A program made the position numbers and the translations under genes. The notes under the pieces were generated by a model that saw nothing but the letters and a program-made list of their open reading frames with translations, was not told the origin of the DNA and ran no database searches. DNA of 64,000 nt from Chrysophaeum taylorii. Lineage: Eukaryota > Sar > Pelagophyceae > Pelagomonadales > Pelagomonadaceae. How positions within the stretch are numbered: position 1 is the stretch's first letter; each line of letters opens with the position of its first letter. The stretch lies in assembly GCA_029834535.1 (NCBI GenBank), contig JAQMWT010000311.1:1-64000 (forward strand). The letters are read 5' to 3'. Shown here one piece after another: positions 1-64,000 of the stretch.

Positions 1-22
1 GTAAGGATCAGGTAGGCGCCCG

Positions 23-582
23 CGATCCTCCAAGCCGTCTACGGCGACCTCGCAGACTATTTCCACGACCCGCGGCGGCTCTTTCAGCGCGCCATTCTCA
101 CGCCCCGTCGAAACGATGTTGTCGATGCTGACAACGCGCGCATGACCGCGGCCTTTTTTCCCGGAGACGAGGCGTCGGAGTTCTTTTCGGCCGACTAGGT
201 TGGGTCGGAAGACGACGCCTCGCTCTTTACAGTCGAGTTTTGAACTCCCTGACAACCAACGGCATGCTGACTTTGATCGCGAGCTTAAAGTCTTCGCAAC
301 CTCGACCCGTCGCACGGCCACTGCAACGGTACCAGATACATGATCGATCGTGTCGTTGTCACCGAGGCTCCTCCAACCTGTATCCCTTAAGGCCCGCCGA
401 CGCCAAACGATCACCAAGAGCCAGGGCCAGACGCCCCGCGAGGTCGGCGTCCTCTTGGCCAAGCCCGTCTTCTGCCACGTCCAGCTCTACGTGGCTCTCT
501 GTCGATCGGCAACCCCGAGGATATCCTCTTCTGGGTCGACGACTCCACCCTACCCCACACGTGCTGCGCAATACCGATAAGC
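23..582 (+). pseudogene. Pif1/Helitron helicase C-terminal remnant
   Basis: A first segment (about 30-195) reads AVYGDLADYF, then RAILTPRRNDVVD and a PGDEASEFFSAD-like stretch. This is the Helitron/Pif1 signature in which 'ERAILTPxNxxVDxIN' is followed by 'PGEExxYxSxD'. A second segment in another frame (about 400-530) reads TITKSQGQT and then QLYVAL, the helicase motif V/VI region ('INKSQGQT ... GQLYVALSRV'). The two parts are separated by in-frame stops and frame changes, so this is a dead gene. Related remnants lie in H2 and H3. The identification rests on motif order seen by eye. Confidence 0.7.
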
Positions 583-605
583 CCCCTCCGGCGTCTACAT
601 GCGCA

Positions 606-886
606 CTGTAGGTGAACTTACTGGGACCAGGTGAACATACTGGGATTGGAGATTGGGACTAGGTGAACTGCGTGACCAGGTGAACTTACTGGGGTTTTTA
701 GAGTAAACTCAAAGGCTGGCGGCGTGTGCGGATCAAAGCAGCTTGGATTGGCGGAGGCGAGAGCGACGAGCTCGAAGGAGTGGGGTGAGCTAGGGGAACT
801 ACTGACAGGTGAACTTACTATGAACTTACTGGGACCAGGTGAACTTACTGGGGGTTAGAGATTGGGACTAGGTGAACTTACTGGCC
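606..886 (+). repeat. Degenerate minisatellite, GGTGAACTTACTGGGACCA-like units
   Basis: Imperfect tandem units of roughly 16-20 bp (AGGTGAACTTACTGGGACC and variants) are interspersed with GAGATTGGGACTAGGTGAA segments. The same array follows the helicase remnant in H2 (reverse strand, 28995-29365) and in H3 (60466-60560). It therefore belongs to the 3' subterminal part of the Helitron family rather than to the host locus. Confidence 0.7.
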
Positions 887-901
887 CTGCACTTGTCGAC
901 A

Positions 902-1233
902 TGTGGCGGGCAAACTCCCGCTCTAAGGCTTACCCCCTTCTAGGGCCCCCCATCAGGGGCACCCTACTCCGTTCCGATGATGTCAGAGTTTTCTCTGACA
1001 TCATCTTCCCTTTCCGTGACATGTGTCACCCTGATTTCTGATTTCGATTATCCTTGATCATAAAGCAACAGCCGATCCTCAAGTTGAGAGGACCAGGCGC
1101 AGGAGTTGTTTGTGGTCGCGTGGCGGGAGAACGGCCATCCTCGTCCAGTGATCCCACCAAGGGCACGGACGCGATCGGCGAGCCAGGATTCGAAGGCACG
1201 CCAGGTAGCCCAAAAATTCTCCCTTACGCCACA
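902..1233 (+). repeat. 5' LTR of G1
   Basis: About 332 bp, beginning TGTGGCGGG and ending GCCACA. Positions 920-1109 match 10828-11019 closely, sharing the CTCCGTTCCGATGATGTCAG segment and the CAACAGCCGATCCTCAAG segment. The end was chosen because CCACA is followed by GGTGGT, exactly as at the end of the G2 LTR, and because a primer site starts there. Confidence 0.7.
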
Positions 1234-1235
1234 GG

Positions 1236-1258
1236 TGGTGGAGGATACGAGATTCGAG
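1236..1258 (+). promoter_or_regulatory. Primer-binding site of G1 (tRNA 3' end complement)
   Basis: TGGTGGAGGATACGAGATTC starts two bases after the LTR. It reads as the complement of a tRNA 3' end: TGG pairs with CCA, a 7-nt acceptor strand follows, and then GAGATTCGAG resembles the complement of a T-arm (GGTTCGAATCC type). The tRNA species is not assigned. Confidence 0.6.
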
Positions 1259-1577
1259 CGACCATATCGGTCGCAGCGAACTATGCATCTTGCATTCTCT
1301 ACACGGTGCGGACAAGCCGTGCGCGCCTGATCAAGCGCGCCGACAAGGAATTAGAAGGACCAGCCGTGGGAAAGTTCCCCGGCCGGATACGTTTGTCGTC
1401 GGAAGTGACGACGCGCGATTTGGTGCTAACGACGCGCAACCCGGGTACCGCTGCCGCAGGCGAGCAGGTGAGATCGCAACTCACGGATAAGGTTGTTTGC
1501 CGGGCAGAGACGAGTTCTGCCGCCCACCGTACGGATAGATTTGTAGGTGGAAGACGCACGCAACGACGATATTACGC

Positions 1578-4500
1578 GTGTCGTGGACGATTAGAGTTCC
1601 GGAGCCGAAGGAGCACGAGAACGACGACGACTCAACCATTTGGACCCGCTCTGATCTCGGCCGACTAGAACGAGCCAGAGCCGATATGGAAGACGATGAT
1701 GCTGCCGTCGAGCAGCTACGATATGAAGAACCGCCAAGCCGTCAGGATGAGACGAACGAGCGGAATGACGATGATGATAATGATGACGATGAAGAAGAGC
1801 ACGATACAGGTTGACGAGGAAGAAGAGCTAAACTACAACGACGGCAAGCCCACGGAGAGACCGGCGGGAGGACGATCGACAGCTCCGTCAACGCGTGCAG
1901 AACCCCGGATGCAACGAAAATGAATGAGTTCTACGAAGCTCACTTGCGGGCATTACGCGAAGAGAACGAACGCGCGCAAGAACGACTTTAAAACAAATAG
2001 GGAAGAGAACGAACGAAAAGAACGGCTACACCGGAATGAGATAAAAATAATGCGAGAGCAACTGCGTATGGCCAATGCTCGAGCAGACGCCTCCAAGATC
2101 AAGCAAGCGCGTTGACACGAAAGAGATGAATGCGTATGCCGAATCGCCCGAGGCGAGCGAACGGTCTCGAGGGAGAATTCCGAACCTCGGAGGTACCGCC
2201 GCCCACGCGAACGCGAGCGAAAGTCAGGAAGCCGCGCGACGACGACGACGAGTCGTCCGAGATGACCGAAACGTCGTTAAACTACGATCAAGAGCAATCC
2301 AAGTCGAAGGAGCTCACCCAAACCAAAATCCCCACAGAATCGAAGAATTTGACCGAAACGTCGTTAAACTACGGGTCGAAGCCGTCTACAGCTCTAACCC
2401 GGTGTCACCGTTGGTGGCACGATATGATTTGTCGTCAGCTGACACAACCCTCGGTCTTGACGACGCGCCGGAGTTATGTGTGAATCCGATTTACGAGCCC
2501 CGTGCAGCCGATGACGCCCAAAGTAAGGGACCCGCCGCTGCTACGCTCGATGCTATGAGTTTACCTCCGAACATTCAAGTGGATGGCACGTCGCCTCCAC
2601 GATCGATCGACGATGCGTCGCAGAGGATTACCTCGAATGATAAGCGCGCACCTGAGTACACACCACTCGAAAGTCACGTGCCCTTTGGTGGCCAGTTTTT
2701 GACAGATATGACGTCGGGGACGACGCGCCTTCTTTTGCAGCCCCCGACGAACCGACTGCAGACGTTTTTGCAGATGTTTTATTCCCTTTGACGATGGCAG
2801 ACAATTCGTGTGCCGACATTTTTAGTGACGAGGCGATTGCCGATATTCGAGCGATGGAGTGGATGAGAGGCCGAGTGAAACGGCCGAAAATGAATACGAA
2901 AGCGGAAGAGATGAAGAATCTTATAACGCATGAACGCCTTTGGAGCTCAGTGAAAGCCCTGGCGTATTACTCACGAACGAAGAGTTCAAAGATTTTCAGC
3001 CTGCATATGATGATGGCTACGTGATAAAGAAAGATCCCGAACATATGAGGGATGAGTATAGCTGCCGCCGGAACCGAATTTGGATGGGACGATCAGCATG
3101 GATAATAGGAAGATGAGCGTACCGACGATAAGGATACGAGCTCAATGTTTCCTGAGGAAGAAACCGCCAGAGCGGAAAGAAGTACAATTCCGACCCCGAG
3201 GCGCGGATTTATTGGCCAACCGAGATTTAATTTACGTTTGGTCGGAGTTTTGGCAAAAAGACGACGAAGGCGTCGATGTTTCGATAGACGAGACGATTGA
3301 GCCAGTTCGGATAGACTTGGGAGCACCAGTCGCCTACAGGGACGATCCAGAGGTACTAGGACCTGCCGAACTGACGCCAGAGAGAGACAAAGATAACAAG
3401 AGCCCCAGTCGAAGTTCGCGCCGGAACAGACAACGCCGATCGTGCGACGACGAATACGACGGAGGCCGACACGAATATAATTTGAGTTTTTGAGCGCAAC
3501 GCTCGCAGTTACGACCCCTTGCGGTCAACAGTTACCATTAGGAGTGACGGTGTACCCGAACACGGACACCCGCACCGACGACGCAGCCGACGCCCTTGCC
3601 GCGGCCGCATTCGAAGATCTTGCTCGCCCACCGATGGACGAGCCACCCAACGACGTGCTGACCAATCGTCGGTCTTTGGCACAGATTTATGAGCAGATGT
3701 CGAGCGATGAGCTCGAAGATTCGAGCGAGGAACTTGAAGCTCCACGATACTGGGAAGGCGATTCAGATTCGGAAGATGAAGAAGCTACACTTTGTGAACC
3801 AGTGTCCGCGATAACGTTATTTGACGAGTCGTCCACGGACGACCCACCGTTTATTTTTGATGAGGAAGCCCTCGATGCCATCGGCTTATCTTTGGACCCT
3901 CCAGAGAAGACCGCTGGCGACCGAACTGGCTGTGAGCAAGACGTGGATTTCTGCAGTGATCGCTCGTGCGCGGATTCGACTGAGGAGACGATGACCAGCG
4001 CGAGTAATGCAGATGACGATTTTACGAAAGAGTTGACGTCGGGGACGACGCCATCTTTTCCTGCGGACCCCCCCGAAACGGTTTCGGTTACTACGGATCG
4101 AGACACGGATACGCCGCCGGAAGAAAAGGATAGATTTATGAAGAAGATTAGCAGCGTTCTCAAGTGGGACGAAGACGAGCCGACGTGGAACCTGCAGGAT
4201 TGGTGGACGAAAGCTCGGAATTTCTTGCTAAGAAGCCACCAGAACAACCGCGCAGCTGCAGACTCAAAGCCGCAGCTGACACGGAACCGATCGCCGATGC
4301 TGATGAGGATCAGCAGGCGACGAATGAATTCACAGATGCATTCTGGAACGACGAAATGAATGATTTATGGGAGGGGTTGTTTGCTTCCGTGAATTACGAA
4401 GACCAGGATCCCCTACCAGCGTTTATTCCCTCGGAGATTGTCTTGGAGGAAGAGCGGAAGCCGCCAGATAAAGAGGCTGCCGCGAGCGTTATGGCGAAGA

Positions 4501-4595
4501 CGCCAACAACAGATAATACGAAAGCTCAAGCCGCGGTATCGATGCCCAACCCGGAGATGAGCGAATCAGAGCCCGATGTGCTCACACTTCGTTGA
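1578..4595 (+). pseudogene. gag-position region of G1, acidic and coiled-coil, no recognisable capsid
   Basis: About 3 kb between the leader and protease is open in pieces over several frames. Visible content: a coiled-coil-like stretch near 1924-2000 (NEFYEAHLRALREENERAQE), long Asp/Glu-rich runs (around 1750-1800 and 3700-3850), and two copies of the TETSLNY-encoding DNA motif at 2264 and 2351. I see none of the capsid signature that is plain in G2 gag, and no CCHC knuckle. The region may be a diverged gag with an acidic spacer. The fragment is broken and its function is not assigned. Confidence 0.4.
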
Positions 4596-6679
4596 CGCCG
4601 CGAGACGGCAAGACGATCGAAGATGATTTGATTACCCTCAGTTGTTTAGATACGGGTACTCTAACGTTTATAGCCTGTCACATCTACAGGAATCGTGACG
4701 GACCGAAATTCTCGACGACCATCGGTGTCGATGGAATGGCAGATGTTTCTTATATTTGCCGAGAAATGGTCAAAAAGTTGACCAAAGATCAGTTGATTTT
4801 CGATGAAGGCGAACTTCCGATTAAGCGCAAGCTGTACGGATCAGGATTGAATACGACGACGATCCATCGTTGGATCGCCCTTCGGGTCGCTTTCGCCGAC
4901 GACTTCGCTGCCCCCATTGTCGCTATTGTAGCCGATACGAATTATCTGTTCCTGTTGGGAGGGCGCGATATACGAGTTTTAGGAGCCATCGTGGATTTTC
5001 CCCATGATCGGATCTGTTTTTGTCGAACCCAAGTCGTCTACGGGCGCAAGAAGATTAAAGTTAAGGATGAACGAGTCGATGCACCAATCGTGACCTTTCG
5101 GTCTATTTACGATCGAAATCCGATAACCGTACCGATTTACAATCATCAACACGATGCCTTTCGGCAGAGTCTCGACCTGGTCAAGACTCGAGTTTACGCT
5201 CGTTTGAGCACGATTAAAGATCTCCGAAGCCCGCCGCCGGAACGTAAGGTAGCCTTGGCTACGCGGGGACATGCTACGACCAAATTCTCCCCAGCTCCGG
5301 GAGAAGACGCGCGAGAAGTAATCGCTTATGCTGCGCGCACGCTTCAAATCGAGCCCGGTCGAACGTACAATCTACCGGTTATTTTGTCGAAACCTATGGA
5401 AAGAGGACAAGTTTTCGTCGCTACGTTTGCTGAGAACAAGCAGTTGGGAGTTGTCGAAGGAACGTGTTCTTCTTGCGAAGAGCGCAACCGGTCCGCTGCT
5501 CGGGTGGCGGTTACTGCCACGGAAGAAGTGCCGACGGTCGTCACTCAAGGCGAAGTCCTTGCGATTGGTGATATCGTTAGGTACGAAGATGAGTTGAACG
5601 TCTCTACGATCAACGAACTTACGAAAGAATGTGAAGAAGGATACGACAAGGGGAACCTTTCTTTCACCGTTTCCGTCGCTAGTCACTTGACGCGATGCGA
5701 CGAATCTCCCCCGCCGATGCTGCTGAGCACGGTGCAGAAGGACGCTACGACCGCTATGACGGACAAGTCCACCCTCAAACGACCTGAAGGCAGCGACGAT
5801 TTCGCTCGAAGGTCGGAAGAAGATGAAAAGAAATGCCGCGCGATCACCGAAGCGGAGATCCGCCGCCGATATGAAAAGGTTCAATGGCTTCCAATCACTT
5901 ATCGCAAGGTGGTGATGCTGTTCAGTGGAGCCGGAGGCAGTACTTTAGGTCTCCAACGAGCCAACGAAACGTGTGGGACGTCGTTTCGAGTCGTGCTAGC
6001 ACTCGATGCGTCGGACACCGCCAACCAGATCCACCACAGGAACTTTCCGAATATTCCTGTGGTGCAGCACACATTGTGTGGTCGCTATGTTACAACCTTA
6101 CGGTTGATCGAATCTTATTTACCCTACGCGGAATGGTCGTCGTCGATGTGTGTCGCGTCGCCACCCTGCGTACACTCCGCTCTGTGCAACTTGACCTCCA
6201 GGGATGTTGGGAAAGGAGTTACCGCTACCCACTGGACGATGAAATTATGCAAGATGGCTGGTTTCTTCATGTGGTTGATAGAGCAGGAGGCTTCGATTAT
6301 TTCTTACGTTGCACGTTTGCACCCGTACGTCTACGTCGACAATTTTTACGACATAACTCCTAGCTTGATGAGCTGTCGCGTGCGATTGTTGGTTTCCAAC
6401 CATCCGCTCCATTTGCGCGCAGTTCCAAAGACTTGCAAGAATATGCAGCAAAAGTTCGCCGCAGCACTTGGCTACGCCGACGAACGACATTTACTTCAGA
6501 TGAACAATTTAGGATCATCACGAGCCGCGACAGACGCAGCTTATACTGTTACGCGTGTCCCGCTTCGCGTAGGACCGCACCGTTCCGATTACAGATCTCT
6601 GAATCTGGAAATGACTTCGGAGTTGCTGACGATGCCCCTGATTTTGATTGGGCCGGCTTATCCAGGACGACCTCGGTGA
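4592..6679 (+). CDS. G1 pol, 5' segment: protease-like plus DNMT-like domain
   Basis: A 695-residue open segment. Residues about 20-160 resemble the protease region of G2 (GVDGMADVSYI, then LLGGRDIRVLG, comparable to the conserved 'ILG' strand of retropepsins). A linker of about 270 residues follows. The C-terminal part carries C5-methyltransferase motifs: VVMLFSGAGGSTLG (motif I), VASPPCVHS (motif IV), EQEASI (motif VI position), SCRVRLLVSN (motif VIII position). The same order is found in G2. The listed start is only the limit of the open frame, because the protein would be part of a polyprotein. Confidence 0.7.
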   Translation: MTPRDGKTIEDDLITLSCLDTGTLTFIACHIYRNRDGPKFSTTIGVDGMADVSYICREMVKKLTKDQLIFDEGELPIKRKLYGSGLNTTTIHRWIALRVAFADDFAAPIVAIVADTNYLFLLGGRDIRVLGAIVDFPHDRICFCRTQVVYGRKKIKVKDERVDAPIVTFRSIYDRNPITVPIYNHQHDAFRQSLDLVKTRVYARLSTIKDLRSPPPERKVALATRGHATTKFSPAPGEDAREVIAYAARTLQIEPGRTYNLPVILSKPMERGQVFVATFAENKQLGVVEGTCSSCEERNRSAARVAVTATEEVPTVVTQGEVLAIGDIVRYEDELNVSTINELTKECEEGYDKGNLSFTVSVASHLTRCDESPPPMLLSTVQKDATTAMTDKSTLKRPEGSDDFARRSEEDEKKCRAITEAEIRRRYEKVQWLPITYRKVVMLFSGAGGSTLGLQRANETCGTSFRVVLALDASDTANQIHHRNFPNIPVVQHTLCGRYVTTLRLIESYLPYAEWSSSMCVASPPCVHSALCNLTSRDVGKGVTATHWTMKLCKMAGFFMWLIEQEASIISYVARLHPYVYVDNFYDITPSLMSCRVRLLVSNHPLHLRAVPKTCKNMQQKFAAALGYADERHLLQMNNLGSSRAATDAAYTVTRVPLRVGPHRSDYRSLNLEMTSELLTMPLILIGPAYPGRPR

Positions 6680-6745
6680 AACACTTGGCGTCCGTCGTGC
6701 CACCTGACACGATAGCCTTATTAATGCTCGATCTGCACAACTCTG
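5880..6745 (+). other. C5-cytosine DNA methyltransferase-like domain of G1
   Basis: The motif order matches bacterial and eukaryotic C5 DNMTs (Pfam DNA_methylase family). Motif I is FSGAGGSTLGLQ with a following acidic VLALDAS. Motif IV contains Pro-Pro-Cys. EQE stands where ENV is usual. SCRVRLL stands where QxRxR is usual. A final KHLASVVPPDTIALL corresponds to motif X (GNAVPPxLA). The domain sits between protease and reverse transcriptase. Known DNMTs transfer a methyl group from S-adenosylmethionine to cytosine C5; activity here is not claimed. The same domain in G2 supports a stable family acquisition. Confidence 0.75.
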
Positions 6746-7121
6746 TGACCAAGGAATTTCGCCTGAGCGGCGAAACTTTGCCGTCAGCGTTGAGTCCTGC
6801 AGACCGACCGTTTGATTATTATTTACAAATTGATGAAACCACCCTTCGTCACGTACAAGTTCCGCTGTTAAACACGCGCACACGTGTCATAAGATGGGTG
6901 TCGACTGATGATCTTCAAGATCGCACCAAATGGAAACCTCCAGAGGTACCGTTGATTCCGCCTGCAACAGATGAGCCGGGGACGTCTCATGCTTCTTCTG
7001 CTGCCCCCCACAACCAAATTTAGACGTTCCGCCAGATCCTGAGCGAGATCGGGAACCGAAGATTAAGAGCGAGCCGAGTGTTCGTGTCAAAGGCGAGAGG
7101 ATCAACAAAAGCCACCCGGAA

Positions 7122-10100
7122 GTGAAACTAAAATACGAGAAAAAGTTCGATGTGCCATGGAAAGATGCGCCGCGCGATGCCGAGGGTGCACCACTGCCGC
7201 AGACTCCTGAGCATGTCAAGGACAACGAAGCAATGAAAGTTAAAATTCCTACGAAGGAAGAAGTTGACAAGGTTGTGCAGGAGCTGGGAATTCCTGACAA
7301 TCCGCACTTAGATGACGAGGCGAAACTGATGCTCCGTCACTGTGTGCAATATTCTTGGGCCTTTTTCGACCCGATTATGAGACCTGTGGACTCGCCTCCT
7401 GTGTCTCTACGATTCAAAGACGCGAATCCGCGACCGATAAAGATGACGCCCTACCGATTGACGCCTGCGAAGCTCGATTGTCTCCGCAAGCAGATCAGCG
7501 AGTGGTGCCGGGATGGAGTCATTCGTCCGGCCAACTCACCTTGGGGCTTTCCTGTGTTGATGCTTCCGAAGAAAGGAGCTGAGATTGGAACGTCAAACGC
7601 GTTCCGTGCTGCAGTTGACTTACGTCAGCTCAACGATCAATTGGTCAATGACAGTTGGCCAAACATTCGACAAGATGATGCTTTAGCCTTTCTCGCGATG
7701 AGACGATGGCGGACATGCATTGATATTAGATGGGGATACCACAACCTTCGTCTGGATCCGGCAGCGCAGGACGCTGTCACGATGGTTAGCCCACTTGGCG
7801 CTCACAGTTTCTTGCGATTACCTCTAGGTGTGAAGACGGCCGGAGCTCTTTTCTGCAAGCAAATGGCGAGCGACCTTTCGAAATGGATGTATCAAGACTT
7901 GGTTGCGTTTGTTGACGATATTATGATGGGATCCGACAATCTTCATCGACATTTACAAGTTTTGATCGAAGTGATGTGTCATTTGGCACAGAGAGGGTAC
8001 AGCGGTCGAACCGCGAAGTTCCACCTTCTCAAGGATGATATAGAATTTCTGGGACACATTTCTACCCCAGAAGACTTGAAGCCGAATCCGAAGACGCTGG
8101 AAGCACTGCAGAAGATGCCGATTCCAGGTACTTTGCCGAATACTTCCCCGAAGACCCAGATACGCTCTTTCATCGGCATGAGTAATTACTGCCGGCGATA
8201 TGTGAAGGGCTACTCGAAGATTGTGGAACCGTTGAGACGATTATGCCTCGAAGGTGTAAAGTTCGAGTGGACGCCCAAGTGTCAGAAAGCTTGGGATACG
8301 ATAATTGAAGCCTTGGTTGATTCCCGTGGAGTCTACCACGCCGATTATGATCTGCCTTTTCAAATCCGATCCGATGCTTCCAAGGATGGACTTGGAGCAT
8401 ATCTCTTCCAGATTGTCGAAGTCAAGGACGATGCCGGAAGAGTGACTCGAGAAGAACGAGTAATTGAATACTGGAGCCGAGCTGTGCCGAAGGAGATGCG
8501 GAATTATGAGCCTCGTCGGCTAGAGCTGCTGGCAGTTATACTTTCTCTAGAGCACTTTCGAGCCTACATCGAAGGGCACCGGACTGTTTTGGAGACCGAT
8601 CACCGAAATTTGACGTTTTTACGTAAGGCGACGCACTCGTCTGGGCAGCTTGCTCGTTGGGCGATGCGCCTCGCCAATTTTGACCCTGAACTTGGTTACA
8701 AGCCGGGAAAGTCACCGGGAATGAGTATCCCTGACTGTCTCTCCCGCAACCCGATTGATCATGTCATCGAGACTGACGAGTTTGGAGAACCTTTGAACCA
8801 CGCGTATTTAGTGTTCCAAGAGCTTCCCCGACCTGCTGATGACCGAGGATTTCCCGTCTCCGGCTGCCACTTCATAATGTCGTTTATTACGACCGAACTG
8901 CCGGAAGACAAAGACGAAGACCCTGAAAAGGATCCGATGAAATTGGCTACGTCTCACGCTACGAGACAACGTCGGAAGAACCGTGCGCGTGATGAGCCAC
9001 AGATCTTCAAGGACGCAGCCGCTTACAAAGATTCTATCGATAAGATACCCGATAATATGACGCTCGCTGAGATCGCACGTGAACAAGAATCTGATGCTAC
9101 TTGCGAGGATATTCGCTACCGAATGGCCCAAGGTCAGACGCCGCGACGTTCCCGAGCGAACGAACGATTCGAAGTCGTTAAAGATGTTCTTTATCGCATT
9201 TCTGCTGATTCGCACCCGATGATTGTTGCACCTGCTACGTTGCGCAAGCGCATTATTCGACTCTACCATGACACTCCGGTTAACGGTGGTCATATGGGAC
9301 GTCACAGTACCGTCCAGGCTATCCAAGAACGATTTTGGTGGCCTCATATGTCGAACGAAGTTGGAGTCTTCATTGCTGAATGTTTAGTTTGCCAGAAAGC
9401 TCGTACGCCGGAGCCGAAACGAGCTGGACTCTTGCAGCAGCCCGTCTACGATGGTGATGGTGCTGTTCTTTGCATGGATTTATTTGGACCCTTGCCCAGC
9501 GCTGGTCCCGAGACGTATCTTCTAGTATTTTTTGATCCGCTCTCGCATTTCTTGATTCTGGGTGTTTTGAACGATAAGACCGCTGAGTCCGTCCTCGAGT
9601 CTTTTGTCATTAACATTCTCCTCAAGGGCTACTTGCCCCAGATGATTCGTACCGACAACGGTAAAGAGTTCGTGAACAAGTTGATGCGCGAGTTTTGCCA
9701 TCTCTTTAACACACGATACCAAACTACGATTCCCTATCATGCCCAGTCGAACCCGGCTGAGCGTGTCAACCGATTTATCAAGGCCTTCCTCCGTGCTTGC
9801 CTTCAAGGCCGGAACATCACGGATTGGCCTGACTTTGCTCATTATATTGCGTTTTGCTACAACCGCAAGTTTATTCCAGGCACGCAGATTTCTCCCTTTA
9901 TGCTGCGCCTGAACCGTCAGCCGATGCTGCCGACTGACTACACGCTCATGGATTTTGATACACGATTGTTTCCGAAGACTCGCTCTGATGCAGTCGCCGA
10001 AACTCGTGAACGATTGAAGTATTATACAAAGATCGTCCGCGAGGCTCGTGATAAAGCTTTGAAGAAACAACGATTGGCCTACAATGCCGATCATGTTGAT

Positions 10101-10769
10101 GTTGAATACAAGGAAGGATCGCACGTTTTGCTCTACATTCCTTTCCTTCAGAACAAACTTCGACCGGAATGGCGCGGCCCGTTTATTATCAAGGAACGCC
10201 TCTCCCCGGTCACCTATAGGATTGAGTCTCTCGACTCTCCGCCCGAAGAACGACGTGTTCATGTTAGTCAGATCACGCCTGCGATGGTACCTCCGATCGT
10301 TGATCAAGCCATCCGCAAACCCGAAGAAACCTTCCGTGATGATTATCAGCACGGTAAGTTTGTTGTTTTCCGAATTCCCGACCGGAAGCGCTCCGATTGG
10401 CGCAAGAAGGTTTATGTTGCTGAAGTTTACGAGCCTTACGATTACCAAAATGATCGTGTTGCTCTACATTTCTATTCCGATTTGGGTCCGAACGATGATG
10501 TCGCTTATTTCAAGCCGACCTCTCACCTTTCGCACCGCAAGCTCAAGCCCGAATTCAAGGACGTTGAAGGTCGAAGTTTCACCGACAAGTCCCGAATTTC
10601 CTCCAACACAACTCCTTGTGTCACGGATTTCGCTCCGCACGAGATTGACGTGTTGGTCCCCAAGTTTACTTTACGCAGTGGTCGAGTTTCTGAACCGATC
10701 ATCACCCGCGTTTACGAGAAGATTCGTTCACGAGATGCTCGTAAGGCGAAGCCGCGCTCCTCGCGCTAG
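7122..10769 (+). CDS. G1 pol, 3' segment: RT, RNase H, integrase, C-terminal module
   Basis: A 1215-residue open segment. RT: WGFPVLMLPKK, AAVDLRQLN and FVDDI at about 7905-7922 (the Y/F-x-DD box). RNase H: QIRSDASKDGLGAYL, RRLELLAV and ETDHRNLTFL (about 8350-8625). Integrase: H..H..C..C zinc region near 9265-9400 (CLVCQKAR), core acidic residues in CMDLFGPL (9475), RTDNGKEF (9648) and NPAERVNRF (9750). A GPY/F-type module (WRGPFIIKERL) lies near 10170. The final ~130 residues contain HGKFVVFRI and VYVAEVYEPYD, a small beta-rich looking module also present in G2. Confidence 0.85.
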   Translation: MKLKYEKKFDVPWKDAPRDAEGAPLPQTPEHVKDNEAMKVKIPTKEEVDKVVQELGIPDNPHLDDEAKLMLRHCVQYSWAFFDPIMRPVDSPPVSLRFKDANPRPIKMTPYRLTPAKLDCLRKQISEWCRDGVIRPANSPWGFPVLMLPKKGAEIGTSNAFRAAVDLRQLNDQLVNDSWPNIRQDDALAFLAMRRWRTCIDIRWGYHNLRLDPAAQDAVTMVSPLGAHSFLRLPLGVKTAGALFCKQMASDLSKWMYQDLVAFVDDIMMGSDNLHRHLQVLIEVMCHLAQRGYSGRTAKFHLLKDDIEFLGHISTPEDLKPNPKTLEALQKMPIPGTLPNTSPKTQIRSFIGMSNYCRRYVKGYSKIVEPLRRLCLEGVKFEWTPKCQKAWDTIIEALVDSRGVYHADYDLPFQIRSDASKDGLGAYLFQIVEVKDDAGRVTREERVIEYWSRAVPKEMRNYEPRRLELLAVILSLEHFRAYIEGHRTVLETDHRNLTFLRKATHSSGQLARWAMRLANFDPELGYKPGKSPGMSIPDCLSRNPIDHVIETDEFGEPLNHAYLVFQELPRPADDRGFPVSGCHFIMSFITTELPEDKDEDPEKDPMKLATSHATRQRRKNRARDEPQIFKDAAAYKDSIDKIPDNMTLAEIAREQESDATCEDIRYRMAQGQTPRRSRANERFEVVKDVLYRISADSHPMIVAPATLRKRIIRLYHDTPVNGGHMGRHSTVQAIQERFWWPHMSNEVGVFIAECLVCQKARTPEPKRAGLLQQPVYDGDGAVLCMDLFGPLPSAGPETYLLVFFDPLSHFLILGVLNDKTAESVLESFVINILLKGYLPQMIRTDNGKEFVNKLMREFCHLFNTRYQTTIPYHAQSNPAERVNRFIKAFLRACLQGRNITDWPDFAHYIAFCYNRKFIPGTQISPFMLRLNRQPMLPTDYTLMDFDTRLFPKTRSDAVAETRERLKYYTKIVREARDKALKKQRLAYNADHVDVEYKEGSHVLLYIPFLQNKLRPEWRGPFIIKERLSPVTYRIESLDSPPEERRVHVSQITPAMVPPIVDQAIRKPEETFRDDYQHGKFVVFRIPDRKRSDWRKKVYVAEVYEPYDYQNDRVALHFYSDLGPNDDVAYFKPTSHLSHRKLKPEFKDVEGRSFTDKSRISSNTTPCVTDFAPHEIDVLVPKFTLRSGRVSEPIITRVYEKIRSRDARKAKPRSSR

Positions 10770-10809
10770 CACCTCGCTGGGGCAGCTCGAATTCTTACCA
10801 GGGGAGTCC

Positions 10810-11019
10810 TGTGGCGGCAACTTCCGCCTCCTAAGGCTTACCCCTCTTATAAGGCCCCCCCTTATCAGGGGCACCCTACTCCGTTCCGATGATGTCAGTG
10901 TTCTCTATGACATCATCTTCCTTTTCCGTGACGCATGTCACCCTGATTTCTGATTTTCGATTATCCTTGATCATAAAGCAACAGCCGATCCTCAAGTTGA
11001 GAGGACCAGGCACGGAAGT
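10810..11019 (+). repeat. 3' LTR of G1, partial
   Basis: Starts TGTGGCGGCAAC, directly after a purine tract (ACCAGGGGAGTCC). It matches the first ~208 bp of the 5' LTR and then runs straight into the TGTGGCGG start of the G2 LTR at 11020. The rest of the G1 LTR is not found downstream of G2. Confidence 0.75.
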
Positions 11020-11379
11020 TGTGGCGGTAATAACCATTCCCCCCCCCCCACTTATGTGCCTGTTACCTGCCTGTTACCTTGAATTTGGCGGTGTCATGCT
11101 TGACACCCACACCTGCTTCTCCAAGGATACTCCTGTACCGAGGACCTGTGTTGCTCTTGCCGATCTAGCATATCTTGCTGGATCACCCATTGGAATCTAT
11201 CGATTCTTGTTGTTTCCTTGAAATTACCCTCAATTAAATGTTCGACAGCATGGCGTGAGCGGAGTGTGAGCGCTTGGTTGGACGTGTGGTGGAACCACCC
11301 GTGGTTCAGGACCGTTGAGCGGTCACGTTGTGACCGACGGTTAGGCGAAGAGGGGCGGGTGAGCTGAGTTTCCACCACA
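11020..11379 (+). repeat. 5' LTR of G2
   Basis: About 360 bp, TGTGGCGGTAAT...TTTCCACCACA. The last ~140 bp (from CCCTCAATTAAATGTTCGAC on) are almost identical to 20670-20821, but the first ~200 bp are only loosely similar to the 3' LTR. Confidence 0.85.
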
Positions 11380-11381
11380 GG

Positions 11382-11402
11382 TGGTCTCAGAAACGGGAAC
11401 TG
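11382..11402 (+). promoter_or_regulatory. Primer-binding site of G2
   Basis: TGGTCTCAGAAACGGGAACT follows the LTR end after two bases. It begins with TGG, complementary to the tRNA CCA end. It differs from the G1 primer site, so the two subfamilies probably use different tRNAs. The species is not assigned. Confidence 0.55.
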
Positions 11403-11603
11403 ATAGTTTCCGGGGTTGTTGTTACGCGAATCCCGGACTGTCAGTCTCCCGCGCCCGGCGGCGAATCGGTGTTCAGGCTTTGAGCGAGTGCAGAGCCGAC
11501 GTGTTTGTGGGTGCGGTTCCGGCGAATCGAGGGTGTCACTCCGATACGCGAAGCGGAACAAGCGTTCGGCGTGTTCGAACGTGAGCGGACGTTGTCGTGA
11601 GTC

Positions 11604-11785
11604 TCGAAAAAAAAAAACAATCGCCTGGGGAGCGGGGAGTAAGCCATCGCTCCCAGAACGGCAGACCGGGGAGGACAACCATATCCTCAAGACAACCCAA
11701 AAAAAAAAAAGAGTTCGCCTGGGGGAGACAGCCATCTCCCAGAACAGGTAGGCCGGGGAGGACGACCATATCCTCTAGTCAACCG
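11604..11785 (+). repeat. Two tandem leader repeats with poly-A and a hairpin each
   Basis: Two ~90 bp units each start with an A(11-12) tract and continue TCGCCTGGGG..., a hairpin, AGAAC..GGCAGACCGGGGAGGAC-like sequence and CCATATCCTC. Hairpins: 11635-11654 (GGGAG/CTCCC stem) and 11723-11740 (GGGAGA/TCTCCC stem). Both loops contain AGCCA. The position between primer site and gag is where retroelement packaging or dimerisation signals lie, but that role is inference. Confidence 0.6.
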
Positions 11786-11848
11786 GCTCAAGCGCGCAGT
11801 CAAGCAGTAGCCGGCAAATTGCTGCTTTGACGACAAAAACAAAATTAG

Positions 11849-13453
11849 ATGACGGCCCCGTGGTTTCGGGACGCCCAGGAACGTCTGCGGCGAGTCATCA
11901 CCCCAGTGATGGAGTCATCCCTCCGAAGACGGCTAGATGTCGGGACGGGTGGCGAACGAGTGGAGATACCAGTGGAGAGTGCGGCGGATACGGCTGTCCG
12001 GCCAGAAGTGCGCACTCCAGAAAGTGAAGAAGTGGGGACCATGACAGCCCCAGAACCTATGCCTGCAACGGTAGTCGGGGGCGAGCCAACGCCTATGCCC
12101 GTGCACGTACGAGAAGACGAGACGATCCGTACGGAACGACTACGGTCCGACCCAGAAACTCCAGCTGCAATCCGGGAGCCGGTGACTCGAGCACCGCCGG
12201 CCCCACCTTACTCTGCGATTGCTGGAGAAGAAAAGATAGAGGGGGATCCCGCGCTTATGCGCACCCTCCTCGAAAAAGTTGAAGAATATCGCTCTAAGAT
12301 CCACTATCTCGAAGGGACGATGGAATACGAGCGAGAAGAGTCTCAACGCCAATACCGAGACGCTGAGCTTCAGCGTCGAACAGTTCAGCATGAACGAGCC
12401 GAGAATGAACGGCTTCGACGAGAAATCGAAGACACGAGACGAGCTCGAGAAGAATATCCACCATCTCTCGATGCTACCCTCGTCGAGCAACATCGTCGAG
12501 AGGCCGAGTTTCAGCGGCACGAGGCCGAGAAGCTGCGGCGTGAGCTTAAAGAGGCCACACGAGTCCGAAACAAGCGACCACCATCACCTGACGTTGATCG
12601 CGCCAGACCGGAACTAGCGGACGACGCCGCGGCGACTCGTGCAGACGACCCCCCGCCTCGAAAGCATCCCGAACCAATACGGCGGAGGCCCTCTGCACCT
12701 GACTTCGATCCTTCTGGCGACGATGATGAGTTCGATGATACCATCAGCATCGATAGAGGTCCGACGGGGATGCACAGGTTGAACTTCCCGACACTCCAGG
12801 GCCCTATTGTCAAGACGCGTGACGAAGTACGGACGTGGTGGAACCAACTGATGCGGATCATCGAGCTAAGGCTCGACCGTCCTTCATGCGCCATGAACAT
12901 GATCGGTGGCGAATATCAACTCGCTCCCATGACTGTTTATAACAAGTGGGAAGACGAGCACAAGCCACTATGGAAAGGGTATTTACGCGGACGTGTTTCG
13001 AAGGCGGAAATCCGTAAGCACGACGAGGAGTACTTGGCCAAAATCGAGGAAGCACTCCTATTGCCCTGCCCTCCTCGAGCTACTACAGAGCAACTGGAGT
13101 ACGAGTGGTACACGATGACGCAAGGCAACCTTCCGCTCTCCAAGTACGTCAGCAAGTGGGTCCAAAAATTTGGACTATGGCGAGCTGCTTCTAAGAACCC
13201 GGTGGAACCCGAAGCTTTTCGGATGCACTTTCTCCGAGGGTTATCGTCTGAAAAGCTCCGACACGACATTCACCTTGCGCGGATCTCGGCCCCGGACCAA
13301 ACGCTAGACCAGACGTTCCAACTTGCCTTGCAATTGGACGCGATGCCAGAGGTGGGGACGTCCAGCGACAAGCATGAAGATCCAAAAAGACCAAAGTCCC
13401 AAAAGACAAGCCCCACCGTACGCGTAAGGAATGGTATCAGCAGCAGCAGCTAG
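11849..13453 (+). CDS. G2 gag (coiled coil plus capsid-like region)
   Basis: 534 residues. About 130-250 is a strongly charged, Arg/Glu-rich coiled coil. About 300-510 looks like a Gypsy-type capsid ('retrotrans_gag'), with WWNQLMRIIELRL, then EYEWYTMTQGNLPLSKYVSKW and FLRGLSSEKLRHDI, matching the 'W...F...Y..L.Q...L..Y...F' and 'F..GL....R' spacing of the family. Gag would form the particle. The first ATG (GATGACGGCC context) follows the leader repeats by about 60 bp. Charged proline-rich segments separate the coil from the capsid. Confidence 0.75.
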   Translation: MTAPWFRDAQERLRRVITPVMESSLRRRLDVGTGGERVEIPVESAADTAVRPEVRTPESEEVGTMTAPEPMPATVVGGEPTPMPVHVREDETIRTERLRSDPETPAAIREPVTRAPPAPPYSAIAGEEKIEGDPALMRTLLEKVEEYRSKIHYLEGTMEYEREESQRQYRDAELQRRTVQHERAENERLRREIEDTRRAREEYPPSLDATLVEQHRREAEFQRHEAEKLRRELKEATRVRNKRPPSPDVDRARPELADDAAATRADDPPPRKHPEPIRRRPSAPDFDPSGDDDEFDDTISIDRGPTGMHRLNFPTLQGPIVKTRDEVRTWWNQLMRIIELRLDRPSCAMNMIGGEYQLAPMTVYNKWEDEHKPLWKGYLRGRVSKAEIRKHDEEYLAKIEEALLLPCPPRATTEQLEYEWYTMTQGNLPLSKYVSKWVQKFGLWRAASKNPVEPEAFRMHFLRGLSSEKLRHDIHLARISAPDQTLDQTFQLALQLDAMPEVGTSSDKHEDPKRPKSQKTSPTVRVRNGISSSS

Positions 13454-13524
13454 CAGGTTATGTCACCAGCTCTGACGCGTCAGGTCGGCTGCCGGAGAAC
13501 CTCGACTCTGAGTTACACTATGCG

Positions 13525-14166
13525 TTGATGACGTGCTTGAACTGTGGGAAGCATATTTATTACGGGCACGATGATGGGGTGTGTCCTAAGCCTGGAAATT
13601 CTGATCGGAAAGCTCGCGCTGCCCGAACGTTGAAGGCTGCAGGCTTCCCACCGACGGCAGAAGGACAGGCCCAATGTCGACAAACGGTCACGGCTAATCA
13701 AGCTGCCGTGACGCGGCGCGTTCAAGCACCATTTACGCCACCCCCACAGGTCGTCTACACTGCTGCGCAGGGCACAGGTGCCGGTCCCCAACAGGTAATC
13801 GCAGCCGCTCCGCAGCAGATGGTTCAGCAACCAGTGGTGCAGCAGCAGAGTGCATCGCGCACGCTGAGATCGGAGGACGTTGCGCAGGCACTAAACACCC
13901 TGTCGTTGCTACGACAAGCTACCCAGTCGACACAGCAGCAGGCCAACCCCAGCCAGTGCAGTGCCGGCGCCGCCTCCCAGTGGCTCGATGTGCTTGATGA
14001 AGATCAGGGCGGCCCTAGGCGATTCAATGGATGCACGGTGCAGAATGCGGCGCTGATTGACGGCAATGTGATCAGCGGAGACGACGAGGATGAGAGCCGT
14101 GGTGATGTAACACCAGAGAGCACTCCTTTTGTGATGAACCCATGGAACCGCCCTCCTTTTTGGTGA
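13525..14166 (+). CDS. G2 nucleocapsid-like segment with zinc knuckle
   Basis: 213 residues beginning with CLNCGKHIYYGHDDGVC, a CxxC-x7-H-x4-C arrangement that is a variant of the retroviral CCHC knuckle, followed by a Gln/Ala/Pro-rich tail (PQQVIAAAPQQMVQQPVVQQ). It lies between capsid and pol. Its end overlaps the start of pol by 25 bp in a different frame, the usual layout where Gypsy elements make Gag-Pol by ribosomal frameshifting. Confidence 0.6.
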   Translation: MMTCLNCGKHIYYGHDDGVCPKPGNSDRKARAARTLKAAGFPPTAEGQAQCRQTVTANQAAVTRRVQAPFTPPPQVVYTAAQGTGAGPQQVIAAAPQQMVQQPVVQQQSASRTLRSEDVAQALNTLSLLRQATQSTQQQANPSQCSAGAASQWLDVLDEDQGGPRRFNGCTVQNAALIDGNVISGDDEDESRGDVTPESTPFVMNPWNRPPFW

Positions 14167-17100
14167 TCACCGAGGACGCATGGACGGCAGAAGAGAGTCG
14201 GAGTGCTGAGGTGCGCAAAGTTGCGTCCATCCTCTCCAGTCAGGACGGAAGGGAGATGTCGAAAGACAAGGACCCAAGCTGGTTTACTGGTCGAGACCAA
14301 TTGATGGCCATCGCTGTGGAGCCGTCATCAGAGGATCTTGCCACTGGCTCCGCTGCATGCCCGAGCATTAGCTCTGATTTCGATGAGTTCTGCCCGCAGA
14401 CAGCGATGAATACAGCTAGTCATCCCGATCATCGTGAGAACAAAGCAGTGACATACGACGGGACGAAGTTGACATGTTTGACGTATATCCCTGTCGCCGT
14501 TGTGTCTCAGGATGGTGCATCTTATTCGGTCCTTGCAGCTGGGCTGGATGGTATGGCTGACTCGCCATACATCGATCACGTGCTTTACAACAAGCTCAGA
14601 CGTGAAAATAAGATCATTTATCGCCAGGCGCTGCCCTCTACTCGCACTCTTAGCGGATCAGGTGGTTCGGGAGCGGCTATTCGCGAATGGATTATCTTGC
14701 GCGTTTCTATGACGCCTGGAACTTCCACTCTGCTGATGTTTTTTGTAGGGCAGACGAATGGGCAGCTACTACTAGGAGCGCGAGAATTACGACTTTTGGG
14801 TTCTATCATGGATTACGCTTCCGAGTTGGCCATTTTCCGTCGCTCTGAAGTCACCATTGGAGTTCTGAAAAGTAGAGATCCCGATGCGCTTCAGGACCAC
14901 CAGGGCGTTGTCCTCTTCAACGAAGCGTTCGATGCGACTCCAACAGTGGTTCCTATGTTCCCGACGGCGAAGCTCGCCATACACGACGGGAACCAGAAGC
15001 AGTGGCAGCCATTTGCTACTCCTTGGCGGTATGATAGCTTGCTTCGGTCCATCCAGGCTAGAGCCGAGCACCATCGCACTGACCCAGAGCATCCTCCGCT
15101 AGACGCGCATGGTTGTGAGATTTCTGCGGGTACGGGCGGACGAAGTCAGGTTTCCCGTGAGGATCCCACCGTCGTCCCTCACTTCGCGTTTGTGACTAAG
15201 ACCCACTATCTCGCACCCGGCCATCCTTATGTGCTGGAGCTTGTCTGTGACGCGCCACTGATGAGAGGTCAGGCCTACCGCCCTTATCGCTCGCTCTACC
15301 CTGATTTGCGTGTGATACCAAACTCTTTGTCGTCATATTGCTTCCACGAGCCGAACGAAGTTTACGTGGCTGTGGAGCATGTTGGCACAGGACCTATTGG
15401 ACTCGACCCTGAGGTACCCATGATCGAGGGAGAGATCATACCACATGAAGGTTGCGTCAAAGTACAGCTGGAAGCCGCTGAAGAGGATACAAGAGTCTGT
15501 TTTGCGACTGCTTCAGCTGACGAAGATGAGACGGAAGTCGAGGAGGAGGTCTTAGCTGTGAGACCCCCTCCTGAACCTCCTCCAGAAGAAGGAACAAAAA
15601 AAATGTCGAAGGAAGAAGCCACGACTCAGGAGCTGATTGCTAGGCATGCTTCTTTGGTTTGGATTCCAATCACCTATATCAGCGTCGTCGTTTATTTCGC
15701 CGGCGCTGGTGGATCGAGTTTGGGGATCCAACGATGCAATGAGATCTATGGAACCTCTTTTCGCATTGTGTTGGCTTTGGACTCATGTCCACAAGCGCGA
15801 GCTGTTTTCCAGCTCAACTTTCCTAAGATCCCGTACGTGCTTCATGACCTGGGGAAATCTCATCGTCGTACGTACGATGTGGTCTTGTCATACCTACATA
15901 AGGATCATTGGAGACATTCGTACTTCCACGCCAGTCCTCCTTGTATTTATGGCTCGACCGCGAACCTGCACTACAGGGACGCGCGCAAGGGTGCTGCCAT
16001 CACCTCGTGGGTTCTGCGTCATTTCCGCAATGCACCTCACGTGATTGGACGATGGACGTTGGAGCAGGAGCCATCCGTGATTCCTTTTATCCATCACAAG
16101 TTCTACATTCCGCGTGTGGTTGACTTTTACAGTATTACCCCGGAATTGCTGTGTTCGCGCACGCGCCTACTTGGCAGCAATGTGCGCTTGTCATTGCCAC
16201 TACTGACGCGAGTGCCACCCAATTTGCAGGACCGTTTCGGGCCAGCGTTAGGCTTTCCGAGTGGTCACCCTCTGATTGTGGTGAACAGTTTTTCATCTAC
16301 GCGACCAGCCATCGGCCCCACTTTCACGGTGACGCGCAATAAGTTGCAGATGGGCCCTCACTTTTCCAATGTGCGACCACTGTCCGTGGAAATGCATCAG
16401 GAGATCATGACCGTCCCCACGACGTGGAAATGGGGTAGCATTTCGCAATCAGCGGCTATGAAGATGCTGGGGAGCATGGTACCTCATGCGACTATGATGC
16501 GCATCGCACTCGCAGTGCATAATTCATTTGATCCCGTGATTCGCAATCAGGGTCAACTACGGAATATCACTACCGCGACGATGGCCAATCCCGATTACCG
16601 TCTTCTACGGTTTTCATCTTTTGCTATCGACTCGCGTATTCCCACGCTCGACCCTGACACCCGATGTGTGTCATGGATCCATCAAGACGACTTCTACTCC
16701 AGCCAAACTTCAAACGTCACCGCTGTTCCCACCGCCACCCCACCACCACCGTTCGTTGTATCGCCTGGGACGGCTCACTCTTTTTCAGGGGGCACCGTCG
16801 CCACTGCTGTGATGCAGAGCAACCAAGTCTCTACGACCGCTGAAGAGGACGGCACATTGAAGGAGCGACCAGCGTATTTCAAGACGTACGCAGTTCCGTG
16901 GGCGGACGCGCCTAACGACGAACATGGTTATCCTGTACCAGTGGTGCCTCCTCATTTAGCTGATCAAGAGAGCATGCAAGTCATCCCTCCGACCGTCGCG
17001 CAGGTCGAAGAGGTGATGGCTGCGCTGGGCATTACAGACCATCCCGCTTTAAATGAGGATGAAAAACGGATGATGCGACATTTGCTTTCCTACTCGTGGG

Positions 17101-20100
17101 CATTCTTTGATGACGTGATGAGACCCGTTGATTCGCCTGAGGTCACCCTCCGGTTCAAAGAGGACAATCCGAACCCGATTAAGTTGTCGCCGTATCGGTT
17201 GTCAAAGGAGAAGATCGAGTGCTTGAGACTTCAAATCGAGGAATGGAGTCGAGACGGAGTTGTCCGTCCCGCGCACTCTCCTTGGGGTTTTCCTATCCTG
17301 ATGCTGCCTAAGAAAGGGGCTGAGCCAGGCACTTCCAACGCTTACAGAGCGGCTGTCGACCTGCGGCGCCTCAACAAATTGCTCAAGGATGACAGTTGGC
17401 CGAGCGTGAGCATGACCGACGCGTTGATGTTTCTCACCGACAAGTTTCGTCGTTCTAGCATGGACATCCGATGGGGTTACCACAATTTGCGATTGTCAGC
17501 GGACGCGCAGGATGTAGTGACCTTCACTAGTCCTTTGGGAGCATTCAGTTATATGCGTTTACCTTTGGGAGTCAAGCCTGCTGGCAGCCTGTTCTGCAAG
17601 CAACTCAACACCGATCTGTCGAAGTGGTTGTACCGTGACCTAGTGGCTTATATCGACGACATTTTGGCTGGGCATGCAGACACTAAGAGTCATTTGCAAT
17701 GCCTTGTTCAAGTCATTCCCCAATTGGCGTCGAAAGGGTATAGCGGCAAGGTTAAGAAGATCCACTTCATGAAGGAGGTCATTGAATTCTTGGGGCATTT
17801 GTCTACCCCGAATGGACTTCTCCCGTCACCAAGATCGACGGAGGCCATCCGGCATATGCCAATCCCTGGTACTTTGTCAGATGCTGATCCCAAAAAGCAA
17901 GTCCGCTCCTTCCTTGGGATGGGGAGTTTTTGTCGTCGTTATGTGCGCAATTTCACGCGAGTCGCGGAGCCGTTAAGACAGTTGACTTTGCCAGATGTTA
18001 AGTTCGAGTGGACGAAAGAGTGTCAAGAGGCCTGGGATGCCACCATCGAAGCTATTGTTACTTCTAAGGGCATTTACCATCCGGACTACTCATTGCCGTT
18101 CTACATTCGGACAGATGCATCTGCGCATGGATTAGGCGCTTACTTGTTTCAGAAAGTGCCAGTCGTTGGTGACGATGGAAAAGAACGGGTGGAGGAGAGA
18201 GTTATCGAGTACTGGAGTCGAACCGTGCCTAAGTCAATGAGGAAGTATGATCCTCGGCGCTTGGAACTCCTCGCAGTACTCTCTGCTCTCGAAAATTTCC
18301 GATTTTATATCGAAGGTCATCAGACAAAGTTAGAGACGGATCATCGTAACTTAACGTTTCTGCGGGATTCGAATCATACGTCTGGACAGTTAGCACGATG
18401 GGCTATGCGGCTTGCTGCGTTCGACCGGGAGCTCGGATACAAACCTGGAAATTCCCCGGGCATGCGCATCCCTGATTGCCTGTCGCGCAATCCAATCGAC
18501 AAGTTAATCGAGCAGGACGAAGACGGAGAACCGATCAATGAAGCGTATCTGATCTTCCAGGAGATCCCCACCGATGTTCCGGGCACAGCGTGCTTCACCT
18601 TCTCATCAGTGACGATGTCTCTGTTGGCAGACAGGGAGTATACTGCAGCTCTAGCAGCAGTTAGTACGCGTCGGAGCGCGCCGCCGCCTCAATTTGCGTA
18701 CGAAGCCGATCCGGTAGACCCCGTTGAACGGCTCCCTTTTGCTGATCAAGCTGAGGATGAGATCACTCTCGAGGAGATAGCTAAAGAACAGATTGAAGAC
18801 AAGACTTGCACGCAGATCCGTCAGAGCCTCGATTCGGAGCAGAAGGATCCACGCGATAAGCCACCCCTGCCGTACGAGATCGAAGACAACGTCTTGTACA
18901 AGGTTGACGAGTCAGAATCTCGACGTCTGATTGTGGTCCCACAGTCGATGCAGGAGCGTGTGATCACCATGCACCATCGAGGGCTGTTCGGAGGCCATGT
19001 GGGACGAGATTCGACAGCGAGCCAGATTTTGGAGCGATACTGGTGGCCCAACGTCATATCGTCGGTCACCGACTTCATCAAGGCCTGCATCATCTGTCAG
19101 AAAGTTCGATCCACTGTGCCGAAGCGCTATGGCCTCCTTTGCCAACCGAATCGCATTGGTGATTGCTATGTCCTAGGAATGGATCTCTTTGGACCACTGA
19201 GAGGAGCCGACTTGCACACGTATATCCTCGCGATGTACGATGCTGCGTCGCATTTTCTCAAGCTGGCGTTGATAAATACCAAGCATGACTACGCGATCTT
19301 GAATGCATTTGTTGACAAGATTGTCCTCGAGGGATGTCTCCCGCGGTGTATAGTTACGGATAATGGTAGTGAGTTCGCGAACAAGTTGTTCCGGACGTTC
19401 GTTCGTCAATTCAACGTTCGATACCGCACGACCATTCTTTATCACCCACAGAGTAATCACACTGAGCGAGTCAATCGGTTCATCAAGGCCTTCCTCCGGG
19501 CCGCGATGGATGAGCAGCGCCAAACGGACTGGTCTATTTTTGTCCAGTACGTGGCTTTCATGTACAACCGGATGTACATCCCCGGAACGAAGATCTCGCC
19601 GTTTATGATGCGTACCGGCAAGCAACCCCTGTTACCGCCTGATTACAACATCTTGGGCGAACAGCGTGGTCTGCCTCAATCGCGTCAACAGATCCTGACG
19701 GACTTTAAGCACAAGTTTGAATTTTACAGTCAACTCGTCGCTCGGGCACATCAAAAGGCCCAGGAGACTCAGAAGATCAACTACGACGCCCATCAGATCG
19801 ACATCCAGTTCTCTCCTGGCGATTATGTCTTGCGTTTTGTGCCTAAGACGCGTCACAAGTTGCGGCCTATTTGGCGTGGCCCATATATTGTTACCAAGAA
19901 GAAGTCTCCAGTCGTTTACGAAATTAAAGACGTGCACGACGACAATGCCGAACCCGTTGTGGTATCCGTGCAGCAGATTGTGCCTTTGAAAGTGCCGATA
20001 ATCGACACCTCTTCGGCCCCCTTGCACACGCCTTCAGACCGCGACCGCTTTAAGCACGGCAAATTTGTCATTTTTCGGGTCAAAGCACGAGGTAATGCGT

Positions 20101-20453
20101 GGAAGAAACGTATCTATGTTGCCGAGGTCTATGAAGACTATGATCACGACAATGATACTGTGGCATTACACTATTATACTGATCTAGGTTCACGCGATGA
20201 CCCCCGTGTTTTCGACCCTACCAAGCCTCTAACTGAGCGACAGCTCAGACCAGAATACAAAGATCGTGACGGATGCAGTTTCACTCGTTTTCGAGCGAAC
20301 ATGGATGGCTGTGAGCCTTGTGTCAACGATTTCCACCCTGACGAGATCGATACCCTTGTCACTAACTTCAGCCTCCACAGCAACAAAGTCCCTACGGACA
20401 TCGCTGAACGCGCTTATCGTCTCATTCGTGAGCGCGACCTTCGTCACCCTTGA
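14142..20453 (+). CDS. G2 pol: protease, DNMT-like, RT, RNase H, integrase, C-terminal module
   Basis: 2103 residues in one frame. Protease-like about 110-235 (GLDGMADSPYI; LLLGARELRLLG). DNMT-like about 505-797. RT about 990-1190 with RAAVDLRRLN and AYIDDIL (17645-17665). RNase H about 1313-1420 (YIRTDASAHGLGAYL; RRLELLAV; ETDHRNLTFL). Integrase zinc region about 1606-1656 (CIICQKVR) and core about 1676-1783 with GMDLFGPL, TDNGSEF and HTERVNRF carrying the D-D-E. GPY/F module near 1905 (WRGPYIV). The last ~130 residues include KHGKFVIFRV and IYVAEVYEDYDHDNDTVALH, a Tudor/chromo-like looking module. Pol of typical Gypsy elements is about 1000-1300 residues, so roughly 750 residues are extra, mainly the DNMT domain and its flanks. 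Confidence 0.9.
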   Translation: MEPPSFLVITEDAWTAEESRSAEVRKVASILSSQDGREMSKDKDPSWFTGRDQLMAIAVEPSSEDLATGSAACPSISSDFDEFCPQTAMNTASHPDHRENKAVTYDGTKLTCLTYIPVAVVSQDGASYSVLAAGLDGMADSPYIDHVLYNKLRRENKIIYRQALPSTRTLSGSGGSGAAIREWIILRVSMTPGTSTLLMFFVGQTNGQLLLGARELRLLGSIMDYASELAIFRRSEVTIGVLKSRDPDALQDHQGVVLFNEAFDATPTVVPMFPTAKLAIHDGNQKQWQPFATPWRYDSLLRSIQARAEHHRTDPEHPPLDAHGCEISAGTGGRSQVSREDPTVVPHFAFVTKTHYLAPGHPYVLELVCDAPLMRGQAYRPYRSLYPDLRVIPNSLSSYCFHEPNEVYVAVEHVGTGPIGLDPEVPMIEGEIIPHEGCVKVQLEAAEEDTRVCFATASADEDETEVEEEVLAVRPPPEPPPEEGTKKMSKEEATTQELIARHASLVWIPITYISVVVYFAGAGGSSLGIQRCNEIYGTSFRIVLALDSCPQARAVFQLNFPKIPYVLHDLGKSHRRTYDVVLSYLHKDHWRHSYFHASPPCIYGSTANLHYRDARKGAAITSWVLRHFRNAPHVIGRWTLEQEPSVIPFIHHKFYIPRVVDFYSITPELLCSRTRLLGSNVRLSLPLLTRVPPNLQDRFGPALGFPSGHPLIVVNSFSSTRPAIGPTFTVTRNKLQMGPHFSNVRPLSVEMHQEIMTVPTTWKWGSISQSAAMKMLGSMVPHATMMRIALAVHNSFDPVIRNQGQLRNITTATMANPDYRLLRFSSFAIDSRIPTLDPDTRCVSWIHQDDFYSSQTSNVTAVPTATPPPPFVVSPGTAHSFSGGTVATAVMQSNQVSTTAEEDGTLKERPAYFKTYAVPWADAPNDEHGYPVPVVPPHLADQESMQVIPPTVAQVEEVMAALGITDHPALNEDEKRMMRHLLSYSWAFFDDVMRPVDSPEVTLRFKEDNPNPIKLSPYRLSKEKIECLRLQIEEWSRDGVVRPAHSPWGFPILMLPKKGAEPGTSNAYRAAVDLRRLNKLLKDDSWPSVSMTDALMFLTDKFRRSSMDIRWGYHNLRLSADAQDVVTFTSPLGAFSYMRLPLGVKPAGSLFCKQLNTDLSKWLYRDLVAYIDDILAGHADTKSHLQCLVQVIPQLASKGYSGKVKKIHFMKEVIEFLGHLSTPNGLLPSPRSTEAIRHMPIPGTLSDADPKKQVRSFLGMGSFCRRYVRNFTRVAEPLRQLTLPDVKFEWTKECQEAWDATIEAIVTSKGIYHPDYSLPFYIRTDASAHGLGAYLFQKVPVVGDDGKERVEERVIEYWSRTVPKSMRKYDPRRLELLAVLSALENFRFYIEGHQTKLETDHRNLTFLRDSNHTSGQLARWAMRLAAFDRELGYKPGNSPGMRIPDCLSRNPIDKLIEQDEDGEPINEAYLIFQEIPTDVPGTACFTFSSVTMSLLADREYTAALAAVSTRRSAPPPQFAYEADPVDPVERLPFADQAEDEITLEEIAKEQIEDKTCTQIRQSLDSEQKDPRDKPPLPYEIEDNVLYKVDESESRRLIVVPQSMQERVITMHHRGLFGGHVGRDSTASQILERYWWPNVISSVTDFIKACIICQKVRSTVPKRYGLLCQPNRIGDCYVLGMDLFGPLRGADLHTYILAMYDAASHFLKLALINTKHDYAILNAFVDKIVLEGCLPRCIVTDNGSEFANKLFRTFVRQFNVRYRTTILYHPQSNHTERVNRFIKAFLRAAMDEQRQTDWSIFVQYVAFMYNRMYIPGTKISPFMMRTGKQPLLPPDYNILGEQRGLPQSRQQILTDFKHKFEFYSQLVARAHQKAQETQKINYDAHQIDIQFSPGDYVLRFVPKTRHKLRPIWRGPYIVTKKKSPVVYEIKDVHDDNAEPVVVSVQQIVPLKVPIIDTSSAPLHTPSDRDRFKHGKFVIFRVKARGNAWKKRIYVAEVYEDYDHDNDTVALHYYTDLGSRDDPRVFDPTKPLTERQLRPEYKDRDGCSFTRFRANMDGCEPCVNDFHPDEIDTLVTNFSLHSNKVPTDIAERAYRLIRERDLRHP
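15655..16535 (+). other. C5-cytosine DNA methyltransferase-like domain of G2
   Basis: In an unbroken frame the following can be read in DNMT order: VVVYFAGAGGSSLGIQR (motif I), VLALDSC (motif II acidic end), HASPPCIYGS (motif IV), LEQEPSVIPF (motif VI position), LLCSRTRLLGSN (motif VIII position), RPLSVEMHQEIMTVP (motif IX, RxLTxxE type) and MKMLGSMVPHATMMRIAL (motif X, IGNAVPPPLA type). The complete set of motifs, their spacing and the ~290-residue length make chance resemblance unlikely. The flanks (protease-like before, ~190-residue linker and RT after) place it inside Gag-Pol. Whether it methylates DNA is unknown. Confidence 0.82.
20050..20450 (+). other. C-terminal Tudor/chromo-like module of G2 pol
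   Basis: After the GPY/F part of integrase, ~130 residues are conserved between G1 and G2 (HGKFV-FR....W.K..YVAEVYE.YD..ND.VALH.Y.DLG). The alternation of hydrophobic and aromatic residues, with W..K..YVAEV, resembles small beta-barrels that bind histone tails. Many Gypsy elements carry a chromodomain at this place for target choice. The family is not certain. Confidence 0.4.
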
Positions 20454-20489
20454 AGTCGAGGACGACTTCATCTCAAGTAGGGGGCTCCT

Positions 20490-20821
20490 GTGGCAGTAAT
20501 GCCCATTTCCCCCCACTTGAGTGCCTGCCACCTGACTTACCCTGATTGTTGCCTTGGTATTGACATTGCATTTATGGGGGGGTGTCATCTTGACACCTTC
20601 ACCTGCGCTTCCACTGGACCCAATGTACCGGGCATTTGTATTGCTTTCTTCCTGCTTCCTTGAACTTACCCTCAATTGAATGTTCGACAGCATGGCGTGA
20701 GCGGAGTGTGAGCGCTTGGTTGGACGTGTGGTGGAACCACCCGTGGTTCAGGACAGTTGAGCGGTCACGTTGTGACCGACGGTTAGGCGAAGAGGGGCGG
20801 GTGAGCTGAGTTTCCACCACA
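20490..20821 (+). repeat. 3' LTR of G2
   Basis: 332 bp, TGTGGCAGTAAT...TTTCCACCACA, preceded by the purine tract AAGTAGGGGGCTCC. It is followed directly by a reverse-oriented scrap of Copia B. Confidence 0.85.
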
Positions 20822-21005
20822 GAACCAGCGTGTGCTGATAGCCTTGGCCTTAGTCGCACTGTCGGAATTGTTGGATAGATGAATAGCAGAGGCAGAGTCT
20901 CCCAGTATAGGACTGTTACGTATGAACGACATGTCCGATGGGAGAGGATTGTCGTGAGCATCATAATCTAGTAGCAAGTCTTTCCCTGAAGGCTGGCGGA
21001 GAAAG
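20822..21005 (-). mobile_element. Copia family B scrap (RNase H end), B0
   Basis: Reverse complement of B2 positions about 54700-54885, covering the segment that encodes the RNase H tail (SDMSFIRNSPIL, then SATEAKAISTRW-like). It is cut by the G2 LTR on the left and by the A0 LTR on the right. The rest of this copy is not seen nearby. Confidence 0.8.
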
Positions 21006-22430
21006 TCCAGAGAAATCTGCTGCCTCTGACCCTTATGTGTCCGTTGAGAACGTGATCTCTTCCTTACCCTTCTTCTTCCTTTCTAAACAATCAAATAGTC
21101 CTCTGAATTGTGCCTACGCTCATCATCATGGTCTAGCGCGTCCCGAGGTATGTAGCACTATACACTTCACCTTTCTCGTGTAGTTCTAGATGACGCCTGT
21201 CGTGTTCTGACGATATAGGGAACATACCTTTTCATTCCCCGAATTAAATACTTCCAGACGTTCATGATGAGACGGGATGGTTTCCCAGGTGACTTACCAC
21301 TGATTGCTAATGCTCTGCAGGTTATGGGCCCAGGCGGGTCCCTGAGAAACCATGTGTCAACGCGTGCACGTAACCTACGGGTTTTGGACTGTTACCGCGC
21401 CGGTCCAGCCTCGTCACGCAAACACGCTTGTTAATATAACGCCATTACCATTCGGCTGTATATAGCATATTTTGCACACGTGGTCGTGTAACCTTGTGTG
21501 CACCTGTTCATAGTATCGTATTGTCATGTCAATGTTGATGTGTGTGTAGTTGGCTAACCTGTACTCTTGCACACATGTTGTGGAATATTTTGGGTACGTC
21601 CACTCGTACATTCCATGGCAATCCACTTAACAAGCTCCTTGAGAGCACCAAAACTAACCAGCTGCCTGAGTGACTACGCTTAGCGACACTACTCTGGACT
21701 CAAAGCTTGCACAGTCGTCAATCAGACATCTCTCCATCGAAAACGATGAGTGTACATAGACACCGATAGACAGACCCCCTTAGAATATCTAGGCAGTGTC
21801 AACTGCGTGACTGAATCCACAGGTTCCCCCGTCAACTGCTATGGCAGAACACGCAGCACGAGCCGCACCCAAGGCGATCACAGGTGCGGATATATTGAAG
21901 CTCGAAGCTCCTGTAGTTGAGTTTCTTAACGATGGAAATCGATTTCAGCTTCAGACTCGCAAGGTATCCTTGCAAATCAAGCACATTAAGCAAGTGTTAC
22001 GGTCCAGTCATGCCGATGCCTTCCTCGAGTACGACTCGTACGAAGCATATACTCGGTCATGCAAAGACTACGAGATCCTCCGGAATCAAATTCTCGATCG
22101 CGTTTTCCTGGAATGGAAGACCGATAGGGCTGCTGATCTCGGTTTAGCTGTTGATGAATTGCCCCCTGAGTATCAAGAATGGCATTTCACCAACGAAGCT
22201 TTCCCCCACTTACCTGATGCAGAAGTAGCTCAGCTAGCTACTGTTTGTTACGACTATGAAGTCAAGGCATTACGTCCTGAAATCGATGCCCGTTTCTTAG
22301 AAGAGGAACCAATCTTAAATCGCGCGCACCCGAAGGCATTAGCTTTCGACACCCGTGCTCGTGCCCCTGTTACTATGTTTTCGTTATCTGCTGCTGACTG
22401 GCACACTTATCAGAACACGTATGCTACATT
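21006..22430 (+). mobile_element. Ty1/Copia family A copy A0, 5' part only
   Basis: LTR 21006-21319, primer site GGTTATGGGCCCAG at 21320-21333, a ~510 bp leader and the start of gag. It ends where the LTR of B1 begins inside gag. The sequence is close to A1 (31991 on) and A2. Broken: only the 5' end is present. Confidence 0.85.
21841..22430 (+). CDS. Copia A gag, N-terminal part (A0)
   Basis: Begins MAEHAARAAPKAITG, a start shared with A1 (32824) and A2 (50083). It contains KHIKQVLRSSHADAFLEYDS and DRVFLEWKTDRA, which align with B1 gag (VDALFCFDSYEAYTR, IIFAQWKAEQ). I see no zinc knuckle. It is recognised as gag by position after leader and primer site and by homology between families A and B, not by a known capsid fold. 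It is cut by the B1 insertion. Confidence 0.6.
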
Positions 22431-22680
22431 TCCAGAGAGCTACACTATTATTGTTTGCGACACTGGAACATTTCACACCTATCTCTACAAGAGGGTTTTC
22501 TCTCCGTAATACGGCTTTCCCTCCTTCCTTCCTTACCCTTCCACAATTATAAATTTTCATGACTATGAAGAACCCAGTCTGAAGCTCTTTTCCAACATGG
22601 AGTTGGCCTCCAGGTGCGTACCGTCAGGTCCGGGGTGTTCTGTTTAATTAACAGAGGATCTCTCCAGGTTTTGGGCCCAG
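22431..22680 (+). repeat. 5' LTR and primer site of B1
   Basis: The LTR spans 22431-22666 (TCCAGAGAGCTAC...CTCTCCA) and matches the 3' LTR of B2 at 57257-57487. At 22667-22680 GGTTTTGGGCCCAG is one mismatch from the GGTTATGGGCCCAG of families A and C, the complement of the initiator tRNA-Met anticodon stem-loop. The insertion lies in A0 gag. Confidence 0.75.
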
Positions 22681-23150
22681 ATGCGTAGGTGTGTCAGCCC
22701 AACTGTGTTGTACGTTTAAATGGAGTCATCAATTTGCGCCTGATCACGAGTACAATGCGACAATGTGTTTGGCGGTGGTCTACTGTACATATTTGTTGTG
22801 TGACGTTATGTGCCCACCAGTTAATTTGGTTTGTGACCGAGTTGGGTCGGTCACTGGTCACATGCACTCGCATAACCAATAAAATGAAAATTTTTCCTAT
22901 ACAAGCCGCGGAAACTTGTACGGGTTTTTCCTTCCATTCCCCAACAAAAGACTGACTGCTCGAGAACTAATCCATTCTTCAGTCTCAAGTCACCCTGTTT
23001 TAAATAGCATGTTGATTTGTTTGGTCTTGTCAATAAGCCCACGTTCAAAATAGCGTACTGTACATAGAACCCGCACTTGAGAAACCCTTCATACTTATGT
23101 GTCGAATATGTCTATCAATCCTGTAACCTATTTTTTAATAGGTCACAATC
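22681..23150 (+). other. B1 leader, no gene recognised
   Basis: About 470 bp between primer site and gag. Short ORFs here show no recognisable product and no codon pattern. I see nothing further in it. Confidence 0.5.
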
Positions 23151-25580
23151 ATGTCAAAACAAAAACCAATATCCACTACGGATATCTACAAACAAGAACA
23201 AATCCTCGTTGATAAGATTAACGCAGGATTGCGTTTCCAAGACAATTCAACCAACGTGAGCTTGCAAATTGAGGTGCTTCGCAGACATATGACAAGTCCA
23301 TATGTGGACGCGTTATTCTGCTTCGATTCATATGAAGCTTACACCCGGAATGCTCCGGAATATAATCAACTTCTTGAACAAGAAGTCGATATCATCTTCG
23401 CTCAATGGAAAGCTGAACAAGTAAACGATTTAAACCTACCTGATGAAGATGCCCTGCATGATGATCTTAAAACTTGGCACGTCAATTCATCACACACATC
23501 GTAATAATCTTGAACGACTTTACTACCCAGAGTCGTACAATCTCGTTCGTCCCGAATTAAACGAGGATGTCAAACGTGCCCTCACTCTGTTAGATACCCG
23601 ATTACCTAAATCAATTGTGTATGATTCATCTCTAACTAACATATCCTTTACAGGTCTCTCTAATGCCGACTGGATCAAACGCTGCGAAACTTATGCTGGT
23701 TTCTTGTACACATTCTTTAACCTAGACTCACAAGAAAAACCCGCACTCGCTACATGGCCTCAATTGAAGAAGATTTATGCAATTACTGCATATCCTAATA
23801 AACTACGTGCAGCAATGCGTTTAGCCTATCATTACTATGAGACAGTGTCTTGTACATATGTAACTGAGCTTAAATCTCAGTTTAATCGAATGTCTCTAAA
23901 TGCTAATTGGTATGCCCATGTATTTGTCGAACAACTCCTTGCCTTTCAATCTCAGGCAAAGCAATTAAATAATGATGAAGCATCAATCCAATTTAATAAC
24001 TCCATAATCACTCTTAAAGCTCACGAGGAGATCTACCGTCTATATGCTAATCCATCGGATCACGAGCGCTATTCTCAATCGTTATTGGAACGGTGTAAAC
24101 TCTACGAGACACGCTCTAGTAACAACTTAAGTCACGATCCTGAATTGTTAAAGCTAGTTGACCCCAACGACGTTCGTCCACTATTGGAATTCTTGTTAAA
24201 GATATATAATGAGACAAAGTTTTCCTCTAACCGACGCTTGGATAAACCCGCTTCTTGGATCCCTTACATCCCTGGTACTACCGCTACCAAGCCACCTAAG
24301 GTATTATTGATGGACACTATTCCTCAATCCCACGATTCTTTAAACAACGCTTACTCGTTGTTAGCTACTGTAGCTGGACAGTCTGGCTTCAATGCTCGTA
24401 AGCTTCGTAATGCAAGAGACAAAGCATCGACAATCTCACCCCGTGACACGTCGTACTATCTTCCACCTTCAAATTATAACGTCAAAGGTACCAGCTTCGA
24501 TCGTCCTGTCTACTCATCTTCCTCTAACCGAAATGTACGCTCTAATTTGTCTCTTATGGACCGGGCTACTAATCAAGTTTGTCGTCTTCGCCACCTGTTG
24601 TTGGTAAATTGCAGGAAGCGAATCCCAATCCTTCCACCGACTCTAAAATGGTACAGGAGGAAATGAAAAGCTTATTGATTACCCTCTGGACAACCGCTTC
24701 TCAAGCTTCGACGCAGTCCTTAGATCCTGATGAAGCCACCCAAGTTCATCTCTATTTATCTCGAGTTGATATTATGTCCAATACCATATCGAACCTCTCG
24801 GACGCCGATAAGGAATCTCTTGTTTCAGAAGAAAAGGATCAAACTGAAACATCTGCTCCTGAAGCGTCCCCCAGAGATGCGGAGCAGAGGGGGACTGCTG
24901 ATACAGAGAAAATGTTCCACACTTTCCTGTCAATTAAAGATGATAAAATCGATAACATCCCTCAGCCGCTACTGCAGCACATAAATGCTAAAGCTCAGAA
25001 TGCTAATGTTCGTCGTCAAGCTCGGGAAACTTCTTTGCACTCTGAGCTCCCCAGTAATTTAACCAACGAAGATGGTACAGATCCCCCTGTGTTGCTACCA
25101 AAACTAAGTACTGGTTTTACACTCGTCGTCGTGCCTTCCGAACAAACGCAAAGTTTCATGACACAGTACGTGTTTGGTCGAAGCTCAACACATGCCTGTT
25201 ATGCAACAATGCTTGAATTGTACAACGAGTACAATTTACCGCTAACGACTACGCCAGGATATGCTGACACATGTGCTTCTCAACATGTAATCAACTTTAA
25301 ACGTTATGCTGATCCTATTCGCATCGTAAAGCTACCCGAGTCCTTATCACCTGCTATCCAGACTGCTACGGATACGCAGAGAATCACACATGCTATGATT
25401 ATAAGGACCGTCATTCCCGCTCTCCCGAAGCATCCAAATGTGGGATATGTAAAGCTAGACGTTGCGCTTTTCCTACCCAAGCAAAACGACCATAACGATC
25501 CCGTTCTGCACATCATCAGTATGACGCAATGGGGAGAAGATAAACTTGGTATACGTCTTTATGGAGTTGAATTTAAATGA
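23151..25580 (+). pseudogene. Copia B gag and protease region (B1)
   Basis: Open in a few overlapping pieces. The N-terminal part (MSKQKPISTTDIYKQEQI...) is homologous to Copia A gag. At about 25255-25290 GYADTCASQHVIN occupies the protease position (compare the Copia D-S-G-A-S-x-H pattern), and LHIISMTQWG near 25510 matches the family's 'LLSVSQL' strand. The Ser/Thr-rich tail before the protease has no CCHC knuckle. The fossil is broken in about two or three places. Confidence 0.6.
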
Positions 25581-25879
25581 CAATCATCTATCCAGAGTAA
25601 AATTGATGATAATGTCAAGATTACGTTGTTTAGACTCAGTACCCTGTTGCCAACTCTACCAATTTGCTCGTCACAAGCAAAAGCGCGTAAAATGAAACTT
25701 CGCTCACTACAGTTCAGACTATGTGCTTTTAATGAACAACGCGAAATGCTCAAACTATATTCCACCCTCATGGAACGAGTAATTTATGTCCCATGGCTTA
25801 AAACCATTTTGGAGTCAATGCATTCGCAGCTGCCTTATGTACGCAAGCATTTCCCACCTCCAGTATTACGCAAAGTTAC

Positions 25880-26700
25880 AACACGTTTGCTCCATACAGC
25901 AACTTTATCTACTAGCCCACGAATACCTGCAGTAACTTTACTTTGCTCTGGGATGTCCACTCCTGCATTCTTGGCTTGCGCTTCTAATGACTTGCAAATC
26001 AACATCAACGTTAAAGTTCTTGTTGAGAGCGACGACAATATCACGCACATGCTACGATGACGTTTTGGTAATTCCATTGAAGTTTTCCCATCCCTACCTA
26101 AGTTTCTGACATATCTCCATCGAGCATCGGACGCTGAACGTGCACGATATTACACCGACATAGTGGAACTGACATCACCATGCACAAATCGTAACATAAT
26201 CAATGGGACATCCATTTCCACCTTCGAACGTGATATAGATGATTCCTTGTTTCCAAGTGCTCTAAGTGTACTTGAGCTTTTAAAGCCGCTTGTTCTTTTC
26301 ATGGAAATGACACCACCACACTCCGCATCGTACGAAGACCATATACGAGTTGGTAATCTCATCTTTTCAACGATGCACTCTACGGTGGTCATATGTGACA
26401 GATTTCCATGCTATCTATGTGGAGATTATCAAGCCAGAGAAAGATGGATCCTCGTTGCACGCAAATATAACACCGGCCGTCTCGATCTGCTTTCATGGCT
26501 TAATAAACGAGTCGCCTCCTTTCTGGATATCGCAGACCATGCTAACTCCATCAGTCGCAAGTTAATAGTCGACGAACCTTGGACACAAGTCTTTCCTGAC
26601 ATACCATTTGTGTCCACACCTAAAACCTATAACACGTTTAGTCGTACCGGATCCGTGCGCTTAACTGTGACTGAGCTTGAAACCTTAACTATGCTGTTCC
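25880..26700 (+). other. C5-DNMT-like domain of Copia B1
   Basis: Read in order: AVTLLCSGMSTPAFLA (motif I), KVLVESDD (motif II end), LTSPCTNRNI (motif IV), FMEMTPPHS (motif VI position), DYQARERWILVAR (motif VIII; QxRxR type) and VRLTVTELETL (motif IX-like RxLTxxE). The same order is present in Copia A2. It lies between protease and integrase. About 200 residues of unassigned sequence follow up to about 27300, perhaps the target-recognition part or an independent domain. The segment is broken. Confidence 0.7.
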
Positions 26701-27739
26701 TTCGTCTGCACTCTAACAAAACAGTCGAACGTCCCACTCAAGATGAAATGGAGGGCATTTCTAACTTTCGCCTGGGATTCTTGACTAATTCAAGAAAACC
26801 ACGTGCTTGCATGAGATCCCCTATTGAACCCAAAGCTTTTGTGCTCCTCTACAATATTATGGGACGATTGTTCCCTAAATCCATCACATTGCCTGTGTCC
26901 TTTCGTATTACAACTATCGAATCTAACCAACCATCTCACAGGTTATTCTTGAATAAACCCTCTACTTCATCCATCATTTACATCACCGGTGGAAGACATA
27001 CAGGCGGCGACACAAAAGTTTCTAACTCTTCTTGTAAATACCAGGCACATATAAATGCTTTTGGCGAAACCTACACCCTCCTAACGCATGATGCCGGAAT
27101 CGATAAGACTGCTTCTCTCGAACCAGTTACCGGTTTTCTTTGGCTTTGTCATGCATACCATCATAATAATGAAAATCAAGACACGCGTCGTCTAGTACAA
27201 GCATTGGTTCCCTATACTTCTCCTGTATTTCACAATTCTTTCGTCTTCTACCCTCAGCAAAATCGTCTCGAATATATCGATAAAATGCTTGCTTTTAAGT
27301 GACATGCATCTGCCCCAAAGCAGATACCTGGGCTTTATTACATCAAAAGCGATAGGAAGATGGGTGCCAAAGTTCATTCTATATACACTCCTACTCCTAC
27401 CATTCGTGGATTTGTTAACATGCTGGTGTACGATCCACGACTCGACCGCATTCGACACTACTCAACTCGCGAATTGGCACGCGCCAATAACTTCACAGCG
27501 TACCAAATCAAATTTCTTTTGTCTTTGTCCCCTGACCTATGCTGTGATATCATCGCGAATGCTATTCCAGCTGGAACATATCACACAATTAATAAACATT
27601 TGTGTCCGCTTGTCTATGACTTGCGTATATTAATGCTATCACCATCGTTTGACCCTGATCATGCTTCTCTAACCAAAAACTATAGGTCAACCTTCTTCAC
27701 AAATATATTCCCAACAGATACATCCTTAACATTACACCA

Positions 27740-28985
27740 GAGTTCCATTACAATGTTCTACATCTCCAATAAAAAAATCTTGTGTTGTGATACTATCGCT
27801 TCTAGCCACGAACTTCCTTCTTTTCATATTGATTCAGTAGCTCATGCTTTCCTCTCTAACACCTCATCCGCAGATATATCATCTCCTACTAAAGAAAAAC
27901 AAATACCCCTTATAACGCCAAGACAGCTCCATGAGAAGCATGCGCCCTTCGATAAGAAAGTCCATGCCGGGGGCACCCTCGCATTCGAGATGCGCAACAG
28001 CGAGCTACCAATTTTCACAACATCCACCATGATAGTGATTCTCAAGCTATAAAAGCTGTTCAGGTTATTGCCAGTCCTGGACACCACCCATCTGACGTAC
28101 CCTACCGTAAGTTCTGTGTGGATTGTACGATTCATAAAAAACGCTTTCCTCATCCACACCACCTTATCAAGCAACCATCATTCGAAAAAATTTTCAACCT
28201 GGTGAAGCCTGGGCATGTGACGGTGGTTACGTATCTGTGCTCTCGGAATGGGGATCCTTTCGACATATCAATGTTTTTAAGTGTCTCATTTCTAAATTTT
28301 TGTTAGTGTACTTTTGTCGTAGCACTAACTCTAGCGAATTTTGTAACGCCCTTGAGTTTGTCCGCAATTTTTGCTCTACTTATGTTCATGTACAACTAAA
28401 ACAAATTTATTGTGATTCCTTTAAACCCTATTTATCCCAGCATGTTACAACCCCCTTCCGTGTGGAACACGGTATTAATATGTCCGCGTTCCCCCCTTAC
28501 ATGTCTTTAATCATGAAGTTGAAGCCGCTGTTGGTCACATAGCCACTGCCGCGTCTACACGAATCAGGCATATGCTTAATGTATCCTATAAAGGTCACCC
28601 CCTAACAGATCCGGCACCACACTACCCGTGGGCTATTATGCTATCCAATCATATAATCTCCTCCCTAACGTTTCCCTCGAACGTATTTATAATAAAGTCC
28701 CAAGTCCCCAACAAGTTTTGTTAGACCAATGTAATGTTCCCCAACAAGACTACCTCGAACCTTTTGGCTCTGTTATTTGCATTTGGAACCTAACGAATTT
28801 CATAAATATGAACCCCGATGCCGTCCCTACATCTACCTATGCGGTGCTAACGTTATAAATCCTTTAATTACACCCCATGTTAGTCATTTAGCCGATGTTG
28901 TCCTTAATGCTGAAAACGGTCAAGTCCGTGTTTCCTGTAAACTGACTTTTCCCCATCTTGTTTCTAATCTCCTCCTGATTATGAA
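27740..28985 (+). pseudogene. Copia B1 integrase region
   Basis: Carries the zinc region (HNIHH-type histidines, then VDCTIHKKRFPHPH near 28120), core segments (YCDSFKPYLSQHV near 28410 as the second acidic motif) and the Copia-specific LADVVLNAENGQVRVS near 28890. The corresponding B2 segment at 50960-52230 is closely similar. Broken in several places. Integrase would join the cDNA to the genome. Confidence 0.65.
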
Positions 28986-28994
28986 CAACAAGCG

Positions 28995-29365
28995 CAGGCC
29001 AGTAAATCACCTAGTCACAATCTCTAACCCCAGCAAGTTCACCTGTTCCCGTTAAGTTCACCTAGTCCCAATCTCTAACCCCAGTAAATTCGGCGCAAAC
29101 CCAATCTCTAACCCCAGTAAGTTCGGCGTTAACCCACACTCACCCCACTCTCCTGCGAGCTCGTCGCTCTCACCCCCGCCAATCTAAGCTGTTTTGATCC
29201 GCTCACGCCGCTAAGCTTTGAGTTTACTCTAAAAGCCCCAGTAAGTTAACACTTGGTCTCAGTAAGCTCACCTGGTCACTAAGTTCACCTAGTCCCAATC
29301 TCTAACCTCAGTAAGTTCACCTGGTTCCAGTAAGTTCTCCTGGTCCCAGTAAGTTAACCTATAGT
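28995..29365 (-). repeat. GGTGAACTTACTGGGA-type minisatellite in H2
   Basis: On the plus strand it appears as CCAGTAAGTTCACCTGGTCCC-like units. The array is 3' of the helicase remnant on the Helitron strand, as in H1 and H3. Confidence 0.7.
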
Positions 29366-29394
29366 GCGCGTGTAGACGCCGGGAGGGGGCTTAT

Positions 29395-29950
29395 CGGTAT
29401 TGCGCAGCACGTGTGGGGTATGGTGGAGTCGTCGACCCAGAAGAGGATATCCTCGGGGTTGCCGATCGACAGAGAGCCACGTAGAGCTGGACGTGGCAGA
29501 AGACGGGCTTCGCCAAGAGAACGCCGACCTCGCGGGGCGTCAGGCCCTGGCTCTTGGTGATCGTTTGGCGTCGGCGGGCCTCAAGGGATACAGGTCGGAG
29601 GAGCCTCGGTGACAACGACACGATCGATCATGTATCTGGTACCGTTGCAGTGGCCGTGCGACGGGTCGAGGTTGCGAAGACTTTAAGCTCGCGATCAAAG
29701 TCAGCATGCCGTTGATTGTCAGGGAGTCGAAAACTCGACTCTTGATAGCGAGGCGTTCGTCTTCCGACCCAACCTAGTCGGCCGAAAAGAACTCCGACGC
29801 CTCGTCTCCGGGGAAAAAAGGCCGCGGTCATGCGCGCGTTGTCAGCATCGACAACATCGTTTCGACGGGGCGTGAGAATGGCGCGCTGAAAGAGCCGCCG
29901 CGGCTCGTGGAAATAGTCTGCGAGGTCGCCGTAGACGGCTTGGAGGATCA
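29395..29950 (-). pseudogene. Pif1/Helitron helicase C-terminal remnant in H2
   Basis: The same protein segments as in H1: AVYGDLADYFHEPRRLFQRAILTPRRND near 29940-29840, and TITKSQGLTPREVGVLL ... QLYVAL near 29580-29470. Frame changes and stops separate them, so it is dead. The remnant is too short to have driven its own movement; it was probably moved by another copy or captured. Confidence 0.7.
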
Positions 29951-29999
29951 CTGTCTGGCTCTCGCGCCTACCTGATCCTTATTCTCGGGCCTACCTGAT

Positions 30000-30068
30000 C
30001 CTTACCCTAAATCGAGGGACAGACAAACAGACAAACAAACAAACAAACAAACAAACATCTGTCGATTA
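30000..30068. repeat. (CAAA)n microsatellite inside a short inverted repeat
   Basis: ATCGAGGGACAGA at the left and TCTGTCGAT at the right can pair around about ten CAAA units. It lies about 10 bp inside the 5' end of H2. Confidence 0.6.
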
Positions 30069-30078
30069 GTAGTTAAGA

Positions 30079-31990
30079 CATCCACCTCCCGCACCTTCAC
30101 CCGACATTCCCTCCTCTGTTCACAGCACCCCCAATGATGCGGCGCAGAGGGGAAATGCTATGCCTACCGACACTGACCATGAGAGGGGGACTCCTTCTTC
30201 TCATCTCCATGCTCCCTCTCCCGCTTCCGCATGTGCTCCAGCTGCTTCTGCACCCGCTACTTCCGCCACCACACCTACATCTGAAGTGTCTTCCAACACT
30301 TTGCCACTTTTACCATTTTATCGGTCTCTCTATTCCCAGGATGTCCACCGTCTCACCCGTGGTCCTCATCACCCTCAGCCTCGTCGCAAAACCAATCTCA
30401 ATGATGTTCTTACGCGTATTGCTTCGCCTACTGTTGCCGCTTATAAACAAGCCGGTGGTACGCTTGGCGACTTCGAGTATGACCTCTCCAAGCAGTACAT
30501 AACGTTCTGCGACCCCACCCTCAACTCCCTTCATCTTGCTCATGGCGTCCACTGGACGGCTATACCTCCAGAGGGGGAATTTACACCATCCCTTCATCAC
30601 CATGTGCACCAAGCGATCTCACAGTCCTCTTCTGTTATGTGTCATAGGAGCCATAGCCACCCATCGCCTCATGCTCCTCATGTTCACTTCTGCGACGACG
30701 TCAACCTTGCAGACTTTCACCTTCCTCCTGCTCTCGTTCATTTAATTTCTGAACATGCTCACGCCTTTCAAGTTCCTCCCGGTCAATATGTTTATGCTTT
30801 GTTCACGCCCCACTCCATTTTGGATCATAATGACGCTTCTTATGGTGCCTCCGAGCCTCATCTCTCCGCCATCGAAGACTATATCACCGTGCAATCGCAT
30901 TACATAGAAGCCCACCTTGGTGATGCTCCTCTACTAGTTGTTCAACTCGTCGAAGATCCCGATCACGCTCATCTGCCCGATAATGTCGCTTCTTACGCAA
31001 TTACTCATCTAACGACGACTCATGACCCCAGCACGGTTGGTTCGGACGAATACAAGATTCAAGCCAAAGACATCAAAATTGATGAATATGAGTTGAGCTG
31101 CCTCAAAGGTCTCTCAGACGCTGATCGCAAAGCTTATGTTGCTGTCATCTCCAAAGAGATTTTTGACATTGTTAAGTTTGGCTGCTTTAAACTAGCGCTG
31201 CCAATGGTCAACTCAAAGCCTATTGACACCCGCCTCGTCCTACGTATAAAAACCAACGCTGCTGGTCAGTACATTAAACATAAAGCACGCCTGGTCCTAC
31301 GAGGATTCTTAGCCTCTCTGGGCACCGACTTTTTCAACACATCCAGCCCTATGGCACAGCTTACCGGCATCCGTTGTGTTTTGGCGCTAGCAGCTCATCT
31401 GCGACTTCCCGTCTACCATGTCGACGTCCCTAACGCTTTTGTTCAAACTCCCATCGATTCTCATGTCTATGTCAAACTGCCACAAGGCATTTACCTTCTC
31501 GATCCCGAAGATACTAAATACCAAGGCCGTCGTCTCCCAAAGCTACTTAAATCTCTCTATGGATTACGTCAGAGCCCTGCCCTTTGGAATCAAACCACAA
31601 ACGGCTTCTTTGATTCATTAGGCTATACACGATTTCGAACAGACACATGCATTTACGCTAAAGTCCAAGCTGACGCTACATTTCTAATTTGCACGCTCTC
31701 AGTATACGACGTCGTCATTACTTGCACTTCGGAAACTCTACGTCGTGAGTTCCAGCAGGCCCTGAAAAAGGAATACTCAGTCGACACCTTCGACGAAGTC
31801 CATACTCTCCTAAGCATGCGCATAACGCGTACAACTGATGGCTCTATATCACTGGACTAACCGGCTAAACTTGATGCATTGTTCGAAGAGTACCCCATTT
31901 TAATGCAGCTACGTCCCACTTCCACACCGATGTCACCATCAACCACGTATAAAACTGGAGAGCCATCTTCTGACATGGACAAGTTCATCC
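30079..31990 (+). CDS. Copia B1 linker and reverse transcriptase
   Basis: The open segment 30160-31860 (566 residues) starts with a Pro/Ala/His-rich linker and continues with Copia RT (RVT_2): DEYKIQAKDIKIDEYE, LVLRIKTNAAGQYIKHKARLVLRGF (read as two conserved blocks), VYHVDVPNAFVQ, LPKLLKSLYGLRQSP. The catalytic box region is at about 31695-31720. RNase H begins after 31860 and is cut at 31990 by the A1 LTR. Purine runs GAGGGGG at 30147, 30182 and 30571 resemble the 3' polypurine tract. Confidence 0.75.
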
Positions 31991-32316
31991 TGCAGAGAAA
32001 TCTGCAGCCTCTTACCCTTATCCGTCCGTTGAGAACGTGATCTCTTCCTTACCCTTCTTCTTCCTTTCTACACAATCAAATAGTCCTCTGATTTGTGCCT
32101 ACGCTCATCATCATGGTCTAGCGCGTCCCGAGGTATGTAGCACTATGCACTTTACCTTTCTCGTGTAGTTCTAGATGCCGCCTGTCGTGTTCTGAGGATA
32201 TAGGGAACATACCTTTTCATTCCCCGAATTAAATACTTCCAGGTTCATGATGAGACGGGATGGTTTCCCAGGTGACTTACCACTGCTTGCTAATGCTCTG
32301 CAGGTTATGGGCCCAG
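31991..32316 (+). repeat. 5' LTR and initiator-tRNA primer site of A1
   Basis: 312 bp LTR with TG...CA ends and a short terminal inverted repeat (TGCAGAG/CTCTGCA). GGTTATGGGCCCAG (32303-32316) follows directly. It is the reverse complement of CTGGGCCCATAACC, the anticodon stem-loop of eukaryotic initiator tRNA-Met. Priming from that loop after tRNA cleavage is established for Drosophila copia and yeast Ty5. Confidence 0.8.
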
Positions 32317-32823
32317 GCGGGTCCCTGAGAAACCATGTGTTAAAACGTGCACGTAACCTATGGGTATTGGGTCGTTACCGCGCCGACTCAGCCTCGCCAC
32401 GAAAACACACTTGCAAATACAACGCCATTACCATTGGGCTGTATATAATACTTTTTTGCACACGTGATCGTGTAACCTTGTGTGCACCTGTTCATGGCAT
32501 CGTATTGTCATGTCAATGTTGATGTGTGTGTAATTGGCTAACCTGTACTCTTGCACACATGTTGTAGAATATTTTGGGTACGTCCACTCGTACATTCCAT
32601 AGCAATGCACTTAACGAGCTCCTTGAGAGCACCAAAACTAACCAGCTGCCTGAGTGACTACGCTTAGCGACACTACTCTGGACTCACAGCTTGCACAGTC
32701 GTCAAATAGACATCTTTCCATCGAAAACGATGAGTGTACATAGACACCGATAGACGGACCCCCTTAGAATGTATAGGCAGTGTCAACTGCGTGACTGAAC
32801 CCACAGGTTCCCCGTCAACTGCT
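32317..32823 (+). other. Copia A leader
   Basis: About 507 bp, shared by A0, A1 and A2. It contains an inverted repeat TGCACAC...GTGTGCA around 32457-32484. No gene is supported. A ~60-codon ORF on the opposite strand exists in all three copies, but the copies are too similar for this to be informative. Confidence 0.5.
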
Positions 32824-34311
32824 ATGGCAGAACACGCAGCACGAGCCGCACCCAAGGCGATCACAGGTGCGGATACATTGAAGCTCGAAGCTCCTGTAGT
32901 TGAGTTTCTTAACGATGGAAATCGATTTCAGCTTCAGACTCGCAAGGTATCCTTGCAAATCAAACACATTAAGCAAGTGTTGCGGTCCAGTCATGCCGAT
33001 GCTTTCCTCGAGTACGACTCGTACGAAGCATATACTCGGTCATGCAAGGACTACGAAATCCTCCGGAATCAAATTCTCGATCGCGTTTTCCTGGAATGGA
33101 AGACCGATAGGGCTGCTGATCTCCGTTTAGCTGTTGATGATTTGCCTCCTGAGTATCAGGAATGGCATTTCACCAACGAAGCTTTCCCCCACTTACCTGA
33201 TGCAGAAGTAGCTCAGCTAACTACCGTCTGTTGCGACTATGAAGTCAAGGCTTTACGTCCTGAAATCAACGCTCGTTTCTTATAAGAGGAACGAATCTTC
33301 AATCGCGCGCACCCGAAGGCACTAGCTTTCGACACTCGTGTTCGTGCCCCGGTCACCATGTTCTCGTTAACTGCAGCTGACTGGCACACTTACCAGAACA
33401 CGTACGCTACGTTTTTACATACTTACTTCAATCTTGAAAGTGTTGGAAAACCGGCACTTGCGGCCTGGCCCGCCATCAACGAGATATACAACAAAAGCTA
33501 TTTACCCAACAAGGCTCGAGCTATTATGCTCATCGCCTTTAATCACTACGAGTCTGTTACGACTACTGATGTGTCTTATTTGAAACAGCAATTTAACTCT
33601 GTTGTTTATAATCCTAACTGGTATGTCCATGTATTTATCGAAGCTGTCCTAGCATTTAGGCAAATCTCTTACCAACTTAACCAGGAAGAGGCTGATCTTC
33701 AATTCGACTTTGGCACTCTTTGCAGAAAAATCTATGAAGAGATACATCGGCACTATGCCGAAAATACCAGCAACGACCGCTACGATCGTGGTTGGGTAGA
33801 TTGGTGTGATATGTACGAAACCCGATCTTCATCTCGACCTGTGCCAGAAGCTGAACGATTGTGTCACCCTACCAACCCTAGCTACAGTTTAGAATGCGCA
33901 TTAGACCTATACAATGTCGTATCAAATGGGTCGAACAAAAGACGTTTAGAACGCCCTGTTTCTTGGCAACCCTATGTCGAAGGTTTATCATCTCAACCAA
34001 AGCCATAGTTACTCCTTACACATGCTTTGGACTCATCGGACAAAAGTATGACTCAAACTGCTAACACACTTGCCTTCATCACTTCGTCCCAACCTGGTAC
34101 ATCTTCCACGCTTAACGCTAGACGCTTGCGTAACTCTAATGATGCTTGCCAGCCTTTCTCTCGCAGCGATTTATCGTATTATCGTCCTGGTGATTCTTAC
34201 GTCACCAAGAAAACTGCCGGACAGTCCCATGACCGTCCAATTTACCCCCGCACTTTTGACAGGTCCTCTCGGTCTAACATGAAATTATTAGATCGTCGAC
34301 CATATCGCTGA
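32824..34311 (+). pseudogene. Copia A gag (A1)
   Basis: Starts MAEHAARAAPKAITG as in A0 and A2. It contains TYQNTYATFLHTYFNLES, then AIMLIAFNHYES and WYVHVFIEAVLAFRQ, all alpha-helical in character and shared with B1 gag (LYTFFNLDS, AAMRLAYHYYE, WYAHVFVEQLLAFQ). This conservation between families supports a capsid-type role. Broken, in about two places. Confidence 0.6.
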
Positions 34312-34603
34312 CGTCGTCCTCATCCCTGAAAACGGACAAATTCGTGTTTCGTCCAAGCTGCAATTCCTCTACATGTTGCAGCATCCTACTCCTGATCCGG
34401 AACTTGCTCCTCCGCCTCACGTTCCTCCCGCGCCTTTCTCGCTCACACCCCACGCCGCTATCCAAGACCATGTCATTCAGAGGGGGACACGGACTCCTCA
34501 TCCTCAGAGGGGGCACTCCCCGCCTCCTTCAGCTCATTCTTAGTCCCCTGCTCCTGCTTCTTCTCCCTCTTCTAACACTCTCGCCGACGACGACGACGGC
34601 TCT

Positions 34604-37212
34604 ATGTCACCGCCGCCCTTGCTTCCTTCTTACAAAGACCTTTTTGCACAAGATGACCTCATTCTTGTCCCAGGTTCCAAACAACCTAACACCCGCAAGG
34701 CAACTTCTATGAAAAATATCCAAGTCCGACTGCAAGCGTCTACTATTGGTGCTTACAAAGCCGCTTGTGGCAAACTCGCCGATTTCCGCTGGGATCTTCG
34801 CCACCACTTTCTTACGTTCAAGTCTCCCGCCCTCTCCGCCCTTCATCTCAATGGTGGTATCCTCTGGTCTGCTATCTGTGCCGAGGGGGAACATGCGGTG
34901 TTAACTCGCCTTCTTCTCTCGTTGCGCACTGACTTACTTGCCCGCTACCCGCACGTCGATGGTTACTTCGCCCACGCCAAGTGCGCATCCAGCATCCCAG
35001 CTGCAACCTTTTTAACTGCTGATGGTTCACCTACGTGCCCCATTCCTCAGCCCCTTTTATCTGCGTTCACTGAACACGCAGCTGCCTTTGGCACTTCTTC
35101 CTTACAATGTGCACTTACGTACCTGGCGCCGACCAGCTTTATTGATCACAACTCATCCGAGTTTGGCGCTAATTCTGCATCTCTGGCTGACTTGGAGGAA
35201 TACCTTCTGGTCTCTACAGAGTTTATCACCCAGGTCTTACATACCGACCCTACTATCCATATTCAACTGGAATCTGCTTCTCCTACTCCTCCTACTGACG
35301 CTGTTTCCGCTTATCCCGAAGTTGCGCACACTGCCTCGACCGCAACGTCGTTAAACTATAATTCACTAGCCACTGTTGGTCCTGACGAATATAAGGTCCA
35401 AGAAGCGGACGTTTCCATTGACGAATATAAACTCAAGTGCCTCCACGGTTTGTCGCCTGAAAACAGGCACGCCTACCTCAAGGCCATCGCCAAGGAACTC
35501 AGCGACATTATACGCTTTGGCTACTTCAAACTTTCCTTACCCGACGGTGTCTCTCGTCCTATTGACAGCAAGATGGTGCTGAAGATTAAAACAGACTCTG
35601 CAGGCAAATACCTTAAGCGCGAGGCTCGCCTCGTGCTACGTGGTTTCCTAGCATCTCTTGGCGCCGATTTCGTTGGCACATTCAGCCCCATGGCCACAAT
35701 GACCACAATCCGGGTACTACTGGCTATTGCAGTACACAAGCAGTTGCCTGTCTACCATGCAGACGTCCCGAACGCCTTCGTTCAGTCTGACATAGATGCC
35801 AACGTCTATGTTCAGTTACCAGACGGCATCGAGCTTATCGACCCGGATGACGCTAAGTACAAGGGCCGACGTCTACCGAAACTGCTGAAGTCACTTTATG
35901 GACTTCGGCAATCACCATCTCTTTGGAACAAAGAGATAGACGGCTTATTCCGTAGCCTTGGCTACAAACGCCTGCATTCGGACTCTTGCCTTTATGCTCG
36001 AGTATCCGCACATGCTGAGTTCGTCGTATGCAGTCTGTCTGTAGACGACACTGTTATTGTGTCCAATGATGACCCTCTTCGTACTGAGTTACAGGATGCC
36101 CTCCACAAACGGTATGCTGTAGAGCAGTTGAACCTGTCCATACTCTCCTATGCATGCGCGTGTGTCGCACATCTGACGGTTCCATTTCTCTGGATGTGCA
36201 AGCCAAGCTGGATGAACTCTTCGCCGATCACCCAGTCTTGCAGCAACTGACCCCGCTTAAATATCCTATGTCATCGTCCTTCAAGTATAAAGATGGCACT
36301 CCCAGCTCTGAAACAGAGTTGTACATCAACTCGCACTTTGCCACCCTCCTTGGCAAGCTGGTGTTCATGCAAGTTGCCTGCAGACCTGACTTCTCGCAAG
36401 CCTTGGGCAGATGTTCGCGTGGTATGCATGCACCCACATATGTTCACGTCCAAATGCTAGAGCATTTACTTCGCTACCTCAAGAAGCCAGAAAACCGCTC
36501 ACTTCGCCTCTGGTTTCACCCTAAAGGTAATGCCATTGAAGCTCACCTTCGCACTGTCTCCGCTAATCGAATTGATCTATCCACTGTGGTTGACTACCAA
36601 CCACAGGATGTATCTACTGGACAGTTTGACCCCTTAGTTGCCATGGTTGACGCTGACAATGCCCCTTCCTTAGCACAGGAAGATAGGAAATCTACCACCG
36701 GGTTTGTCTTCTATCTTTTCAACTGCCTTATTGGTTGGAAAAGCAAACTTCAACCGATTGTCTCCTGCTCAACTCACGAAGCTGAGTTGATTGCCCTCAG
36801 TATTTGTGCTGATGAAGCTGTTTGGCTACGCAAGCTGCTGTTGGAACTCTCCTTTGTCGTCAACCCCACCTTCTACGTCAACAATGCTAATGGTGAGAAC
36901 ACCGCTGACCCTGTTGACTTCGATGACAATGACAACCCAACTGCTGAAGATATGCGCTTCATCAGAAGCCTACCTCTTTTGTCTGACAATGCTGCCGCTG
37001 TTCACACCTCTAATAACCCAGATGGGTCCTCTCGATCCAAGGCACTGTCGACCAGATGGTTTAAAATCCGTGAGTATATCTCGCTTCAGAAAATACGAGT
37101 CCATCATGTTCCCGGCAAGCTAAACGTGGCGGATGGTTTTACAAAGCCACTTCCTGCTGAGTTCTCCACCTTTCGCTCTCTACTCGGTATGCATCATGCC
37201 TCTGATAACTAG
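34604..37212 (+). CDS. Copia A1 RT and RNase H
   Basis: Two overlapping open segments (34604-36250 and 36154-37212). RT: DEYKVQEADVSIDEYK near 35380, PVYHADVPNAFVQSDID near 35750, LLKSLYGLRQSP near 35885, catalytic LSVDDTVI near 36040. RNase H: DRKSTTGFVFYLFN near 36685, SCSTHEAELIALS near 36765, SRSKALSTRWFKIREYISLQ near 37035 and ADGFTKPL near 37130, the standard Copia series. RNase H removes the RNA template after first-strand synthesis. Broken, about once. Confidence 0.85.
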
Positions 37213-37434
37213 TCTTTACAGGATTGAAGATGCCTAACGCTAGTGACCGCAACGTCGTTAAACTAGCCCTGGCCTTACCTTCTTTTGCCACAAATTTTTG
37301 TACGCGTGTGAGTGTCGCTCATGTTTTTCTTGGCACTCCCGTGGCCGCGGCATCTCCCTAGTCGGTTGAAGGACAGTCCTTTCTCGCTCTCCACGGCCGA
37401 ACCTTCCCCCAGGTTGTCGCAAAAGCAACGAACC

Positions 37435-38906
37435 ATGACGGCTACTACTGCTACCACACTGGCTGCTGCGGTTGCACCGACACCAGCCGTGCATATCTCA
37501 CCTCAGTCGCTGACGTTCCAGGACGGCCTCAGTATTGACTATGCTGCTTACGAGCGAGGAATCTCTCTCCTCGAGAACTTCCGTGTCCCTGTCACCCCAT
37601 TTCTCTCTTCTTTTATACGAGTGGAACTCACACTGCCCTATGAGTCTACCGGCTTTTCATTGTTTGTGGACCTGACCACATTCATATCCATGCGCTTACC
37701 CATTACTATACCTTGGGAAGCTGCTCCTGCTATTGCTTCTATTGGCTGCTACAGAGGCCCCAAACGCGAACGTTTCATTTTGTCATCCTTCTGTACGCAA
37801 TGCCTCAACAATCTGGGACAACCAACGTTCCTTGTCTCGACCACGTACAGTTCCAAGGCACAAACACCTCGTGAACTCCCAAAGTGCCGAGTCACCTCAA
37901 CACGGACGACCATACGAAGAATGGTCACATCCCCATTTCTGCTATTACCGTGAACATTCGCTGTGCTTGTCACAACACCGATCAGGTGCCTATACAACCT
38001 ACTGTATGTGCTCGCAATGCTACTTCCTTCCAATCCCCCCGTGATGTGCGCTCAGCTGGTCATATACGCGATACCATCATACGCACCTTGAGCATCGTAG
38101 TTTACTTATGACTCTTGTTCGAACACAGAGTCGCAAAGCTCGGGCTATGCAAGCCATCCATTCAGCATTTGATTACTACTGTTGCTCGATCGCGTGTACA
38201 ACATATTGACGACTACGCATCATCCTCTGATGATACAGAACCGCTATCACTCCGGGATGTAATGTTCGGCCACACTTATACTCAGGCAGAATATTAAGAC
38301 TTCCTCCGCCCCTTTTTTTTAACGTTGACCGAAACGTCGTTAAACTACTTACACTCCACGCTAGACGCTACTCTGGAGATATCTTCGCCATCGTTACCTA
38401 CGTCTTCTGCGTCGCTTGCCGATTTCGACGTCTTGTGTCAACAAGTCGACCAATTCCAGGAAGCTCTTCGAATCTATATTACCGAGGCTGCCATTGCTTC
38501 AATCACCTCCCTGGAGAACCGGCTCTTCCCTCCTACAGCCAACTCCCACGTGTTACTTATAACACTGTACAAGGTCACAGAGCTGTTGTCTCGCTTAACA
38601 CTCACCGCTCATGACCAACATGCTGCCAACTACTTCTCCCCGGACGATCACCTCCTTCATCTACGTGACAAGTTGCTCTCATGCTTCAGAGCACTCTGGC
38701 CGCTCTCATGTGAATCTGAAGACTCTTCTATCTTCGTTCGCCAAGTCCAACTTTTTTTTGAAAAAAAAAACCAACTGGACACCTTTCAACTAGACTCTCG
38801 TTCGCCATCCATACTGAATGCTCTACTTGCACTCACCCTTCTCTTGGCACCACATCATTCAGCTATTGGTTTTCACCACCTTGCAGCAGAAGCTGACGAC
38901 GATTGA
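37435..38906 (+). CDS. Extra coding region 3' of Copia A1 pol
   Basis: After RNase H a further coding region starts MTATTATTLAAAVAPTPAVH and continues to about 38906 in a few pieces. The first ~110 residues (SIDYAAYERGISLLENFRVP; ISMRLPITIPWEAAPAIAS) and the last piece (from MTETSLNYLHS at 38325; FQEALRIYITEAAIASITSL) are also conserved in A2. No transmembrane segment or signal peptide of envelope type is obvious and I recognise no family. The position between RNase H and the LTR is where Copia/sirevirus-type elements carry env-like ORFs. Confidence 0.5.
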
Positions 38907-39101
38907 TAATCCTAACACACTGTCTGTTGTATCTGTGTCTCTTAATGTTCTGTTCAAAAGGGTCAAATCGACCTGTACTCTTGATGCTTCTTCGTATGTG
39001 ACATCTTTGACCATCAAGACTGTATTCTCCTTTTTTCTTTCCTTCATCATCATCTTTCTCAAGAGATGTTCTATAGACGCACCTTGCGCTTAAGACATCT
39101 C

Positions 39102-39295
39102 GAGGGGGTGCAGAGAAATCTGCTGCCTCTTACCCTTATCCGTCCGTTGAGAGCGTGATCTCTTCCTTACCCTTCTTCTTCCTTTCTACACAATCAAATA
39201 GTCCTCTGATTTGTGCTTAAGCTCATCATCATGGTCTAGCGCGTCCCGAGGTATGTAGCACTATACACGTTACCTTTCTCGTGTAGTTCTAGATG
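39102..39295 (+). repeat. Polypurine tract and partial 3' LTR of A1
   Basis: GAGGGGG at 39102-39108 precedes TGCAGAGAAATCTG at 39109. The LTR stops after TTCTAGATG at 39295, where the end of the A2 3' LTR begins in the opposite orientation. Confidence 0.8.
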
Positions 39296-39620
39296 TGCAG
39301 AGCATTAGCAAGCAGTGGTAAGTCACCTGGGAAACCATCCCGTCTCATCATGAACGTCTGGAAGTATTTAGTTCGGAGAATGAAAAGGTATGTCCCCTAT
39401 ATCCTCAGAACACGACAGGCGGCATCTAGAACTATACGAAAAAGGTAATGTGTATAGTGCTACATACCTCGGGACGCGCTAGACCATGATGATGAGCGTA
39501 GGCACAAATCATAGGACTATTTGATTGTGTAGAAAGGAAGAAGAAGGGTAAGGAAGAGATCACTTTCTCAACGGACGGATAAGGGGAAGAGGCAGCAGAT
39601 TTCTCTCCCCCCCCTCGAGA
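39296..39620 (-). repeat. 3' LTR and polypurine tract of A2
   Basis: The reverse complement of the family A LTR, beginning TGCAGAGCATTAGC on the plus strand. CCCCCCCCCTCGAG (39607-39620) is the reverse of the GAGGGGG tract that starts plus-strand DNA synthesis. Confidence 0.8.
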
Positions 39621-39845
39621 TGTCGTAAGCGCAAGGTGCGATTGTAGAGCATCTCTTGAGAAAGATGCTGATGAAGAAAAAGGAGGGAGTACAATCTTGA
39701 TGGTCGCAGAGGTCACATACGAAGCATCAAGAGTATAGAAGGGTCTTGGGACTTGGACTTGGACTTGGTGGAGCTGAGAGTCGATTTGACCCTTTTGAAC
39801 AGATCATTAAGAAACACATATACAACAGACAGTGTGTTAGGAATA

Positions 39846-41171
39846 TCAATCATCGTCAGCTTCTGCTGTAAGGTGGTGAACACCAATAGCCGAATGATGT
39901 GGTGCCAAGAGAAGGGTGAGTGCAAGTAGAACATTCAGTGCGGATGGCGACAGAGAATCTAGTTGAAAGGTGTCCAGTTGGTTTTCAACAAAGAAAAGGT
40001 TGGACTTGGCGAACGAAGAGAAAGGAGTCTTCAGATTCACATGGGAGCGGACGGAATGCTCCGAAGCATGACAGCAACTTGTCACGAAGATGAAGGAGGG
40101 GGGGAGTGGTTGGTAGCATGTTGGTCATGAGCGGTGAGTGTTAAGCGAGACAACGGCTCTGTGATCTTGTACAGTGTGCAAGTAACACGTGGGTGTTGGC
40201 TGTAGGAGGGAAGAGCCGGTTCTCCAGGTAGGTGATTGAAGCAATGGCAGCCTCGGTAATATAGATTCGAAGAGTTTCCTGGAGTTGGTCGACTTGTTGG
40301 CACAAGACGTCGAAATGAAATCAGCAAGCGAAGCAGAAGGCGTAGGTAACGATGGCGAAGATATCTCCAGAGTAGCGTCTAGTGGAGTGTGAGTAGTTTA
40401 ACGACGCTTCGGTCAACGTTGAAAAAGGGGTGCAGGAAGCCTTATTGTTCTGCCTGAGCATAAGTGTGGCCGAACATTACATCCCAGAGTGATAGCGGTT
40501 CTGTATCATCAGAGAATTCTGCGTAGTCGTCAAGATGTTGTACACGCGATCGAGCAACAGTAGTAATCAAATGCTGAATGGATGGCTTGTATAGCCTGAA
40601 CTGTGCGACTCTGTGTTCGAACACGAGTCACAAGTAACCTGATCGGTGTTGTGATAATGGGGATGTGACCATTCTTCTTATGGTCGTCCGTGTTGAGGTG
40701 ACTCAGCACTTCAGTGGGGAGTTCACGAGGTGTTTGTGCCTTGGAACTGTACGTGGTCGAGACTAGGAAAGTCGGTTGTCCACGATCATTGAGGCACTGC
40801 GTAAAAAAAAAGGAAAGCGACAAAATGAAACGCTCGCGTTTGGGGCATCTGTAGCAGCCAATAGAAGCAATAGCAGGAGCAGCTTCCCAAAGTATAGTAA
40901 TGGGTAAGCGCATGGATATGAATGTGGTCAGTTCTACAAACAATGAAAAGTCAGTAGACTCATAGGTCAGTGTGAGTTCCACTCGCATAAAAGAAGAGAG
41001 AAATGGGGTGACAGGGACACGGAAGTTCTCAAGGAGAGAGATTCCTCGCTCGTAAGCAGCATAGTCAATACTGAGGCCGTCCTGGAACGTCGTCAGCGAC
41101 TGAGGTGAGATATGCACGGCTAGTGTCGGTGCAAACGCAGCAGCCAGTGTGGTAGCAGTTGTAGCAGTCAT
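39846..41171 (-). CDS. Extra coding region 3' of Copia A2 pol
   Basis: Homologue of the A1 region. The first piece starts at 41171 (MTATTATTLAAAFAPTL) and the last ends ...HHLTAEADDD at 39846. It shares the internal blocks FQDGLSIDYAAYERGISLL and LRLWFHP-independent downstream segments with A1, confirming that this is part of the element rather than a passenger of one copy. No known domain recognised. Broken, about two or three places. Confidence 0.5.
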
Positions 41172-41379
41172 GGTTCGTTGCTTTTGCGACAACCTGGGGG
41201 AAGGTTCGGCCGTGGAGAGCGAGAAAGGACTGTCCTTCGACTGACTAGGGAGATGCCGCGGCCACGGGAGTGCCAAGAAAAGACATGAGCGACACTCACA
41301 CGCGTACAAAAATTTGTGGCAAAAGAAGGTAAGGCCAGGGCTAGTTTAACGACGTTGCGGTCACTAGAGTTAGGCATCT

Positions 41380-43410
41380 TCAATCCTGTAAAGGCTTGTC
41401 GTCAGAAGCATGATGCATACCGAGTAGAGAACGAAAAGTGGAGAACTCAGCAGCAAGTGGCTTTGTAAAACCATCCGCCACGTTCAGCTTGCCGGGAACA
41501 TGATGGACTCGTATTTTCTGTAGCGATATGTACTCACGGATTTTAAACCATCTGGTCGACAGTGCCTTGGATCGAGAGGACCCATCTGGGTTATTAGAGG
41601 TGTGAACAGCGGCAGCATTGTTAGACAAAAGAGGTAGGCTTCTGATGCAGCGCATATCTTCAGCAAATGGGTTGTCATTGTCATCGAAGTCAACAGGGTC
41701 AGCGGTGTTCTCACCATTAGCATTGTTGACGTAGAAGGTGGGGTTGACGACAAAGGAGAGTTCCAACAGCAGCTTGCGTAGCCAAACAGCTTCATCAGCA
41801 CAAATACTGAGGGCAATCAACTCAGCTTCGTGAGTTGAGCAGGAGACAATCGGTTGAAGCTTGCTTTTCCAACCAATAGGGCAGTTGAAAAGATAGAAGA
41901 CAAACCCGGTGGTAGATTTCCTATCTTCCTGTGCTAAGGAAGGGGCGTTATCAGCGTCAACCATGGCAACTAAGGGGTCAAACTGTCCAGTAGATACATC
42001 CTGCGGTTGGTAGTCGACCACGTGGATAAATCAATTCGATTAGCGGAGACAGTGCGATGGTGAGCTTCAATGGCATTACCTTTAGGATGGAACCAGAGGC
42101 GAAGTGAGCGGTTTTCCGGCTTCTTGAGGTAGCGAAGCAAATGCTCTAGCATTTGGACGTGAACATACGTGGGTGCATGCATACCACGCGAACATCTGCC
42201 CAAGGCTTGCGAGAAGTCAGGTCTGCAGGCAACTTGCATGAACACCAGCTTGCCAAGGAGGGTGGCAAAGTGCGAATTGATGTACAACTCTGTTTCAGAG
42301 CTGGGAGTGCCATCTTTATACTTGAAGGACGATGACATAGGATATTTAAGCGGGGTCAGTTGCTGCAAGACTGGGTGATCAGCGAAGAGTTCATCCAGCT
42401 TGGCTTGCACATCCAGAGAAATGGAGCCGTCAGATGTGCGACACACACGCATGCCTAGGAGGGTATGGACTGGTTCAAACTGCTCTACAGCATACCGTTT
42501 GAGGAGGGCATCTTGTAATTCAGTGCGAAGAGGGTCGTCATTGGACACAATAACAATGTCGTCTACAGACAGACTGCATACGACGAACTTAGCATGTGCG
42601 GATACTCGAGCATATAGGCAAGAGTCCGAATGCAGGCGTTTGTAGCCAAGGCTACGGAAGAAGCCGTCTAGCTCCTTGCTCCAAAGGGATGGTGATTGCC
42701 GAAGTCCATAAAGTGACTTCAGCAGCTTCGGTAGACGTCGGCCCTTGTACTTAGCGTCATCGGGGTCGATAAGCTTGATGCCGTCAGGTAACTGAAGATA
42801 GACATTGGCATCGATGTCAGACTGAACGAAGGCGTTCGGGACGTCTGCATGGTAGACAGGCAATTGCTTGTATGCTGCAATAGCTAGTAGTACCCGGATT
42901 GCGGTCATGGTGGCCATGGGGCTGAAGGTACCAAAGATCGGCGCCAAGAGATGCTACGAAGCCACGTAGGACGAGGCGAGCCTTGTGCTTAGCGTATTTG
43001 CCTGCAGAGTCTGTTTTAATCTTCAGCACCATCTTGCTGTCAATAGGACGAGAGACACCGTCGGGTAAGGAAAGTTTGAAGCAGCCAAAGCGTATAATGT
43101 CGTTGAGTTCCTTGGCGATGGCCTTGAGGTAGGCGTGCCTGTTTTCAGGCGACAAACCGTGGAGGCACTTAAGTTTATATTCGTCAATGGAAACGTCCGC
43201 TTCTTGGACCTTATATTCGTCAGGACCAACAGTGGCTGGTGAATTATAGTTTAGCGACGTTGCGGTCGAGGTAGTGTGCGCAACTTCGGGATAAGTGGAA
43301 ACAGCGTCAGTAGGCGTAGTAGGGGCAGATTCCAGTTGGATATGGATAGTAGGGTCGGTACGTAAGACCTGGGTGATAAACTCTGTAGAGACCAGAAGGT
43401 ATTCCTCCAA
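41380..43410 (-). CDS. Copia A2 RT and RNase H
   Basis: Three overlapping open segments cover RT (43210 to about 42500; PVYHADVPNAFVQSDID, LSVDDIVI near 42560) and RNase H (about 42020-41400; DRKSTTGFVFYLFN, STHEAELIALS, SRSKALSTRWFK, VADGFTKPL). The sequence is very close to A1 34604-37212. Broken, about twice. Confidence 0.85.
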
Positions 43411-43653
43411 GTCAGCCAGACATGCAGATGTAGCGCCAAACTCGGATGAGCTGTAATCAATAAAGCTGGTCGGTGCCAGGTACGTAAGTGAATATTGTAA
43501 GGAAGAAGTGCCGAAGGCAGCAGCGTGTTCAGTGAACGCAGATAAAAGGGGCTGAGGAATAGGGCACGTAGGTGAACCATCAGCAGTTAAACAGGTTACA
43601 GCTGGGATGCTGGATGCGCACTTGGCGTGGGCGATGGGTAGCGGGCAAGTAAG

Positions 43654-46600
43654 TCAGTGCGCAACGGGAGAAGAAGACGAGCTAACAACGCATGTTCCCC
43701 CTCTGAGCAGATAGCAGACCAGAGGATACCACCACGGAGATGAAGGGCGGAGAGGGCGGGAGACTTGAACGTAAGAAAGTGGTGGCGAAGATCCCAGCGG
43801 GAATCGGCGAGCTTGCCACCAGCGGCTTTGTAAGCACCAATAGTCGACGCTTGTAACCGGGCTCGGATAGTTGTCATAAAAGTAAGTGGCCTTGCGAGTG
43901 TTAGGTTTTTTGGAACCTGGAACAAGAATGAGGTCATCTTGTGCAAAAAGGTCTTTGTAAGAAGGAAGCAAGGGCGGCGGTGACATAGAGCCAGATTCGT
44001 CGGCGAGAGCGTCAGAAGAGGGAGAAGAGGCCGGAGTAGGGGACGAAGAAGGAGGAGCTGAAGGAGGTGGGGAGTGCCCCCTCTGAGGATGAAAAGTCCT
44101 TGTCCCCCTCTGAATGACATGGTCTTGGATAGTGGTGTGGGGTGTGAGCGAGAAAGGCGCGGAAGGAGCGTGAGGCGGAGGAGCTAGTTCAGGATCAGGA
44201 GTAGGATGCTGCAACATGTAGAGGAATTGCAGCTTGGACGAAATACGAATTTGTCCGTTTTCAGGGTTGAGGACGACGTCAGCGAGATGGTCGACGCGTG
44301 GGGAGACGAGCGGGTTTTGCGCGTTGGCGCAACAGAGATACAGATATTTGCGGCGGCACGGTTCCCACTTGTGGTGTTCATGGGGCTCCAATAGGAGGTA
44401 ACATTCAGCGCCAAAAATCTTGAGCATATCGTGTTGGGGAGTGCTGAGTTGGTTGTAGAGTAGCTGTTGCGGACTCAGAATAGCATGATGAATGCGCTTG
44501 AGCGTGGCGTTCGGGAGAAGGTTGTAGCTTTGAACGGTGTGTATCACCGCCCATGGGAACATGATAGCGGGTTCCACGATCTTGGCGCCACGATAGTGAG
44601 CATTAAGGAGAGAACGAAGGCGAGTTGAGGAGGCGGAGGCGATGAAGCCGATGGCAGACTCAACTTCAAGGGTAAAGTGGTGCATGTACGGCGGGAAGGC
44701 AATGAGTTGAATGCCCTTATCGACGCGGTACGGGGAGGTAATGTGCTGGCTAAAGTAGGGCTTGAATGCATCGGAGTAGAGGGTGCGCATGTGCACGTTG
44801 AGTTGTGTACGACAGAAGTCATACACAAAATCCAGAGCTTGAGTGAACTCCGTGGCGTTGGTGGTGCGTGCAAAGTACACCAAGAGAAATTTCGAAATGA
44901 GTTCCTTGCAGACAGTGATATGTGTGAAGCCTCCCCATTCGGATGGGATGGTCACAAAGCCGCCGTCGCACGCCCAGACTTCACCGGCTTTGTGGGTTTG
45001 CTCAAAAGAAGGTTTGGTCGTATTGAAATGCTTGTGCGGGTGGCGCTTGTTGTGTGCGATGCAGTCGGTGCATAAGTCGCGATATGGTATGTCAGAAGCA
45101 GAGAATCCAGGGCGAGCAAGTACGTTGGGGGCCTTGGCAGCGACGTTGTCGGGGCAGTGATGCACCCGGTGAAAGCGATTAGCACGTTCTTTGGCATTGA
45201 GATATTCGGTGGATCCGTGTGCGAGGGACTTACGAGGAATTGGATGAGCGGGAATGTGCCGTTTGCGCCGAACATCGAACTTGAGTTCGGTGTCTAAGGC
45301 AGTGGAAGGCGGTGCGTCGTCATCCTGGTGCACAGCAGGATCACTTGGAGGTGCATCCTCATTATCACGAGTAGCGAGAGTATCTTCGTAGGGCGAAGAT
45401 ATATAGTTTAACGACATTTCGGTCAAGCAGTTGCTGGAAATAGACATCATAAAAGATTGTGCCAAAGACAAGGTATCTGTGCTGCACGTGGTGGAAGCTT
45501 GGTCAACGGTCACGAAGTTGGATACATAGGATTTCTTCGTCACGGCAGCAGTATGTTGGAAGGTAGGGTCCAACATAAGGGATTTAATATCGGCGACGAT
45601 GAGCGAAAGGTGCTTGTCTAGAGTGCTATACGTACCGGCAGGCAGAGCATTGCTGAGCATGTCACAGCAAAGATCATGGCGTAGAGACAATAGGAAAGAT
45701 TCCTGTTGTTTGGCGTGGTTGTTAGCACGAATCAACTCCGGTCGAGTGGGGTAGCGTATTTTCCCGTTGCGAGGGTCGAGTAAAATCATATTGGCATACC
45801 CTCGGACGGTTGGCAATGGAGCAAGCATTGACTGGATTTTAGAGCCGAGCTTGCGGTCACTTCCACGAAGGTACCCTATATAACGACTATGAGATAGGTG
45901 ATGATCTTCCAGAGCAAAAAGAGAATCCTTGTAATCGAAAGAGTTGTCGGTGGCCTTGTAGGTGAGGCAGCCAGGCATCACGAGAGAGCATCTGGACAAG
46001 AGTTTTTGTATGGCGGTGCCATAGGTGGTAGCGGAGCCAACTTGGGGAAGGGCTTGGACTATCCACAAGTAACCTATAAACGGCTCCAGATATATGGACC
46101 TGTCCCGGTCGCGGGGGATGTCGGAAGCAGTGAACGTATACGTGCTCCCAAAGGCGTTGATGGGGGTCTTTTGGTTGGTGGCGGCGTTCTCTGTGGTGAG
46201 GTTGCCGTCGGAATGGTGGCCACCAGTTAAGAAGTAGGAGTTGTGTGATGTTGATGAGGTTGTAAGTAATAACCTGTGTGACGGTTGGTTAGTTTCGAAA
46301 ACGGTTATGTTATAGGACACAGGAGTGGGTGAGTTAGTAAGTAAGCTTGCGAACACGTTATAGAGGATTGTAAAAACCTTGACGTGTATAGGATGTGTTG
46401 CATTGGGTAATGGCTCCATAGAGGAGCGTTTAAAGCACAACTGATGATAAGTACACTCGGATTGAACAGAGTGAGTACGTTGCTCGTGAGCCTGTTGTGA
46501 GTGAATGCGAAGTAGTAACATATTGAGGGATTCAAGGTCAGCCATAGTAAGATGAGCAGAACCTGTGCGAGAGTAAGGTGCAAACGTTTTAGGAACGGGT

Positions 46601-47331
46601 ATATATGGAGGATCGGGGAACACCCGGATCCAGTCTTTGGTTAGGTGGTTAGGTAGCCAAAGGCGCTTGGGAATAGCTTGTAGATCATCCACGATCTTTA
46701 GGAAGGGGCGTGGATGGAGGATGGGCCACGATGATAGTTTAATTGGTCCAGTAGAATATCTGCGGGCGACGCATATCCACCTTTCTCTAGATTGGTAGTC
46801 GCCACATAGGTAGGTCGGGAACCTATCAACAACATCGACACAGTAATCAAGGGTAGTAAAGATAAGGTTGGCCACTGTGATGTGGTCTTGATGACAGTAC
46901 TTTTTATGCGGAGGCGTCATCTCAGCCAGTAGTACCAAGGGCTGGAGTAGCTTGATGACAGACAGCATGTTGTCGAAAAGAGAATCGTCCAGCAGACTGT
47001 GTAAGTCTTCTGACTTTTTTTGTTTTAGTAAATTCCTATTTGTGCAGGGAGGAGTGATCTCAATTATATCACAATAGAATGTGCGCCTTTCCTCGGGTGA
47101 GATTAGGTGGAGATGGTTAATAAAGGCGGGGAGAGATTCAAATAATAGTACAGTAGGAAAACGGTGGCGTAACATACGAACAAGCGTATCATCAGACTCA
47201 ACAACAACTTTTACATTGATATTTAAGCCTAAGTCATTAGTGGCTTGAGACAGGAACGCCGGAGTTGACAAACCAGAACAAAGTAACATGACAGAGGGTT
47301 TGCGGAGATTGGAGTCTTGTGAGAGAAACAC
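43654..47331 (-). CDS. Copia A2 pol segment: DNMT-like domain, linker, integrase
   Basis: 1225 residues in one frame. DNMT-like motifs lie in the first ~250 residues. About 250-600 is unassigned (blocks SRTGSAHLTMADLESLNML, YFLTGGHHSDG, YLEPFIGYLWIVQAL). Integrase follows: HRVHHC and CTDC zinc ligands near 45160 and 45070, GEVWACDGGF near 44970, LYSDAFKPYF near 44780, LEVESAIGF near 44660, and KIFGAECYLLLEP near 44400, the Copia 'FGCxAYV' block. A Pro/Ser-rich stretch with KHGTDP-like variability and GAGGGGG-coding purine runs ends the frame before RT. Confidence 0.85.
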   Translation of the reverse strand: MFLSQDSNLRKPSVMLLCSGLSTPAFLSQATNDLGLNINVKVVVESDDTLVRMLRHRFPTVLLFESLPAFINHLHLISPEERRTFYCDIIEITPPCTNRNLLKQKKSEDLHSLLDDSLFDNMLSVIKLLQPLVLLAEMTPPHKKYCHQDHITVANLIFTTLDYCVDVVDRFPTYLCGDYQSRERWICVARRYSTGPIKLSSWPILHPRPFLKIVDDLQAIPKRLWLPNHLTKDWIRVFPDPPYIPVPKTFAPYSRTGSAHLTMADLESLNMLLLRIHSQQAHEQRTHSVQSECTYHQLCFKRSSMEPLPNATHPIHVKVFTILYNVFASLLTNSPTPVSYNITVFETNQPSHRLLLTTSSTSHNSYFLTGGHHSDGNLTTENAATNQKTPINAFGSTYTFTASDIPRDRDRSIYLEPFIGYLWIVQALPQVGSATTYGTAIQKLLSRCSLVMPGCLTYKATDNSFDYKDSLFALEDHHLSHSRYIGYLRGSDRKLGSKIQSMLAPLPTVRGYANMILLDPRNGKIRYPTRPELIRANNHAKQQESFLLSLRHDLCCDMLSNALPAGTYSTLDKHLSLIVADIKSLMLDPTFQHTAAVTKKSYVSNFVTVDQASTTCSTDTLSLAQSFMMSISSNCLTEMSLNYISSPYEDTLATRDNEDAPPSDPAVHQDDDAPPSTALDTELKFDVRRKRHIPAHPIPRKSLAHGSTEYLNAKERANRFHRVHHCPDNVAAKAPNVLARPGFSASDIPYRDLCTDCIAHNKRHPHKHFNTTKPSFEQTHKAGEVWACDGGFVTIPSEWGGFTHITVCKELISKFLLVYFARTTNATEFTQALDFVYDFCRTQLNVHMRTLYSDAFKPYFSQHITSPYRVDKGIQLIAFPPYMHHFTLEVESAIGFIASASSTRLRSLLNAHYRGAKIVEPAIMFPWAVIHTVQSYNLLPNATLKRIHHAILSPQQLLYNQLSTPQHDMLKIFGAECYLLLEPHEHHKWEPCRRKYLYLCCANAQNPLVSPRVDHLADVVLNPENGQIRISSKLQFLYMLQHPTPDPELAPPPHAPSAPFSLTPHTTIQDHVIQRGTRTFHPQRGHSPPPSAPPSSSPTPASSPSSDALADESGSMSPPPLLPSYKDLFAQDDLILVPGSKKPNTRKATYFYDNYPSPVTSVDYWCLQSRWWQARRFPLGSSPPLSYVQVSRPLRPSSPWWYPLVCYLLRGGTCVVSSSSSPVAH
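46700..47300 (-). other. C5-DNMT-like domain of Copia A2
   Basis: Within the open frame beginning at 47331: VMLLCSGLSTPAFLSQ (residues 14-29, motif I), VKVVVESDD (about 40-48, motif II acid), IEITPPCTNRN (about 90-100, motif IV with Pro-Cys), LLAEMTPPH (about 134-142, motif VI position) and YLCGDYQSRERWICVAR (about 174-190, motif VIII). SAHLTMADLESL further on resembles motif IX. Spacing fits a compact DNMT core. B1 has the same series with many substitutions between motifs, suggesting past constraint. Confidence 0.75.
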
Positions 47332-47346
47332 TAGGCGTGAAAGTGG

Positions 47347-50083
47347 TCAAGTTAATGGCTGTGTATTTTGCTGAACAAATTTGTTCTGTTTCCGAAGATT
47401 GAGAACCAAAGGGCGAATCCACGGTCGATCCGGTAAAACTCGTTGGAGTAGGTAATTGTAATATGCCAGTAGCTCCCTGTTTTCATGGTATCGCTTGAGG
47501 GGAAATGCAAGGGAGCGAAGTTTCAGCCGCCTGTCGCGCGCGATGTTGTAAGTGATACAAGGGAGAGCGGGTAAATTCGCTGCGACATAGTGTATGGGTA
47601 TACGTACATCTTTGTCTATGCGGCTCGTGACAACGCTGAGCTTTGGCTCAGCTCGATCGTTGAACTCGGTGGTAAGATTGGTCTGGTTCCATACGAGCAT
47701 GCTCAGGATAGCGAGATGTCGGTCATGCACTGGTTGAAGACATAAAGCGAAGTCGATCTTAACGTAACCAATTTGTGGATGATCTGGTAGGGGAATAACG
47801 ATGTTGCGTGTTAACATCATGTGTGATGCCCGTTGTTGTCCTGTTGCCGTCTGAATAACAATCGGAGCGTACTTAGAGTCCAATGGTATTATATGATTGG
47901 GTATAGCGAAATCGTAGGTGGACATCAATGAGATGTAAGCACAAGAGTAAAAATATAGGAAAGAGCAATGTGGAGGGACACTGTTTACCTTCATGTAGTT
48001 GGTGAGGAAGGCGTTTTCCGAATGTGGGCAAGTAGTGGAAAGACTAGCGGTAAAGTAATTCTTCAGCAATAACAGATTCGTTGGAATAATGATCGGTTGA
48101 ACAGGTGGTGATGGCTCGTCAGCCTCATCAGCCATGCCGTGCTTTTCGTCAAATGACGATAGGGAGGTGTGGTCGGCATCCCTTTTGGGTTCGGCTTGTG
48201 GTGGTAGATTGAGGGCAGATTGGACCTGTGAAGATAGCGAGGACAATAATGCTGGTGGTAAAGCCGAAATGGCGGAAGCGGTAAAGAGGTTAGACACAGT
48301 ATTGGAAGGATTACCCTGTGTGTTTGTAGTAGGAGGAGTTGTTGTTGGGGTGGGAGCAGTAACGACAGTATGGTGTTGTGGCTCCACGTAGTTTAACGAC
48401 TTTTCGGTCGAGGATAGATGAACGTCTACATCATAAATGATGTCTTCTGCAAACATGAGCTGTTCGTTTAGACGAAGTAAACTACTGTTGTCCTCAGTAG
48501 ATGTTGTTGACAGGATATCGGCTGATTGTAGCAAGGTCTCAAATAACTTGTTGATATTCTGTTGTAGCTGAGCCGTGGTATCATTATCTGTCACATGCTT
48601 CGTGAGTTCGCTACACTGCTCTCGTAGGGTATTTAAGGTGTGGTTAGTTCGATCTAATAGTTTCATGTTAGACCGAGAGGACCTGTCAAAAGTGCGGGGG
48701 TAAATTGGACGGTCATGGGACTGTCCGGCAGTTTTCTTGGTGACGTAAGAATCACCAGGACGATAATACGATAAATCGCTGCGAGAGAAAGGCTGGCGAG
48801 CATCATTAGAGTTACGCAAGCGTCTCGCGTTGAACGTGGAAGATGTACCTGGTTGGGACGAAGTGATGAAGGCGAGTGTGTTAGCAGTTTGAGTCAGACT
48901 TTTGTCCGATGAGTCCAAAGTATGTGTAAGGAGTAACTTTGGCTTTGGTTGAGATGATAAACCTTCGACATAGGGTTGCCAAGAAACAGGGCGTTCTAAG
49001 CGTCTTTTGTTCGACCCGTTTGATACGACATTGTAAAGGTCTAATGCGCATTCTAAAATGTAGCTTGGGTTGGTAGGGTGACACAATCGTTCAGCTTCTG
49101 GTACAGGTCGAGATGAAGATCGGGTTTCGTACATATAACACCAATCTACCCAACCACGATCATAACGGTTGTTGCTGGTATTATCGGCATAGTGCCGATG
49201 TATCTCTTCATAGATTTTTCTGCAAAGAGTGCCAAAGTCGAATTGAAGGTCAGTCTCTTCCTGGTTAAGTTGGTAAGAGATTTGCCTAAATGCTAGGACA
49301 GCTTCGATAAATACATGGACATACCAGTTAGGATTATAAACAACAGAGTTAAATTGCTGTTTCAAATAAGACACATCAGTAGTCGTAACAGACTCGTAGT
49401 GATTAAAGGCGATGAGCATAATAGCTCGAGCCTTGTTGGGTAAATAGCTTTTGTTGTATATCTCGTTGATGGCGGGCCAGGCCGCAAGTGCCGGTTTTCC
49501 AACACTTTCAAGATTGAAGTAAGTATGTAAAAAGGTAGCGTACGTGTTCTGGTAAGTGTGCCAGTCAGCTGCAGTTAATGAAAACATGGTGACCGGGGCA
49601 CGAACACGAGTGTCGAAAGCTAGTGCCTTCGGGTGCGCACGATTTAAGATTCGTTCCTCTTCTAAGAAACGAGCGTTGATTTCAGGACGTAATGCCCTGA
49701 CTTCATAGTCGTAACAGACGGTAGTTAGCTGAGCTACTTCTGCATCAGGTAAGTGGGGGAAAGCTTCGTTGGTGAAATGCCATTCCTGATACTCAGGGGG
49801 TAACTCATCGACAGTTAAACGGAGATCAGCATCCCTATCGGTCTTCCATTCCAGGAAAGCGCGATCGAGAATTTGATTCCGGAGGATTTCGTAGTCCTTG
49901 CATGACCGATTGTATGCTTCATACGAGTCGTACTCGAGGAAAGCATCGGCATGACTTGACCGTAGTAATTGCTTGATGTGCTTAATTTGCAAGGATACCT
50001 TGCGGTTCCGAAGCTGGAAGCAGCTTCAATATATCCGCACCTGTGATCGCCTTGGGTGCGGCTCGTGCTGCGTGTTCTGCCAT
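47347..50083 (-). CDS. Copia A2 gag and protease region
   Basis: An 881-residue frame (47347-49992) plus the start at 50083 (MAEHAARAAP). The gag part matches A0 and A1. A coiled-coil-like segment lies near 48480-48660 (LREQCSELTKHVTDNDTTAQ). The motif-encoded STEKSLNYVE at 48389-48409 marks the border to a Pro/Thr-rich linker. The segment about 47560-47900 aligns with the B1 protease region (HPQIGYVKIDFAL against HPNVGYVKLDVAL; LSMLVWNQTNL). Broken, about one break near the start. Confidence 0.65.
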
Positions 50084-50590
50084 AGCAGTTGACGGGGGAC
50101 CTGTGGGTTCAGTCACGCAGTTGACACTGTCTAGACATTCTAAGGGGGTCTGTCTATCGGTGTCTATGTACACTCATCGTTTTCGATGGAAAGATGTCTA
50201 TTTGACGACTGTGCAAGCTGTGAGTCCAGAGTAGTGTCGCTAAGCGTAGTCACTCGGGCAGCTGGTTAGTTTTGGTGCTCTCAAGGAGCTTGTTAAGTGC
50301 ATTGCCATGAAATGTACGAGTGGACGTACCCAAAATATTCCGCAACATGTGTGCAAGAGTACAGGTTAGCCAATTACACACACATCAACATTGACAAAAC
50401 AATACGATGCTATGAACAGGTGCACACAAGCTTACACGATCACGTGTGCAAAAATGTATTATATACAGCCCTATGGTAATGGCGTTGTATTTACAAGTGT
50501 GTTTACGTGGCGAGGCTGAGTCGGCGCGGTAACGACCCAATACCCATAGGTTACGTGCACGTTTTAACACATGGTTTCTCAGGGACCCGC

Positions 50591-50932
50591 CTGGGCCCAT
50601 AACCTGCAGAGCGTTTAGCAAGCAGTGGTAAGTCACCTGGGAAACCATCCCGTCTCATTATGAACGTCTGGAAGTATTTAATTCGGGGAATGAAAAGGTA
50701 TGTTCCCTATATCCGCAGAACACGACAGGCGGCATCTAGAACTACACGAGAAAGGTAAAGTGTATAGTGCTACATACCTCGGGACGCGCTAGACCATGAT
50801 GATGAGCGTAGGCACAAATCAGAGGACTATTTGATTGTGTAGACAGGAAGAAGAAGAAGGAAAAAAAAAAGGTGAGGAAGAGATCACGTTCTCAACGGAC
50901 GGATAAGGGAAAGAGGCACCAGATTTCTCTGA
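50591..50932 (-). repeat. 5' LTR and primer site of A2
   Basis: The reverse complement of the family A LTR (50605-50932), with CTGGGCCCATAACC (50591-50604) next to it, the initiator tRNA-Met anticodon-loop match. A purine-rich expansion (GAAGAAGAAGGAAAAAAAAAA) distinguishes it from the 3' LTR. It is followed by Copia B2 sequence. Confidence 0.8.
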
Positions 50933-50957
50933 AACATTACACCAGAGTTCCATTATT

Positions 50958-52230
50958 ATGTTCTACATTTCCAATAAAAAACTCTTATGTTGTGATACTA
51001 TCACTTCTAACCACGAACCTACCTCTTTTCATACAGATTCAGTAGCTCATGCTTTCCTCTCTAGCATCCTATCCGCAGATATATTATCTCCTACTAAAGA
51101 AAAACAAATACCACTTATAACGCCAAGACAGCTCCACGAGAAGCATGCACCCTTCGATAAGAAAGTCCATGCCAGGGGGACTCTTGCATTTCGAGATGCG
51201 CAACAACGAGCTACTAACTTTCACAACATTCACCATTCCAGTGATTCTCACGCTATAAAAGCTGTTCAGGTTATTGCCAGCCCTGGACACCACCCATCTG
51301 ACGTACCCTACCGTAAGTTCTGTGTGGATTGTACGATTCACAAAAAACGCTTTCCTCATCCACACCACCTTATCAAGCAACCATCATTCGAAAAAAGTTT
51401 TCAACCTGGTGAAGCTTAGGCATGTGACGGTGGTTACGTCTCTGTGCTCTCGGAATGGGGATCCTTTCGACATATTATTGTCTTCAAGTGTCTCATTTCT
51501 AAATTTCTGTTAGTGTACTTTTGTCGTAGCACTAACTCCAGCGAATTTTGTAACGCCCTTGAGTTTGTCCGCAGTTTTTGCTCTACTTCTGTTCATGTAC
51601 AACTAAAACAAATCTATTGTGATTCCTTTAAACCCTATTTATCTCAGCATGTTACAACTTGTGATTCCTTTAAACCCTATTTATCTCAGCATGTGTGGAG
51701 CATGGTATTAATATGTCCGCGTTACCCCCTTACTTACATGTCTTTAATCATGAAGTCGAAGCCGCTGTTGGTCACATAGCCACTGCCGCGTCTACACGAC
51801 TCCGGCATATGCTTAATGTATCATATAAAGGTCACCCCCTAACAGATCCGGCACCACACTACCCGTGGGCTGTTATACATGCCATCCAATCGTATAATCT
51901 CCTCCCTAACGTTTCCCTCGAACGTATTTACAATAAAGTCCTAAGCCCCCAACAAGTTTTGTTAGACCAATGTAATGTTCCCCAACAAGACTACCTCAAA
52001 CCTTTTGGTTCTGTTTGTTATCTGCATTTGGAACCTAACGAATTTCATAAATATGAACCTCGATGTCGTCCCTACATCAACTTCTGTGGTGCTAACGTTA
52101 TAAACCCTGTAATAACACCCCATACCCTTTAATAACACCCCATGTTAATCATTTAGCCGATGTTGTCCTTAATCCTGAAAACGGTCAAGTCCGTGTTTCC
52201 TCTAAACTGACTTTTCCTCATCTTATTTCT
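50958..52230 (+). pseudogene. Copia B2 integrase region
   Basis: Zinc region (NIHHSSDSHAIKAVQVIASP, then FCVDCTIHKK), core blocks (VYFCRSTNSSEFCNALEF; YCDSFKPYLSQHV), EVEAAVGHIATAASTRLRHM with the third acidic position, and the C-terminal block LHLEPNEFHKYEPRCRPYI. A short internal direct repeat of about 37 bp (TGTGATTCCTTTAAACCCTA) is visible near 51617-51690. Broken in a few places. Confidence 0.7.
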
Positions 52231-52335
52231 AAATCTCCTCCTGATTATGAACAGCATCCACCTCCCGCACCTTCACCCGACATTCCCTTCTCTGTTCACA
52301 GCACCCCCAATGATGCGGCGCAGAGGGGGAATGCT

Positions 52336-54737
52336 ATGCCCACCAACACTGCCCAGGAGAGGGGGACTCCTTCTTCTCATCTCCATGCTCCCTCTCCCGC
52401 TCCCGCATGTGCTCCAGCTGCTTCTGCACCCGCTACTTCCACCACCACACCTAAATCTGAAGTGTCTCCCGACACTCTGCCATTTTTACCATCTTATCGG
52501 GCTCTCTATTCCCAGGATGTCCTCCGTCTCACCCGTGGTCCTCATCACCCTCAGCCTCGTCGCAAAACCAATCTCAAGGATGCTCTTACTCGTATTGCTT
52601 CGCCTACAGTTACCGCTTATAAACAAGCCGGTGGTGCGCTTGCCGACTTCGAGTATGACCTCTCCAAGCAGTACATAACGTTCTGCGACCCCACCCTCCA
52701 CTCCCTTCATCTTGCTCATGGCATCCACTGGACGGCTATACCTCCAGAGGGGGAATTTACACCATCCCTTCATCACCATGTGCACCAAGCGATCTCACAG
52801 TCCTCTTCAGTTATGTGTCATAGGAGCCATAGCCACCCATCGCCTGATACTCCTCATGTTCACTTCTGCGACGACGTCAACCTTGCAGACTTTCACCTTC
52901 CTCAGGCTCTCGTTCATTTAATTTCTGAACATGCTCACGCCTTTCAAGTTCCTCCCGCTCAATATGTTTATGCTTTGTTCACGCCCCACTCCATTTTGGA
53001 TCATAATGACGCTTCTTATGGTGCCTCCGAGCCTCATCTCTCCGCCATCGAAGACTATATCACCGTGCAATCGCATTACATTGAGGCCCACCTTGGTGAT
53101 GCTCCTCTACTAATTGTTCAACTCGTCGAATATCCCGAACATGCTCATCTGCACGATAATATCGCTTCTTATTCGATTACTCATCTGACGACGACTCATG
53201 ACCCTAGCACGGTTGGTTCGGACGACGACAAGACTCAAGCCAAGGATATCAAAATTGATGAATATGAGTTGACCTGCCTCAAAGGTCTCTCGGACGCTGA
53301 TCGCAAAGCTTATGTCGCTGCCATCTCTAAAGAGATCTTTGACATTGTTAAATTTGGCTGCTTTAAACTAGGGCTGCTAATGGTCAACTCAAAACCTATT
53401 GACACCCGTCTCGTCCTACGGATAAAAACCAACGCTGCTGGTCAGTACATCAAACATAAAGCACGCCTTGTCCTACGAGGATTCTTAGCCTCTCTGGGCA
53501 CCGATTTCTTCAACACATTCAGTCCTATGGCACAGCTTACCGGCATCCGTTGTGTTTTGGCGCTAGCAGCTCACCTGCGACTTCCGTTGCGACTTCCCGT
53601 CTACCATGTCGACGTCCCTAACGCTTTTGTTCAAGCTCTCATCGATTCTCGTGTCGACGTCAAACTGCCTCAAAGCATTTACCTTCTCGATCCTGAAGAT
53701 ACTAAATACCAAGGTCGCCGTCTTCCAAAGCTACTTAAATCTATGGATTGCGTCAGAGCCCTGCCCTTTGGAATCAAACCATAAACGGCTTCTTTGATTC
53801 ATTTCGAACAGACACATGTATTTACGCTAAAGTCCAAGCTGACGCTACATTTCTAATTTGCACGCTCTCAGTAGACGACGTCGTCATTACTTGTACTTCG
53901 GAAACTCTACGTCGTGAGTTCCAGCACGCTCTGAAAAAGGAATACTCAGTCGACACCTTCGAGGAAGTCCATACTCTCTTAGGCATGCGCATAACGCGTA
54001 CAACTGATGGTTCTATATCACTGGACTGTCAGGCTAAACTTGATGCATTGTTCGAAGAGTACCCCATTTTAATGCAGTTGCGTCCCACTTCCACACCGAT
54101 GTCACCATCAGCCACGTATATAACTGGAGAGCCATCTTCTGATATGGACAAGTTCATCCTTCATACTTTCCCTACGCTACTCGGCAAGCTCACGTTTGTT
54201 CAATTGGCCTGTCGTCCTGATTTATCCCAAAGCCTTAGTCGTTGCTCTCGAGGAATGCATAATCCAGCATTTCTACATGTTCAAGTACTAACAGGAACGC
54301 TCCGCTACTTGCGCAAGCCCGAAAATCGTAATCTTCGCCTTTGGTACTACTCTGGTTCTTCCGCTCTAATGGACCATCTTCGACTTCTTATCGGTAATCG
54401 TACTGACATGGCTACCATGTTGGACTACACTAAAGAACAAGCTAATTCAGGTAATTTTGATCCATTAGTCGCATTCGTTGATGCCGATAATGCACCCTCT
54501 TATGAACAAGACCGCAAATCTACGACCGGTTACGCTATCTTTCTGTTTGGTTCTCTCATCACTTTGAAGTCCAAGTTGCAACCTATTACAGCTACTTCTA
54601 TGCACGAAAGTGAACTCATAGCCCTTAATATGTGCGCCGATGATGTGGTCTGGTTACGCAAATTGCTAACGGAAATGGCATTCGCTATAAACCTCACTTC
54701 TATCTCCGCCAACCTCCAGGGAAAGACTTGCTATTAG
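52336..54737 (+). CDS. Copia B2 linker, RT and RNase H
   Basis: Two open segments (52336-53784, 53748-54737). RT: SKPIDTRLVLRIKTNAAGQ, VYHVDVPNAFVQ, LPKLLKS and catalytic LSVDDVVI near 53865. RNase H: DRKSTTGYAIFLFGSLI near 54510, TSMHESELIALNMCADDVVW near 54595; its tail continues to about 55010. The series is like that of family A but clearly diverged. Broken, about twice. Confidence 0.8.
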
Positions 54738-55113
54738 ACTATGATGCTCACGACAATCCCCTCCCGTCGGACATGTCGTTCATACGTAACAGCCCTATAC
54801 TTGGAGATTCTGCTTCTGCTATTCATCTATCTAATAATCCTGACAGTGCGACTGAGGCTAAAGCTATCAGCACACGTTGGTTCCGTATGCGCGACTACGT
54901 ATAGTTAAAACGCATCCGTCTACATCATGTTTCCGGCTCCCATAATATCGCCGATGCATTTACCCTTTGGAGCTCCACTCTTCAGCAGATTTCGCACGTT
55001 ACTCGGCTTACAACAACCCATAGCTCAACAAGATGGTTAATCATTACCCTCCATTATGTCCGAAATGACTTTAAACTAACCCTGCCGTGCACAGGATACT
55101 GGCTTGCTAAAAT

Positions 55114-56937
55114 GTGAAATGCCACATGAAATGTGATGTGGAGATTCTTCTCATGATGAATCCCACTAAAAACAAAGATGCTGCGAGCCGACGCCACTCT
55201 ACCATGAACCGGGGTCGTGGTGGTGGTATACTGTCACTGTCTCCACCTTTTAATGCTCTAACTCCAAGCGCTGCACCAACTAGCTCCCCTAATCGGAAAC
55301 ATCAAACCTATTTGTCGGTGGCGCAAGGACATCAATCGACGCCCAAAGCAGCTGCCCAACAACAGCCTAAATCGCAAGCAACGAAGTCTGAGTATTTCCT
55401 GCTCAAGCATTGTAAATTTGACGTATTAGCGATGATGTCCGGGAACGTTACTGCCCTTGGCTCATCACCACCCAATTTCCTTATTCCGCAACACAAGGAC
55501 CCCCAGTGCTGGTTTAAGTCATTGCAGCAGCTACTTACGGAAGCTCAACAGACAGAGTTTGTAGACAATGTCCAATATCTCTGCTCTTTGTTGTGTGTCA
55601 AGACTAAGCGTATCCGAAACGCCCCCGCTATATCTCCTATTGAGGGAATTCGTCTTCATCGCTTCCCACCCATTAAAGGGGTTGTCAAAGTTCACGTGAC
55701 ATGTACAAAGTGTTACAACAAAGTGAAAGCGCCAGGCACACCAGTCGTGCTCACCATTTGTAATGAAGACGAACTAAAAACTGACGCGATTCGCCAAATT
55801 ATTGAGGATCATCTCGCGTCTGCGCAACATGCATCTCGCTGTTTCGATGTGCCGCGCCCTTTCTTCTAGTTGATTTGTGCGCTGTGCGATCGGTCACATC
55901 ATGGGATAGCTTTAATTCGCAATAGTCAGCAGCCCTTCCAACTTTCTTGTTTTAACGATCCAGCGGCCCAAATCAGGGCTATAATCCTCCGCCTTGGAAA
56001 GGCGATCGCTATTAATAAGCAGCTTAAAGAGGCGATCATGCGAACTGCAACATCCCTTAAAGTTGATGTCTCCAAAATCATTGTTAACCCTGATGAAAGC
56101 AGCATGATCTTATTTCGGTTGCCCTTTATCTCGAGTGTAAATCTTGAGATTCTTGTAGCAGCTTTGTCTCTGTTACATTCTGTTGAAGATAAAGTATGCA
56201 TAGTAACCAACCCGGACGAGCTGCTTAATGTGCTTGTTGAATGCGTCGTTGATGATGTTTCTCACCAACTTAACACAATCTCCTCAGAAACGTTACCGCC
56301 AATGCGTAATTATTTTCGTCAACTAACCCCCATACAGCAAGCTGCCTTTGAAAATGTGCTAGTCCAGGTTGGCTACCCTTCGGACATAAATGATGTCTTT
56401 TCAGAAGATACTTCTTCTGAAGATGTTTCACCAGCGCCGATCGACAATCCACCCGCTGAACCTACGCTAGATAAAACTAACGATAATATGACTGAGTCTT
56501 TACATCAATTAAAAGAAGAAGTTCGGTCTTTTTCCTTGCGTCTCACTAATACCGAACAGCAATTGAAGGCACAAGAGCAACAACTATCGCTTGCATCAAC
56601 ATCTCTCACACAGATGCAAGAAATTTACGGAAATTTAAACACCCAAGTGATTGAGAACATCAAGCATGTGTCTCTACTAGACAGCATCCTGTCAAGTCTT
56701 CAGATGCATCAGGACATCATAATCCCATCTTCTGCTGTATTTGTCCATATCATTTCTCGATCACTTATCTCATCTATTGGACAGCTCCCTCCAAATACGT
56801 ACAATGAGGCTCAACAAGTTCAAATCGACGCAGCAGCTCATCATCTCCATGCAGCTATGTCTGATGCAAATGATCGTGTTATTCCTGCATTGGATCTACA
56901 CGCTTTTACTCCTGACACTGCTATGTCTTTCCTTTGA
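55114..56937 (+). CDS. Extra coding region 3' of Copia B2 pol
   Basis: Two consecutive open segments of 251 and 355 residues lie between RNase H and the LTR. The first is basic, Ser/Pro-rich, with CTKCYNKVK and LCSLLCVKTKR. The second ends with a long coiled coil (SLHQLKEEVRSFSLRLTNTE and following heptads, about 56490-56700). It is not recognisably homologous to the family A 3' region and I know no family. Shared position in A and B suggests that a third coding region is part of this Copia clade. No envelope features seen. Broken, about once. Confidence 0.5.
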
Positions 56938-57256
56938 TCTGTCATATCACCCTTGTTTACCTTGAGTGATGCAATGACTACGCACAATACTAACACTACT
57001 AACGACCCACCATCAGATGTACATAATTCACCTTCTCCATAGTTAAAGGAACTGGATGATAATAGTGAAGATGAACTGGCCCGTACATCTGACGTGGATA
57101 TATTGATACAGCTTCTTTGCGTAATATTACAACACGCTCGACATCATAATTAATTCGTCCTGTTCTGTTGTCGTTTGTTCCATTGTCATGTATATTGCAC
57201 AAGTTCCACCTCAAGAGCGTCTGAAATGCATAAACTGTTTCCACACGTTGAGGGGG
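56938..57256 (+). other. B2 untranslated tail with polypurine tract
   Basis: No gene seen. GAGGGGG at 57250-57256 immediately precedes the LTR and is the expected plus-strand primer. Confidence 0.55.
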
Positions 57257-57487
57257 TCCAGAGAGCTACACTATTATGTGTGCGACACTGGAACATCTCA
57301 CACCTATCTCTACACGAGGGTTTTCTCTCCGTAATGCGGCTTTCCCTCTCTCCTTCTTCCCTTACCCTTCCGCCCCTTTTATCTCAGATTATGAAGAACC
57401 CAACCTGAAGCTCTTTTCCAACATGGAGTAGGCCTCCAGGTGCGTACCGTCGGGTACGGGGTTTTCTGTTTAATTAACAGAGACTTC
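57257..57487 (+). repeat. 3' LTR of B2
   Basis: TCCAGAGAGCTACACTATT...TTAATTAACAGAG, matching 22431-22650 of B1 at about 90% by eye. The last bases are replaced by unrelated sequence where element C begins. Confidence 0.8.
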
Positions 57488-59950
57488 GTTCAACGTTATC
57501 AGTGTAAACGCTGCTATGGGACCTAATGTCCTTAAGGAGTTAGGGCCTAAATCCCTACCTTGTGTAGTAGCATGTGACAAGCGGAATGGTCAGTACACGC
57601 CTAAGACTGCACGCAGTCTCTACCATGTACCCGGAGAGGGTCCAATCTCTCCAGGTTGATGAGCTTGTTCATACGCTCGGAGCTAGACGTATGTTGGCGA
57701 CCGGCTTGGCTAAGATTGCGAATGGTTTGGAGTTTGCGACGAACTTCACGAAGGAAGACCTTGAAGCGTTGGTCTGGAGTAGATGGTTTGGGTGGATGAG
57801 AATGCGTTGGGAAGGTGGCCTTTCGAAGATGCGGGTGCTCGCGTTTGTCAGGGGTGACGGGAGGAGCGCGGGGACGGTGCTTGTTCTTCGGTAGGGTGAC
57901 AGGGGTGGCCTTGGGCTTAGGACTGTCATTGACGTCGTAGTAAGACGGGGAGCGAGGATTAGGAGGCTTTTTGCCTGGAGGGGGCTTTTTGACGAGCCGC
58001 GAAATTTGCTTCTTGCGGTAGGCGTGTAGTTGGTGAATAAGATCATTGTCTTCCTCTTGATCAAGATTGGCCTCCGTGAGAAAAACGGCGACGGGGTCGG
58101 TGGCTTCAATGGGGTCCGGTGGGGTTTCGTCTTCAGAAGGAGAGGTTTCATCATCGTCTTCGGTGAGGTGGAGACCATGACGGCGGGGGCTAAAGCGTGG
58201 GTTGTCTTTATCCTTTGTTGGCAGACGACCAAAGTCCGCAACAAAGCGCAAAGGCTTGAAGTTAAGAGTGGGGTCAGGCTTGAGGTGAGCCCAAAAGTGG
58301 CGCTCAAACGTTGAAATAACAGTGATGCGGGCGATGAGCTTAGGAAGGTGGTGGATGGCGTCCTTGTCTTCGTCGAGTAATAGCGAATCGTTGGGAGTGC
58401 GCAAACAGTTAGCGAGACGTGCAAAGCCATTGATGTGTGTTGGGGCGCGGGAGTCAAGCAAGCTTGGGGGGTACTTGAATCGAAGAAATTTTTGAGTTTC
58501 TTCGAGGATCTTGTTGTCGGGAAGTTGGAGAGAAGCGTCCATGGTGATCTGGCGGAGCTGCTGCTGGACATGACGCATGTAATCGATGTAGTGAGCTGGC
58601 TCATGGATTTCAGGGTTGAACGGCGTGTCCAGAAAGGCATTGTAAACATAATGCGCATGATGGATGTGGTTCTGGCCCGTATGCTTATCGAGTGCGAGGC
58701 GAACTTGCAGCACGAATTCGAGTCCTATTGGGTAGGAGGATCCAAGTGCATCGATTTCGTCGTATGCTGGGTGCTTGACGGAGTCGCTACCGGCATGTAG
58801 GAATCGGCGAAATAGGGGGTGTGCGGTCTCACGGAGATATACGATGAAGTCGGCTTCTTTTCCTTGGAGATGCGGTTGGGTGATCGGGTATAGCTTGCCT
58901 TTTGTTATATCGGTCGGGTCCTTGTCTTGGTTCTTGGGTGCTTGGAGCTTTGGCTCGGAGACGTCGTCCAGGAAGTGTTTGCCGAACTTGCGGTAGACAC
59001 CCTTGTAATACACGTAACGGCCTTGGAAATCTTGCGTGTTCCCGGCGGTAGAGTGGTTGTTGGGGCCCTTGTCGTATTCGTCGATACAGTGGCTTAGGAG
59101 AGCGTCCGCGAGATCGTTAGATCCGCGCAGGACGGATTCCCACGTGTAGAAGCCCTGTAGGAAGTACTGAGCTATACCTGTTTCAGGCATCAGATGTTCG
59201 ACGAACAATTGCATGACGCGAAACGAAAGCATTTGGAGTGTGACTTGGGCGTTGTCCATCGACTCGAGGACGGCGCTAGGGGGGGTCACTAAAGGTGCTA
59301 ACCTTAGACTTGGGATCTTGTTGAGCCGGAGTGGAAGGCGGAGCCGCAGCAGCGACGGCAGGTGGTGGTGCTTGCGTGGCTTGCACTTGGGTGGACAAAG
59401 CGCTTATTTGTGCCATCAAGCGAGTTTCTTTGTCTAACATCTCTTGTTTATGCCGAGCTTCGTACGCTTGAGCTTGCTGTTGCATGTCTCTTTGGTACTT
59501 GGCTTCTATACGAGCTTCTTGCTCTCTTAAACGAGCTTCTTGCTCTCTTATCTCCTTCTGGAGTTCCTGGTTCGTCGGCATTTTGGTTCAGGAACGTCAG
59601 TGCACTTGACTTGTCTGGAAATCCTGGGACTCTGCTGATACCGGGACTGGGCCCATAACCTTGCGAACAGCAATCACAACTGTGTTACCCTGCAGCAGAG
59701 TGTGAGAACAGTGGTAGTCTGTCCTCGAATCTGTCTCTTAATCGAGGACAGCCGGTGTGAATAACACAGCGTTTTCTTAAATCAAAGGTGGCAAAGTTAA
59801 GTGAACTAACCCTATAACAGGGAGTACTAACCCTCGGTCAGATTATCTATCTCTACTCCTACCCCACAAAACCACCCACGTCCTTCATGCCCCCCCCACA
59901 CACACACACACACCCCTCTTAGCAGTCGACCTTTAAAAACTTTCAACCAA
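57488..59950 (-). mobile_element. Third LTR retrotransposon, family C, 5' part
   Basis: On the minus strand: probable LTR (about 59950-59664), primer site CTGGGCCCATAACC read on the plus strand at 59649-59662, a leader of ~70 bp, then a gag-like coding region to about 57601. No protease, RT or integrase is present, so superfamily is inferred from the primer site shared with Copia A and B. The outer LTR limit is uncertain. The 120 bp between 57488 and 57600 are unassigned. Confidence 0.55.
57601..59581 (-). CDS. gag-like coding region of family C
   Basis: Starts MPTNQELQKEIREQEARLRE at 59581, a strong coiled coil of ~60 residues, then a Pro/Ala linker (QATQAPPPAVAAAAPPSTP), then a ~560-residue segment rich in aromatic and charged residues (FLQGFYTWESVLRG; HYIDYMRHVQQQLRQI; FRFKYPP-like), ending in a basic, Pro-rich tail (KKPPPGKKPPNPRSPSYY) typical of RNA-binding gag ends. 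No CCHC knuckle and no known fold recognised. It lies in two overlapping frames. It is called gag from its position after the primer site. Confidence 0.45.
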
Positions 59951-59954
59951 AGCC
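59664..59954 (-). repeat. Probable 5' LTR of family C
   Basis: The minus strand ends ...GATTGCTGTTCGCA next to the primer site. A (CA)n run at 59890-59910 and C-rich sequence lie near the outer limit. No second copy of this LTR is in the window, so the extent is a guess. Confidence 0.35.
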
Positions 59955-60580
59955 CTGTGCCGCGCCGCCCAAGGATAAGGAGGTCATCCAAGCCGTCTAC
60001 GGCGACCTCGCAGACTATTTCCACGACCCGCGGCTGCACTTTCAGCGCGCCATTCTCACGCCCCGTCGAAACAATGTTGTCGATGCTGGCAACGCGCGCA
60101 TGGCCGCGGCCTTTCCAGGAGACGAGGCGTCGGAGTTCTTTTCGGCCGACTAGGATGGGTCGGAAGACGACGTCTCGCTCTTTACAGTCGAGTTTTCAAC
60201 TCCCTGACAACCAACGGCATGCTGACTTTGAGCGCGAGCTTAAGGTGCTTAAGGTCTTCGCAACCTCGACCCGTCGTGCGGCCACTGCATCGGTACCAGA
60301 TACAAGATCAATCGTGTCAGCTCTCTGTCGAGTCGGCAACCCCGAGGATATGCTCTTCTGGGTCGACGACTCCACCCTACCCCACACGTGCTGCGCAATA
60401 CCGATAAGCCCCCTCCCGGCGTCTTCACGCGCACTGTCGTCTGCGCCGAGGTCCTCCTCGGGTAGCCGCCCTTACTAGGACCAGGTGGATTTACTAGGAC
60501 CAGGTAAACTTACTAGGACCAGGTGGATTTACTAGGACCAGGTGAACTTACTGGGACGTCAACTTACTGGCCTGCACTTG
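59955..60580 (+). mobile_element. Helitron remnant H3
   Basis: Related to H1 and H2. The helicase remnant runs about 59975-60410, then the GGACCAGGTGAACTTACTAG-type array (60466-60560) and the terminus GGCCTGCACTTG ending at 60580. The 5' limit is not resolved against the family C LTR. Compared with H1 it has a shortened middle (the KSQGQT segment is missing), so it was damaged independently. Confidence 0.7.
59975..60410 (+). pseudogene. Pif1/Helitron helicase remnant in H3
   Basis: KEVIQAVYGDLADYF, then FQRAILTPRRNNVVDAGNAR, PGDEASEFFSAD and a stop. A short DSTLPHTCC-coding stretch shared with H1 and H2 follows in another frame. Dead gene. Confidence 0.65.
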
Positions 60581-61041
60581 TCCTTACTACTAATTGGCAG
60601 ATCAAAGGAGCTGGAGGTGACCAAGCCGACCAGAAAGAGTGACGTGGTTTACTTACCTGCGTTCGGATCACCGACGGCCAAGCTGTCGGACCCTCTGGGC
60701 AAGCAAAAAGCCCTGAAGGCAAAAACAAACCGCGGCCGTCGCAACGGTCGAGGACTAGAATCGTTTGGGGGGATTCGACGCGAGCCGGCGAGGATGCACT
60801 CCCTCCCCAAGGACACAGCATGTCGATGATGCGCAAGAAACGAAGCGAGAGGCGACAAGCGTACACGCTTCGCGTTGCTCCATCAGCGCCTCTGTAGACC
60901 CCAAATTTTACGCAACCGCAGGTCGAGATGCAGCATGCTCGATTGCGGGAGAATGACCCCGCTCAACCCTATTAGGTGCTCTACTATAATAATTAGGGTT
61001 GTATCAGGGATACCACATGAGAACGGGGGGCGGGACTCATC
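60581..61041. other. Interval without a supported gene
   Basis: About 460 bp between H3 and the NTPase gene. The only notable signal is a perfect splice-donor string on the minus strand (CAG/GTAAGT, plus-strand 60651-60659) at the end of a 60-70 codon minus-strand ORF. No partner exon was found. Confidence 0.4.
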
Positions 61042-62787
61042 TCATTCGGACGGACCATTGCGCAAGAAGTGGTGAAGGCCGTACTTCTCCGCGACGACAC
61101 CGACTTTTTCCGTCACCGATTCGAGCACGTCAACAACACACCAGTATTCGAAATCGAAATGTCGATTGATGAGGTCCTCATACCCGCCTTTAATATTGAA
61201 TTGTGGCTTAGGTTCTGCATTCAAGTGAAGGAAGACGAAGGTAGCCTTGAAGTTCTCCTTTCCGGGAACAGTCCGATACTTGCCATCGAATTTATCCACC
61301 ACACCGAGACCTTCGAGGAAGAACATCGCCGCGCTTGATTTGAGTTCAAACTTATTTGACTTTGAGCTTCTTGCATTGATCAATAGCTTTGGGCTGTACG
61401 CGAAGTCAATGCCCGGGAAATTAGAGGGCACCATGCACATTAAAACGTTGGACTCCTCTTTCAACTTCTTTAGTGCGTCCATGGACCGGGACCAAGCACC
61501 CGACTTCGGGCTCTCGTCTGATTTTATCACCGTGCGACGAAGTTCGAGAGCGTCCAGCGCTGATCCCGGCTTCCAGTTGGCCGGCAGCACCGAGAGCACG
61601 AAAGTGCACACGTCGCGCTCGAACATGTGTCCAAACTCGGAACTATGATAAACCTGTTGGGCACACTTGAGTTTTTTGACGACGAGGGTGTGGAGGGCGA
61701 GCCGAGCAAGCTCGTGAACTGACGCGACGGCCTGCACCCTGTCTTGCCACGTCGGCACGGGCAAACCATGGGCTGGAGCGATTGTGAAAAACCTCCCAGA
61801 AACCGACGAGGAAGCTCGGACGTCACTGGACGCATCGAAAGCCAGAAAGTTGACGAGAGTATCAAGCGCGCCCGATGACTTAACGGTTTCTCTTGCGTGT
61901 AGGATGATATTGCTGGCGCGGTCAATGAAATCTGCTTTATTGAACAAGTACCGTGGCGCGCAGCCCACCAGCATTGCCCGCCGCAAGATTTCGTCTTCCT
62001 TACTTTTCAGCGTGTCGAAAGTCTCTTCGGGGGCAGTTTTTGCAGTCCAAAGTGTCGGTACCATGGCGCGCAACTCGTCTTTGGTGGGAGGTGCAGTGAC
62101 GAGTACTATCTTGTCCTTACGGGCATTCGGGTAATGTTCGTTAGCGTTGTTCGACGCGAATTTGATCGTGCGGCACTCTGCCGTATCCTGGTAGGGTCTC
62201 TTTTCGGGCGGGTCTATGAGCACGAAGGCCTCGCGGTCTCTCGCAGCAAATGCATCGTGCCATATATCTGCACGACCGCGCGTCCACACTTCGTATTTGC
62301 CCTGGGCACTAGGTTGGAAGAGGATGATCTCTTCGTCCTTGAACCCAACGCGCATCACGGTCTTATTTTGCGCTAGCAGCTCCTGCATGGCAAAAAACAT
62401 TGAACCGCGCGTCTTTCCGATGCCAGGGTCGCCCACGACGATGACATGCCTGCGCTTGTAGGTCGCATCGATCGCGTGTCGCGCCGCGGAGCGCTGCTCG
62501 ATCCGAGTGATCACGGCATTATTTTTGGACATCTCCGAGTCCTTGTCGATCGCGATCGACGGTTTCTGCACCAGCACACCGTACCCGGCGTGTTGCACTT
62601 CGCCGCCGATCTCCGCATCGAAATTTTCCTCCAGCGCGCAGCACATCCCGTGCAGCTCGATAATCTCGGCGGCGAACCGGTCGAGGTCCTCGCGCCGCGT
62701 CCACCCCTCCGACTGATGTGGCCTGCGTGCGATGGTAGTGAGCGCAGTTCTGCCATCATCCGATCTTCCCTCGAATGAATAATTCAT
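61042..62787 (-). CDS. P-loop NTPase, RHS/Crinkler-like
   Basis: 581 residues, the only long frame in the window outside the transposons. Walker A is VVGDPGIGKT at about residues 116-125. A Walker B-like AFVLIDPPEK follows at about 190. The C-terminal half is charged, with YCVVD-type short hydrophobic blocks (FDFEYWCVVDVLESV). Single-domain P-loop ATPases of this form occur in RHS proteins of kinetoplastids and in the N-terminal part of many Crinkler effectors of oomycetes and chytrids. That assignment is from memory of the family and is not secure; a generic AAA/STAND ATPase is the alternative. The start ATG at 62787 is used because a stop lies a few codons upstream in frame. An upstream exon is possible. 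Confidence 0.6.
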   Translation of the reverse strand: MNYSFEGRSDDGRTALTTIARRPHQSEGWTRREDLDRFAAEIIELHGMCCALEENFDAEIGGEVQHAGYGVLVQKPSIAIDKDSEMSKNNAVITRIEQRSAARHAIDATYKRRHVIVVGDPGIGKTRGSMFFAMQELLAQNKTVMRVGFKDEEIILFQPSAQGKYEVWTRGRADIWHDAFAARDREAFVLIDPPEKRPYQDTAECRTIKFASNNANEHYPNARKDKIVLVTAPPTKDELRAMVPTLWTAKTAPEETFDTLKSKEDEILRRAMLVGCAPRYLFNKADFIDRASNIILHARETVKSSGALDTLVNFLAFDASSDVRASSSVSGRFFTIAPAHGLPVPTWQDRVQAVASVHELARLALHTLVVKKLKCAQQVYHSSEFGHMFERDVCTFVLSVLPANWKPGSALDALELRRTVIKSDESPKSGAWSRSMDALKKLKEESNVLMCMVPSNFPGIDFAYSPKLLINARSSKSNKFELKSSAAMFFLEGLGVVDKFDGKYRTVPGKENFKATFVFLHLNAEPKPQFNIKGGYEDLINRHFDFEYWCVVDVLESVTEKVGVVAEKYGLHHFLRNGPSE

Positions 62788-62850
62788 CCGGGAGAATTAA
62801 TTCGAACATACTTTGTTCGCAACAACAACAGGAAGACGTACGACAAAAAC

Positions 62851-63018
62851 CAATACCACAACAAAACATACGGGACAACTGCGTGGTTCTGATGGAGAGC
62901 GAGACAGTGTCGGCGATATTTTGACCACGTATCACCAATACCACAACAAAACATACGGGACAACTGCGTGGTTCTGATGGAGAGCGAGACAGTGTCGGCG
63001 ATATTTTGACCACGTATA
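62851..63018. repeat. 85 bp tandem duplication upstream of the NTPase
   Basis: Two almost exact copies of a unit starting CAATACCACAACAAAACATA and ending GACCACGTAT (62851-62935, 62936-63018) lie in the presumed 5' region of the NTPase gene. Confidence 0.85.
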
Positions 63019-63270
63019 TCGCGGCGTGCTCTCGCTCTCCAACGATGTGATTTCGACAACCGTGCCGCTCGCGGCGCTCGAGCTTAAGCGCTTCGCTCTC
63101 GCCACGAGCCCCGTGGCTACCACTTGGAACCACGCCGTGACGCGCCACTGCTCCGCACCGTGCTCATCGAACGCGGCCTTCAAGTGTTCAACAGAGCAAG
63201 CGCCAGCGCGTCGAGATTGTCGAGTCGGCCCATTGCGACAAAAGCTCCAGCTTGAAAGTAACGCCCAATA
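62980..63270 (-). pseudogene. Coding-looking segment upstream of the NTPase
   Basis: On the minus strand, EHLKAAFDEHGAEQWRVTAW and VVATGLVARAKRL and GTVVEITSLESES read like conserved globular protein. A second frame supplies AMGRLDNLDALALALLNT just before it. Either a frameshift separates them or they are different exons. It could be the N-terminal part of the NTPase gene or a separate decayed gene. Not recognised. Confidence 0.35.
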
Positions 63271-63471
63271 GAGCGGAAACTCGATAGGCTCGACGAGTCG
63301 AGAGTTACTCAGGCGGCGCAATGCGCCGAGCAACCCACAACATCGCGCACACCGATGCGCGAGTACGAGACCCTCGGCGGAACGAGGATTCAAAAAAACG
63401 GTGAGCTACAACAACGACAACACAGTGCGCGCACGACACGAGGGGTTCGTCCACACGGAGACGCCGGACAC

Positions 63472-63774
63472 TCACGGCGCGAGGCGGAGCCCCTTCAACG
63501 TGTCCTGGAGCTTAGCGAGACTGGAATCCAGCTTGTCGATGCGCTCGGAGTAGAACTGCTCCTGTTTGGAATTCTTCGCCGCCTCAAACTTGGCTATAAA
63601 CTCCTTAAGCTCCTGCTCCTTCGCATCGATCTCCTCCCGCACTTGCAACTCCTTGCGCTCCTGCTCCTTCGCAAAGATCTCCTCCCGAATTTTTTCGCGA
63701 TCTAAGTCTTTGCCGCCGCTCGTCGAAACAAAGGCCAACTGCCCCCCGCGAAACCCACCCCCCGACGGGAACAC
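63472..63774 (-). CDS. Small coiled-coil ORF
   Basis: 100 residues: a Gly-rich start (MFPSGGGFRGGQLAF), then two similar heptad-rich repeats (KIREEIFAKEQERKELQ and REEIDAKEQELKEF), then DKLDSSLAKLQDTLKGL. It is strongly helical and charged. GTGAGT directly after the last residues on the minus strand could be a splice donor, making this the first exon of a longer minus-strand gene with 62980-63270 and the NTPase. No family is recognised. Confidence 0.4.
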   Translation of the reverse strand: MFPSGGGFRGGQLAFVSTSGGKDLDREKIREEIFAKEQERKELQVREEIDAKEQELKEFIAKFEAAKNSKQEQFYSERIDKLDSSLAKLQDTLKGLRLAP

Positions 63775-64000
63775 GCGAGTCGTCGCTCTGCAAATCGAGG
63801 CGAGTCTGCGCAGGGCAAAGGGAAGTCAGCACCGCCACGAATCAACGCGCGCCCTACGAGGACGCAACACAGCGGCGGCAACAACGCACCGCGCAGGTGC
63901 CCTCGATGAGGACGATAGCGTGCGATGGACGGAGGCGAAAAAACAGCGACACATCCGTGCTTCCGAAATGGGCAGGTGTATTGAGCCTTACCCGCACCCC
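63775..64000. other. Window end, nothing assigned
   Basis: GC-rich sequence with short overlapping ORFs and no recognisable product. Confidence 0.4.

What the first reader, a model, noticed from the sequence alone, without database searches (positions are those of the whole stretch)
2264..55078. A 20-21 bp motif (core CGAAACGTCGTTAAACTA) shared by unrelated retrotransposons
Copies start at 2264 and 2351 (Gypsy G1), 35338, 37245 and 38327 (Copia A1), 40394, 41342, 43247, 45404 and 48389 (minus strand, Copia A2) and, weaker, 55058 (Copia B2). The G1 copies and 38327 are identical over 22 bp although the elements belong to different superfamilies. The Ser and Leu codons TCG-TTA hardly vary, and 37245/41342 lie beyond the RNase H reading frame. 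Protein selection alone does not explain this. Options: a cis-acting DNA or RNA signal, a small-RNA or protein binding site, a recombination or template-switch hotspot, or a target of the encoded methyltransferase (it holds two or three CpGs).
Basis: seen in the sequence. Interest (0 to 1): 0.88.

Follow-up and report, generated by a model that had tools for sequence, protein, structure and literature searches.

The report
Coremin-like RNA hairpin in retrotransposons
A short RNA hairpin that some plant and fungal viruses use to stop the cell's RNA-shredding enzyme turns up many times in the jumping genes of this genome, and also in viruses of bacteria, which suggests that very different genetic parasites may protect their messages in the same way.

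Summary
The motif is real and is 21 nt: GACCGNAAHGTCGYTAAACTA. The window holds 11 copies (<=3 mismatches to the 18-nt core) against 0.05 expected; the genome 1929 against 18 for the reversed pattern.

It is an RNA stem-loop. Beside 1281 GAC..GTC copies the genome has 29 compensatory GTC..GAC copies and only 5 broken ones. In 7 of 8 sampled loci GTC..GAC occupies, in Copia family B, the pol/3'-ORF gap that holds GAC..GTC in family A; the 'weak' copy at 55058 is that form. Phage contigs carry the same motif: three stem pairs freed one at a time covary, with no broken pair in 128, 121 and 131 copies (capped scans).

Stem, hexaloop and spacer match coremin (xrRNA_C), a published RNA that blocks the exonuclease Xrn1 (PMC10520033). 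The genome has three XRN_N matches. My reading: sense-strand exonuclease roadblocks on retroelement RNA.

Against it: 10 of 14 contexts have loop CGNAAC, and CGAAAC failed in vitro; an adjacent second hairpin is missing in 8 of 16 contexts; nothing was assayed. My open-paper searches found no report of coremin in retrotransposons or phages.

The parts
2264..2284 (+). motif copy, Gypsy G1 ORF1 (first of two, 87 nt apart); loop CGAAAC
   Evidence: same site in 6 other sampled loci
2351..2371 (+). motif copy, Gypsy G1 ORF1 (second); loop CGAAAC
2372..2401 (+). possible second hairpin (hp2) right after the 2351 copy
   Evidence: pairing probability 0.79-0.88 on its 5' side
35338..35358 (+). motif copy, Copia A1, in pol upstream of the reverse transcriptase; loop CGCAAC
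37245..37265 (+). motif copy, Copia A1, non-coding gap 32 nt after the pol stop, before the 3' ORF; loop CGCAAC
38327..38347 (+). motif copy, Copia A1, near the 3' end; loop CGAAAC
40394..40414 (-). motif copy, Copia A2, near the 3' end; loop CGAAGC departs from the YGNNAD rule at the fifth base
41342..41362 (-). motif copy, Copia A2, non-coding gap 17 nt after the pol stop, before the 3' ORF; loop CGCAAC
43247..43267 (-). motif copy, Copia A2, upstream of the reverse transcriptase; loop CGCAAC, spacer C instead of T
45404..45424 (-). motif copy, Copia A2 ORF2, upstream of a weak integrase match; loop CGAAAT
45381..45401 (-). second hairpin (hp2), perfect 9-bp stem, 2 nt after the 45404 copy
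   Evidence: (homologous copy in L014)
48389..48409 (-). motif copy, Copia A2 ORF1; loop CGAAAA; hp1 predicted at probability 0.9 and followed by a hairpin
55058..55078 (+). decayed motif copy, Copia B2, between pol and the 3' ORFs; compensatory GTC..GAC stem, loop CGAAAT, one change at the base of the stem/spacer
40533..41345 (-). 3' ORF of Copia A2 downstream of the 41342 copy, stop to stop, no Pfam match

Best explanation
The motif is a coremin-type (xrRNA_C-like) RNA element on the sense RNA of LTR retrotransposons: a 4-bp hairpin with a CGNAAH hexaloop, then the fixed spacer (G)YUAAACUA and, at about half of the contexts, a second hairpin. SHOWN here by sequence: the paired stem (compensatory changes), sense orientation, presence in Gypsy G1 and Copia families A and B, one to five copies per element copy. 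INFERRED: each copy mechanically blocks 5'->3' exonucleases of the XRN family, so that decapped or internally cut retroelement RNA is eaten only as far as the next block. The copy between pol and the 3' ORF and the 3'-end copy would then leave stable 3' fragments, usable as a subgenomic mRNA for the 3' ORF or as a decoy RNA. Phages, plasmids and prophages probably use the same fold against bacterial RNase J.
For: Stem: 1281 GAC..GTC, 29 GTC..GAC, 5 broken in the genome, reversed controls 0. Viral contigs, one pair free at a time, capped scans: 0 broken of 128, 121 and 131; outer pair C-G or U.G in 65 of 74 non-redundant contexts. In 7 of 8 fetched loci the flipped stem lies in the pol/3'-ORF gap of Copia B, where family A has the unflipped one. 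46 of 49 exact copies in sampled loci lie on the coding strand of element homology within 700 nt, 3 have no such neighbour, 0 antisense. At 12 pairs of equivalent ORF sites third codon positions match in 70 of 72 motif against 229 of 468 flank comparisons. The 30 nt downstream fold more stably than controls in 16 eukaryotic contexts (p 0.002). Three XRN_N matches in the genome. Bacterial hits lie in groups that I recall as having RNase J; 0 of 5426 E. coli genomes have a match over >=80% of the query; a flaviviral xrRNA stops RNase J1 in vitro (PMC5760640 passages).
Against: No assay, no RNA data. 10 of 14 non-redundant eukaryotic contexts end the loop in C, and CGAAAC was not resistant in the BNYVV context, though two natural chrysovirus copies also end in C. 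hp2, required in the tested coremin, is not found within 3 nt in 8 of 16 eukaryotic contexts; that test was only a trend (p 0.075), showed nothing in viral contexts and the opposite in bacterial ones. Folding energy alone gives hp1 a probability above 0.4 in only 4 of 11 window copies. Copies inside ORFs would be crossed by ribosomes. Both Gypsy G2 and the ORF sites of Copia B lack it, so it is not essential to all elements. Sampled loci were chosen for the motif, which biases the conservation figures upward.
Confidence: 0.68

Rival explanations
1. The same RNA fold serves translation rather than decay: it stalls scanning or elongating ribosomes or regulates initiation of the next ORF.
For: xrRNA_C stalls scanning ribosomes in vitro. 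Phage copies often lie just upstream of a ribosome-binding site and start codon.
Against: Copies lie near the 3' end and after the last pol stop as well as inside ORFs; in a cyanophage one lies between tRNA genes. Xrn1 and ribosome stalling are largely lost together in vitro, so the two readings overlap.
Confidence: 0.12
2. The hairpin is bound by a protein of the element or host, for example a packaging, export or stability signal.
For: Many copies per RNA, sense only, shared by unrelated elements. The BNYVV p14 protein is reported to bind coremin (PMC13431473 passages).
Against: The same motif in phages, bacteria and a eukaryote leaves no obvious shared binding protein; the spacer and loop rules match an RNA that acts without protein cofactors.
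Confidence: 0.12
3. A peptide motif (TETSLNY) is selected in the element proteins and the DNA merely follows.
For: Five of the coding sites in the window (2264, 2351, 35338, 45404, 48389) and 43247 read the same frame.
Against: Non-coding copies are equally conserved (37245, 41342, 38327); compensatory GTC..GAC copies change the peptide; of about 100 listed places encoding the peptide pattern 82, counted by eye, use the identical codons; third positions are fixed.
Confidence: 0.02
4. A ribosomal frameshift signal using the heptamer GUUAAAC.
For: The heptamer is in the frame that such a site would need in the coding copies.
Against: Several copies are non-coding; the overlap of the two pol frames of A2 (42820-42953) contains no copy.
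Confidence: 0.01
5. A DNA-level signal: methylation target, transcription-factor site, integration or recombination hotspot.
For: Two or three CpGs per copy.
Against: Sense-only placement and pair-preserving changes around a variable loop point to RNA; the element with the methylase match has no copy.
Confidence: 0.02
6. Shared ancestry or gene conversion between elements only, with no function.
For: G1 and 38327 share 23 nt.
Against: Flanks at equivalent ORF sites fall to 0.42-0.87 identity while the motif keeps 18-21 of 21 (12 pairs); stems change in compensating pairs; the motif also occurs in phages.
Confidence: 0.03

Closest known systems
coremin / xrRNA_C, the Xrn1-resistant RNA of beny-, cucumo- and other plant, fungal and marine RNA viruses (PMC10520033, PMC5869530)
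   Same: 4-bp hp1, loop of the YGNNAD type (CGAAAU, CGAAAA, CGCAAU and CGGAAA loops occur in both), spacer (G)UUAAACUA, placement in gaps between genes, 3' regions and some coding sequence
   Different: carried by LTR retrotransposons and dsDNA phages or plasmids instead of RNA viruses; up to five copies per element; loops ending in C common; adjacent hp2 missing at about half of the eukaryotic contexts; exonuclease resistance untested
other xrRNAs (flaviviral; tombusvirus-like xrRNA_LT)
   Same: proposed work: mechanical block to 5'->3' exonucleases, shown for RNase J1 with a flaviviral one
   Different: larger, other folds with a pseudoknot-closed ring; no sequence relation seen
Ty1/copia and Gypsy LTR retrotransposons
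   Same: the elements that carry the motif (RVT_2; RVT_1, RNase H, integrase matches)
   Different: no such RNA motif found in print in my searches

Membership tests
coremin (xrRNA_C) | 4-bp hp1 stem held by base pairing | tested here: met
   the exchanged outer G-C form occurs in viral contigs but 0 times in this genome
coremin (xrRNA_C) | loop YGAD or YGNNAD | tested here: inconclusive
   first five loop positions met in nearly all copies (1281 CGNAAH of 1300 YGNNAN); last base C in 10 of 14 eukaryotic contexts and 17 of 74 viral ones, outside the rule; 40394 breaks the fifth position
coremin (xrRNA_C) | spacer GUUAAACUA(C) | tested here: met
   part of the search pattern, hence by construction; Y at one position. 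The base after it is free
coremin (xrRNA_C) | second hairpin hp2 right after the spacer, any sequence | tested here: inconclusive
   present in 8 of 16 eukaryotic contexts, trend p 0.075, opposite in bacterial contexts; stability of the next 30 nt p 0.002 in eukaryotic contexts
coremin (xrRNA_C) | resistance to Xrn1 | not testable with these tools
   needs an enzyme assay
coremin (xrRNA_C) | host has a 5'->3' exonuclease of the XRN kind | tested here: met
   three XRN_N matches, best E 4.2e-83
any Rfam 15 family | match to a curated RNA model over the motif | tested here: not met
   window: 0 at gathering score; L004, L011, L021, L022: one sub-threshold hit in L004 away from the motif

The most novel reading that the evidence does not exclude
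One tiny RNA fold serves as a 5'->3' exonuclease roadblock for RNA viruses, for LTR retrotransposons (against XRN) and for phages, plasmids and prophages (against RNase J), by convergence or exchange. In retrotransposons it is placed repeatedly along the RNA, so that decay itself makes a ladder of stable 3' RNAs, including one for the 3' ORF.
Probability: 0.45. Interest if true: 0.92.

Novelty: new variant of a known kind. Interest (0 to 1): 0.82.

Why it matters
[quoted passage not shown] A coremin-type RNA present about 1300 times in one eukaryote's genome, in every sampled case with identifiable surroundings in a retrotransposon, and as a covarying motif in phages, would make exonuclease blocking a general device of mobile elements. 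It gives direct predictions: RNA 5' ends just upstream of the motif, dependent on XRN or RNase J. It also challenges the published loop rule, because loops ending in C are common in nature here.

Tried and rejected
Rejected: peptide motif, frameshift signal, DNA or methylation site, gene conversion (see rivals). Rfam gave nothing over the motif. The ORF of L210 that I sent to the PDB (118-1845) had no match; I did not check that it holds the XRN_N frame. The strict hp2 test was not significant; the downstream-stability test was made afterwards, with three window sizes, and is the more favourable of the two (60 nt: eukaryotic p 0.32). Canonical 4-nt-loop coremin is rare in this genome: 3 copies. 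E. coli: 0 of 5426 genomes with a match over >=80% of the query; 7 hold a 20-of-21 match, and the one inspected has a changed spacer. A first conservation count mixed non-equivalent sites; one search repeats it on equivalent ORF sites only.

Literature. Searches: 12 (18-mer: 0 papers), 26 and 45 (coremin; 3 papers with Xrn1), 27, 31, 41, 68, 76, 84 (six 11- and 12-letter strings: 3 papers, only PMC10520033 relevant by the listing), 85. Seen: PMC10520033 parts 1-5 of 6; passages of PMC5869530, PMC13431473, PMC5760640, PMC12412911, PMC13336449; a term search without hits in PMC13161572; all others as listings. PMC12397905 (an xrRNA paper cited by PMC12412911, recalled by me as a priority candidate) is not held; the citing passages describe its structure as of the ST9a RNA; whether it mentions phages or coremin I could not see. 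Subscription papers and bioRxiv were not searchable.
Full report
OBSERVATION. In the whole assembly (70.8 Mb, 697 contigs) there are 1929 matches against 18 for the reversed pattern. Reading the copies in context shows that the unit is 21 nt, GAC + core, with fixed and free positions: GACCG-N-AA-H-GTCG-Y-TAAACTA. There are 1281 exact copies of this pattern; allowing any YGNNAN loop gives 1300.

IT IS AN RNA STEM-LOOP. GAC and GTC can pair around a six-base loop. Beside the 1281 GAC..GTC copies the genome holds 29 compensatory GTC..GAC copies and 4 + 1 copies with the pair broken; the reversed controls are 0 in each. In viral contigs I left one pair free at a time. Two further scans, also stopped at the limit, gave G-C 115 and C-G 6 for the next pair and C-G 115 and G-C 16 for the loop-closing pair, none broken. 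After removal of similar flanks 74 viral contexts remain: middle pair T-A 47, A-T 26, G-C 1; outer pair U.G 36, C-G 29, mismatched 9; last loop base T 48, C 17, A 9, G 0. In this genome the form with the second pair exchanged was not found (0 copies).

THE COVARIATION IS IN THE RETROTRANSPOSONS THEMSELVES. Sampled loci were compared with window proteins by tblastn. In Copia family A one copy lies just after the pol stop codon: 32 nt in A1, 17 nt in A2 (from the frames). In family B the GTC..GAC form lies in the corresponding gap, about 40 nt after the end of pol homology where I measured it (L201, L202), in 7 of 8 fetched loci; L207 had no homology to window proteins. The window's 'weak' copy at 55058 belongs to this cluster. 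So the same gap carries the same stem with the pair flipped. Of 49 exact copies in L001-L020 and L201-L208, 46 lie on the coding strand of element homology within 700 nt, 3 have none (L002:9677, L019:3877, L207:585), and none is antisense.

WHERE THE COPIES SIT. Copia A2 has five: ORF1 (48389), ORF2 upstream of a weak integrase match (45404), before the reverse transcriptase (43247), after pol (41342) and near the 3' end (40394). Copia A1 shows three and Copia B2 one. Gypsy G1 has two in ORF1, and these recur in sampled G1 copies (in L008 and L010 one of the two is altered). The second Gypsy element, with a DNA-methylase match, has none. At 12 pairs of equivalent ORF sites the flanks are 0.42-0.87 identical while the motif keeps 18-21 of 21; third codon positions match in 70 of 72 motif and 229 of 468 flank comparisons. 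Across a wider set of 44 pairs that also mixes non-equivalent and non-coding sites the motif keeps 17-21 in 43 pairs and 14 in one, between two decayed copies. Caveat: the loci were picked because they contain the motif, so the motif figures are biased upward.

WHAT IT MATCHES. Coremin (xrRNA_C) is defined in PMC10520033 (parts 1-5 of 6 read): a 4-bp hairpin with loop YGAD or YGNNAD, a spacer, and a following hairpin conserved only in structure. It stalls Xrn1 and scanning ribosomes and was found there in plant, fungal and marine RNA viruses, also between genes and in some coding sequence. Loops CGAAAU, CGAAAA, CGCAAU and CGGAAA resisted; CGAAAC did not; CGAAAG was only partly resistant, which the authors ascribe to an extra pair making a GNRA tetraloop. 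The absence of G at the last loop base in 74 viral contexts agrees with that. The frequent C (10 of 14 eukaryotic contexts; 17 of 74 viral ones) does not, although two natural chrysovirus copies also end in C. The paper contains none of the words retrotransposon, transposon, phage or bacteria. A search of 5.39 million open papers for six letter strings of the stem and spacer found only this paper as relevant. Subscription papers and bioRxiv were not searchable, so an earlier report cannot be excluded.

THE SECOND HAIRPIN. Perfect hairpins within 3 nt of the spacer occur in 8 of 16 eukaryotic contexts, a trend only against controls (p 0.075); viral contexts show no excess and bacterial ones a deficit. 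The folding energy of the next 30 nt is lower than controls in eukaryotic contexts (p 0.002, n 16; 45 nt p 0.028; 60 nt p 0.32), of the next 45 nt in viral ones (p 0.009, n 73), not in bacterial ones (n 34; at 30 nt weaker than controls). 45404, 48389 and 2351 have clear second hairpins. Secondary-structure energies alone give hp1 a probability above 0.4 in only 4 of 11 window copies, so the fold would have to lean on tertiary contacts.

OUTSIDE THIS GENOME. The exact form GTCCGNAAHGACGTTAAACTA occurs at 53 stretches in the collection of 84,980 bacterial and archaeal species (no cap reported): counted from the titles, 32 Bacillota, 10 phytoplasma or Acholeplasmataceae, 10 in one Arthrospira genome and 1 Actinomycetales. 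Annotated phage records with E<0.1 are Enterococcus, Lactobacillus and Synechococcus phages; weaker rows include Stenotrophomonas, Erwinia and Caulobacter phages that I did not inspect. Plasmid records with E<0.1 are from Enterococcus, Lactococcus, a Mollicutes bacterium and Novosphingobium. E. coli: 0 of 5426 genomes with a match over >=80% of the query. The first groups are ones that I recall as having RNase J, which I recall E. coli lacks; no call tested this. In the two phages tested the next gene downstream is a head scaffold protein (phrog_172; L216 and L022). In cyanophage S-CRM01 the copy lies between tRNA genes and its outer pair is U-A. An unrelated flaviviral xrRNA stops RNase J1 in vitro (passages).

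MECHANISM. Shown by sequence: an RNA stem-loop with a fixed spacer, sense-only, in unrelated elements. Inferred: a roadblock for 5'->3' decay. The genome has three XRN_N matches. Retroelement RNAs that are decapped or cut would be trimmed only to the next block; the copy between pol and the 3' ORF would leave a 3' fragment with that ORF, and the 3'-end copy a short non-coding RNA, as BNYVV does with its ncRNA3. Not shown: resistance, fragments, benefit to the element.

VERDICT. Observation confirmed; an RNA element is very likely (about 0.95); coremin-type exonuclease block 0.68; a new variant of a known kind in a new setting.

Noticed in passing
window 14142-20453 (+): Gypsy polyprotein of 2103 aa with a C-5 DNA methylase match (PF00145, E 1.6e-6, residues 519-601) upstream of the reverse transcriptase; it carries no copy of the motif.
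   Followed up: partly
window 42820-50025 (-): Copia A2 reads as one frame of about 2400 codons broken only by single stop codons at 47347-47349 and 43654-43656; decay or read-through not tested.
   Followed up: no
window 40533-41345 (-), 55114-55869 (+), 55870-56937 (+): ORFs downstream of pol in Copia A and B without a Pfam match above cut-off; related copies are found at sampled loci.
   Followed up: partly
window 39109-39606: LTR-like stretches of A1 and A2 lie head to head, so the two elements face each other across short inverted repeats.
   Followed up: no
L161, L162, L164, L168, L174, L176, L177, L185, L188, L200 (Arthrospira sp. PCC 9108): Ten copies of the motif in one cyanobacterial genome, each just upstream of a near-identical start of an ORF.
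   Followed up: no
L148, L151, L169, L187, L190, L193 (Onion yellows phytoplasma), L155, L175, L186, L189: Several motif copies per phytoplasma genome, many followed by a terminator-like hairpin and T run; perhaps a mobile unit.
   Followed up: no
L217, L040, L046, L104, L118: In some phage contigs the motif lies beside tRNA or tRNA-like sequence; annotated only in L217.
   Followed up: partly
G000 (L212, L214); P0001: Host not named: its beta-tubulin looks stramenopile to me (recall, untested), and the nearest pol relative found is a protein from an MMETSP transcript at 52% identity.
   Followed up: partly
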